A DNA stretch of 64,000 bases, from contig OZ038532.1 of assembly GCA_964036665.1 (NCBI GenBank), forward strand, positions 9,610,001 to 9,674,000, written 5' to 3'. Under the pieces are notes generated by a model. The model made no database searches. It worked only from the letters and a program-made list of their open reading frames with translations, and was not told where the DNA came from. This stretch comes from Gordius sp. MW1 (taxonomy: Eukaryota > Nematomorpha > Gordioida > Gordea > Gordiidae). This document shows positions 1-64,000 of this stretch, in pieces. How positions within the stretch are numbered: the stretch's first letter is position 1; every line of letters starts with the position of its first letter. The translations under genes were made by a program, and so were the position numbers.

Positions 1-257
1 CTGCGTATCTCATCTATCTATCGTGTAGGTAGTCTGGTGATAAATGCAGTAGGCATGTGTTGCGGAAAATGAAAACTTTTTACGCACTATCAAAGCCATT
101 TTTTGCTTCAATTATTATTATTATTATAGGACGGTCGTGTCCCCCCCTCCTGCGTGGCTAAATAAATTAAAAAATCTAATTTTGTAATTTTTTGCACGTT
201 AAACAAGGAGAAAAATGAAAATACTTTTAACAAAGTGCCAATAAATGTTGATATATC
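1..257 (-). repeat. Interspersed repeat, second copy at 52.19-52.44 kb
   Basis: This stretch is the reverse complement of about 52,190-52,440, including the ATT-triplet run, the 'acggtcgtgtc' segment and the 'ctatcgtgtaggtag' end. The homology reaches the first base, so the element continues left of the window. The segment from 108 to 341 is open on the minus strand, but it only reads through the repeat and a purine-rich tract, so I do not treat it as a gene. The other copy runs straight into a Helitron-like terminal hairpin, so both may be ends of the same element family. That link is an inference. Confidence 0.6.
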
Positions 258-856
258 CATGGGCGTAGCTAGGATTTGAATTAGGGGGGGGGGCAGATTA
301 AAAAAAAGGTCTTGACTACCCAACAATTTTCCTGAGAGCAAAAAAAAAAAAGGTCTCGACTATCCAAAAATTTTCATGCAACCGTAATTTAAATTTTATT
401 TTACCAAAACAATTTTTTTTTTAAACAAATAGTAGTTTATTCTAATAATCACATGGGTAAAATACATTGGTAAATAAAATATTAAAAAGAAAACGCGTTA
501 AAATCTAATTGGATGGCATTGATCCGTGTATGGAAATCGTGTTAGATTTGACGATTTCCATAGTGATCTTTTATTTTTGTGTAAATTCGCTAATAAGCAT
601 CTGTATTAATTGGAGTTAAGTTCAAATAGGGGGGGGGGGGGCAGCCGCGCCTCCTGCCCCCGCCTGCCTGGCTAATTAGGGGGTGGGGCAAAACATAATT
701 TTTTTTTAATTTTTAAGGGTTTTTGTATTGAAATCCTCGGCTGCCCCCCCCCCCCCCTAATTTGCGAAACCAAATTTTTTTGTTTTGCCCCCCTCTAATT
801 GAACTTTTAAACGTTTTGCCCCCCCCCCCCTAATCCAAAACCTGGCTACGCCCATG
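258..856. mobile_element. G-tract MITE, TIR CATGGGCGTAGC
   Basis: The element begins with catgggcgtagctagg and ends with the inverted form, cctggctacgcccatg. The interior has long G and C runs and no coding potential. Shorter relatives lie at 2955-3112, 4370-4510, 6062-6199, 23778-23940 and 42255-42639. The middle (about 610-760) has internal copies of the G-run motif facing both ways, which suggests a nested copy. The terminal sequence resembles that of the hAT at 35523-37695, so hAT mobilisation is an inference. Confidence 0.6.
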
Positions 857-1149
857 ATTATAGGTAAATTTGACTTAAAAAAATTTGCTTCATGAAAATT
901 TAAATTCGAACATTATTGAGGTAAAATTTTGTGTTTTTAACCACCCTTAAAGATATCAATTATTTGTTATTCTTCGTTAAATAACCTATATGCGTATCCG
1001 TATCCGCCTTTTGTTTATATTTTATCATAAAGGCCAGGCGCGATATTTTTTTTTGATTATAGGTAAATTTGACTTAAAAAAATTTGCTTCATGCAAATTT
1101 AAATTCGAACATTATTGAGGTAAAATTTTGTGTTTTTAACCACAACAAA

Positions 1150-1572
1150 TTATTTGCTAAGTATTTTATTCAAATTGCTAAGTATTTTTAGCGTCAATGC
1201 TAAGTATTTTATTCATTTGCTAAGTATTTAATTCGTTTGCTAAGTATTTAAATTAATGCTAAGTATTAAATTCAAATGCTAAGTATTTTATTCATTTTCT
1301 AAGTATTTAAATAAATTTTGCTAAGTATTTTATTTATTTGCTAAGTATTTTATTTGTTTGCTAAGTATTTTAATGTTTTGCTAAGTATTTAAATTATATG
1401 CTAAGTATTTAATTATATTATGCTAAGTATTTAAATTATTGCTAAGTATTTAAATATATTATGCTAAGTATTTAAATTATTGCTAAGTATTTAAATATAT
1501 TATGCTAAGTATTTAAATTATTGCTAAGTATTTAAATAAATTGTGCCAAGTATTTTAAATTATTTGCTAAGT
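1150..1572 (+). repeat. Tandem array of 'tgctaagtattt', about 21 units
   Basis: The core 'ctaagta' recurs about 21 times at roughly 20-bp intervals, separated by A/T-only spacers. Some later spacers alternate in a regular pattern (taaattat / taaatatattat), which points to local amplification of a two-unit block. The array faces its reverse complement at 2230-2575. Confidence 0.85.
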
Positions 1573-2057
1573 AAAGATTTTATAAATTTAAACAAATAAA
1601 GCTGTCTGTTGATTTTATATTCATGTTTCAAATTTTGACTAATGAGGTCATGAAATTAAGTAATAAAAATGCAGTTTTTGAAGTTGTCATTGATGCAGCC
1701 AGTGCAATTCATAATGCATTTAAAGCTGTTTTGGGGGATAAAATGGTTGTGTTATAGGGTTAGGGTTTATTGTAATTGAATAAAATCTCTATCAATAATC
1801 CTATTGGCTATTTAGATTATTTTATATATGAAGTCATTATAGAACATGAAGGGTATTTCTTCACCTACAAATAAATAATCATAATTTTTTTATTCAAATC
1901 TAAAATAAATTATTTTTTACATTATAACAATATAAATTTGAAATATTATATTTTTCAACTATAAATTTTGGTAATTCATTAAAATAATTCCCATTAAAAC
2001 TTAACTTCAAATTTTAACACTTTTTTGTCTCATAAATAAAACTTTGAATTAAAAAAC

Positions 2058-2576
2058 TTTAATAACTTAGCACTTCAAAATAGAAAACCTAGCATTTTTA
2101 AAAAATTAAATATTTTTTTTGAAATTATTACCATTAAAAATTTTTCCTTTTTAGCTTTGAAACCTTATTATCTTATATTTTTTTAATACTCAGCATTTTG
2201 ACTAAAACTCATAATTTAGATTTTTTTAATAAAATACTTAGCATTTTAATAAAAAAAACTTAGCATATCAAAATAAAAACTCTGCAATTTAATAATAAAA
2301 ACTTAGCATTTAAAAATAAAAAACTTAGCATTAAAAAATAAAATACTTAGCATTTCCTTTAAAATACTTAGCATTTAAAATAAAATACTTAGCATATAGA
2401 TTAAAATACTTAGCATTTAATAATAAAATACTTAGCATTTAGAATAAAATACTTAGCATTTAGATTAAAATACTTAGTTTAAAATACTTAGCGTTTCTTA
2501 ATAAAATACTTAGCACTTTTATTAAAATACTTAGCATAAATTACTTAGCAATTTGTAATTATTTACTTAGCAGTTA
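2058..2576 (-). repeat. Tandem array of 'aaatacttagca', inverted partner
   Basis: About 19 copies of 'cttagca' or close variants occur at about 20-bp spacing. They are sparse before 2230 and dense afterwards. This is the reverse complement of the array at 1150-1572, so the two can pair across an A/T-rich centre of roughly 600 bp. Two opposed subterminal repeat arrays are a layout seen in some DNA transposons. No transposase is visible. Confidence 0.8.
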
Positions 2577-2764
2577 AATAACACCCGTTTTTAACCACCC
2601 TTAAAAGTATCAATTATTTGTTATTTTTCGTTTAGTTGAGTTTTTAAATTTTTTTTTGGTAGTTTTAAATTTTCTTATTTAAATTTTTTAATTTTTTTTT
2701 TAAATATTTTAATATGGCAAAACAACGTTTGCCGGGTCAGCTAGTATTCATATAACAATAAGAT

Positions 2765-3380
2765 TATGTTGAAATTTATTAAATGATTAATTTGCGAAAC
2801 TACATTTTAAATTGAATGTGACCAGATATTGTATGCCATCAAATAGATATATATCTCAATAGTAAATCATTTAAATTAATTTTGTAATCAAAAGCTGTGG
2901 AATCAATTTTTTTCATAAATCGCACTTTAATGTCGATTAAATTTTAAACACCCTCATGGGAGTAGCCAGGAAATTGAAATTAGGGGGGGGGGGCAATAAT
3001 GATTAAGTGACCATTTTTTTAATTTTAGCCATAATTTGATAAAATATCTAAGATTTTTTGGATTTAGAGGAAACCATCCGCCCCTCCCTGCCACCCCCTG
3101 GCTACCCCCATGCAAACCGCAATTTATCTTACTCTTGCGTTGAATACCAAAATTTGAAACACGTTAGAAAGGGTTTCGGTTAAAATATTTTAACTCTTTC
3201 GGGCCGGGTCGGATTCGGGTTGAAAATTTTAAAATGCCTTCGGGTCGGGTTCGGATTGAAATTTTCAAAATGATTTTGGGTCGGGTTTGGGCTGAAAAAT
3301 TTAAAATGATTTCGGGTCGGGTTTGGGTTGGAAATTTAAAAAAAAATTCGGGTCGGGTTCCGGTTGAAAAAACTGACTTT
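2765..3380 (+). repeat. Dispersed repeat with CGGGTCGGGTT blocks
   Basis: The order of segments here (gaaatttattaaatg, tttgcgaaactac, aaatcgcactttaat, then a block of tcgggtcgggttcgg units) is repeated at about 37,862-38,270. The units between 3195 and 3370 recur about every 45 bp. A small G-tract MITE (2955-3112) is inserted in this copy and absent from the other, so the MITE arrived later. Confidence 0.6.
2955..3112. mobile_element. Small G-tract MITE
   Basis: It begins catgggagtagccagg and ends ctggctacccccatg, with a G-run after the left end and a C-rich right half. It has no coding capacity and is nested in the dispersed repeat around it. Confidence 0.55.
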
Positions 3381-4369
3381 TTAGTTCTCTAGTCTGGGAA
3401 AACTCGTTTTCTAAGAATCTTAAGATATTTTGACATATTTCTAAAAATTGTTCAATATCAGGAAAATTACTCTACAATAAATCAATCATTAAAAATCAAA
3501 AAATTTTGTGTGTTCCTTATTATACCAGGGGTTTGTTTAAGTTTTATTTATAAATTTTGCGAACAAAAAATGCGCTAGAGCAGTGATAACTTAAATAAGG
3601 CCAGAACGGCAATAAATATATGCCAATATCAGGACTTAATTATTCATCTTATTTTTATTCATTCTCACTATTCATTTCAAATTATCTATTAGATGTTGCC
3701 AATACAACTCTTTTAGGCCCGAACCCAACCCCCTACAGTCTCTTATATTAACCTTTACTAGTCCAGGCAGACAAAGCACTTCTTCTAAATATAATCACTT
3801 TCCTGGCCGCGAAATTAATCCAGAAATTTCACAAAGACATATTAAGAACGTTCTTTTTTATTGTCAATCATCTTCACAAAATAATAATTTTTACCTTAAT
3901 AAATATAATTGTCTATGTTAAAAAGACATAAATTAATTTAGATGATTTTTTTTTATAATACTGCAAAAATAATAAGTCATTTATATTTGGGGACAAAAGA
4001 TTATTTGTAATAAAATCTCGCGCTTAAATTCAAAACGGAATAATTTAATTATGTTTGAATTAATTTCCCTCCGAATTTTTATTTATAAATAATGGTGATG
4101 GACATTGGGCCGTCCAAAAGCACTCTCCATATCAAATGTCTGGGAAAATATAATCATATGACATCAATATTATTGTAAAGTATGCGAATTGATCACGCCA
4201 TAAAATGAACATAAATTGAATGGAAAAATGTGATTTGACTTCTTTAAATAAGCATATTTTTGTTAGGCCCGGCCCGCCGATATATATTTTGTACGGCCCG
4301 TGAACGGGCTAGGTGGCACAGGCAAATCTTTCGTAAAGATGGCATCAATTACTTATTAAAATATATGGC
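3381..4369. other. Non-coding AT-rich stretch
   Basis: I see no coding exon, RNA gene or clear repeat unit here. A GC-richer patch at 4265-4320 (ggcccggcccgccg) resembles the 'GGCCCG' low-complexity tracts elsewhere in the window and is probably a relic of one of those elements. Confidence 0.4.
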
Positions 4370-4510
4370 CATGGGCGTAGCTAGGGGGTGGCAGGGAGGG
4401 GCGGCCCCCCTCTAAATCCATAAATTCTTAAAAAATTAATATAATTATGGTCTAAATTTTAAAAAAATCATCATTTTGCCCCTCTCATTTTAATCCACGC
4501 TACGCCAATG
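4370..4510. mobile_element. Small G-tract MITE
   Basis: It begins catgggcgtagctagg and ends with the degenerate inverted form ctacgccaatg. It is similar in size and composition to the copy at 6062-6199. Confidence 0.55.
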
Positions 4511-4573
4511 TATATGGTCAGTTTTTTATTTTTGTTTTGGTTAATTAATATTAGAACGCCTATAATAATATTA

Positions 4574-4901
4574 CAGTCGAAACTTTTTAATCTCAAATCG
4601 GATTATCGCGAAAATCTTTTAATCGCGAAGTGTATCGCCATTTTGTTTTTTTAAACGATAATATTAACAAAAACATCTTTTATTGACAAATCGCTTAATA
4701 GTACAATATCGGATATCACAAACATTATCAAGTCCTTAAATCAACCAGATAATTATATAAAATATCGTTTTATTGCGAAGCGTAAGAAATGAATATTTAA
4801 TATAATGAACATATACTTTTATTTCCATCGTTTAATCGCGAGATAACACTTAATCGCGAATTTTTCAGGCCCAAGGCTTTGCAATTAAACGGTTTTGATT
4901 G
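4574..4901. mobile_element. pogo/Tc1-like MITE flanked by TA
   Basis: The left end reads TA-cagtcgaaac and the right end reads gttttgattg-TA. The termini are inverted repeats and each is bordered by TA, as expected for pogo/Tigger or Tc1-mariner insertions. Internally, the 'taatcgcgaa' motif recurs several times in both orientations. No transposase remains. The superfamily is inferred from the ends. Confidence 0.6.
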
Positions 4902-4934
4902 TATTGTAGGATTGTAGATTATACGTGGATACAT

Positions 4935-5080
4935 TCAGTAGCCTCACACAACCGATGTGTGTAAACGTTTATGCTATCGTGAGTTCTATTGTGCCCGGGA
5001 CTCCGCAATTCGCTGTTCACACCCGTTTAGTTGGGATCCTTTTCAAAACACCGGACGCCCGTACTTTTATTTGAGCTATA
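4935..5080 (+). other. Possible upstream DPP exon, weak
   Basis: One plus-strand frame, open after a stop at about 4937, reads ...CVNVYAIVSSIVPGTPQF.... It has the hydrophobic-SSI-P spacing of the strand that precedes the linker to the hydrolase domain in DPP8/9. No convincing splice donor follows, and the match is short. The local GC content is higher than its surroundings. It could equally be chance. Confidence 0.2.
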
Positions 5081-5559
5081 ATCGTTTTTCTTTAGAATCT
5101 AATTATTTTAACAATTTTTAATTTGCACTCGGTTTACCCTATCGTTTTTAAATTATCTGTGTAGGGGAGACCCATAAAATAATCACGTTTAAAAAAAACT
5201 AATAAAGTTTTTTATAATTTTTTTATAGGAATATATTTTTATAGTCTATTTCTACTGTAAAAAAAAATGGAGAAAAAAGGTGCTTATAGTTTTTCCATAA
5301 ATTAGCTTTAAAAAAATCAAAAGTTCTAGAAATTTTAAAAGTGCCCGGGCTAGTTATACCCCTGTTCAGGGGATAGATTAACCCTAACGTTTTCGTATAA
5401 AAAATTAACTATGGTACATAAAATGGTTACGGAAAAACATTAATATGATATTATGTTTTTAGATAATTTTTAGCCTTCTGTAGATAACTTAGCTAGAAAT
5501 TTTGAAATTTTAATTGAGATTTTTTAAAATGGTTTTTAAAAATAATTTATACCACGCAG

Positions 5560-9598
<4,039 letters not shown>

Positions 9599-9890
9599 TA
9601 CTCATTTATATGTACCTTAATTACATATACTCACCCGTGCATCTAGCTCACGTCTTATATCCTGCAACGCTGAAAGGGGTTACGTGTTTTTATTAATTTT
9701 TTTCGGTTTAATTAAAAAAGTAAAGCTTTTTCTGTATTAATGTGTCTAAAATTTAGGTTATATTAGGTGATGCAATTGAAAATGAATTGCAATATATCAT
9801 ATTAACTTAAAAACTTGCTTATTAAAAGTAATTTTTTGTTAAGTTAGTTATATCTTTATATTATCACTAGCTGTGCCCATCTTTATATTA
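9599..9890. other. 3' flank of the DPP gene
   Basis: AT-rich downstream sequence with a weak ATTAAA at about 9709 that could serve as a polyadenylation signal. A 28-bp unit (atctttatattatcactagc...) is duplicated in tandem at about 9851-9905, at the border with the following Helitron-like terminus. Confidence 0.35.
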
Positions 9891-9891
9891 T

Positions 9892-9935
9892 CACTAGCTG
9901 TGCCCGGCCAAGCGTTGCTTTGGCTTAGGTTTTAG
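9892..9935 (+). repeat. Helitron-like terminal motif
   Basis: The sequence actagctgtgcccggccaag continuing to gcgttgctttggc closely resembles the motif at 2746-2715 (actagctgacccggcaaacg). It probably marks the end of the Helitron whose minus-strand coding remains lie at 10.45-11.73 kb. Confidence 0.4.
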
Positions 9936-10451
9936 CTAAATGAAATATGTTCGTATTAATAAGAAATATATGAGAATTTGGGTTATCTGTATAAGAGTTT
10001 ATGATGTAAAAAATATTTTTTTATAATGTGCAAATACATATTATTTAACTTAATAGGAAAAGGCATATTTTTTAATACGTAAATAGATTTATAACAGTTT
10101 AAATATTTATTAGGTAGCGCTTAGCGATAATATGCATTATTGGGTGACAAAAGTGTATAAGTTATAAACCATAGTGAATAAAAGTAAATGATAATGGTCG
10201 ACAATGCAAAGAAAAATTTTAGTACAGCTTGCATAATGGTGTATTGTCATAGCCTAAAATCTATAGTAATAAAATGATCATATTATTAAACACCTTCAAA
10301 TTTGGTTAAATGAACTGAAAATAATATAAATTCGAGTGTAATGAAAGCAAAAAATTACGAGAAAAAAAATTAACAAATCTGATCGTAAATGGCTTTTTGT
10401 TGCAGCGTTTGCTTTAGAAACATTTGATCACACTTAAGGCAAAAGATCACC

Positions 10452-11730
10452 CTAGTTGTAATTTTGTTCACGATGTAAGTTTACATCGAATGGAGCAGCA
10501 TCAGATCGATTTGGCGCAGGTCTAACCAATTGACTCAAAGCTTTATTTCTGATTTCTAAGCATATATCTTCAATAATAACTAAGGTTTTTTTATAGAGTT
10601 GTAGCATTTGATCCATGTTAATATTAGGATGTGCATGATCATTCCGATGAATGATATCTTCTGCCATGTCTGCTTTATTTTGATTCCATAAATTGGTAGG
10701 ATATGACGGAGAGCAGGAGTTTATTATAATTGCAAACAATGCACGAATTTGTGTTGGATGTGAAGTATAGCACGCGTCACTAATTCATTCATACCATTGA
10801 TTATCATGATCTAATGGAAGAATGGCTAGGCATGCACTGCGGAAAATGGAATGTGCAACGTGACCACTTTTAACTGATGGAAACACGTTGGACGAACGTT
10901 ATTTTAATCATGCTAATAAGGAAACATTCATATAGGCTGAGTTATATCGCGTATTTTATAGTCGTGCTATCGTATTTTTGAATATGTCAGGCCGCTACTC
11001 GCTTTCCGTGCGACGTTCAAAGGATCTGCTGCGCGAGTTCCAGTGTAATACCTAAGCACTCAATATAGCAGCGTTTGCGCAAAATTATCATCCTGACAGC
11101 TTGAAGAACGCTATTTACGTTGTATCTGGGGGATTTAAGGCCATATTGGTGACATTTGCATTTTTGAAATTAATCCGTTGCCAATTTTTTACATGTACAA
11201 TTACGTGAATCCTAGCATGACCGCGTTCATGTATAGGAAAGGTATAATACGCTATATAGCTTCATTGCTGCTTATATATATTCCAGTCTGATACTAAGCG
11301 ATATTATCGTTATGAAGGCTCGCTCTATTCGCAGTGCTATCTGGTTGAACGGTAAAAAATTGTCATACTACTACCTTTGTTAGTGTGCTAAAAAATGTAA
11401 ACCGAGACAATATTCATTGATGTGTGCTTTGCATAATTTTGATAGCAAAGGACAATATGGAACAGCCCAGCGGTTATAACTTCGACGATTTAGTTCCGAA
11501 GTTGTATCGTTACCACGTCCCACCATCTTTGTACATAGGATATCCATCATTGCCCCTGATAGTGTTGCATACCAAGCATCGCTTTGAGGATTTACCGTCT
11601 ATCATGCATAGCGGTTTAGATTAAGCGTTCCGCAAGGGCCGTTTTTCATATTTTTTCCAACGATTTTGTAAAAATTCTTATATAGTTTAGGATCGGTATT
11701 TCAGCACATATTGAGTAAAAAATTGAGACG
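10452..11730 (-). pseudogene. Helitron Rep/helicase remnant
   Basis: Reading leftwards with frameshifts and stops, the minus strand gives blocks typical of Helitron Rep-helicase proteins: ICAEIPDPKLYKNFY, NGPCGTLN, CMIDGK.SKR, GNDGYPMYKDGG, NRWAVPYCPLLSKLC-KAHIN and NKGSSM. These are followed, from about 10785, by HPTQIRALFAIIINSC and NLWNQNKADMAEDIIHR, which stay open to 10452. The family replicates by rolling-circle transposition using a HUH endonuclease fused to a helicase. The catalytic HUH part and the distal helicase motifs are missing. The upstream end is replaced by the inverted-arm sequence at about 11.73 kb. Confidence 0.8.
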
Positions 11731-13149
11731 CAAATGACAAAGCTATCGTGGAAAAGAGTTTAAGACAATAAGTAGCACCATAACGATAAATAAGCAAATC
11801 CGCTAGATGGCGGTAAGCACTATCAAAAAACAGGGTTACGGCTGTCGCAGGTCGATAAAAAGTATATATAACCATCTAGTATGCTTAGTGTTTCGATCTC
11901 GTCTCGTCTCGGGAGCGATTATGAAAATCTCGTCTCGGTCTAGAAAAATCCCGGTCTCGCCGAGAATTCTCGTCTCGTCTCGACTTTTTTAAAAAAAAAT
12001 TATACGGAATAAAAATTTCTCCTGTTTTATTAAAAATATTAAATAGGTTTTAAAAAATCCAAATGGCCACCTTTTATATCTTTTGAAAAAACTTTAATAC
12101 ACACTTTTTAAAGATTAGCCGGACACGACATATTGACAATATAATATATATTAATTCATAAAGATAACATTTTCTAAGAAATGTGCAGACTAAAAAAAAC
12201 TATAATTAAATTTGAAGTATAACAAATTTAATCTTATTTTGCTAGCAAATTATAACGTTTGTATCAAATTCACTGTGTCACTTAACTAGAAATAGAGTTA
12301 GATAATTATAAGCTCGCTTATAGTTGAAGTTGCATAATTGAGCAAATTGAGACCCTTTAGAAATCCTGGCTAAAGCTACAAAGTAGACCTTAACATATTT
12401 AAGGCAAGCGTTTAAGTCTATTGATATTACCATCATCAATTCTAGCCCATAGTGTTTATTGCATGTTACTAGCTTTATAAATCACAAAGTGCGAGTGACT
12501 TTTTGTTGTGTTTATCGACACAAAGGCGGGTGTGGAGAATAAAGTAAAAACAAATAATATGACGGAAGTATATAGACGTATGAAGTGATTAAAGGAAAGT
12601 TGAGGGAAGACAACAGACACACACATTTGTTTTTATGTAGTGATGCATTTCCAATATTTTTATGATGGTCTTTGTCGCATGAATACTGGACACATTTGTT
12701 TTTATGTAGTGAAGCATTCGAATATTTTTATGATGGTCGTCGTTTAGTGAATACTGCATACATATTATTTTTGTGATCTTGGTCTTGTGTGGATATAATA
12801 AAGTTGGATTGTGTATTGTATATTCCCTCTGAACAGTGGCGCCCAACGTAAAAAGAAAGGCCAAACAATTTTGCAAAAAAAATACTAAAAGAATAAAATC
12901 ATATTTGGGATTGTCTATATTCGGGTCCTAATTCTGAGATAAGAATTCTATAGTCCTGTACCGATTAAATTGGAGCCTAGTGAATATTAATCTAAGAAAA
13001 CCTAAAAGATCGTTAAAAAAATCGGGAATTCAAAAAGCATAGTAACATCTGCCGAAACGCATAGCGGCAATCGGACTTCAAGTTTACCGCCAACGTCAAT
13101 CTGAATTTCAGTTTACCGCCAACAATAAAACGCGCAGATAAGACGAGTT
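11536..13149 (+). repeat. Left arm of a long inverted repeat
   Basis: The reverse complement of this segment reappears at 18224-19642 and 21163-21335, nearly base for base where I compared them. It contains Helitron code at its outer end (11536-11730), a 'gtctcgtctcg' patch at 11895-11990, and a tRNA-Lys-type primer binding site (tggcgcccaacgt, about 12836) followed by leader-like sequence. Open frames inside it (for example 11807-11992 and 12589-12876) are duplicated in the other arm. I take them as shadows of the repeat, not genes. Confidence 0.85.
12836..12848 (+). other. Primer binding site motif, tRNA-Lys type
   Basis: The motif tggcgcccaacgt matches the primer binding site used by several insect LTR elements. 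It implies that the bases just before it are the end of an LTR in plus orientation and that the following bases are leader. The mirror copy is at about 18527-18540 on the minus strand. LTR limits upstream are not clear. Confidence 0.55.
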
Positions 13150-13439
13150 TATAGCGATAAAGAAGGAACATATGGTTTATTCTACGGAAAACACTAATGA
13201 TAACGGAAAAAACCAAAACTATTTATCGCGAGTCTAAAATAATGGGATGGATTGGTTAATATTCAAATGAGGGTTGACTCTGCGTGCCTATATCTCTCTC
13301 CGTATCACGACCACTACAGATACTCCCCCTCTAAAAAAAAGGAAAAAGATATGTATGCATCAGAATTTTTAAGCAATAAATTTCCGTGGAGTAGTTATAG
13401 TTCTTCCATAACTAGACATCCGTTGTTGAACAGGTAAAG

Positions 13440-14018
13440 TGTTACTATCCTCTTATTTTGTTTCGATCCATGCTGGTTTAAGTCTATCAATGGTTTGTTC
13501 TTTGTTATCTTTTGTCACTTTAAAAAATTTCTTACTCCTTTTTACTACCTTAAACGGTCCATCGTATGGGGGTTGTAAAGATTTTCTGACCGTGTCATTA
13601 CGTACAAAAACATACTCTGATGTTTTTAAATCATTAGGGATATATTCCTTCTTATCATGTTTTCTGGTAGGGCAGAATTTTAAATTTTGCATTATTTCTT
13701 TAAGTCTAATTACATAACCTGGTTTAGATGATTCTATGAACGATTTTTGAAAAAATTCCCCTGGTAGCCTTAACGTCGTCCCATAAACCATTTCCGAAGG
13801 AGTGTATCCGATATCTTCTTTGATTGTCGACCTAATGCTGAGAAGAATTAATGGTAGTGTTTCACTCCATTTTGTTGTATCTTCCTGTGTCATGATGGAA
13901 GCCTTTAATTGCCTATGAAACCGCTCAACTAACCCATTAGAACACGGGTGATAGGCTGTAGTTTTGATATGGTCAGATCCTAATATGGATGATAATTCTC
14001 GGAATAAACTGGATGCTT
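13440..14018 (-). pseudogene. Ty3/gypsy integrase C-terminal fragment (outer element)
   Basis: The minus strand from 14018 reads TTAYHPCSNGLVERFHRQLK, then LPLILLSIRSTIKEDIGYTP, then a chromatin-facing tail ending ...DRLKPAWIETK and a stop near 13450. This is the end of the integrase core (the segment around the last catalytic Glu) plus the C-terminal domain of a Ty3/gypsy polyprotein. The frame breaks abruptly at 14018, where the direct repeat of the neighbouring element begins. The likeliest reading is that the second gypsy was inserted into this one. Confidence 0.8.
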
Positions 14019-14436
14019 GAAAATAAAAACAGACATATAACGTTTTCGCTCTTATTGGAGCTCATCAGTATGCCATAGTTAATTCTCTAGTCACATAGTA
14101 ATCGAGATAGCTATATATAAGGCCAAATTAGATTTTCACGTTTACGGTGTTTAAGGATAAAACTCATTAAACCCACCGTAATTGTGGCGTAAATAATATT
14201 TGTTTGAAATTTTGTTGAAATAAAGAATTATAATACGATTCCGGTTGGGGTTTTTATAAAGAGGGCCCGATTTACGACGGGTGGAAACCGCGAATCAAAT
14301 AAGAATAAATCTAATTTATATGTCATCCAGGACACATTTTAAATTAGAGACTAATTTGCCTAAATTATCCCTATCTCTTTTAGAATGTGACTTGAAAATA
14401 AAAACAGACATATAACATTTTCGCTCTTATTGGAGC
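14018..14436 (-). repeat. Candidate LTR or end repeat of the inner gypsy
   Basis: A 45-bp sequence (gaaaataaaaacagacatat continuing to cgctcttattggagc) occurs at 14019-14063 and again at 14391-14436 in the same orientation. Between the copies lies a TATA-like 'ttatatatag' (minus strand 'ctatatataa') and A/T-rich sequence. It lies directly after the inner integrase stop, where a 3' LTR is expected. No matching copy is found at the other end of the element, so the LTR call is tentative. Confidence 0.4.
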
Positions 14437-14478
14437 AAGTGTCAGATGGGCCATCAAACCGTTCCATTAAACCAATAT

Positions 14479-17400
14479 TTACAGACTTTCCTTTCTTCTT
14501 TTTAGCTGATTCATGTGCCGCACCACTAAATTCCCACTGTTACCCTCGATTATATACTTAAAGTCACTATCAGCCTTTCGCACTATCCCTTTCGTCCACT
14601 TTATACCGCCGTCAAACATCCGCACCCACACCAAATCTTCTTTTTTGAACTTTGTTTTCTTGGCTAACTCTCCTACATTCTCATTTTTTATTAAGTCTAG
14701 CCAACACCTGCCCCTCTTACCCAAGAATTTTTCACTGGGGGACTTCTCCACTTCCTTCCGTGTGCTATTATACATCAACTGCATCTTCCATAATTCTCCT
14801 CCACCACTTTTTAAACCAACTCTTTACTACGCCTACCGTTCTTTCCGCCTGGCCATTTGATTGTGGGTAATATGGGGCCGTCACTTCATGTCTCACTCCC
14901 TGTGCCAGGAAGAATTTTTTAACTCCTTACTTATAAAAGCAGGACCACCATCCGACACTATCATCAGAGGCAAGCCATATTTTCCGAACAAGCCATGCCA
15001 ATCACCACCCGCCCCGACATCTTACTATCTTTAAAGAATTCAACCCACTTGGAAAAAGCGTCTACCACTAATAGATATGCCTTACACCGCCATTCAAAGA
15101 AATCCACATGTATTCTTACCCAAACCCTTGCGGCCAATTTCCACTTACCATTCTTCCCACCACGAGGCATATCACTTACAGCATTACATGCCTCACATCT
15201 GGCCTGGTCCTCAATATCCCGGCTCATTTCTGGCCACCACATATATTCCCTCGCCCATTGTTTTATCTTAACAATCCCTTGATGTCCCGCATGTAAAACC
15301 CTTAATGTTTCCTCTTTTAAAATCTCAGGAATTATTACTCTTGCCCCTCTCATTAAACAACCCTCCACCAAGTGCAACTCTTTACTCACCCTCCTAAACG
15401 CTCTCCACTCATAACTCCATTCTTTGTTCCCACACACTCACAAACCTGTTGCAAAACATCATCTCCAACCATGCTATTTTTTATCCGATCCCAAGACACG
15501 GGCCCACTTTACTCTACCCTTAGCGCGGCCACTCTCACATACTCACTAGCCAGCCCTTCCAAATGGTGACAACTATCATCTGCTTTTCCAACATCCTTTT
15601 CAGGCACCCATCTAGACAAAATATCTGGCAGAAAGTTAATCTTGCCGGCCCTATATTCGATTGTAACACTAAACCCGCCCATTAGTATCAACCATCTTTG
15701 TAGCCGAGGGGACAATAATAGTTCATTATTCCCTTTATTGAATAAGTCCCGCAGCGGCTTATGATCCGTATAAATGGTAAATGGGCGACCTATTAGATAT
15801 TCCCGGCATCTTACTACCCCATACACCATGGCTAATGCCTCCTTTTCAATGACCGAATACCGTAACTCACAATCCCTTAACTTCCGAGAAAAATATATAA
15901 TTGGTTTTTCTATCCCTTCATCCACCTGCAACAGTACCCCGCCCACTCCCAACATTGAGGCATCAACCGCTAACCTCGTCTCCCTTTCATTATCAAAACA
16001 AATCAGGACGGGCAAAGCTACGAGACATTGTTTCAGTTGCTCAAAACTACTTTGACACCTCTCATCCCAAACAAGCGCTGCTCTTTTTCGTATTAAACCG
16101 TATAAAGGTGCCGACAGTTGGGCAAAATTTTTAATAAACTTACTATAGTAATTAAATACTCCCAAAAAACTATGCAGCTCTTTTTTTGTACCAGGTTCCC
16201 TCAATTTTTGAATCACTTCAACCTTGTCCCTCACCCGGGTTATAGTATTTCCCTTCAATACATGGCCTAAATAAACGACTTCCTTCGTAGCAAACTTACT
16301 CTTCTCCCAACTTACTACCATACCGCTTTCCTTAATACGCCTTAATACCTCGTATAACCGAATATCACGCTCTTCCCGCGATTTACCACTCACCAAAATA
16401 TCATCCATATAATAAAATACGCCGCCTATATCCCTAAACAATGCGGCCATCGTCCTTTGAAAAATCGAAGCTGACACACTCAGCCCGAATGGTAACCGGC
16501 GAAAAGCAAATAAACCCTTGTGCGTGTTTATCGTTAAATACCCGCTAGTCCTCTCACTTACCAGAAGTTGTAAATAAGCACAGGCAAAGTCGATCTTTTA
16601 ATACTATCGACACCCACTCAACTGTGCTATAATCTCCTCAAAACGAGGTAGTGGATACTTAACATCCCTCACACATTGATTTAGGGTCACCCGAAAATCT
16701 ATGCATAACCTTAATTTACCGTTCACTTTCCTCACCGGAACTAACGGTGTCGCCCAATAACTTGAGACCACTTCCCTTATAACCCCCTCCTTTAGCCATT
16801 TATCCAATTCCCTTTCAACATCTTTTCCACTCGAATTCGCCGCACTCCACAGAACTTAAGAATGGCACATTCTTTTAATTCTATATCTACTTCCACCCCT
16901 TTACAACAGCCTAATCTGTCCTCAAACACTTCCTCAAATTTTTTTAACATCGAAATTAACTCTTTACCTTCCTCCCTTTCCCCCTCCTTACTCTCAAACG
17001 ACACCTCCAACACCACATCCCCCTTTTCTACACAATCCCACCAATTAAACTCTTTTGACCATTTATTAATCCAGTCCCACCCTACAATATTATTAGCCGC
17101 CCAGTCCATTATATATACCTCTGCCTCTACTAGTCCTCCCTTATGTCCTACTTTTACTACGCACCTATCCAGAACCTTAAGCTCCTCTCCCGTTAATAAG
17201 CACATGTTAACTTTACCATTCGTATCCAGCTTTGGTTTCCCTCCGGCGACCCACGTCTTTTTGTTTAAGATAGTAATCGCCGACCCTGTATCCACTAACA
17301 TGAGATGTTCTTTCCCATTTAATTTAATAATTACTAACAGCTGTTCGCTTGCTAACGCCCCCCACCCCAATTTCACGTCGCTTTATGTTATTATCCCATA

Positions 17401-17910
17401 CCCTCCTTATCAAGCCGCACATATTTCCTTTGTACAGCGTACTGTGCACACATGCTATTATTACAATTACGATGCCCCTTCTTTTACACGTACCCTCTCC
17501 CATTACTCTTATTGCTTTCTCGTAGCCAATACTTATATTTATAACACCATTGATGCCAGATCTAATTACATATGCATATAATTTAAGTTCTACTACAATT
17601 AAATACAAATATTTAATTAAATAAAATAAATAATGTATATGGCAATATATAGTTTTTATAGTTCTACTAAAACAGCCAAATAAATTAAATAGAAAAATAA
17701 AAGGAAAGTTATAAAGGACACAAATTATTTTCTTCTCATATCCTAGTCATGTGCCTCCCCGCCTGGGACAATCCCTTGATAAATGCCCCTCTCCCCGACA
17801 TACATATCAGCTGAGAACTAATTTTAGGACATGATCGCATTCCATGCCAAACTCGCCGCACTTATAACATTTTATTATCTCTACTATTTTTACGTTGACC
17901 TCCGCATGCT
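14479..17910 (-). pseudogene. Ty3/gypsy gag-pol, inner element, broken
   Basis: Reading leftwards, domains follow the Ty3/gypsy order. A gag zinc-knuckle pair is near 17880-17745 (CYKCGEFG..C, then YVCRGEGHLSRDCP). The aspartic protease has LMLVDTGSAITIL near 17300. The reverse transcriptase has VPVRKVNGKLRLCIDFR near 16720 and the catalytic YMDD near 16405. RNase H has VDASMLGVGGVL near 15970 and YTDHKPLRDLF near 15760. The integrase zinc region has VLHAGHQGIVKIKQWAREYMWWP and CEACNAV near 15300-15180, and a C-terminal tail ends at 14479. Frameshifts occur near 16600, 15500 and 14960-14800, and the RT palm between 16604 and 16477 is out of frame. Most of gag is absent. It copies and integrates its RNA genome in intact relatives; this copy is dead. 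Plus-strand open frames here are antisense shadows. Confidence 0.88.
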
Positions 17911-19642
17911 GTACACCTTTTACAGCATGTAGTGATATGCGTTACAATTACACTGCACGTGAACCCCAACAAAAAATAAATAATATAAACGTAGTATTCT
18001 GGTATCATTTCCATTTTAATATACATTATTAATTAGATAATTAATCAAGAATTTTAAAATCACTCTACACAATAATTTCTTAATTTCAAACATATTAGCC
18101 AAAATAATGCAAGCAATCACTAAAATCACTAATTTAAATATATACTTACGTGATCCCAAATTTTTGTTTGCCTCGAAATTGCCCCTTATATAATTGTTAA
18201 TCAGAACGCTCCCACCGTGCAATAACTCGTCTTATCTGCGCGTTTTATTGTTTGCGGTAAACTTGAATTCAGGACGTTGGCGGTCAACTTGAAGTCCGAT
18301 TGCCGCTATGCGTTTCGGCAGATGTTACTATGCTTTTTGAATTCCCGATTTTTTCTAACGATCTTCTAGGTTTTCTTAGATTAATATTCACTAGGCTTTA
18401 ATTTAATCGGTACAGGACTATAGAATTCTTATCTCAGAATTAGGACACGAATATAGACAATCCCGAATATGATTTTATTCTTTTAGGATTTTTTTTTCAA
18501 AAATGTTTGGCCTTTCTTTTTACGTTGGGCGCCACTGTTCAGAGGGAATATACCATACACAATCCAACTTTATTATATCCACACAAGACCAAGATCACAA
18601 AAATAATATGTATGCAGTATTCACTAAACGACGACCATCATAAAAATATTCGAATGCTTCACTACATAAAAACAAATGTGTCCAGTATTCATGCGACAAA
18701 GACCATCATAAAAATATTGGAAATGCATCACTACATAAAAACAAATGTGTGTGTCTGTTGTCTTCCCTCAACTTTCCTTAATCTTTCCTTTAATCACTTC
18801 ATACGTCTATATACTTCCGTCATATTATTTGTTTTTACTTTATTCTCCACACCCGCCTTTGTGTCGATAAACACAACAAAAAGTCACTCGCACTTTGTGA
18901 TTTATAAAGCTAGTAAACATGCAATAAACACTATGGGCTAGAATTGATGATGGTAATAATAGACTTAAACGCTTGCCTTAAATATGTTAAGGTCTACTTT
19001 GTAGCTTTAGCCAGGATTTCTAAAGGGTCTCAATTTGCTCAATTATGCAACTTCAACTATAAGCGAGCTTATAATTATCTAACTCTATTTCTAGTTAAGT
19101 GACACAGTGAATTTGATACAAATGTTATAATTTGCTAGCAAAATAAGATTAAATTTGTTATACTTCAAATTTACTTATAGTTTTTTTAGTCTGCACATTT
19201 CTTAGAAAATGTTATCTTTATGAATTAATATATATTATATTGTCAATATGTCGTGTCCGACTAATCTTTAAAAGTGTGTATTAAAGTTTTTTCAAAAGAT
19301 ATAAAAGGTGGCCATTTGGATTTTTTAACACCTATTTAATATTTTTAATAAAACAGGAGAAATTTTAATTCCGTATAATTTTTTTTAAAAAAGTCGAGAC
19401 GAGACGAGAATTCTCGGCGAGACCGGGATTTTTCTAGACCGGGACGATATTTTCATAATCGCTCCCGAGACGAGACGAGATCGAAACACTAAGCATACTA
19501 GATGGTTATATATACTTTTTATCGACCTGAGACAGCCGTAACCTTGTTTTTTGATAGTGCTTACCGCCATCTAGCGGATTTACTTATTTAGTTATGGTGC
19601 TACTTATTGTCTTAAACTCTTTTCCACGATAGCTTTAGCATT

Positions 19643-21162
19643 TCAAACTTTAAACTCTTATCTCAGCTCAGTATTGTGCAATCTTTGCAAGAGATATTTA
19701 ATTAAAAGTTTCACATTTAAAAATTAGTACTTTTGCAAATCCCAATTTATTTTAAAACTTTACTATTATTGATACTTAACAACATACATTGAAGACTTTT
19801 ATTTAGTATAACTATTGTAAGTATAATGACTTGACTTGTGTCTCGTTCATGTAAAATATTAAACACTAGGCAAATTTTTTATAATAAAGTATATGCCATT
19901 CACACTCTGAAGCTGTTGAATAGCAAGAGGCAGTAGGCCTCTTTTGACTTGTCATATATAGGTATGAGGAGTAATACAAGAGTAATCCTCCTTTTTGGGG
20001 CCTAAGATATTCTGGGCAAGACACTAGGTTAATAAATAAAAATTAGTTGAATCTTAGATAAAAATACATATATTGTGAAGATGAATGAAATAAATAAAAA
20101 TAATAAATATCAAAAAATACCTCTGTCCATTTGATTGGTAACATCCATAATTTGTGGATTATCAGTAGGTATGAAATGGCTTATTTGTGTATGAGGAGTG
20201 GCTACACTTTGCTGGTCTAAAAAAATATTACAAAAATTAAACAATACAATACTTTGTGGCTGTTCTTGCCTAACTAAAACTCTAGGCAGTATTCTCGGAT
20301 AGTTGGTAGAAACACCTATTGACTGGCTTCTTTGTGTATTAGGAGTGGCCACACTTTCTGGTCTAAAAGATTACAAAAAAATTAAGCAATACAATACTTT
20401 GTGGCTGTTCTTGCCTAACTAAAACTGTAGGCAGTATTCTCATATAGTTGGTAGAAACACCTATTGACTGGCTTCTTTGTGTATTAGGAGTAGCCACACT
20501 TTGCTGGTCTAAAAGATTAAAAAAAAATTAAGCAATACAATCTTTGTGGCTGTTCTTGCCTAACTAAAACTCTAGGCAGTATTCTCGGATAGTTGGTAGA
20601 AACACCTATTGACTGGCTTCTTTGTGTATTAGGAGTGACACTTTGCTGGTCTAAAAGATTACAAAAAAATTAAGCAATACAATACTTTGTGGCTGTCCCT
20701 GCACAATTAAGGCTCGAAGCTGCAGTTGATTAGATGCAGGGATAGATAGGAGATTATTCTGGCCTAGATAATATAAATTTGAAAATAAATGAAATTGCAC
20801 TTGTAGGCATGAATTATAGTTGAAAATATTGTACTTTGTGATATGGTAAAATTTTAAAATAAACGGTAAAATGAACGTTATAATGATAGGTTGTTTAATT
20901 AAGATATATGACATTATAAATTTTAGTTGCAAAATTGTCTATGAATTTGATAAGTTGTCAGTATTATGAACTGTCGTTATTTTGGACAGAAGCGGTTTTA
21001 ATATGAGCTTATAGTTATCCTTTGTGTATTAGATTCCCCACCCTGGCCCTAGTTATTACTTCTCCTAATCTATAATATATCATTATACTATCTTTATCTT
21101 TACTTAATAAATGATTATCCTTAGATTAGATATGATTGATTTCTAATAAATATAATGATACA
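19643..21162 (-). mobile_element. Insert in the right arm with a tandem exon array
   Basis: This segment is absent from the left arm. Its notable content is the exon-like array at 20110-20790. The rest is AT-rich and non-coding. No terminal inverted repeat is evident. The bases 'cat' at both junctions may be remains of a short duplication. Type unknown. Confidence 0.5.
20110..20790 (-). repeat. Four to five tandem exon-plus-intron units of about 145 bp
   Basis: On the minus strand each unit has an AG acceptor, then about 111 bases that stay open (…QQSVATPNTQRSQSIGV…, then TNYPRILPRVLVRQEQPQS), then GTATTG and a 30-40 base A/T intron ending TTTTAG before the next unit. Copies start about 145 bp apart (20248, 20393, 20538, 20682). 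The rightmost unit is divergent but ends the same way (ALIVQGQPQS). An exon length divisible by three would keep the frame across any number of units. The last unit changes after TPHTQIS. I do not recognise the peptide. It may be a captured gene piece or a minisatellite with fortuitous splice signals. Confidence 0.5.
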
Positions 21163-21345
21163 TGCGTCTCAATTTTTTACTCAATATGTGCTGAAATACC
21201 TGATCTTAATTTAAAAAAATATGAAAAACGGCCCTTGCGGAACGCTTAATCCAAATCGCTATGCATGATAGACGGTAAATGCTCAAAGCGATGCTTGGTA
21301 TGCAACACAATCAGGGGCAATGATGGATATCCTATAAAAACATAC
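21163..21345 (+). pseudogene. Helitron Rep remnant, second copy
   Basis: The plus strand reads ICAEIPD, then after a deletion NGPCGTLNPNRYACMIDGK, then CSKRCLVCNTIRGNDGYPI, matching the fragment at 11730-11536 on the other strand. It stops abruptly at 21345. Here CSKR is kept where the left copy has SSKR. Confidence 0.75.
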
Positions 21346-22470
21346 GCAGACGATAAATTCATATATTTTAAATGGGTAATTATATTACAAATAACGAAGC
21401 GTGTATTCAAATAACTAATAACGGTCACTAATAAAAGTTAAGCAAAAATAAATGCCGTAAAATTTTTTTTACTTTTGCTTGAAAAACTTTAGCCTCCCCC
21501 CCTAATCCAAAAACCTGGCTACGCCCATGACCTTAGCCTTATTAGACACACGTTGACCCCTGTCATTTTTCGAAGTTATCTGAGTTTTCTTTTTTTTAAA
21601 CTCTGTTATTAAAAATTTATCAACTGTGTTGCTATAATATTTTTCCCTCTAATGAACATTGTATATAAAAACATTTTTGTGAAAAAGTATATGAAAATCG
21701 GTTAAAAATTTCTAAATTCTTTTGATTTTTTATGGTCGAGATATCCCATGTCTCTCCTATTAAATGTTAATCATATTATTTTTGTTGGTAATGAGAACTG
21801 GTAAAATATAGTATTTGCTCAAGTTAATTTCTATTAAACTTTTCTAATATAACAGAGGATACAAAGAGTAAAGGCCAAATCTCATAATCTTTGGATACAT
21901 TATAATTCAGACAGAAAAAACAATCTTCTCGCTAATTATAATATTTTATAAACATAATTCCCCAAATAGACTACAAATGATACTGAATGTTATTGATAAA
22001 ATTCAATTAATTGGATTCGCTTAATTCTAGGTGGCTGGGATCAATGATTATTATGAAAAAAGCGAGCCCATAAATTGCATAGCAATTAATAATAAAAATA
22101 AATCAGAAATCAAAGGACGTTTTTAAATTTAAGTTAGAATTATAGGAGATATGATTTAAGCCCTTTATGACACAGGTTTATACATACCATAATAGGGCGT
22201 GTTCCTAAGTTTTTTATATGTCTCAATTTATGTTTAATTTATTTGGGAGAACGTTTAAAAGATTTATCATTTTAGATCAGACGCGTAGCCAGGATTTTCA
22301 CGAGGGGGGGGGAAATCTGGCAAAAAAAATTCAAAAATTAAATCAAATTAAATTAGATATATATTTGTTTCTAGGTTTTTATAAGAGTTTTATAGTCTTT
22401 GATGTAACTAAATTATAATATTTTAACCCATTTAATTTTTGCAAGCAATTCACTTGCAAAAATGGTAAGA
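21346..22470. other. AT-rich spacer with a MITE end
   Basis: A truncated G-tract MITE end lies at about 21485-21531 (cccccctaatccaaaaacctggctacgcccatg), and another partial end is at 22284-22320 (gcgtagccaggatttt...gggggggg). Otherwise I see no coding sequence. Confidence 0.45.
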
Positions 22471-22925
22471 AACAAATTGATGTTTGGGCCCATCACCCCT
22501 TACATTGTAAACTTAACAAATTCTGTTTCATTCGCCATCAAAAGATCAACCTTTTGATTCAAACCGCCTTACTAAAAGCCGGCTTCCCTTCTATTCTCGA
22601 ACCATCAGAACCAACTCTGGAGGGTAGAATGCGCCCCGATGGAACATCCACAATTCCATGGGATGATGGTAAGTTCCTATCTTGGGACTTTACCTGCATC
22701 GACGTATTTGCACCCTCTAACAATAACGCTGACCCATTAGCTCTAGCGGAAGCACGCAAAACTCATAAATACCGTGATATAATTCCTTCTAAAATTTTTA
22801 TCCCTATCGTGGCTTCCTGTTTCGCCACTTTTGGCAAACAAGCGTTAGCCTTCTTTAAATTGATAGGAAAGAGATCTCCCGAAGGAATATACACAGCAAG
22901 TTTTCTTTTGCGCCAAAAAATATGA
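22471..22925 (+). pseudogene. Retroelement endonuclease-like domain, copy A
   Basis: One open frame reads HHPLHCKLNKFCFIRHQKIN, then KAGFPSILEPSEPTLEGRMR, then PDGTSTIPW, FLSWDFTCIDVFAPS, EARKTHKY and FIPIVASCFATFGKQALAF, ending at TGA 22925. The order H/C cluster, RH, EP, RPDG, WD-x-T is the layout of a zinc region followed by a PD-(D/E)XK-like nuclease, as in the C-terminus of R2-type retroelement proteins. A frameshifted continuation (ILIAKYNYKAFSDTWP) follows and also occurs in copy B. The polymerase part is missing. The nuclease assignment is inference from motif order. Confidence 0.6.
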
Positions 22926-25212
22926 ATTTTAATAGCCAAATACAATTATAAGGCATTTTCCGACACCTGGCCTGTGCCCATCGATGAAAAGAAGTCACTT
23001 TTATTAATTTATTGATCGTTTTTTATATTTTTCATATATATAGATTTTACCGAATAAAGATTTTTAATAAAAAAACAGCCCCTTATTTACGCCATTGTTT
23101 TAGATCAAAATGTCGGGGCGTATGCATCTACTTAGAATAACTAGAACTCGGGCGACTACTCGTATAATTACTACTGCTAGGACTACTCCTTGGATTACCA
23201 CTAGGACCACCTGCACCGTCCGTCCCATTTATTTTTTCGACACAATTTAAATTTGTCGATTTGTTATCTTTTCGCCTTTGTTATGTGTTACATTCTTTCG
23301 TTAAATTCTGTAAAATTTCGTAGAGTTTAATAAAATTGAATGAAGCCGTTTAAAGAAAAAAAACTAAAAGGTTGGATTCAATAAACAGCAACTTAATCTA
23401 GGCTTCACATTGCTGTTGCTAGAGTTGGTAAATTGCTCGCATGAGTAATGCTCACTATGTGCTTTGCTCGAGCACGCACACTGAGCTGTTTAATATGCTC
23501 GTTAGCACAGAGCAGAGTACTCGCTGTTCGGTGCACTAGGCAGAACAGTAGCATATAAAAATGCTCGAGAGAAGAATCTAAGCAGCAAATTGTTCAAGCA
23601 TTCAGCAGATTGCCCGAGCAGTAAACTCGAGCAGATAGCAGATATAATTGCTATTTGCTACGATTTAGTAACTTTAAATATTTGCTCATAATATATATCA
23701 TACTTAAGTTAAGAACTTTGTCCCCCTCCCTTTTTATGTCCCGTTGGTTTGCCCCCCCCCCCTCTTTTTTACCCTAATTGGCGTAGCCAGGTGGGGTGCG
23801 GCCGCCCCCCCCCTGAACGACAAAAAAAAAATTTCAATGCAAAAACCCTTAAAAATAAAAAAAACATGTTTAGCCACTCCCTAATTGAACTTTGAAACGT
23901 TTTGCCCCCCCCCCTAATCCAAACCCTGGCTACGCCTATGTAAGAAATATTAATCGGATTGAAAATAAATGCTATATAGTTGGTTTAGGCTAAAGTAATT
24001 AAGAAACAATTTAACATTTTAGAAATTAAGGCCCACCCAGTTTTGTTTAAAAGTTGATTAGTTATAATTTAAAAATAGGTAATTTGCGACTTAAAATGTT
24101 TTATTAAAAATTTGTAATGACATGGTCTATGTGTAGTTTTAATGAGCTGGAGATATATTAGACAAACTTAGATGAAAAAAGTGTGCATTTTTCAGCAATA
24201 ATGCTAATTGCATCCTAATAAAGTCCATAAACGATATTTTTAAATACTTGCATAACAAACTTATATAATATTTCTGCAACAAAAATGTCTGATATATTGA
24301 TTTGCCAATAAAATCTACAAAGTTGAGATATGCTTGTGTTTTTAATTAGGAGGGTTTAATAACTTTAATACAACTTTCACGTGTTTTTAAAGGCATATAC
24401 ATTTATAAAAAAATAATTACGACTAATTAAATTTCGCTTGATTTCATTATCTCTATGATATATTTTAAGGGCTAACCACTAAAACAATAAAAATGACAAT
24501 ATGTTTTTTTTTATTTTGACTATTATTCCTGCAATTTCTCAGTGTTTGAAAGGTAACCTTTGTTGACATCATATGACTTAATCCTTTATATCTTGATAAT
24601 TTTAATTATAGAAAATGTTAACAATATGGGCGGGACCTTCAACATTGTTTATTTATTAAGCCCGATCCGGGCTTCATTTTAATCTAAATCAAAGGCTCAA
24701 ACCGGAATTCGGATCTAAATAAATATATTATAAATTTTGCTTTTTCTAATATAAAATAGGCGTCTTGCCCGTTTCATCCGAGAAATGGAACTTTTCTTTC
24801 TAAGGCATTATCCTTAACAGACCACAAAGTTGACTACAGGTTTCTGAGAAGATTTATTCTGAGCCAAAAATAATTTCCTAAAATATTTGTAACCCAGCCG
24901 AAATTCTTCATCCTTTGCCTAAGCATGGTCTTGAACTCTGGGACAGGGCTTTGGGCGTTCCGTGCAAGTTTTTAAATTTTGGCTATTACTTTATATAATG
25001 TCTTATAAGAATACACTTTATATAAGATGTTATATGCGTGGGCCTTTAAAATCTCATTCAACAAATTTCAACCCACATCATCTGACACTATGTTGCTGAA
25101 GGAATCAGCTTATTGTTCAAAACATTGTGACTTTGGCAAGCATCCAATTAAAAAAGAAATCAATGTAAATTGTTAAGTTTGAATTATGCTATGGTTGTGT
25201 TGTTGCTAGAGT
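22926..25212. other. Non-coding stretch with repeats
   Basis: It includes a block rich in 'gctcgagca' and 'gagcag' motifs (23430-23660), a G-tract MITE (23778-23940) and unremarkable AT-rich sequence. I found no supported coding exon. Confidence 0.4.
23778..23940. mobile_element. G-tract MITE
   Basis: It runs from ttggcgtagccagg to cctggctacgcctatg, with C-runs after the left end and before the right end. It is a diverged member of the family starting at 258. Confidence 0.55.
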
Positions 25213-25375
25213 CCTGCAGGGCCGTCCAAAGCTCAGAAAGTTTAATCGGGGCTCGGGTCGGGCCTGATGGGTCGGCCCAAACGTGCAAATCCGGCCCGAG
25301 GCAACATCTAGCTTAAAGAGTTTACCAAATTTTTAATATACAGCAAACCCTTACTTGTCGTTCGTGAGAGTGCTA
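25213..25375 (+). repeat. hAT-like 'gcagggcc' repeat, fragment
   Basis: The sequence tgcagggccgtccaaagctc, then ctcgggtcgggcctgatggg, then a 'gcccgaggcaacatctagct' block and 'tttaccaa.ttttaatatac' is shared in the same order with 28857-29010. The start resembles the outer end of hAT elements; the other copy has the matching right end (ttgcagggccctac, 29566). Confidence 0.5.
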
Positions 25376-26133
25376 ATTTTTATGTCATCCCTCGATTTTA
25401 ATGGCGCTCTTAGACAATTGTATTGCAAAAATAGGAAATCAGCCGACGCTGCCCGAACTCCAAATATTCCACTAACTTTTTACCTAAAATAGGTATTTAT
25501 TGCTAAGTATCATTTTAAATCCCTAGCCGACAGCAGGCCGCTTTTTCATATATTTATAAGGTAGGTAAATTTTTTGTATAATTTCATATTCTAAAATTAG
25601 ATTGTTTGTAACCAAATACAGCAACAATTCCCCTGCAGTTAAAGAACCTAATTAAAGTTTGTTTTTTTTTTAAAAAGGAATTAAACCTAACAGCTCTATT
25701 TATAACACTAAATTATTATAGATAGCGAAAAAAATATCCATTAATCGGACTCACATTTCTGATAGAGAATTTTAAGCTAAACAATAATTTGTTTTTAGTT
25801 TTTCCCCTGGTTGTCCAGATTTGAAGACAAATAATGATATAGGTGCAATAAACCAATGTTTTTTGAGGCTATATTTTCACGCTTTTTCTAATATTAATTA
25901 TATAATACTATAAACCATTAATTATTCTACAGGGTTTTCATTTTAGTTTTTTTGTTTCAGCTCTATTTTTGAATTCATCCGTGTAAACGCAAATCCCCCC
26001 CCCCCTTATATTTTATAACCGTCTTGAAAAATGGAAGTTAAAAATCATAGTACTTATGCGATGTTTACTAACATTTCACTATCTCCTCTCTGTCTCTCCT
26101 TCTCACCCACTCTCGTTATTATGTGCTTGGCTT

Positions 26134-26941
26134 AGAGGTGTGCACGGATCAATTTTTTTTGATCCGATCCGATCCGATCCGAGGGGTTTTTGAAACATTT
26201 TATATCCGTCCGATCCGATCCGAGTTTTTTAAATTCTAAATCCGATCCGATCCGATCCGAGTTTTTTAAAATCTAAATCTAATCCGATCCGATCCGAAAT
26301 TTTTAAATTAAAATTTTACGAACAGAACTTTTTATTGATGATTAAATTCAAAATACATAAAAATAAGGTATAACAATTTTAATAGACCTGAAATAAATAT
26401 AAAATTTTATTTGACTAATTCCATATTATCATATAAAAATAATAAAGAATCTAAATTTTCTGGTTTAATTCGCGTTCTTCTTTCTTCTAATGCTCTTCCA
26501 GCCACCGAGAAATTTCTTTCCAAAGTAGCAGGTATAGCTAAAACTTTATTTGCCAGCTTATAAAGCCTTGGCAGGACTGTATGATATGAAACATACCATT
26601 TCAGCAAATCTTTTTTTGAATCATATTTGCAATCTTCATTTATTAACAAAAGGTAAATTGAGATTTCATCGGTAAGGTGAGAGGTGGTATTGGGCATCAA
26701 AAATGGTAAAGTAAAAAAAGAATGCAAAGATAATTATGGAAAGGTATACTAAAAATTATTAATTTAATTAATAAGAACTGATTGTTGTTTATTTTAAATT
26801 TGAAAATCCGATCCGATCCGACTAAAATAAGATGCTAATCCAATCCGATCCGACTTCCAAAATTAAAATGTTCATCCGATCCGATCCGATCCGAGTTCGG
26901 ACGGATCGGATGTCGTATCGGATTGATCCGTGCACACCTTT
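26134..26941 (-). mobile_element. Deleted hAT element with transposase tail
   Basis: The ends are agaggtgtgcacggatcaat and its inverted form attgatccgtgcacaccttt, each followed inwards by runs of 'gatccgatccg'. The flanking 8-mers cttggctt and agtggcta agree at five central positions, consistent with a worn 8-bp duplication. Inside, the minus strand codes the hAT dimerisation tail (26727-26407: LYKLANKVLAIPATLERNFS, AGRALEERRTRI, LLFLYDN). The catalytic core is deleted. Confidence 0.8.
26407..26727 (-). pseudogene. hAT transposase C-terminal dimerisation domain
   Basis: The 106-residue frame ends in the hAT C-terminal signature (A-x-x-ERNFS-x-AGRA, then RRTRIKPENLDSLLFLYDN). Intact hAT transposases have 500-700 residues with an RNase-H-like DDE core ahead of this part, so this is the last fifth only. 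It may still dimerise but cannot cut DNA. Confidence 0.8.
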
Positions 26942-27721
26942 AGTGGCTAGATAAGGGGCGGAAAATAGCTGAAATCATGAAAATGTTTTTAGAGCGTTTG
27001 TTGGCTCTCGGGTCAAACTAGCCTATGATCTATCACTTTAATAGTTACGAACCAGCCCGAGGCTAGAATCATCATGAGCTCGTTCGGGCCTCAAAATTGA
27101 TGTTAAATTAATTTTTTTTTAATTCTGTCATTTATTAAGAATACTGGCACCCTCTCTGATTAAGATAAAACTCCTTATACAAAATATTATTATCATAGAA
27201 ATTTAATTTTTCATATTTTTATTGTTATTATAGGAGAATAAATAAGCATCTAATCTTGATTCGCTACTTAATTTGTTTGATAAATTCATTTATAATGAAA
27301 CTGAGTACTGCACTTTTTAAATTTTAATCATGTGTGTTAATTATAAATTTTATAAATTATGAATCAAAGTAAAATATTATGATGATTTAGCCCATGCTAT
27401 TTATCAAATTTGATTTATTTCAAAGGTTAGGATAAAGAACTATGTAAGTTCTTAATTAAAGTCTTTACAAAAAATTGTTGTATGGATAGAATCTTATTCA
27501 CGCTGGATGTGCAAATAACAGATATGGAGTTTAACAAGTTGTTATAGGAGAGACTAGTTATAGCACAAAACTTTTTAGACCTAAAATATTTTAAACAAAA
27601 TTGATTATAAACTTGGCAAAATCGTAGGAAACGTGGAACAAAGTGTAAAATAAAAGACGAAATAAAATTGTGGTATTTTTAAACATGATTAAATGAAGTT
27701 ATTGTGTATTTATTTAATTTT

Positions 27722-28260
27722 TAATATAGATAATTCCAACTATTGGATACAAATTTATAATGAAGGAAGTCGATACGGCGTACAAAACATTACTGCTCTC
27801 TCTTTGGGATCTTCCGATACTATATATATTTTATCACTTGATTTTGATCATCCAATAACACCCTTTTCCCCTATAATTAAATATACTATTGCTTTTTGCG
27901 AAATCAGTGAGACTCTCTACTGCATTAACGTAATCTACTTAGGAATCAATCTAGTACTATTAATTATTATAATATTCAGTATTTATTTTTATACTATTAA
28001 ATTTATCAATGTTTATAAGTTAAAAATCTATTTTGGTTACAACAAAAAAATCTATTTAATACATTTTCTTAACAACATCTCAGCCAAAAACTATTGCTAA
28101 TATTGGGAATCAAAAAATTGGTGTTCAACATCGTATTGTGATTTGTGTAGTTTATGCTAATTGGACGACGTGTAACCACCGCATTGTACAAATGAAGAAT
28201 CGTAAAATTTTCATTACATCTACACATTTAGATAATAACACAGAATATTTTAAACTTAGA
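27722..28260 (+). pseudogene. Two-exon fragment, fibronectin III-like
   Basis: A stretch after an AG at 27720 reads NYWIQIYNEGSRYG, ITALSLGSSDTIYI, DFDHPITPFSPIIKYTIAFC and ends ...LYCIN|gtaatc (27928). After a strong acceptor (acatctcag, 28084) a second open stretch reads IANIGNQKIGVQHRIVICVV, YANWTTC and onwards. The pattern of a proline-rich turn, Y-x-I-x-(F/Y)C, and later HRxxxxVxYANWT is how fibronectin III domains of cytokine-receptor type look. The usual Trp is replaced (LDFD). No start, partner exons or 3' end are visible, so I treat it as a stranded fragment. It could be unrelated. Confidence 0.3.
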
Positions 28261-28840
28261 AAAAAATTAAAGGGTCTAAACTCGAGATCTGCATGGGCCG
28301 AAATATTGAGTTGCGGCCCAGCCCATACCCTCACAGATATATTTTATTCGGCCCCCAGACAGCAGCTTTAACCATGAAAGTGCGCCGCACTAAGCCCTTA
28401 CTAATAAAAAACAAGCCGACATTTTTTTAAATTTTTTATTGTTAGAATACAAATGTTGTATATATAGTTACTAATCTAGGGGCACAAATTCTTCATTTAC
28501 ATACAAAATTATAATTTAATTCGTCTAAAAAGACTTTCCATTTAATGTTTTATTACACTTTTAACAGGTTTTTTTCTTTTCTAAAATACGACTTGCCTTA
28601 TTAAAAGTGCCCCAATAATGGCGCTAATGGCTAGAATTTATACAAATTCTATAGCTAATTACAATAAATTTGATAGCAATGGTTAATGTTCTCTCTACCA
28701 TAGAAACTCATCAGACTTAAAATCCTCAATTTTAAAATTTGGTTAAAATTAAAAAAGTCAAATTTATTTGTCATAAATATCTAATGCCCCTATTTGTCAT
28801 AAATATCTAATGCCCCTATTCTAATATAAAATCTTATAAC
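28261..28840. other. AT-rich spacer
   Basis: No coding exon is supported. A unit ttatttgtcataaatatcta... is duplicated in tandem at about 28768-28819. A 'ggcccag' patch at 28290-28370 resembles the GC-rich hAT-like repeats. Confidence 0.35.
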
Positions 28841-28849
28841 TAATCCGGG

Positions 28850-29580
28850 CGTTGGGCTGGCCCAAGCCAATAATTTAAATTTAATCGGGCCTGATGGGTC
28901 GGCCCGACCCTGGGCTCGAGTCAGGCCCGAGGCAAAATCTAGCTAAAAAGGTTTACCAATTTTTAATATACAAACAAACCCGTACTTGGACGTTCGTAGA
29001 GTGGTAATTTTTTTATAAAAAATTTAATAGCTGGCAACCCTCACACATTTTTAATAGCATGATTTTACAATTATGATTTGCATTATATTAAATAAAATTA
29101 ACTTTCAAAATTTATTTTAGTTAAGATTAAAAAGTATAAATAAAATAAAATGCGAAAAATTGGAGCTATTAAAGATTAATGCTTATTGTATTGTTCACAG
29201 GACAATGTAGATTAATCTTTAATTTTTTGATCGATTGGAAGTCCCATCTAAATTGATTTTCAAATGCCAGTTCATTCTTATGCATTCTTTTCCTAAAGCT
29301 GATCTACCAGAGGGTTTATAAGTTTGGTTTATAAAAACATTTTACTTATTCCTTTTTTTGAGTAAGCTATATTGGGGAGACAAATTTTTAAGTCAGATGA
29401 AAGGGCGGGTTGGTATTCTGAATAAATTTCTTTGTAATTTTACAATTCAAAAAAGTCGGGCCGGACTCGGGTCGAACCTAAGTTAAAAAAATTTGGGCTC
29501 GGGTTGAGCTCGGGCAACATCAAACAAAAAGTATCGTGTTCGGACCGGGTTTTGGCCGAAATTCCATTGCAGGGCCCTAC
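28850..29580. mobile_element. hAT-like 'GGCCCG' element, non-autonomous
   Basis: It opens with gggcgttgggctggcccaag and a tcgggcctgatgggtcggcc block, and closes with gggccggactcgggtcgaac, ttggccgaaattcc and ttgcagggccctac. The GC-rich ends are inverted with respect to one another and enclose AT-rich filler. Its left half is shared with 25213-25375. No transposase is present. Confidence 0.5.
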
Positions 29581-29583
29581 GCC

Positions 29584-29690
29584 ATCACAGTCCACTTCAG
29601 CTCGTCTTTGGTATTAGAGGCGGCTACGAGGAAGCCCGCCATGCTGCCCGGATCACACTCCAACATATTCCTACCGACTTCTGCTAAAAT
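29584..29690 (+). pseudogene. Reverse transcriptase fragment of an RLE-type retroelement
   Basis: A short frame reads SPLQLVFGIRGGYEEARHAA and RITLQHIPTDF, then stops. The P-x-Q-L-G-x-G-x-x-GG-x-E-x-x-x-HA-x-R pattern is familiar from the fingers/palm entry of reverse transcriptases that carry the C-terminal nuclease seen at 22.5 kb. It is a minor relic, and the link between the two fragments is an inference. Confidence 0.4.
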
Positions 29691-29953
29691 TATATTTTGT
29701 CAATGTTTTTAACAACAGCTAATTCCTTTTTTGAGTAGTCCACCTTTACTTGATTTACATTAAATTTAAATACACTTTGTAAAAAAGCATCAAGCGGGAT
29801 TTTTTGGCTTAAAGGTAAAGAAAATGATATGGATGCTGGCATAAATTAATTATGACAACCTTTGTATGAAGTCTTAATTTAATTATATATGTCAAACCTG
29901 ACTGTTCTAAAATAGAACACATTAAAAACATCATTGAAATTCTATTTTTGTGT

Positions 29954-30020
29954 ATGAATTTACAAATATATGTATTTCTATCACTCTTGCATCGTACATT
30001 CACCGGAATTGGTTTGAGAA
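29954..30020 (+). CDS. Copy 1 exon 1, signal peptide
   Basis: It encodes MNLQIYVFLSLLHRTFTGIG followed by LR and the first base of a Lys codon. The hydrophobic core and small residues near the end fit a secretory leader. The copy 2 counterpart, MQLQFCSLIAIIHYAFSGIN plus LR, has the same length (67 bases) and phase. A TATATA at about 29885 lies upstream, but AT content makes this weak evidence for a promoter. Confidence 0.75.
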
Positions 30021-33000
30021 GTAATATTATTTTTCATTACAATTTTTATAAACTGAAAGAAATGTATAATTGACTAAATTTATTTGAAAAATAGAGTCGT
30101 TGCACCTTGAACCCCAACTAACATTTGCTTGTGTGCCTGAGTGTCCCCCCGGATGGACTTATCATGTAACATTAGGAGAATGTTGGCATTTTAGGGACAA
30201 AAAAGGAACTTTCGGTACTGCTGATCTGTATTGCAAATCACTACATTCCGTGTCGTATCCTTATACAGATATAAGACAAATGGTAACATAGCATACCTTA
30301 TTAACCTACCATATTTTAACCCCTGTAAATTATGGTTAAGCTTGCCTGATGAAATAGGCTATTTTTATTGAATACAATAATATTGAAAAAATTCGTAATA
30401 GTATTGCGCCATTATGATCGTACAAAACAATAGATATCTAGGGATTTCTTATTATATACTCAGATATTAGGTAGTTTGCTATACTATTATCGATAATTCA
30501 GAAATTTCTGCTTATTATAAATAAATTTCAAATATTTTATCTTTAGAAGATTTGAGTTAAAGGGTCTTAGAATATATCCAACGCATTTTGGGCGAAATCA
30601 TAAGGCTGATTACATATTTCACTTTTAAAAAGTTACTCGGCCCAGTATATCAAATGAGTTGGTATATGCGGTATATGCTTATTAAAAAATACTTGTGCTT
30701 GTAGGATGTAATGAGAGAATCAAATATTGACAATGTATGGGTATGGATTGCAAGAAATATTGATGATAGCAAGTATTATGACGTGTACAAAAGAGAAGTG
30801 ACCCGATGTTATTCCGGTTTTAACTGTTACCCAATACAGTATAATGCACCTCACATGTAAAGTAACATTTTAAGTCATAAAATTTCGCATTTAAATTATG
30901 GGTTAACTATGCAAAAGTTACAAATAAATTAACATATAAATACTCTTGATAAAATTTATAAATATTTTAGAATAATTGTCAATAAAAATTATAAGTTTGG
31001 TTACCGATTATACAATTGCAAATCAATTTAAGGAGACCAAAACCATCTTATTTTTCTTGAACTTATATTTTATCATTAGAATGTATTCTAGAAGTCAGTA
31101 CAAGGTATTAAGTACAACAGCTATAAGTTTTGGAAAGAAGATTTTTTTAAACTTATTATATATTCAATCACTTCCAATGACGGTCACAAGTTTACGTCAC
31201 AAAGTGGAGAGTTACTAGTAGTCAGGTGAGGAGCCAGGTATAAACCACGGCAAAATGATGAAAGTTTCAAATAATCCTGGTGAACTATGTAAAACTTGCT
31301 ATTCAGGAAGGCCATCATTATGTGTGAGTTCGCTTTAGCGACAGCTTCATTGGCCACGTGTAAAAAGATCGTCACGCTTGAACCATGAGGGTATGGGCCT
31401 GGCCTGAAAATCAAAAAAGGAGAAAACTTTTACGTGTACCCTAGGCATATGACATGGCAAATTAGCATCTACTTTTACAGGCGCAAAGATTATATCTTAA
31501 CATAATGAACTGGAAAACATATTTTTTAGATTGAATATCCGCTTATAATGTGAATAATATATAAAATTGCGAGATGTTGCGGAAGAGAAAATCGCCAGAC
31601 AACATCGTCCAATTGTTATGAATTATCAAAGAAATGTGCGCAAGGAAAGTTTATTTAGTATTAGATACGAATTGCAAAAGTAAACGACGAAAATCACCAT
31701 AAAATTTCCACGCTATTAGTTTAAATGAGACGCTGCAACAATAAAACGGCAGTACAGGTTAGGTCAAACCAAAGGTCCAAGGCTTTGAATAAAAAGTGGT
31801 GGGATTAAATGTGCTAAAATGTTTCTTATAAAAGAATTTTTATATTGACTATGATATAAACTAAAAAAGTCGAAGGAATATCAGGTTTAACATGATAGAG
31901 AATTTGACAATCTTGTCTATGACAAAGATCCACTTCCTAATATAGAACCAAGCAGGGATCAAACGCTTTCAGGAGCAGGAACTTAGGAAATAAATGAAAA
32001 AGCTTCAGAAAAATAAAGCTAATGGATTAAATGGAGTATCGATGAAAGCCTAGGTCGGTCGGAAAAAGAAGTCATGATCATGACAAACTTTTTTGAGGCA
32101 GAATACAAATTCCCAATCAATTGAGAGCGAGCACAATCCTTATTTAAAGGCAAATGGGAGCCTCAGAAGTATGGTAAATACAGAGGTATTAATACCGCCC
32201 CTTGGCACATCGAAAGAATCTTGAAAACAAGGGTGAGAATGAAGCTGACAAATTGGCAAATAAATTTGTCATCCGCAATTGAACCCATCTTTACACTAAG
32301 ACTAAGGATAGATAAGTACCGTGAAAGGTAAAAATCTAAAGGCATGTATCGATTCGGGATACTTATGACACGGTACCTCGAGATTTTCTCTTATGGTGCT
32401 GATACTAACTTAAGAAGAATATTTTTAATCTATGTGGTGTCTGAGAAAGCATATTGCTGTTAACAACCCATGAGGAATATTTTTGGAACCTCGAGCTTTT
32501 GCTTTTGAGCGACACTACATTAGTTTAAACTCTTTTGGGTATAAATAGGATAAAATGTTTTTCTCACTTATTAATAACCTAACTATGACCACATAAAAAT
32601 CTACTTGGTGTTTGTATATGCAGATAAAAACATACTATGCAAGGAGACAAAGAAAGAAGTATTTGGAAAAGTCGAAAAAATAAATATATATTAGCTGGTA
32701 AGTCCTTTAAATCATTAACCAAAAACCTTATACATGAAGATGAACGTCACAGCTCAGTTGTTGGAGGATGACCAAAATAGTATCCAAACGTATATGGGCT
32801 ACCTTACGTCGGCCCTATGTAGCATCGAGACTGACGTTACGCATGCAAGAGGAGGAAACTATCCGGTTTATTGTTTGACAAGAGGATGCCACTATAAGTT
32901 ATGCAGATAAGGAGAATAGACCCTAGAGTATACAGAACTCGATTATTTGCATAATAACTAGATAGGGCAAAAATGGGTACGTGATTTATGGTTGATATGA

Positions 33001-36000
33001 TAAAGGAATAACGGCTTAGGCAATATGAACATCTACGTAGGGATTATGATGTAGGTCAAAAAGTATCGCGCCGGGGATGGTAAGAAAAAAACGACCTCGT
33101 GTTTTTTTAAAAAGGGCAAGTGGATAATTATTAAATCAGAAAAAATCTCCGGCATGACCCTTACTCGATTATAAAGAAACTTTAAAACAAACTCCACAAT
33201 TGTCGGACTAAATTCACAATAAAAAACAGCTGGAAAATTTCTTCTTGGTAAACAAGGGAATAATAGTATTAATTATAAGCACTACAAACTAAAAAGTTTA
33301 AGGAATGTTATTAAATCTTTTAAAATTTTACGTGCCAAACATCTCACATATATTCTTTTTAATAAATTTCCAGAAATGTAATTGAGAGCGACAATTTGGC
33401 AATTTATTTAATTTTGTGATTTGATAATTTATTAAGCAACTCATCAAAATGGTAATAAACTATTTATTTTTATTCATATACTCTTATCTAATAAGATTAT
33501 CAAAAACAGACTATCAAATAACATTAAAGGTAAAATTTTATTTATAAAAGCTCTATTAACTTTAAGGAAATGGGGTATTGGCGAACCTAGTAATAATCAC
33601 TTCGAAGATTGCGTTCGTTACGTGGATTACGGTCTTGATTCAACATATTGTGGCAAGACTATGGCCAGACCGTTATGTATGAAAGAACATTGTGGTAAAA
33701 ACAATAAAAATGCTGAAAATACAACATTTAAAATCCAGAAATAAAAAAATAGACAAAATTGGCAATTCAAAAATACATTATAGGCATTATTAGATCCATG
33801 GTAGGACATAAATAGGGATTACGAATATTGTTAAGTATTTGGCTTTGCAAACTGCTTAGAATTGTAATAAGATACTAAATAAACATATAAATTCTATAAA
33901 CTAAAAATGTAAAAATTTATATTTTTTTATTTATATTTTTTTAAGCCCATTATTACATACAATACACTATTTGATCACGTACAAGTATTTAAGTGGCCTA
34001 GCATAGAATTCTAAATGAAAAACGAAAAGTAACAATGTAACTATTAAAACAATATATTTTGCAGTATTCAAATCAAATGTTGAATTGATTTTTTGATATA
34101 AAATTTTTATAAATAAAAGTGTGTTGTTTCTTTAATAGCATAAGTTATGAAGCTTTCATTTGTATTAATATGCCTAATTAAACGAACCTTTTTTAAGTTT
34201 TATATCAACATTACATTATAATAGCGGTATTGTATAATTTTAAATTTTTGATAACTTATTTATTTTCATTCGATTAATAGCTAATATTTTAAGATAATAT
34301 ATTTTTAGATTTTATAATAAGGTTTAATCAAAGCTATTTTTATTTAAATTATATAAAAGATGCCTTTTGATACAAATTATAAAGGAATGCCACTCGACCA
34401 CTCATGTTCAATAAACTCGGAATGTTCCAGACACACAGAAGATTCCGTCTGTCTAGCTAACAAATGTGTTTGCCAATATGGCTTTTATAAGTCATCTGCA
34501 AATAAATGCTCGAGAAGTACATTCAAACTATAACAATTAATGTTTTTACATATTTAAAATTTAATTACTTTAACATACACAAAACAAGAATTTTATTATA
34601 AGCCTAAATCTTAATAAAACATTTAAATTTATAATTTTAGGCATTGTTGATAATAACTTATAAAAGAAAAATTAGCATTAATTTATATATTGATCAGAAT
34701 ATGATAGTTGAAATAAACATTAAAATTTTAACTAATTTGAATGACTCAAAACATAAATGACATAGTATTCATGGGATTTATTCATACATTTAGACAAATA
34801 AATTATACACGGTTTGTATTAAATAAACTGTTTATAAAATATCAATAAATTGTTCCATTAGGACTTCGATCATATTAATTCAACAACTTTCAAATATTAT
34901 ATTAAGAGAAAGGACTACACCAGAAATGTGAAACAAAGGGCATTGATTGTCAATCCGGATACTGTATCGAAGGGAAATGTCAATGTCCGCTAAATCTTTA
35001 CGTTGACCCCACTGGAGAATGTTTGCCACGTATGATTATTATTATGATATCTAAGAAAAAATTGCAATTCAATTTAAAAATTTCTTTCCTTTTAATGTGT
35101 GCAAATTTTAAATAATTATTAAGAACCGACCAAAATATAATTGATCAAAACTCTGTGAAAAATTAAATACGTGTTGTCAAAGCACGTTATCGCTTCTCTT
35201 TTGTCATCTAATTTTAAATAATTAATTAAATATATTTTATATTAAATATAGGCGACCTTACTAAATGTAGACTATACCATAATTTTGTGTATTGCACGGG
35301 TCACCCGAAACCCGACCCGACCCGGAATTGAAAATTTCAAAATTCTCTGGGGTCGGGTCGGGTTGGATTTAAAGTGTCGGGTCAAAGGTTAACTTACATT
35401 GCAAAATACACAGGACTAATCTTTTAAATTAATGCTATGAGGTAGATAATATTTTGGATTAATTAAGAAATGTATAATTGAAGATCATTCATTCATTTAA
35501 TTAGATTCCTTTTGTTTATTTTCAGTGGCGTAGCTAGGGGGGGCCCAGGGGGCTCGGGCCCCCCCAAGAGCAAAAACCGGGCCCCATAGGCCCCCCCAAG
35601 GGAAAAATCGTGGGCCCCCGGGCCCCTTCCATCATTATTTTTTTTTATCTTAATTAAGAAACAATATAAAGATTATATTATTGTTTCTGAATAAAAGTTT
35701 TAATTAACGAGTTTCAAAGCCCAAATTTGTTTAATAAATGCAATTACAACGGTTAATAGCCTAATATTAACTTTAAATGATATTAGAAATGAGGACCACT
35801 ATCAAATTCTTTATAATAAGGCAAAAGATTTAGCTGCAATTTTTGATTTATTACCTTCTAAACGTATTAAAAAACCAAAAAATATGACACATTTTACTCT
35901 TTTGAATCTACTAATTCATTAATTGATTTCAAAATTGATTTATATTATCCTATCATTGATAGAATAATAGCAGAATTAAACATAAGATTTTCGAAAATTA

Positions 36001-39000
36001 ATTGTAATTTATTTAAGTCCTTAGAGGGTTTAAACCCTTCATCCTTTTGCGATAAATCTCTTTTATCAGAAATAATTAACCATTATGAATTAAAACTGGA
36101 AGACGGCGAAATAAATATGGCAACATTTTTTGTAAAACATTATAACTCTTTATCTTCAAATAAAATAAAATGCAATGATATTTTTTCACTTATTAAAATT
36201 TTGCCCTCAGTAGTGTTTCCAAATTGTATTATTTTGCTTAAAATAATTTTAACTATCCCAATAACTTCAGCTTCATGCGAAAGATTGTTCTCACTGCTAA
36301 AACGGATTAAAATTTATCTTCGTTCCACAATTGGACAAGATAGGTTATCTTCCTTAGCTTTATTGAGCTTAGAACATGACTTTATAAATGTTATTCCCCA
36401 GGATGATATTATAAATTCGGTTGCAACATCGAGTAAAAGGCGTAATGAACTACTATTAAAAGACTAATTTTAAATTTAATTAAAAATTATCTGGGCTTTT
36501 AAACTTTTAACACTTTCAAAATATATTAAAATATTATTAAATTTACGAAAATTCTATCCTGGATTCAATTTAATTGTTTATCTCACATGCTTATTGTTTA
36601 ACATATCTTGCATATTTTTATGTACCACATGCACATATAAAGCCAATAGTTTTCCAAAAAATTGTTTGTACACCATTTTTTCCCCTTTTTTAGTGATATC
36701 CCATCATAAGTTTGATAAATTAATATTAATAACAAATTCCTGAATTTTATAGACAATTGTTAAAGCATCCAAACTTTCAAGGGATAAAAATCCCCAAAAA
36801 ATTTCTTTTGGTGTGCCATTGAATTCAACAAAATGTACACAAACGCTAAGTTGTTCTGTGCATCTCACATTTCTAATTTCATCTAAAATTGTCAAATAAA
36901 ATTTTGATTCATTTAATTTTGACAGAATATTTTTAAAGTTCATTTAGCCGTTAAATTTATTAGTTCTTTTTAATTTTTAGGTGGTGTAGGGGGGGGGGGG
37001 GGTTGTGCAAATATATCTATAATATCAAGGGGCAATAACTTCTAAAAACTAATCTTAATTTCATAATTAATTTTTTATATCTTATGTTATAATTGCGCCT
37101 TTTGAGGATCTAACCTAAAAAAGGCTTTTAAATGTTCTCATTGTTTTCCTGATATAAATGCTGCCTGAAAATGCTGCCAATATTGCATATGTAAAATTAA
37201 AATTTGTTATATATATGGCCAAGATTCTTTGGGTTGTGGCAATAATTTTTATAAAAACTTTGTTATATAGTTTTTTAACTATTTGCATTATTTTTTAAAA
37301 TGTCAACGATTTCTTGTCAATATCCCCGTTGCACTTTTGCCCTTACAAACTTATTATACCATGTGAAATTTTCTACATTGTTTTAACTACATCACTTTGT
37401 TTTATTTATGAATAAATTTTATTAATTTTATGCCCTATAAACATGAGGGGACATATTAGTGTGATATAAATAGAAAAAATACACAAAGTAGTAGCGGAAT
37501 TTTAAGTTTGTCCAACGTTTATGAAAGAAAATTTTTTAATTGCATTTGACCCATGGTCGTATTTAGGTTTTGGATTGGGGGGGGCAAAACATATCTTTTA
37601 TTCTTAAAGGTGTGGGTAGGAAAATTTTTCTGTCCCCCCCCCCCCTATTTGACCAGCTCAGCCCCCCCAAGGCAAAAAGGCTAGCTACGCCACTGTTTAT
37701 TTTGATCGAATTGTTTTAATTTTGACGCAAATTTAAATTTCACTCGTGAAAGGTAAAATATATAAGTAAAATAACATTTCTAAATTGTATTTAAATAGTC
37801 TGAAGTGGTAGTTCGTTATTAATTCAAACTACATAAATATATGTACATAAACCAAAATAAAAAAGTTAAAATTTATTAAATGGTTCATTTGCGAAACTAT
37901 TTATTTCATATTAATTGTGACCCGAGACTGTAGATATTATCATATTTATACAACACTATAAGAATTCCTTCAAATAAATTTAGTAGTCAATATCTGGGTT
38001 ATCAATTGGTTTCACAAATCGCACTTTAATTTGTCGATTATATTTTACACACCTCTTTTCTTACTCTCGCGTTGGATACTAAATTTTGAAACGCTTTCGC
38101 GAGGGATTCGGTTAAAAATCTAAACGCTTTCGGGTCGGGCCGGGTCGGCCAGAAATTTTAAATTATTTTTGTGTCGGGGACGGTTCGGGTTTAAAATTTG
38201 AAATTATTTAGGGTGGGGTCGGGGAAAAAAGGGCCTTTGCAATTTTGTATAGGTCATTAATTTAATAACAACAATTTTACGAATGTTTTATCCTTATAAA
38301 TTGCACTCGTATTCAAAGTTATCTTTGGTAAGACTAAGATCTACACATATGCGACGTTTCGTAAAAAAAACAAGGCAAATACTTGAAAACGCGAATCACA
38401 TAAAGGATGGAAATTAGTTGGTGGTACGTTCATAGTCCTACATAGACCCAACGCTATAAAGATGTTCTGCCCCCCCCCCCCCCATTATTTAATATATTAG
38501 TAATTCTTGTATTTTGATTAGTAAAAAGAGTTTAAAAAATATAACCAGTTAACTATCAAATAGTGTAAAATTTAAAAAAGCATAAAGTAAAAGATCTTTT
38601 GTAACTATTTTTTAAAGAATTTAAGCGTTATATCTAAATTAGTGAATTTTGATTTTACCTTCTTAAGGTTTCCAATTAATTACAGTGCTTCTTTTATGTC
38701 GTATTTTGATAATAATAGATCTTCATCACCTTTAAGTATATTAATAATAGAATAATAATAGATCTTCATCACCTTTAAGTATATTAATAATAGTTTGTTA
38801 TTTAACTTGAATAGTTAGTTTCTTAATAGATATATTAATTTATATTTACATGTGTGGAAAGTACGGTATGTAACAGGAGCTTTCTAGATATGAATAAATA
38901 TATTAATTTATGCTCAAAAATCCTTAGACCCAAAAATCTTGGCCAAGGGCAATCCGGATTCTTCCCCTTCCTATTTAATCCCAATTTAAGTCATGTTTAT

Positions 39001-42000
39001 AAAACTTAGTTTTTAGATGATGGATTTGATCTTTTAACTTAATTAAAGCTAATTCCATTACATGTTAATAATATAGAGGCTCAGTCATTTGACCCATGTA
39101 AAATGAATGAGCAATGTCAAACTGGCCAATGTTGGCAAGGAGTGTGTGGATGTGGTCCTACAATGTTTATTCAAGATTTTGGTTGTCGTGGTAATTTTTT
39201 AATGTTATGATTTTAAAAAAATGTATTCACATACATTTAATAAATGTTAATTGTAAAAAATTTTGTATAAGATTTTGTATAGCAAATTATTTTTTTTATC
39301 GAGGAAGTTATTTTAATATTTATTAGCTGTTGACTTAACGGAAGCTTGTGAGACAACATCTACTTGTAAAACAGGACAGTGTATCAATTTTATCTGTCAG
39401 TGCCCCCCAGGACTTACCAGAATCGAGGGTGGATGTCTTAAAAGTATTAAAATAGTTTATTAGAAACCGCTAATGAGACTTGAAATAAAATTTATATTCA
39501 ATTAATGCTAAATTAAGGGCTGAGGCAGGGTTTACATTGCAAAAGTCATGATCAGTGTCAAAGTGAGATTTGCATCAATGATTTTTGTAGGTGCCGAGAT
39601 AAAGAATACTATGAACAAGGACTTTGCCACAAAAGTATGTATATTTGCCACTTGAAAATTATTTGTATATATTTTAAATTTATGAAATTACCTATAAAAG
39701 CTGTATTGATTAACTAATAGTCACTCAAAAAGTATTGACAGCAATTTTAAACCGTAACTATTACAACATATTAATTATGTGTTTAGAAAAAATTCATGAT
39801 AAATTATGCTCAACTAATCATCAGTGCTTCAGCAATAATTGTGTTCACGGAGTGTGTCAATGCACATCAAAATTCCATGCCAGGAAGGGCATCTGTTGGA
39901 GAAGTAATATTTAAAAGCGCCTTTATATCGCATTTTATATATTGATATAGAAAGCCCGTTGCGACCTCATTATTATACATTTTAAACAAAATCCCAAAAT
40001 GTGAAACAATTTACATGAACTAGGACTAAGCAAACTACTTTTCAAAATAAGTAGCTATAAGCTATATCGCGCTACTTTTTCAGTGTAACGACAAAGTAGC
40101 ATGCCACATTCAAACTAATTTATCATATGTACATTAAAATATAGCATTCAATAACTAACAATTTAACCAAACAATGTGCTATTGCAAAAAAAAAACGTCA
40201 AAATTTTTCTGACTTAAAATTTATATTGAGCCCTATTGAAAATGTCTTGTCTCAAGTAAGACAGATGCGAAAATCCTTGCCCAATGCAATCGGCGTTTTC
40301 TAAAATTAATTGAGGACCTCAGTTCTTCATCTTTATTTTGAGGAGATTTGCTTAGTTATGCCGACACAGATAGAAAATAAAAGCTAACTGAAAAATTAGT
40401 GGGCGAATTACCCCCTGGGCGCTGTTGAACGCTTCTCTATTGTTTCAAAAGAGTTGTATGACAGACTATGCTCATTATTAAATGACAATTTTGAATGTCA
40501 AGATTGGCTTAAATCACACTAATTATAATTTTTTCACGTAGCTTTAAAATATACATATACTACTAATGTGATTAAGTAGTAAATTGAATTTTTAAAATAA
40601 AGTATAGGTTTTTTAGTTTAGCAAATTTGTTTTAGTTTTTAAAATGTAGCGATGGTAGCGCTAATTTTATAGAAATGTAGCGGTTAGCACGCTAGTGTTT
40701 TTGACAAGTAGCAATATAAGCAGCGCGCTACTTTAAAAGTCGCGTGAACAGCTCTGGTTTTTAATAAAAACTAAACTTGCAATGATTTTTAGTATTAAGA
40801 GTCTTCTATATTGCCAAAATTAAATAGATAATAATTAATATGATTATTTATCATTATTAAGGGCGGCCCTGGGGAACAAAGTGTATTTACGATGATGACT
40901 GCTTAAGCGGTAGATGTCATAATGAAGCGTGTGAATGCAATGAATATTTTAAAGCAGAAGATAACTACTGCGTTCCAAGTATAATATTAACTCTAATATG
41001 TACTACTTGATAAAATACTATATTTGATTGCAATTATAGAACTAATTATAAATGTTTAAAGCAATTAAATGTTAATTTAAAAGTATTTATATACTACCAT
41101 ATTATAGCATATATTTAATTTATTCGACTTGAAAATCAGCCCTATTCGTATTCCAATATTTTTGGCACTATTCATTACTATTCAGAATTATATCATATTT
41201 CTGAACTTATATATAGATAGCCCCCTACAAGCAAATTTAGAGTAATCAAATATAAAGTAATGCGCATTTTCCATTGTACTTATTTCTTTTTGTTTAAATT
41301 ATTATGGAAGATTAAGTAAAGTAATAAGTCAGTTACTTATAAATTTGAATAGAATCCAAAACACGAGGTATTATAAACGTTTAAAGGCACTTTGTTAAAA
41401 AAATTAATAATGGCCATAAAATAAATTTTATACCCTTTATAACTTTAGACGTTGATGTACCTTAATAATTTACTAAATGTAAAGATCAGAAGCCTGACAA
41501 AAATGGCATAATTTTTGTAACAAAATTTATGCATACGATATAAAAGTAATTTCTCTAAGCCTGAGTCATATTCACCTCTTTAAGCCGTAGACTTTTGGAT
41601 TTAAAATCCTAGAGATGGGCGGGCCATCTTAATATAAAAATATTCAAAAAATTAAGTTGTATTTATTTTAGTTTAAACAATTAGTCGTTTTATCTTCACA
41701 ATTGAATTTTCTGCTCTTGATAACATTTACTTACCTATATTTTATTGCCTTGATAGATTCTCGTGCCCCTACTAAATTTGGTCAGTGTGGGTAATCATAT
41801 GAAATTTTCTAGAGTTATGTCAACTTTTTATATCGATGATTTTAATAAAGACAAAGCTATAACCCTTCTAAATTTAATGATGTTTTTACAAAAAAAATGC
41901 ATTGCTCAAAAAATTTAGCGGCTTAAAATTATTTCCCCTTATATAATTTTTTAAATAGTGCCAACTTTATCTGAAAAATAAATTGATATTTTAATTGCTT

Positions 42001-45000
42001 TTTTGGGAAGATAACAATTTGTGTGATAACCTAAAATTTTGTCTCTAAATCTATCAAGGAAAAAAACTTAGGTAAGTGTTGTGTTGAGTTTATGGATTAA
42101 GACTTATATAAAGCGCAAATATATGAAAAATTCTAAACACCTTCTAATTTTATATTATATTGAGGTTAGCTCTTGATTAATAATTAACTTTAATAACAAT
42201 CGAGTTGGGATAAGTCAAAATGAGGTTTTAACATCTTGACATAATGAGAATATCCATGGGCGTACGCAGGTTTTAAATTAGGGGGGGGGGGGGAGATTGA
42301 AATTTTGCTGAGAGCAAAAAAAAAAAAGGTTTCCACGTCCAAAAAATTTTCCTCTAAAAATTTCCTGAGAGCAAAAAAAGAAAAAAGGTCCCGACGTCCA
42401 AAAAATTTCCTAAGAGCAAAAAAAAAGCAACTGCCCTAAATTACGCAGTGTGGGCAGCCAGACCCCCTGCCCCCTGGCAAATTAGGGGGTGGCAGGGAAT
42501 CCGGCTGCCCCCCTCCGGCTAATTAGGGGGGGGGGCAAAACAAATTTTCTTTATAATTTGTTAGGGTTTTTGTATTGAAATTTTTTTTTTTGAAATTAGG
42601 GGGGGGGCAGCCGTCCCCCCCCCCCTGCGTACGCCCATGAGAATATTATAACTGCCACTTTATCCAAACACTGTGATGGGATTGAATTAAAAAAAGAAGT
42701 AAGACTGCGAAATGAGTGTTTAAATGAAATTGATTTGATGATATAGCAGTCACAAGAAAAGTCACATCAAGGTATAGCCCTACAAAATGGATTATTTTCG
42801 GCCCAAGGCCGAAGGCACAAAATTTGTCCAAGCCCGAAATGCCTTTTTTTAATTATGACCCGATCCAAGCTCGGCCCGTTCTTTTTTTTAGATCGAGCAT
42901 ATTGTAAATCTGTAAATTTTTTAATGGCTGTTTTCGTAATTTGAAACCAGGTTATGCTTGAAATATGGAATCCAATTTCTCTTGTTACATATTACTTAAC
43001 TAATAGTTTTGACGTATTAATTTCTTTATAAAAAACAAAAAATAAGTTTTTTGTTTTTTTTTGTTTTAAACTGTGCATAAATACTAGATATGAAGTTGCA
43101 ATGTTAAAAAAATTTTTTATACTTTATATTGAGTTGTTGAAATCATGTTTACAAATGGTTAGCTGGTCTAGGTTAAAGTCGGGGGGGGGGGCTCAAGCCT
43201 CTGATAGGCTGCCCCATTAGGTCCGACCCGAGACCAAGGCAAGAGTATTTTATTAAATTTTGCCCGAGCCTTATCCGAAACTCTCTTAGGGGACGGGCTA
43301 AGACCTGGTGGGGCTTAGCGCCCGTGCAGGGCGCTGCATCATGGCTTGGATTTTTTGATCAAGATACAAATTAAAATATAACAGAAACTATAGGCAATTT
43401 TGTCAATTCTTTTGACAAGAACTTTAATCTATTTCATGATTTGTCTTATTTAAAATATATTTTTATTAAACAATATGTTTTTATTTCCTCTATTGCACCA
43501 ACATAAAGGCTTACTAACATAAGGGTAGCCAGGCAGAGGGGGGCAGGGAGGGGCGGCCGTTCTCACCCCCCCCCCCTTCCCCCCTAAATGTCTTTTTAAA
43601 ATAGCCTCCGCTCATAATTTAAGTTAACTTTAATACACTTATAAGCAAATTTACACTAAATATTATTTTGAAATTCGAGATTATTAGTTACGTTTGTACA
43701 ATCACCCATTCATGTCCTACCACCAAATTTGAATTCTTATAGACATTAAACTTTATTTATAAATCATATAAGCTATGTTTTTAGACACATATCGTTTAAT
43801 TTAAAAGTTAAATTTTTATGAGGAGTAGACGCAAATGGTTCTATTTAATGAGTGTTCACAGAAATTAGGGAAAATAGACTTTATAAAGCCTATCACCAAA
43901 TATTCTGGGATGTTTTATTTTTATTTCATTTTTATAATTCAAATCGGGCCTAAATAAAATATTAAGAGTTTGGCCCGGGTGCAATTAAACAAAATAAAAC
44001 ATGGGGCCTGGCTTGGAATTTTAATGATTAAAGAAATCTAACAATATCCCAACAAAAATAATTTTTTAAAGGTTTTTAATTAATATTTAACGCATAAAAT
44101 AAAATTATAAATAAACTAATAAAATATTACATATTTATTTGGAATCGAACAAGCGTTGGCAATATCATTAAACTAAGATGTAATTTTTGTCAGTTTTTCT
44201 ATTCGATCAGGGTTGACTTTTCCATGCTTTTGAATTGGAAGGATAGGAACCATGATATTTTACGTTAAATATCTAATGAATTAGACCGTAAAAATTTTAA
44301 ACATCTAGAAGCGAGACTTTCAAATTTCTCAATTTTAACGATATAAACCATTAATGTTCGAATTTATAAGAATATAAAACCACTAAATGCAAAATCGGAT
44401 TTCAAAGTGCTTCTACCCATCACTGGCAATCCTACAAACCTTTAAAAAGATGATTAAAAAAGCCTAAAGATTTTGGTAATCTTATTGTCTTTAAAATAAG
44501 TGTCGAGCCTTCAAGTACACCTTTTATTCACTAATAACATCTATGAATGTTTAAAGCATTAGGACGGCACTCCATCTTGGTTAAAATCACTAATGAATAG
44601 ACTGGCTTATTTTTACCAATCTTATCCATATAGAAATCCGTTTGATCATTTTAGCTATTATACGTAGGTTTGTTTATGATCTGTTTAACACAAAATTAGT
44701 AGTTGATCCAAAATAGTGCTACGAACAAATGTTTAACGTAATTATTGATTTTTATCTAAAATTATTATTATTATAATAGTGTATATTTTTTTAACACAAT
44801 TAAAGACTACTTGCTACTCAATTATGTCGGGACGGGCCTATTTTATGAATAAAGATCCGGTCCGGCCCGGATTTTAAAGCCTATAATATTGAAGGCCCGG
44901 GCTGGACCTCTAGCCACCCCTGCAGGTCTTTAGTTGAGGCCTCAGCTTAATCGGAGAGTAAAAAACATTTTAAAATATTTTTTGCACTCACTTTTTTGCC

Positions 45001-45917
45001 CACCCCCCCCCCCCCCCAATTTAATCCGGCTAGGCCCATGCTTATTCAATTACTTTTTGATGACAAAGTAACTTGATTTGATAAATTGCATTTGTTTTAT
45101 ATAAATAGCAGCAACTATTTATTTAATTTTATGAATGCTTAAATTTATAATAATAAATTTTCGAAAATTTTTTGTTGAAAAAACTTTTGAAAAAACTTGA
45201 ACTCAATTTAAAAAAAGAGAATTTGGAAATTAACTTTATTTTTGAGGTTTTTACAAACTGGATGTAATTCCTTTTTGAGAAACTTTATCAGCTCTTCAAT
45301 TACTATGACAAGGTCCAATATTAATTTAAACAATTTAAGAAGTTGTTAAAAGGGTCGCATTAGTAAAATTATATAATAATTACTTTGCTTCTTATAAATC
45401 TAAAATGCTTTAGATTATTAATTGTTTTTTATAAGCACAGAAGCAAGACAAATGAGACCGTGTATTAAAAATGAAGATTGCCTGGGCGGTTACTGCAAAC
45501 ACGGAACGTGCTATTGCTCTTATGGATTTAAATTGGTCCTAGAATATTGTGTACCTGGTATATAATCTTGATTGTCTTATTTTAAATCCAAATTTATGGA
45601 TTCTATAATATCAATTGTGTTAATTAGGTTTGAAACAAGATTAAGTCTTCTTTATAAATCAATAGTTATTTTGCACCAAAGATTATATTTTATATATTTT
45701 ATATTTGTAATAAAATTTTATATTCATTTTAAAATGTTTAGAAAATTTATATGGTCTACCATGTGATGATGAAGTGGACTGCCCCTATATGGAATGTCGG
45801 AATAAAACCTGCTCTTGTTATTCCAATTACCATTACGATGATAGTCATCAAGTGTGCTGGCCAAATTCTTTTAATATTGTGCCAAAACATTACTTGTTTA
45901 TTAAGAACATTAACTAA
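29954..45917 (+). CDS. Secreted CTLD plus nine EB-like modules, copy 1
   Basis: Thirteen exons: 29954-30020, 30095-30282, 30705-30856, 33567-33694, 34385-34516, 34907-35029, 39077-39190, 39327-39443, 39518-39634, 39787-39903, 40862-40978, 45441-45557 and 45742-45917. All have GT and AG borders, and the spliced 1665 bases are one open frame of 554 residues. Order: signal peptide, C-type lectin-like domain, nine six-cysteine modules resembling the EB module. The start ATG is chosen because a hydrophobic leader follows and the donor AGAA|GTAAT is shared with copy 2. Exon lengths match copy 2 exactly in ten of thirteen exons. Introns hold an RTE, a hAT and a hAT relic. AATAAA lies at 45959. Expected role: secreted recognition or matrix protein; ligand unknown. 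Confidence 0.85.
30095..33694 (+). CDS. Copy 1 exons 2-4, C-type lectin-like domain
   Basis: Exon 2 has CVPECPPGWTYHVTLGECWH and ADLYCKSL, the usual opening cysteines, the CPxGW strand and the helix cysteine. Exon 3 has NVWVWIARNIDDSKYYDVYK and RCYSGFNCYPIQ. Exon 4 has KWGIGEPSNNHFEDCVRY, YCG and PLCMKEHC, the closing disulfides. The GEPSNN loop resembles the EPN sugar-binding loop, but no WND motif follows, so canonical calcium-dependent sugar binding is doubtful. Exon 4 would read through its donor for 15 codons to a stop beside an AATAAA (33740). Confidence 0.85.
31180..33150 (+). mobile_element. Decayed RTE-type LINE in intron 3 of copy 1
   Basis: With many frameshifts, the plus strand gives the end of an AP endonuclease and linker (EEKIARQHRPIVMNYQ near 31580) and an RTE reverse transcriptase: INEKASEK..KANG near 32000, FKGKWEPQKYGKYRGIN near 32140-32190, the RLRIDKYRE block near 32300, and a divergent C-terminal end near 32770-33070. 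It lies in sense orientation between exons 3 and 4. Its many stops show an old insertion, while the exons either side stay open. Confidence 0.75.
34385..45917 (+). CDS. Copy 1 exons 5-13, nine EB-like modules
   Basis: Every internal module exon is 114-132 bases, starts and ends in phase 1, and holds one module with six cysteines. Five exons are exactly 117 bases. The common spacing is C-x5-C-x4-C-x4-C-x-C-x10-C, as in CKMNEQCQTGQCWQGVCGC followed by a sixth Cys. Module 1 has x8 in the second loop and x11 in the last, module 2 has x6 in the first, and module 9 has x12 in the last followed by a tail (WPNSFNIVPKHYLFIKN) and TAA at 45915. The spacing agrees with the EB module found in nematode and arthropod secreted proteins. 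Some spacings also fit EGF-like folds, so the family name is an inference. Confidence 0.82.
35760..36466 (+). pseudogene. hAT transposase C-terminal half, ZMYM1-like
   Basis: After a frameshift near 35920 the frame reads YYPIIDRIIAELNIRFSKIN, SLEGLNPSSFCDKSLL, then from 36117 MATFFVKHY..., LTIPITSASCERLFSLLKRI and LALLSLEHDFIN, ending at TAA 36466. The P-I-T-x-A-x-x-ERLFS segment is the hAT dimerisation domain. Catalytic residues upstream are lacking on this strand. Confidence 0.8.
36704..36943 (-). pseudogene. hAT transposase DDE-start fragment, opposite strand
   Basis: The frame reads FYLTILDEIRNVRCTEQLSV, CVHFVEFNGTPKEIFWGFL and LESLDALTIVYKIQEF, the segment around the first catalytic Asp (LDE) in ZMYM1-like hAT transposases. 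It faces the C-terminal fragment to its left, so the two cannot be parts of one transcript without an inversion. Confidence 0.7.
37862..38270 (+). repeat. Dispersed repeat, second copy of 2765-3380
   Basis: It shares gttaaaatttattaaatg, catttgcgaaacta, aaatcgcactttaattt, the 'actctcgcgttg' phrase and the tcgggtcgggccgggtcggc block with the copy at 2.77 kb, in the same order, without the MITE that interrupts that one. Confidence 0.6.
38710..38797. repeat. 46-bp tandem duplication
   Basis: The unit aataatagatcttcatcacc, with its continuation tttaagtatattaatag, is present twice in direct succession. It lies in the intron before module 3 of copy 1. Confidence 0.75.
40010..40756 (+). mobile_element. 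Degraded hAT relic in copy 1 intron
   Basis: A short frame at about 40420-40525 reads LGAVERFSIVSKELYDRLCS and LLNDNFECQDWL, a worn hAT dimerisation end (A-V-E-R-x-F-S). It is followed by a right end with gcgctactttaaaagtcgcg and tgaacagctctgg. 'gtagc' and 'gctac' motifs occur near both ends. The left boundary is unclear. Confidence 0.5.
40979..45440. other. Large intron of copy 1 with repeats
   Basis: This 4.46-kb intron separates modules 7 and 8. It contains a G-tract MITE (42255-42639), GC-rich 'ggcccg' relics near 42800-42890, 43190-43340, 43960-44000 and 44830-44930, and C-runs near 43560 and 45005. I find no gene inside it. Confidence 0.5.
42255..42639. mobile_element. G-tract MITE, TIR CATGGGCGTACGCAGG
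   Basis: It begins catgggcgtacgcagg and ends with the inverted cctgcgtacgcccatg. The body alternates purine-rich and G/C-run segments, and the phrase 'ctgagagcaaaaaa' is repeated internally. The same phrase occurs inside the 258-856 element, confirming common origin. Confidence 0.7.
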
Positions 45918-45958
45918 GAACGAATATTCTGGTTCTTTGTCAAGCTCTCTCTTTCTCT

Positions 45959-45964
45959 AATAAA
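45959..45964 (+). terminator. Polyadenylation signal of copy 1
   Basis: AATAAA lies 42 bases after the copy 1 stop codon, a suitable distance for cleavage and polyadenylation soon after. Confidence 0.45.
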
Positions 45965-46697
45965 AGAAAAAAATTGTGAAATTATCGATGCAGCGCAAAT
46001 TTTTTATTTTTGCCATAAAGCCCTATGTTTTAATTATTTGATAGTTTTATGCATTTAAAAGCTACAAAATTATAATTGAGATGCAGGCTAAAAATATAAT
46101 TAAATAATTTTGTTAAATTTAATATTGATTTCCTAAAACTTAAGTATTGTTTATAATTTATAACATAATAAATTATATTATTTGATTAATAGCTCACCAA
46201 ATAAACTTGTGAATATAAAAATTAAGTTATAAGCAATTTTTTATGTTTTGAACTAATTAACTTAATTGGTGTTTAGTTATCAAGGATTCTAGACGCTCAA
46301 TAAACTTAACAGCGATGACGCCAAATATAAAATCTTTTTCTAATATTTGTTAATTGGCCTGTTACCAAATTTTTACCTATTTATAAAAATATCCCAGTTA
46401 AAACGAAATATTAATAATAACATTACCATCAGGGCCCCAAGTTTAGTAATTAAAAAGTGGTTGGTCCGTAAAATTGACAATAAATATCCAGCAAAGATCT
46501 AATATCAGAAAGGTAAGGTCTTTTCCTTATCTTTCGTTGTTCCATATTATAAATATATTAGGGGAACGCCTCACTAAAACAAAGGCAGTAAGGAGATTAG
46601 TTGTTGACAGGATTAGCATGTTGTGATATAGGCACTGAATAGAAAAGCTAATTGACACAAATACTAAAAAAATAAAGATACACATCACCCCTTTCAA

Positions 46698-47055
46698 GTC
46701 AACTGAGAAACGTCCAACTGAACAAAAACCTCCTAATCTCATCTAATCTCACCAAACTATATCACTTCATCGTTTAAATTGACTTAAAAAGCTAACATAT
46801 TATACACAATCTAATATACTATTCTATTAAATTCTTATATCTTAGATTATTTTATATTGGAGTATAAATGGATAATATTGTATTTTCTTTGTAAGGTATA
46901 TATTAATCTAAGATATAAGAATTTAATAGAATAGTATATTAGATTGTAAATTGTAAATATGTTAGCTTTTAAAGTCAATTTAAACGATGAAGATAGTTTG
47001 GTGAGATTAGATGAGATTAGGAGGTTTTTGTTCAGTTGGACGTTTCTCAGTTGAC
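46698..47055. repeat. Long hairpin, 152-bp arms
   Basis: The segment 46698-46849 (gtcaactgagaaacgtccaa ... cttagatta) returns in inverted form at 46904-47055 (taatctaag ... ttggacgtttctcagttgac) with few differences. The loop is 54 bases. A transcript would form a long stem. The flanks show no obvious target duplication. Open minus-strand frames overlapping the arms appear to be by-products. Confidence 0.85.
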
Positions 47056-47129
47056 TCGGATTCCACACCACCTGCTGACAAACCACATTAAAAAGCAAAT
47101 GAGATACGAAATGTTCAAAAGCCTTCACT

Positions 47130-48410
47130 TAATCAAATTGGGGCAAAACATAAATAAAGAATATAAATGTAGAACTATGATAATATAGCTAATCAACTAT
47201 TATTCGAAAAAGAAAGGGTGTAGAGATGGTGGTAAAAATTTATAGGTACAGAGGATCATCAGATATAGGGGCATGGGTGTTAGAGGGTAAAATAATGATT
47301 TAGAGAGGGACTTATTAATCATTTTATGAAATTTTAGCCATAATTTTAATAAATTGGAACAAATTTTTGTATATAGAGGGGGGCAGCTTCCGCCCTCTGC
47401 CCCCCCCCCCCCAGTTGGCTAAGCTCATGTATAGGGGCAAACGGTAACGAAATCGTTGCGATGTCATATTTAAAATGGGCATAGAAGAGATGGCTTAAAA
47501 TGAATGAAAAGGGGGCAACAGGCCAATGAAATATGTGATATACATAAAATGTAGTGATGAGGGGGGAGGTCTTTGAAGCGATAAACCATGAGTGCCTTGA
47601 ACCCGAGGATGGAAAAAATGAGGTAATGAAGTTGCAAACACAAAAATACCTTTGCTGATATTGAGCCATTGCAAGATGAAGGAGCCACGTTTACCTCATA
47701 AGATAATTTCCTAAAAGCGAGTCGGTGATCAATAGAGAGTGATCACGATATCTCTTTTATTAATAATCATAGGGAGTCCACAGGTGCGTAAAAACTACAT
47801 AGGTACTGCCACTCCTTAAACACAGGGAAAGGATCATGTTAAAGATGCTAACGAAGATCGACATATATAGGCTAATCATACAATAGATACAATATTAGCA
47901 CACATTTACAATAGATAAAATTTTTGGACTACAACAGATAAAGGAAATATGGGGAAAAGAAATCAGCTTATGGTTTATAACTAACTCGTCTAATAGGGTG
48001 TAGAAGAGAATGATTTTTTGATTTAAGATTCTTTTTATGTATTTTACATAAGATCTTTACACTATGGATCCACAAAAACATCGTTTGGCGTAATAACAAT
48101 GATATTGTACTTTGCAAGAAGACGAAGAAAGGGATATTTAAAGAAGCGTAGATTGCTTAGTATATACTACAAATGTGAAATAAAAAAGATACATGCAACT
48201 AAAGTTTAAAGATTTATGATAGGTATTATAGCATATAATTATTATGTATAAAAAACCAGTCTCGATAAAAGGCTTGTAAGTGGCAATATGGCCTAACGTT
48301 TAAAAACCCTAAAGTAGTTTAATAATATTTACGTTTTTAATTAGTAGATTGCTTCTAAAATTAAAAACAATGTGTATTTTATACTTTATTATTGTTTATA
48401 TTAAATAAAA
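47130..48410. other. Decayed repeats between the paralogues
   Basis: A short RTE reverse transcriptase trace (NDIVLCKKTKKGIFKEA) reads at about 48085-48150 on the plus strand. A G-tract MITE end lies at about 47380-47430 (ccagttggctaagctcatg). Nothing else is recognised. Confidence 0.45.
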
Positions 48411-49860
48411 ATTATGCTTAGTAATACAATTTGTCTTCTTTATTTATTTGTTCGTATTTATGGAAAGGCAGTGGCGATTGACAAGAAAGATTTAAAAAAA
48501 CCGATATGGCAAAACTAAATATTAAGACTCATGTTAGTGTGCGCCTATGGAAATAATTAATTACCACAATTAAAGTGTTCATTTTGATATGAAATGATTT
48601 TTGGAAATTTAATGGATATAGTCACGATCTAATATTGCCTAAGGTTTAAACCAGGACAAAATTGGTTCTCAAAAAAAACCAGGTAAATTGCCAGAAATAA
48701 TTTTGAGCTACAGCCTTTTGCAAAATACTATATTTGGCGACAACATATAGTTTGCATAATAATTCGTCGTTGTCGATTACAATAAATTTTTCTGGCGAAT
48801 ATTTTGTTGAGCTGAAGGCATATTCCAAGGATACGAAATGTAAATAATAATAAAGTAAAAAGTTTATGCTTCTTCTTTTTCCCCTCGCCGTCTTAATATT
48901 AAACGGCGTACGTTCAGGTGTGTATGTGGGCGTCGTTGCTCCCGGTGGCAAAGTTTGCATTAATGTACTCAGAGTTAAATATAAATTTAATTAAAAGCGA
49001 CTTTTGGTGTTTAATAAATAAGATTTGTAAGCCACTTTTATTGTATTTTTTGTCAAGTGTAGAGGGAAGAAGGAGAAATAAGGACTTATACCAGTAAAAC
49101 GTAAGGTGCGCCCCTTCCACTAATGAAATGCAAATTAATTATGGGCAGTCAGTCGAACAACTGGCTAAAATAAGGCTTCCTCTCTGCCCCCTTTTCGATT
49201 GTGATGGTGTGGTTTAAAAACCAGAAACTTGCAAATTCATCAATAATGCATGGCTGCTCACCCTGCCCCCTCTCCCCTCCTCCTGCCCCTTCTGCTTCAC
49301 CATTTTATATCCCGAACAAACGAAACCCATTTTGTATGGGGGTGGGCCACACAATTTATTCGTTCATATTTCGGTAGTTATGGTGGTGCGGTAGCGGCTA
49401 TTTAATGAATTTGAACAACGATGCTGTGCTCGCCTCGGAGTAGTGGTGAGAGGGAGCAAGAGATATTGCCATTTTAATTTTCGCCTTCCCCTCCCCTCCC
49501 CCCTCCCTTTTACATTTTACCATATATATTAGTAAATGGAGAGTGGGAAGGAGGCTATCAATAATATCTAAACTTCAGTAGTGAAATAGCGTATACATAA
49601 TTGGTCCTTAAAAAATACAAGACATTTTATGACGATGGTACGTACATAGGTCACGAATTGTTAGAAGTCTACCCAAGCTGTCTCACCGGGATGATGCTGG
49701 AGGACTTGGAACTTTCGTACTCCATAGCTATGAGTCTAGGGGTGTTCGAAGCCGCCGAAATTGCAGCATACTCGTAGACGAAAAGCCAGGCAACCCTAAC
49801 ACTGTCTGGCAAACAAATTAATTCAAAGGCTCTTAAGAGGGCAAAGATCCCATCCATCTT
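48411..49860. other. Intergenic stretch without a supported gene
   Basis: AT-rich sequence with pyrimidine-rich patches (49255-49310, 49480-49520). A hydrophobic peptide at 48414 (MLSNTICLLYLFVRIYGKAV) has no usable donor and ends soon after. I treat it as chance. Confidence 0.35.
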
Positions 49861-50265
49861 GTACTGACCCCTCCTTAAAGGGACGTATGCGTCCTGATGG
49901 GTCTTCTTTAGTCCCATGGAGCAATGGATTCACCTTAAATGATACTTCACATATATTGACCTATTTAACCCATCTAACAACAACAATGATTCCTAAGTTG
50001 TTGCAGAGGGGCGGAAAACAAATAAATACAAAGCCCTATTATCCTCAAACATTTTTATTCCATTGATCGCTTCGTGTTCAGACACCTTTGACAAACAGGC
50101 CTTAGCTTTTATAAGAGGTAGGAAGACGTTCTCCCCCGTTTAAGCATTCGGTATCCTTTTTAATGAAACAAAGACTTGATATTCTTATACCAAATACAAT
50201 TTAAAATCGTTCGCGGATTCTTGCCTAATTTTGAAAGATTTTCTCGGTGATGCTATATCAGAATA
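49860..50265 (+). pseudogene. Retroelement endonuclease-like domain, copy B
   Basis: With several frameshifts it repeats copy A at 22.5 kb: LKGRMRPDGSSLVPW, NPSNNNND, AEGRKTNKYKALLSSNIFIP, LIASCSDTFDKQALAFI and KYNLKSFADSCL. The WD segment is lost by a deletion. It lies just upstream of paralogue copy 2. Confidence 0.6.
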
Positions 50266-50485
50266 GTTAATATTTTATTTGACGCATTTTGTCTTTTATA
50301 TTTCATGTATTTATATTATATTACTGTCAACGGATTTTAAACAAATAAACTTCAAAAAAATAATGATATACATTCAAGTCAGTGTTCCTTAAAGAAAATG
50401 TAAAGTAAAACTCCCTATTTAAAATATAATAATTTGTATCATTTAGATTTAGTATATCTTTCGAAAGTGTAATTCTATTGACTAA

Positions 50486-50552
50486 ATGCAACTGCAATTT
50501 TGCTCATTGATAGCTATCATACATTACGCATTCTCAGGCATTAATTTAAGAA
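50486..50552 (+). CDS. Copy 2 exon 1, signal peptide
   Basis: It encodes MQLQFCSLIAIIHYAFSGIN then LR and one base of the next codon. It ends in AGAA|GTAATT, the same junction as copy 1. The first intron is 77 bases here and 74 in copy 1. Confidence 0.75.
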
Positions 50553-53500
50553 GTAATTATTATGGCCAGGGGATTATATTACTCATAACATCTTGATTTG
50601 CATTTTGTTATTTATCATTTTTTTAATAGAGGGTTTGTACCTTGAGCCAGACAGGACATTTAGCTGCGTGCTTATATGTCCTCCAGGATGGATCTATTTA
50701 AAGGAATTGGGAGAATGTTGGCATCTAAAAGAGCAAAAAATGACTTTTACGCATGCCGATAATTATTGCCGTACATTGGAATCCTTATCTTATCCTTATA
50801 TAGATAAATCACAAATGGTAATCTATACTTTAATTTATTTTATCAGTTATAAAAGTTGTGCAAATATAAATTAAATTGACATAGTTATTTACGGACTAAG
50901 AGACACAATCAAGTGACACAACATCCTTGTGTCTTTTTTAACAAAAACAATAAAAATGGTTTGTATATTTTAAAAAAGGATGCAATGAAGAAACTTAACA
51001 TTGACAACGTCTGGGTTTATATATATAGAAACACCGATGATAAACTCTATTTTGACGCTTATAAAAGAATCGTGACGCGTTGTAATGAAGGATATCATTG
51101 TTCCCCTATTCAATGGAACGAACCTCATATGTAATTTAAATTAGCATATGAAAAAATTTTAAACCTGCATTTTATTTTTTATTTCGTAACTTATTTGCAA
51201 ACATAATCTCAAAATTGAACATTCATATGTCAAAAGTTGCTTATAGTTTGAGACCAATTTTAGGTCAGATAGGAGACGGAGTCATGTTTTATTATGAATT
51301 TACGGTTTGCTGATATGTTAATTACAAATTATATTAATTTATAAAATCCGACAAATGTATAGATCAGTCGGTAATATTTTTTTTAAGATTTTGATTAGGC
51401 TCAAAACATTTTCAGCAATTGACTGCTTTATTTGATATCATTGATTTCAAAAAGACTTATTCGTTTTAGTTTAATTTTTTTTAAAAACAAATGTTTTATC
51501 GATGTAAATTAGTAATAATATCATTGTGAAATGACGTATTATATTTAATTTAAAAGGATTTGGGGTCCGGGCCAGCCTAGGCAAAAGCATTGGGAAGATT
51601 GCGTCCGGTACGTGAATTTAGCTCTGGATGTTGCATACTGTGGCGTAACTGCTGCTAGACCATTATGTATGAAAGAACATTGTGGTAAAAGGCAAAATAA
51701 ATTATGTGAGATAAAAAGTCGTATTAAATTTAAGATAAAAAAAAGCATTCCAACCCTTTCTACTTTTAAAATCACTAGACTCAGGAAAAAACCGACATCA
51801 TATCCAAAGACTTCATGTTTTCAAAAACATATATCACTAGATGAATCCGGCAAACGTTGTTTTGCCATTTACCCAGGAGTATTAGCAGAATATATATCAT
51901 CTTAATATAAATATAAATAAATCTCACTAGATTAAGAATATATTAAATATAATTGGTAAGTGTTTATTATGTAAAGATTTTTAAACAAATAGTTAAAGAA
52001 GAAGGTCCAAGGCCCAGGCCCACTCAAGAGAGAAAACCTGGCCCCATGCCCCCCCCTTCAAGGGAAAAATCTTTGGCCCCCTGGCCCTTCAAGCAATTTT
52101 TTTTAATTTTTTGTAATTAAGAAACAATATTATAATTATAATTATTTGTTTCTGAAATTCTGAACTTAATAATGTCCGAAGAACTGAGATATATCAACAT
52201 TTATTGGCACTTTGTTAAAATTATTTTAATTTTTCTCCTTATTTAACGCGCAAAAAATGACAAAATTAGATTTTTTAATTTATTTAGCCACACAGGAGAA
52301 GACACGACCGTCCTATAATAATAATAATTGACGTGAAAAGTAAGCAAAAAAATGACTTTGATACTCAATGTTTCATATCGTAAAAACAGCACATGCCTAC
52401 ATTTATCACACTACCTACACGATAGATAGGCAGTACGTGATGAGGTTACGTTGATTAACATTCGATTAAACGTCAAAACGTATAAAACAAAATGTCTCGA
52501 AAACTACTGGACCGATTTGGCTCGCAAAATCTTAAAACACGCTCCGGAGTGTGGGGAATAAACTGTGAAATTTTGAGCCAAATCAGTCCGGTAGTTTTCC
52601 AAAATTGGTGCCGGCTTACATATATATACACATACACACATATATACATAGTTTCATTTTTATATATAAGATATGAAAACCTGGCCAATATTAATTTGAT
52701 TAAAGAAACCCATCTGAATTCCTAAAGTTTAAATACTTTTAGCGTTGAGTTAAAATTGTTGATTGCTATTAAGTACAAATGTGTCTTGCAATAAATAACA
52801 ACTCGAGACTAAATCCTAATTTAACGGTAGTTTATCTTTTCCCTTACTTATTGTACCTAGGTTTGTATGAAATTTAATTCCTACTATTTTCTTAATGATT
52901 TTATTTTAAATACCATTGCTAGTTATATATTAAGGAGTATAATATTATATATTAAATATATTACGACGGTCCCAAGTCCGTGTGCAAAATGCGGAGAATT
53001 GGCATCAGGTAGGAAACCGGCTGTATTCCAACATCATGATAGTTTCAAACAAAACTTTACAACATAAACTAGGGCGTCTTCCAAATACGACACGCACTGC
53101 ATCTCCCTTCCGTGCAATGTGAAATATACATTAAGACTCATATCAAAAGCGGTTAGAAATTGTGGATAGAAAGTAGTTTAACGAGAATGAGCATCGAGGT
53201 CGCACAAATGCTAAAAAAAAGAAGGTCACATCGCTTGCCTACATGATACTAGGTGAAACGGAACCAAAGCTCGGGAGTTAGAAGAAGGATACAAAGATTT
53301 TTATAGTGTGTCACCAAATCGTAGAAACGGTGTCGGTATCGTTCTAAGCGAAGCGTTTACCGAAAAGGTGGTGGAAGTCAAGCGTGTTCAAATAGGTTAA
53401 TGTGGGTGAAGATTGCAGATCAAGGGGCCCTCCTAACCGTTATGTGCGGGTATGCTTTTAAATTGGGTGTATGGAAATTCATTGGAAAAGAAAATACAAG

Positions 53501-56500
53501 AAATAGGACAGGTAAAAAGGCTTATTATTAGGCGGATGGTATGAACAATATCATGGATGCTATGGGCATGGTCAGAAGAATAAAGAAGGGGTAAAACTTT
53601 TTCAAGTATCCCAAGCATACGACATGCCGATCCCTAATATCTATTATCAAAAAAGCGAAGATCATATTATAAATTATAGAAGTTGGAAGCATATTAGTCA
53701 AATTGACTATCTGCTCCTACGGCGAAAAGGATTGCAAAGTAATACCGGGAGAAAAAATTGCGAGGCAAAATTGTCCACTTGTCATGGATCTTAAAAGCTA
53801 AGTATTTCCCGAAAGAAGAAGGATTTATGAACCTTGAATTCGACACGAAACGCTAAAGGGTATGTTGACGAACAATAAATATCACCAAAAAGCCTTTTCA
53901 CTCTTGGGTAGACGACGATTGGGAACTATATGGGCATAAAGGAAACAGCGATTCGTGTTCTAAGACACACCAAAGAAGTCAAAGCTATGGATAGGGAACT
54001 ATGGTGATTATATCATCAGTTAGGGATTTCATCGAAAGAAAGAAAAATCTATATAGACGTTGGCATAAATCAAAATGTCGGACGATTATCAAGAGTAGGA
54101 GGCCAAGAGAGCCGCGAAAAAGGCCGTTAAATTAGCGAAGAATGACGCGTACACCGAGATGGCAAACAAACTGGACCTTAGAGGGGGCAAAAAACTTATG
54201 TACAAATTGGCCAAGATAAGGGGGAAAATACTGGCTAGGTGTTATGCTCCCTAAATGGGTTTATGAAATTTGAGAAAGACATTTTCATTGATTCCTTGTA
54301 AATTAAAATGAATAGGACAGGATGAAAAAGTAGTTCCTATAGTGGATTTCAGCGCCCACGTAGTGGAAGATTTTCTCGGGTATGAACAAAATCCTGGAGC
54401 CTACAAAGAAGGGGAACTCCAAGTATCCCAAGCATACGACAAGATCAATTGCTATCTTTAAAAACGCGAAAATATATTGTGACTTATAGAATTGGGAAGC
54501 ATTTTAGGCAAATTGACCTAGCTGATCATACGGCAAAAGAATTTAGGGAGCATCAAGGATGGCAAATTAATAAGAGAAGAAATCGCCAGGAAAAATAGTC
54601 CCCTTTAGGATCCTAAGATAAAATTATTTTCAGAAAGAAGAAAGGTTTATGAACATCAAATTCGATACGAAATATTGAAAAATCCGTCGACGAACGAAAA
54701 AACCAGCAGATAACCTTCACACTTTTGCCAGAAAGTTGTAATAAAATAGAAGGCGATTTGGAGACGCTCGGCAATTCAGGTTCTAGGACAGACCAAAAGA
54801 CACAAAGCCTTAAATAGAAAACTATGGTGGTGGGATCAATCAAATATGGATTTTAATAGACATGGGCATAAGTCAAAAAAGCTGGAGGAATATCAAGAAT
54901 AAAAGGAGGCAAAGGAGCCCGTAGAAGGCCGTCCATACACCGAATGGCAACCAAAATGAATCATAAAGCGGAAACTTATACACAAAGTGGCCAGGATAAG
55001 TGAGAAAAAAGTCGCTGCCGAAGTTATTAAGATAGTCAAAGACGAGAAAGGTCATACCTTATTTAAGCCGAAGGCGTTGATTAATCAAAGGATATTTCAA
55101 GGGACCCCGATATTGAGCCAAATATAACTATGTTCGCACTCTTTTGGGAGTTGGAAGTTAGGACAGAAATGAAGAAGATGCAAAAAAGAAAAAGCAAACG
55201 GCCCATATGGAATTCCTATAAAATAGCAGTCGCGACCATGACGAACCTATTTAATAAGATATTGGTAAGATTAAATTCCTAATTAATGGAGAGCAAGAAC
55301 AATTATACCTTTTTTCAAAGGCAAAGGAGACCCTCAGGACTGTGGCAATAGAGGTATCATTTAACTTGCCAATTTTTGAAGTTTAAGGAAAGGATAATCG
55401 TAACAAGCTCAAAACGAGGTGGATATATCGGCTGACCAATTCAGATAGTGGCCGGCAAATCCACAATCGACCCGATCTTCGCACCAAGACAGATGATGAA
55501 TAAATATGGAGAAAAAACCTAGATATTGTTTTTATCGGGTTGGAAAAGATTATGACACTATCCCTCGAGATTTAATATGGCGATGCTTGAGAAAATAAAA
55601 TATTCCTGATGCCTATAGACGGCTTCTGATAAATAATTATGAAGCCTCAAATTCTTCTGCTACGACGACAGTTGGAGACTCGAAACGTTTTCGGGTTGGA
55701 ATTGGATACCATCAAAGATCTGCTTTAAGTCCCTTTTTATTTAATATAATTATGGACACTATAATGACAGACATTTAAAACCATCGCCATGTTGTATGCT
55801 ATATGCCAATGATATAGCATAATGCGAAGAAATAAAAGAGAAAGTATTCGAAGAAGCCGAAAAGTGGTCAAAACGCCTAGCTCGATATGTCAACGATCGA
55901 AAAACCGTATAAATATAAATGAAACAGGCAGTCCATCGCTGGATGACCATCTAGAGTACCCATAAGCAGACAGGTTTACAAACCTCGGCTCAATGCTACA
56001 TCAAGTGGGAGGTAGCATAACAGAAGTAATGCCCGGATCCAAAAAATGGCCTAAATGGCGAAGTGTATCCAGTGTAATATGCAACATGAAAATGCCAATA
56101 TGGTTGAAGAGCAAAGCAAATCCATCGTAAGACCGTACTCTATGGAAGTGAAACATGGGTATTAAACACCACGGAAGAAAAGCTATTATAAGCCACAGAG
56201 ATGAGAATAATACGGGGGAGTTTGGGGTATACTAAGCTCGGACCTAAGACGAATGACTTTCTCATGATTTAAATGGGTACTCAATCTTTGGAGAAGGAAA
56301 TTGGCTAGAGTGGTATGGGCATATACTAAGTAGGGAGACGAATGATATAAATCAAAAAAATACTGAACATGGAGGTACCGGGAAGAGATGAAGATGACGA
56401 CCTCGTGTCACGAAAGGGCTAGTCGATAAAGTTATAAAAACAAAAGAGATTGGTCAAGACATAACAGCCAGCCGGTCAATGGAAGGAACACACAGAGACA

Positions 56501-59500
56501 AGCCCCACGACTGTGGGACCAAGTAACAGATATAGAAGAAGAATGACCAGCAATTGAAGGACTATACTTTTTAAATTTTAGTATTTCTACAGTAAGGTTA
56601 TATAAAATGCAATGGCACTGTTACAGAAAGAAAATATTAATGGAGATGAATACCAGATTTATAATAATGAGCGTTTGAAAGCATGGATTAAATAGGGCCC
56701 ACATTTATTACTTCAAAAATGAAATATTCATACTTTAAGGTGTGGTGTATAATATATTTTTAAGACTAATCTGAGCTTAAATATAAAAAGCGCAATTAAC
56801 TAAATTGAGCCTTGTTTTGCAGCAAAAATGTCCCGATTACGCAAAGAAACATAACAAGGTTTTTACGCACCAGAACCCTAGCTAGACCAACTCAAAATCA
56901 TTAAAGGATATTTTAGTTATATTTACTTTGAGGCACTAACTAGCCCACCCTCTGAATTCCGCAGACATAGTTCCATTATAATTGTCTTTGTTTCGGTCGT
57001 AGTTAAAGGAACGACAATACTTTAGATATATAAATTTTCTAAAACTTACTTTACCAAAAAAACACTTTTTTAGTGGCATCTATATAAGTATTGAATTAAA
57101 TATAATGGTTTTTTATCATTCATAGTATCTTTATTTGTCACGTTTGGTATTATTTTATTATACAAATTTGGGGAAAAAATATAATTGAATGCTATAACTT
57201 TAAACATTTAGTTAAGAATGTGTTTTAATTGGGGTAATAGAAATTTCTAATAAAATATCGGACTATAGGTTTTAATAGGTGTCAGGTGGCTTCATATTAA
57301 TGTTAACTTATTGCTTGAAAAATATATATAAAAGATATGTACTTACTCCTTTAATTTATTAAAATAAATTTAAAACATTATTTTACTAATCCCTAACTAA
57401 ATATATAATTTTTAAAAATTAAATTATCTTACAATTTAATCATAGTTTATATGCTTTTCAACAATTTATAAAGGAATGCCCCTTGATACTGCCTGTTCTA
57501 TTACTGAAGAATGTTTGAGACACACAGAAAACTCCGTGTGTACTCAAATTTGCACATGCAAACTGCGCTATTTTAAGTCATCATCAAACAAATGCTCTAA
57601 AAGTAAGAGCTGGCAAATTTGCATTGAATACATAATTTTTAAAACATGACGCTATCATGGGTATATGTTAGAAATTTAGTTTTAAGCAATGCTGTATCTA
57701 ATATCAGAAAAGGCGATGAAAGTTATTTTATTTAATTTGGAGAATTTAATCAAAACTTGTATCCACATGTCAATGGTTATTCTTCAAATAAAAATGGGGG
57801 GGGGGGGTGGCTGAAAAAATTGTTTGGGTTCATATATATCAAATAAAATAGATACTATTTAAATATAGTTAACCCTAAAACTAAAGGAAGCTATCAGTAA
57901 CGTGCTGATTTAAGAAATAATAATATACAGTGTTAAGCTTATTTTATGCCATACATCTATAGACTAATTGATTACCCAGCCTTGCGAAATCATGGCCATT
58001 CCTAGAAGATCATGTCCATGTTCTTATATCAGAATAATTTATTTACATTAATTGACAAATTTCGTTTTGTATTTCTATTTTTTTCTTAGGCTCGTAAAAT
58101 TTCCGGTAGCTAATAGACATTCAAAAAATTGACTCCCCGACCTCTCTAAAATAGTGTGATACGCTAAATCTTGAGTAGGATATATAGACTTAGAATATGA
58201 TAATTTATATTTCTTTTTTATATAATATTCTTGGGGCCCTTTAAATAGACATTGCAAAAAGTTAATAAACGGTTACATTACATAGTGCCCCTTATATTTT
58301 ACTAAGAAGAGTTCTCCAATTCGTTTCAGTGAATCAGTTTATTAGCACGAACCTTCTTCATGCCATCTAAAAGAAGGTTCAATTGCTACTCAAAAGTGCT
58401 TATTTATCTCACTCTAAGAAATCTACCCTACGCTCCACGAGTGGCGGTATGGTGTTCCACCCTCCCCGCCCCCCCCCCCTCCTAGATATCACTAGCAAGC
58501 TTCATCCCGTTTATCAATGGATGATCAAACAATTGACTTACAATCTAGATCAGCTCGTCAACTCATCTCCTAAATCGGACGACATAAAACTTGACTCTTT
58601 ACGCGTCCATTGGGGACCATCCAAAAGGAAGGGTATTTACTCTTATTAACAAGTTCTGAAGCTTGACTTTCTCTGAACAACTCACCTACTTTTGGAAAGC
58701 TACATTTTAATTGGGCGTTCGCAATTAAGAATGGCTCAAGGCTCTTCCAATAAAAACCTGCAATTACTGTCAGGCGAGAAACTTCCTATGTCACATTGCT
58801 TTCTCTTACTTTTTGTCCTCTGTCGACATCTTGTCATTGTCAATACATCAAGGAACGGCATCCCCTTTATTTGATAAATAACAAATCTATCGGCAACAAA
58901 AAAAGACGGCATTCTTATTAACCCCTATTCGTCTACTGAGATAAGGAAAGAGGAAAAATACGGCTGTCTTAACGATTTTCTTTTCGTTAGTTGTGACCAC
59001 AACCCCTGATAACTTAGGGAAATGAAAGTAACCAACTTCTTTAATATTAATCACCGCAAACTCTCATGTTGCTAAGAAATTTCCCCACCTTTAGCAGAAG
59101 ATTTCATTAAAGATTGTTAATTCCAATCCTATCTCAATCCATGAATCAATGGCGGCTTTTTTCAGGGGTCTTATTAATAATATTAACAAAACGGCATTTA
59201 ATGATGCATAAATTTTTTTTCTTTTAACGCGCTGGGCCTGAAGTGCAGAAAAAAATACGGCACTACTAAATAATTAAATAGTCATAATGGATAATGAGCT
59301 TAATAAATGACATCTGATATCGACCATTACAATCCATATTATTCATGCCTATGTTTGAAAAATATGCTGTTTTCTTCCCCAACTGAATTTAGTAATGGAG
59401 GCAGTCTATTGATCTATTACATAAAATACCCATGGTCGCATCTTTATAAACTTAAACGTTAAAATATCTGTACGCTTTTTATTTTTGTTATACATGTTAC

Positions 59501-62500
59501 ATAGAAAAAGAGTTAAATCAAAATTGCGACTATTCCTCCGGTGTTGACTGTGAATCCGGATTTTGCATTAAAGGAAGATGTCAATGTCCAAAACATTTTT
59601 ATATTGATACCTCTGGAGATTGTCTTCCACGTATTTTTGCATTAATTAAATAAAATGTTAACGTTACGCAAAATAAGAAGTTGAAGCCGTATTAATTTCT
59701 CTTATTTCAAATACACTGACAAATTTTATTTTAAATTTTTGATGGCTACTGAATAAATATTTAAATTTATAGAGGCAAGTTTATTTGACACCTGTAAAAT
59801 GAATGAACAATGTCTTACTGGGCAATGCTGGCAAGGATTTTGCGGATGTGCTCCTTCAATGTTTGTTCAAAATATGATTTGTAGAGGTAAACTAAATGTA
59901 AATAAATTATAAGATTGCAAATGTATTTAGCTCAAGTTTTTCATTATCGAACTCTTTATAATAAAATTTAATCTTAGTGTCGAGTCACTCTAAATTTCCT
60001 TAACGTGTTTAGTTGGAATATTAACGGAAGCCTGTGAGACAACGGCTTCGTGTGAAAAAGGACAATGCATAAATTTCATCTGTCAATGTCCAATTGGATA
60101 TACAAAAATTAAGGGCGGTTGTTTTAAAAGTAAGATTACCTTAAGATTTTTAATCTTTATTTGAATATATTTACTTATTTATTACCAAGAGCTGACGCAG
60201 TATAGCGAATGCATAAGTCATGATCAATGTCTTGGTGAAACATGTATTGATAATATTTGTGCCTGTCAAAACAATGAATTCTATGAAAACGGACTTTGCT
60301 ATCAAAGTATCAATTAAATTGTTTATTTTGCATCTAAAAAATTTCACCAGTGTATTAGTACATGATTAGATTAGAATTTAAAAACTTGTACTCATATAAA
60401 AGTTAAAATATGCTATAGTTTAAATAAGATAGTGTGTATGTGTATTTATATTACTCATTTCCCAGAGAAATTTCAGCATCATCGATGCTCTACCAATTAC
60501 CAATGCTACAGTAATCAATGCGTTAATGGATTGTGTCAATGCCAATCAGGCTTCTATGCAAGGAAAGGAATCTGCTGGAGAAGTAATACTATTATTAGTT
60601 GTTATTTAAGATTTATTCAAAAATATACAGTATAAAAATGTCAACTAAATTACTCATTTAAAGTTAACTTTTAATCGTAAATATACAATATAGGTTTTGA
60701 GTCAAAATTAATGAGGCTTCGTCTAATAATAATTTAATCAAAACATTTAAAATTATTAACATGTATAAATATTTTTAATCACAAAGATTGGTTTCTTAAC
60801 TTTATAATCGCCCAACGGCAATAAAAAATCATCTATATAATAACACTAGATGGGAAAGATTTTCCTTCGGGCTAAGCAAATTAAAAAAGAAAGAAATCAG
60901 TTATGGCTTTAAAAAGGTATATTATTACTTAGGCAAAATAAGAGATAAATAGCACAGATAATATAGCTTATACGAGAAAGGAAATATAGAGGATTAGAGA
61001 TTCAACAGATTGTTTTTTGACGAAAAGAAAGTTATACACCTTAAATTAATGACAAAATGCTAAAGAAAAACGTTGACAAGCAATAATTACCACAAAAAAT
61101 CCTTAAGACTATTAGTATATACGATACACATTTTAAAACAGACAAATTGTAAGCTTCGAATAAGGAATTATGGTGGGAGAACAATTGATAAAGAGTTCAA
61201 AGAAAAAAATTAATTTCTACTTCAGATAAATTGTCGGAGTATTTTCACGTATTTAGGGAGACAAGGAGGGCTGCATAAAAGGGCAATGCAAAAGCGGAGC
61301 CTGCTTACACTAATATGGCTATAAAACTGGATGGTGCTAAGTCGGGGTCCATAAAGTAGTCAGAAACAAAGAGTATTCAAATATAATGTGGAAATGACAT
61401 ACAATATGGAGCCAAACATATATATGTTTGAACGCTCTCAGGAGGGTACAAATAAATGAGATTCATAAAGATAAGGCTAATGGAATACAGATAGAAGCTC
61501 GGGGTACCGGGAGAAATAAGTCTAGATTATGACGAACCTTTTAGCAAGATATTGGTTGAAGCGGATTCTCGATCAATGGGGGAGGGGGGGGGGCTGCACT
61601 ATTAGAACCTTGTTTGTTTATCTGATCCAAACCACAATGCGATCTCTGAACCAAGACAAATTATGGATGAGGCAACTTGAAGATATCGACTTAGAGTAGA
61701 TTTATTATGGTGATTAAGGATATAGAGGGACAAATTATTTTTATTTATGTAGTAATGAATATATTTCTATATATGTACGGCTAACGAAAAATATATATGA
61801 ATCCTTAATTTCGGTTAAAACCACTAGAGTAGAGATAGAATTTCGTAAAAGGTCTGCAATAAGAGTCTTTAACACGATAGCTAAAGACATCCAAAAGTTA
61901 TCTCCATGGTCTATGATATAATACTATGCGAGGAGATAAAGAAACAAATATTTAAAGAGGCCGGAATTGGTTAAAACGGTTAACTGAAAATGGTATGCAT
62001 GGAGATGAACGTCATTTACCACATCGCTGATTATTAAAATACCCAAGATTAGATAGGTTTACATACCTGGTAATGGTACATCAAGAGGAAGTCAGTGCAA
62101 AGGAAGTCAATGCACGGATATAAAGAACGGCTTAAATGCGAGATATATCCGGTGTCACATGTGAGAAGATGACTCCATTATGGCTGAGGAGCAAAAACTT
62201 CAAATTTATCGTAGGACAGGTACTGATTTGCGGAAGTGAAACGTGGGCGTTAAACCTAATGAATATAAGCTCACACAAGCCACAAATCTATGAATTTTAT
62301 GCTAGAGCTTGGGGTACACAAAGCTCAATCTTATAACGAGTATCTACTTTAGGGCAAAAATGGGTTGCCTATGACAGACATGTAATTGGGCAAACATAAA
62401 TGCGGATGATGTATGTGTTGTGTATAGTAGTTATAAATATGAAATTGCGTGTAAATTTGGTCACGTCGTGTCAAGTGGAAAAGGTAAGTGCACAATGTTA

Positions 62501-63825
62501 TAATAAATAGGAAAATTGGACATTGGTCTTACTCGCTCAGGATGAAAGACTCTGATGAAAAGAAACCTTACTACTAGGGTACACCAATTACTCGATATAC
62601 AATAAGTTTGAGACTTACTGTATAACTATTGTATTTTCTAATGTTATATACCAAAATTTTCGTTTTAATTTATAAATTAATCTAGAGAAACTAATTAAAT
62701 CAAAATTTTAACAACAAAGGGCAGCCACGAGATACAAAATGCACATTTGATGATGAATGCTTGAGTGGTAGGTGCCACAATAAGGCCTGCGAATGTAACG
62801 AATATTTTAGAGCGGAAGGCGGATCCTGCATCCCAAGTACAATATAAGATGAATTGGTCTACCTAAAACTAAAAATGAAAGGTATAAAGATTACATGATC
62901 TACAATCAGAACTTATATAAAACGTAGATCCTTAAAGAATAAAGTACACACCTAAAATATATTTTAAAGGTTGAGTGTAATATCTTATTAACATCAACCA
63001 TACAACAAGCTCCAAACAGTTGATTATTGGTGGGCTAAATAGTTTTTATCCTAATTTAAAATTAAATATTACTGTAGATCTCAATAGTAGAATTTTATTG
63101 TGGGCAAATGCAAAATTTACATTTTATAGTAACTAACTTTTTCATGATGGTGATTTCCTTTATTTGTGACATAATAAAAATACTATTCTTATGATATCAA
63201 TGATAAATTACTTTACTTTAGATATTATAACATTTTTTAAAATCCAAATTAACATTGATATTCTATAAAATCTATATAATCTGTATTTTAAATGCAGAAG
63301 AGAGGCAAATGAGACCTTGCATGAATAATCAAGATTGTTTAAGCGGCTATTGCAAGCATGGAACTTGTTATTGCTCACAGGGTCTAAAACTCATCTTAGA
63401 TTATTGTGTACCAGGTACTAATACTTATTTGTCATTTTAAATATAAAATTATAAAAAGGCTGCTAGACTGCAACAATCAAAATTATATGATAATTAATAA
63501 ATTTAACATTCCTGTACATTCGCGTCCTTTTTTTAGTTGTTGCTAGCCGCTAAGATTTTATTATTTAATTTTGCAAAGCAGCCCTTAATTTAACTACTTA
63601 ATTTTAATAACCCCTTTAAAGATTTTGTCGTGTGTCAATTTTTATCATTTGTTATGATATTTAATAGAAAAACTATATGGTCTTCAATGTAATGATGACG
63701 TCGATTGTCCCTTTATGGAATGTAAAAACAAAACTTGCTCTTGTTTTACTAATTACCACTACGACGATAGTCACAAGGTTTGTTGGCCGAATTCTTCTAA
63801 AGAAGCAACCTACAAATTAATATAA
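50486..63825 (+). CDS. Secreted CTLD plus nine EB-like modules, copy 2
   Basis: Thirteen exons: 50486-50552, 50630-50817, 50979-51130, 51557-51684, 57474-57602, 59505-59630, 59773-59886, 60013-60129, 60190-60306, 60466-60582, 62720-62836, 63298-63414 and 63668-63825. Spliced length is 1647 bases, one open frame of 548 residues ending TAA. Domain order, intron positions and phases equal those of copy 1, which lies 4.6 kb upstream on the same strand, so the pair arose by tandem duplication of a complete gene. Module-by-module pairing is collinear; module 3 differs by eye at about 11 of 38 residues. Introns contain two tandem RTE copies and a third RTE. No exon carries a frameshift or stop, which argues for selection. 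Ligand unknown. Confidence 0.85.
50630..51684 (+). CDS. Copy 2 exons 2-4, C-type lectin-like domain
   Basis: Exon 2 has CVLICPPGWIYLKELGECWH and HADNYCRTL. Exon 3 has NVWVYIYRNTDDKLYFDAYK and RCNEGYHCSPIQ. Exon 4 has WGPGQPRQKHWEDCVRY, YCG and PLCMKEHC. All cysteines of copy 1 are kept. The loop that is GEPSNN in copy 1 is GQPRQK here, so the sugar-binding-type residues are lost. Exon lengths are 188, 152 and 128 bases, the same as copy 1. These three exons are compact (about 1.05 kb), whereas copy 1 needs 3.6 kb because of its RTE. Confidence 0.85.
51685..51905 (+). other. Open read-through after the copy 2 CTLD
   Basis: If the donor after exon 4 is not used, the frame stays open for 73 more codons (KRQNKLCEIKS..., KTSCFQKHISLDESGKRCFA..., AEYISS) and stops at 51905, with AATAAA at 51916-51921. 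This could make a CTLD-only secreted isoform by intronic polyadenylation. The tail is basic with three cysteines. Copy 1 has the same option with a shorter tail. AT-rich DNA yields AATAAA often, so this stays a hypothesis. Confidence 0.3.
51990..52190 (+). mobile_element. Truncated left end of the 35.5-kb hAT family
   Basis: The blocks ggcccaggcccactcaagag, ccttcaagggaaaaatcttt, ggccccctggccc and aattaagaaacaatat match 35545-35720 in order. The terminal repeat itself is missing and the other end has been replaced by the interspersed repeat that starts at 52190. Confidence 0.6.
52190..52690 (+). mobile_element. Interspersed repeat with Helitron-like hairpin
   Basis: The first 250 bases are the inverse of 1-257. 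They run into aaaactactggaccgatttg (52500) and its imperfect inverse aatcagtccggtagttttcc (52582), a stem of about 30 bp, then a TATATA-rich tail. Such 'contact-the-target' phrases and hairpins are common near ends of insect Helitron relatives. The classification is inference. Confidence 0.45.
53060..54330 (+). mobile_element. RTE-type LINE, 5' part (endonuclease and linker)
   Basis: The decayed plus strand shows AP-endonuclease blocks of RTE elements in order: LEEGYKDFYSVSP..RRNGVG, IVLSEAFTEKVVEVKRVQIG (53290-53400), then the SQIDYLL-equivalent and a linker (YTEMANKLDLRGGKKLMYKL near 54150-54200). The reverse transcriptase does not follow. Instead a second element begins at about 54.4 kb in its own endonuclease end. 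Confidence 0.75.
54360..56560 (+). mobile_element. RTE-type LINE, second copy with reverse transcriptase
   Basis: It starts within the endonuclease C-terminus (VSQAYDKINCYL near 54430) and goes on to linker (KLIHKVARISEKK near 54970) and RT. RT blocks are KANGPYGIPIK near 55195, PFFKGKGDPQDCGN..GI near 55310, the 'EKAYDT'-type block near 55545, ADD near 55815 and the C-terminal SETW-x-L block near 56150. There are many frameshifts. Two partial RTE copies head to tail suggest unequal exchange or independent insertions at one site. Confidence 0.78.
56561..57473. other. Intron of copy 2, AT-rich
   Basis: Nothing beyond AT-rich sequence is recognised between the RTE and module 1 of copy 2. Confidence 0.35.
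57474..63825 (+). CDS. Copy 2 exons 5-13, nine EB-like modules
   Basis: The nine exons carry the same cysteine spacing series as in copy 1. Examples are module 3 CKMNEQCLTGQCWQGFCGC, module 4 CETTASCEKGQCINFICQC and module 8 CMNNQDCLSGYCKHGTCYC. Modules 4-8 are each 117 bases; modules 1 and 2 are 129 and 126. Module 1 shows CTQICTC where copy 1 has CLANKCVC: the x4 spacing before the C-x-C pair is kept in copy 1 but altered to x3 here. The final exon ends WPNSSKEATYKLI and TAA at 63823. Modules 3-6 are clustered within 0.81 kb; modules 6 and 7 are separated by an RTE. Confidence 0.82.
57603..59504. other. Copy 2 intron with an unidentified open stretch
   Basis: Between modules 1 and 2 lies 1.9 kb. 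Plus-strand frames at 58383-58649 and 58692-58874 are open and less AT-rich than the surroundings (LHPVYQWMIKQLTYNLDQLV..., LDSLRVHWGPSKRKGIY...). They look like pieces of a degraded transposon protein, but I cannot name the family. A G-run lies at 57797. Confidence 0.35.
60850..62640 (+). mobile_element. Decayed RTE-type LINE in copy 2 intron
   Basis: The plus strand shows linker and RT blocks with many frameshifts: AYTNMAIKLDGAK near 61300, an RT start near 61480-61560, and VTCEKMTPLWLRSKNFKFIV with VLICGSETWAL near 62150-62260, the RTE C-terminal 'SETWAL' box. It separates modules 6 and 7 of copy 2 in sense orientation. Confidence 0.72.
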
Positions 63826-64000
63826 AAATATAATTTTTAAAACTTTGTAATTATTGTATTTTATTTATGATGTAACGCTGAAAAAATTGATAAACTTATA
63901 TATATTGTGCAACAATCTTATTTAGATTTTATTTTTTAATACAGGTATGATCAATTCATTAATCATTTTTGTTTATATATATCAAAAATTATTTGAAGGC

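Follow-up and report, generated by a model that had tools for sequence, protein, structure and literature searches.

A tandem gene pair in the hairworm Gordius sp. MW1 that joins a C-type-lectin-like head to nine EB modules

What do two neighbouring hairworm genes encode, and what might proteins built in this way be for? The question is raised by a stretch of 64,000 nucleotides of Gordius sp. MW1 (GCA_964036665.1, contig OZ038532.1, positions 9,610,001 to 9,674,000), referred to here as the window. From the letters alone, a first-pass annotation had proposed two adjacent genes on the same strand, each of 13 exons, encoding proteins in which a signal peptide is followed by a C-type lectin-like domain (CTLD) and nine six-cysteine modules. 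Both models could be rebuilt exactly by manual splicing. Gene A (29954-45917, + strand) yields one frame of 554 residues and gene B (50486-63825, + strand) one frame of 548. The exon ends were picked by hand as phase-compatible GT-AG pairs, and consequently the open frames are partly the product of construction; that 12 junctions with identical phases are possible in both genes provides support independent of manual choice.

The N-terminal part of both proteins is spread over four exons of the + strand. Exon 1 (29954..30020 in gene A, 50486..50552 in gene B) holds the start codon and a stretch resembling a signal peptide, with a hydropathy peak of 1.25 at residue 7 in A and of 1.8 at residue 5 in B. 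The CTLD follows in three parts, on exon 2 (30095..30282 in A, 50630..50817 in B), exon 3 (30705..30856 in A, with a VWVWI segment; 50979..51130 in B) and exon 4 (33567..33694 in A, with the pattern WGxGEPS...EDC...C...C; 51557..51684 in B). Besides the spliced models, these assignments draw on an alignment of heads, on the PDB profile search for exon 2 of gene A and on the genome search for exons 2 to 4 of gene B.

Each of the remaining exons, again on the + strand, encodes one EB module, as identified by Pfam in the spliced models. In gene A, modules 1 to 9 occupy exons 5 to 13 at 34385..34516, 34907..35029, 39077..39190, 39327..39443, 39518..39634, 39787..39903, 40862..40978, 45441..45557 and 45742..45917; in gene B, the corresponding exons lie at 57474..57602, 59505..59630, 59773..59886, 60013..60129, 60190..60306, 60466..60582, 62720..62836, 63298..63414 and 63668..63825. 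Every module is a phase 1-1 exon of its own, and the last exon of each gene adds a short tail and ends in the stop codon. AATAAA lies 3' of the stop in gene A; none was seen by eye between the stop of gene B and the end of the window. The Pfam EB model (PF01683) matches nine stretches in A (E=8.2e-34, 115.9 bits) and nine in B (E=2.1e-31, 108.2 bits), against a gathering cut-off of 24.3 bits, and the nine modules first proposed from their cysteines are thereby borne out in each protein. EB was the only such family reported, with no Pfam match to the EGF family in either protein at E<=1. A PDB search with A alone also returned the Rh5-interacting protein over the EB part (E=0.0028), a match that we take as similarity of cysteine pattern and not as relationship.

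The assignment of the head is less direct. The Lectin_C model of Pfam, which the first-pass annotation had suggested running, matches neither A nor B, even at E<=10 when the head alone is searched, and NCBIfam gives one meaningless weak match in A (E 0.14). The PDB search with A alone returned lithostathine at E=0.034 and 0.042, and a profile of the two heads of A and B returned six CTLD sequences at E 0.043 to 0.35. With heads of relatives from elsewhere in the genome (C to F), the picture becomes clearer. All 47 distinct PDB sequences matched at E<=1 by a four-head profile (A, B, C and D) are CTLDs by name, the best being CD23 (chain 4gk1_A, E=2e-5); a six-head profile matches 75 sequences at E<=0.01, the best 60 of which all contain a CTLD by name, with LY75 first (E=4.7e-16). 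Taken singly, the head of relative E, from contig C4, matches Lectin_C above its cut-off of 22.6 bits (39.7 bits, E=8.9e-10), relative C stays 3 bits below it (19.6 bits, profile positions 3-105 of 107), and relatives D and F, the latter from contig C1, give no Lectin_C match at E<=10. Judged by its relatives and by these profiles, the head of A and B is a C-type-lectin-like domain. The architecture as proposed, with hydrophobic start, CTLD and nine EB modules, was thus recovered in all its parts, the CTLD by way of relatives and profiles and not by a direct Lectin_C match.

Conservation within the head is informative on what it may bind. In the six-head alignment ten cysteines are invariant in all six heads, among which we take to be those of both core disulfides and of the N-terminal pair typical of long-form CTLDs, the pairing being presumed; in the hairworm heads there is an extra pair of cysteines, at C96 and C102 in the alignment. 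Three introns of phases 0, 2 and 1 interrupt each of the six heads (beyond A and B as read by eye). In classical C-type lectins, the Ca2+/sugar motifs of Ca2+ site 2 are EPN or QPD, and WND. By the usual definition of these motifs, and as read by eye, the EPN/QPD position of the six heads is occupied by EPS, QPR, EPS, EPS, EPK and HPA, and WND is absent from all six heads aligned. As the EPN/QPD and WND motifs are missing throughout, these heads are unlikely to bind sugars in the classical Ca2+-dependent manner, and their ligand would more likely be a protein or something else.

Comparison of A with B can be used to ask how the pair has been maintained. The proteins are identical at 346 of 547 aligned residues, and the differences fall 136/104/249 on codon positions 1/2/3. 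The NG86 method gives dN 0.251 and dS 1.57, and because dS is saturated the ratio is approximate; a codon bootstrap places omega at a median of 0.157 (0.098-0.226, 299 of 300 resamples usable), and YN00 applied to the EB part only gives dN/dS values of 0.243/1.121. The first-pass annotation had argued for selection from the open exons of both copies and had suggested estimating dN/dS between them; with omega at about 0.16, dS being saturated, the estimate indicates purifying selection on two intact-looking paralogues. Divided by part, dN is 0.22 in the EB modules and 0.32 in the N-terminus plus CTLD; of the two, the head is the faster to change. The two proteins have 64 cysteines in common, with none found in A only and a single one in B only, within the N-terminal hydrophobic stretch. 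All nine EB modules are reciprocal best matches in register, and since they pair one-to-one in this way the nine-module tail predates the duplication of A and B. At the nucleotide level there are eight matches between the genes, all on exons but one, with one of them covering three exons and the short introns between them; the exceptional, intronic match is 35551-35691/52011-52156. By this pattern of differences, A and B look like two old, functional duplicates.

The genes had been presented as a tandem pair, and although the two genes do stand side by side, they are not isolated: at least 13 related heads were found in the genome (211.8 Mb in 12 contigs, here C followed by a number), on contigs C1, C2, C4 and C6. 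A search with protein A returned A, B and relative C (C6:7210019-7211801), together with a weak match (E 0.2) to relative D at C2:1530053. In both C and D the head is on three exons with intron phases 0, 2 and 1, as read by eye, and outside the pair the heads of the six-head alignment are 20-42% identical to that of A. Exon 2 of a further type of head was matched eight times in the interval from C1:26726697 to C1:27047761 and once more at C4:5607537; at seven of the eight C1 sites the search also recovered exon 3 or exon 4, many at weak E values (0.008 to 0.46), and the head at C1:26897543 is known from exon 2 only. The 13 heads are therefore A, B, C, D, E and the eight on C1, a lower bound because the search scores the best candidates only. 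The Lectin_C model itself gave three matches in the genome, a count that tells little about the number of lectins because exon-by-exon reading missed even the head of relative E.

EB matches accompany the head at most of these loci. Relative D has its head followed by seven cysteine-rich exons, as read by eye, and six of these, when joined, match Pfam EB in six stretches (E=2.8e-24). On C1, each of the eight heads lies upstream of a same-strand EB match, which follows after about 3.5 to 21 kb and before the next head; this match is over the cut-off of 24.3 bits in three cases and below it in five (20.7 to 23.6 bits). The loci that were read in part, L054 and L040/L042 on C1 and L053 on C4, have head exons and, behind them, EB-like exons. 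For relative C, the 10 kb read contains one EB-like exon and its tail is accordingly uncertain. Thus, seven of the 13 heads (A, B, D, E and three on C1) have EB matches over the cut-off, five have weaker ones and C has the one EB-like exon. The same region of C1 holds EB matches at 27086266 and 27087381 for which no head was found. At L046 (C1:27047582-27047761), a tyrosine replaces an otherwise invariant cysteine, and some members of the C1 cluster may therefore be decaying.

EB modules are also abundant elsewhere, with at least 152 matches of the EB model in the genome. At least about 70 of them (72 by hand count) lie within 32 kb at C5:6315557-6347402 on the + strand, apparently forming either a single giant array or several EB genes in tight tandem; for a CTLD head in this block, the search gave a weak profile match (E 0.89). 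Among the matches listed, paired EB matches with a spacing of 174 bp are seen repeatedly on C1, C2, C3 and C8, and others are close to the ends of C1, C2 and C6. The sites concerned are C1 28.12-28.18 Mb, C2 26.50-26.58 Mb, C3 25.77-25.83 Mb and C8 37.20-37.25 Mb, with further ones at C6 18-77 kb, C2 57-67 kb and on the 32.5-kb contig C10. This distribution suggests that an EB gene family may have been copied between chromosome ends.

Several other features of the window and the genome were recorded. The introns of both genes had been described as full of dead transposons. In the introns examined, which were covered in part, one such remnant was identified, the C-terminal dimerisation region of a hAT transposase at 35871..36464 (+ strand) in intron 6 of gene A (Pfam PF05699, E=2.4e-12). 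On the - strand, window positions 13456-17382 contain matches to protease, RT/RNase H and integrase in separate open frames, retroelement pieces that we label as Gypsy type. Between genes A and B there is a perfect 64-bp inverted repeat (46697-46760 and 46993-47056), possibly a small transposon. Rfam gave no match in the window at gathering scores. At the start of C6 (1-7669), a telomere consists of CCTAAC, equivalent to the TTAGGG repeat, over at least 7.6 kb and is followed by a 342-bp satellite; the arthropod repeat is TTAGG, and it is mainly of TTAGG that the accessible portions of the insect-telomere literature speak, so that the telomere does not favour an insect as the source of the sequence.

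The mitochondrial genome bears on the arthropod comparison of the first-pass annotation, which had noted that EB modules and C-type lectins are both common in arthropods. Contig C12 (14,798 bp) was identified as mitochondrial by COX1 (Pfam), the other genes being named from their frames, and it has inverted repeats inside coding genes, whose arms measure 95 bp (atp6), 108 bp (nad1), 60 bp (nad5), 81 bp (nad2) and 107 bp (nad6) and are 99 to 100% complementary. Palindromes in atp6, nad1 and nad5 are common to four nematomorphs according to the accessible part of an earlier report, which also notes repeats of up to 60 bp in a gastrotrich, together with isolated instances elsewhere (PMC6649704). 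Coding-gene palindromes of the kind so reported for Nematomorpha argue for a nematomorph and against an arthropod; in view of the instances outside the phylum, this placement is strong without being absolute. There are 24 matches to cox1 including C12 itself, many of them nuclear pieces, some in repeated blocks on C4 (C4:356383-379815 and C4:1458719-1486890), one nearly at full length at C8:2829490-2830827, and others at further sites.

When these results are placed together, the reading that we consider probable, with some reserve, is that A and B are two tandem paralogues of a CTLD-EB family whose secreted products carry a head for a non-canonical ligand on a stiff stalk and serve recognition or adhesion. 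Both proteins would be secreted, and the CTLD would be the ligand-binding head, with protein-protein or other non-canonical contacts proposed for it because EPN/QPD and WND are missing. By analogy, nine disulfide-rich EB modules could form a rigid stalk that either holds the head off a surface or ties it into a matrix. The family has grown both by gene duplication, seen as tandem clusters, and by exon duplication within the stalk. Its products would most likely serve to recognise or adhere to something outside the cell, whether in the body fluid, the gut or the cuticle, for instance, or in contact with the arthropod host. A crude hydropathy test with 15-residue windows speaks against an anchor: the best windows starting beyond residue 40 score 0.92 (A) and 1.37 (B), with a value of 1.42 at residue 32 of B, such that neither protein appears to have an obvious transmembrane segment. 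It counts against the preferred reading that a soluble protein needs no stalk unless it is multimerised or anchored. It is doubtful whether this can be extended to the view that hairworms possess an expanded, lineage-specific set of secreted CTLD-EB proteins that forms a main repertoire for extracellular recognition or the host interface and no longer binds sugars in the classical way.

The ratio of dN to dS between A and B fits a conserved structural use as well as it fits recognition. It could therefore be argued that these are structural proteins, components of cuticle, matrix or glue, with EB stalk and CTLD head acting as cross-linked building units and not as a receptor for recognition. 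Purifying selection with a stalk more conserved than the head and the cysteines common to A and B would suit such a use, as would the thick cuticle of hairworms. The heads, however, diverge strongly between family members outside the pair, and a cluster of heads has been amplified on C1, a combination of divergence and amplification that we would sooner expect of ligand-binding families; a purely structural use is accordingly rather unlikely, though it deserves a hearing.

Alternatively, the proteins might be secreted toward the host during the parasitic phase in an arthropod and evolve in an arms race. Hairworms are parasites of arthropods, as the accessible text of PMC10380579 states, and the recently duplicated cluster on C1 would be in keeping with this. 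No clear positive selection is detected, however, either between A and B, given their low omega, or in the C1 cluster, where exon 2 of the C1-type heads (54 codons, 21 pairs) gives omega of 0.19 to 0.92 in 20 pairs and dN 0.016 with dS 0 in the remaining one, and the one gap-free pair of exon 3 (17 codons) gives 0.26. We regard an arms race at the host interface as improbable. That a CTLD gene and an EB gene are merely separate neighbours, joined artificially by manual splicing across an intron 4 that measures 5.8 kb in gene B, is scarcely credible, since A and B have the same phase-compatible junction from head to stalk (CG then MPLD), relative D has a similar one as read by eye (CG then VPI), and each of the eight heads on C1 has its same-strand EB match ahead of the next head.

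In a parasitic phylum, Nematomorpha, that is poorly known, this coherent and expanded family supplies concrete candidate proteins through which hairworms may recognise their extracellular surroundings or build them. It also illustrates clearly how modules are duplicated as exons, with phase 1-1 EB exons repeated behind a CTLD head. That no described family joins a lectin head to nine EB modules, as the first-pass annotation had supposed, agrees with our literature search, limited in scope and with subscription journals mostly outside its reach, in which no family with the CTLD-EB architecture was found. As far as limited searches show, CTLD-EB is apparently an undescribed, new combination of known modules. 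In the accessible part of a paper on the locust, C-type lectin and EB families are given in separate rows.

Known systems offer partial parallels for each element of this architecture. Tandem EB modules are found in ecdysozoan EB-module proteins (PF01683) as in A and B. To our knowledge, none of those proteins has a CTLD head. For the head itself, CD23, the low-affinity IgE Fc receptor, has a CTLD with cysteines at the same N-terminal and outer positions as the hairworm heads, positions that are paired in CD23; unlike the hairworm proteins, however, CD23 is anchored in the membrane and has a coiled-coil stalk, and the hairworm heads differ further by their extra pair at C96 and C102. Selectins, too, carry their CTLD on a stalk built from cysteine-rich modules, but theirs are EGF plus sushi modules with a membrane anchor, and their Ca2+/sugar site is intact. 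The group XIV CTLD proteins of vertebrates (thrombomodulin, CD93, endosialin and CLEC14A) resemble A and B in that a CTLD at the N-terminus heads a series of small disulfide-rich modules, the difference being that in group XIV these modules are EGF-like and lead to a membrane anchor, whereas in A and B they are EB modules in proteins with no obvious membrane segment.
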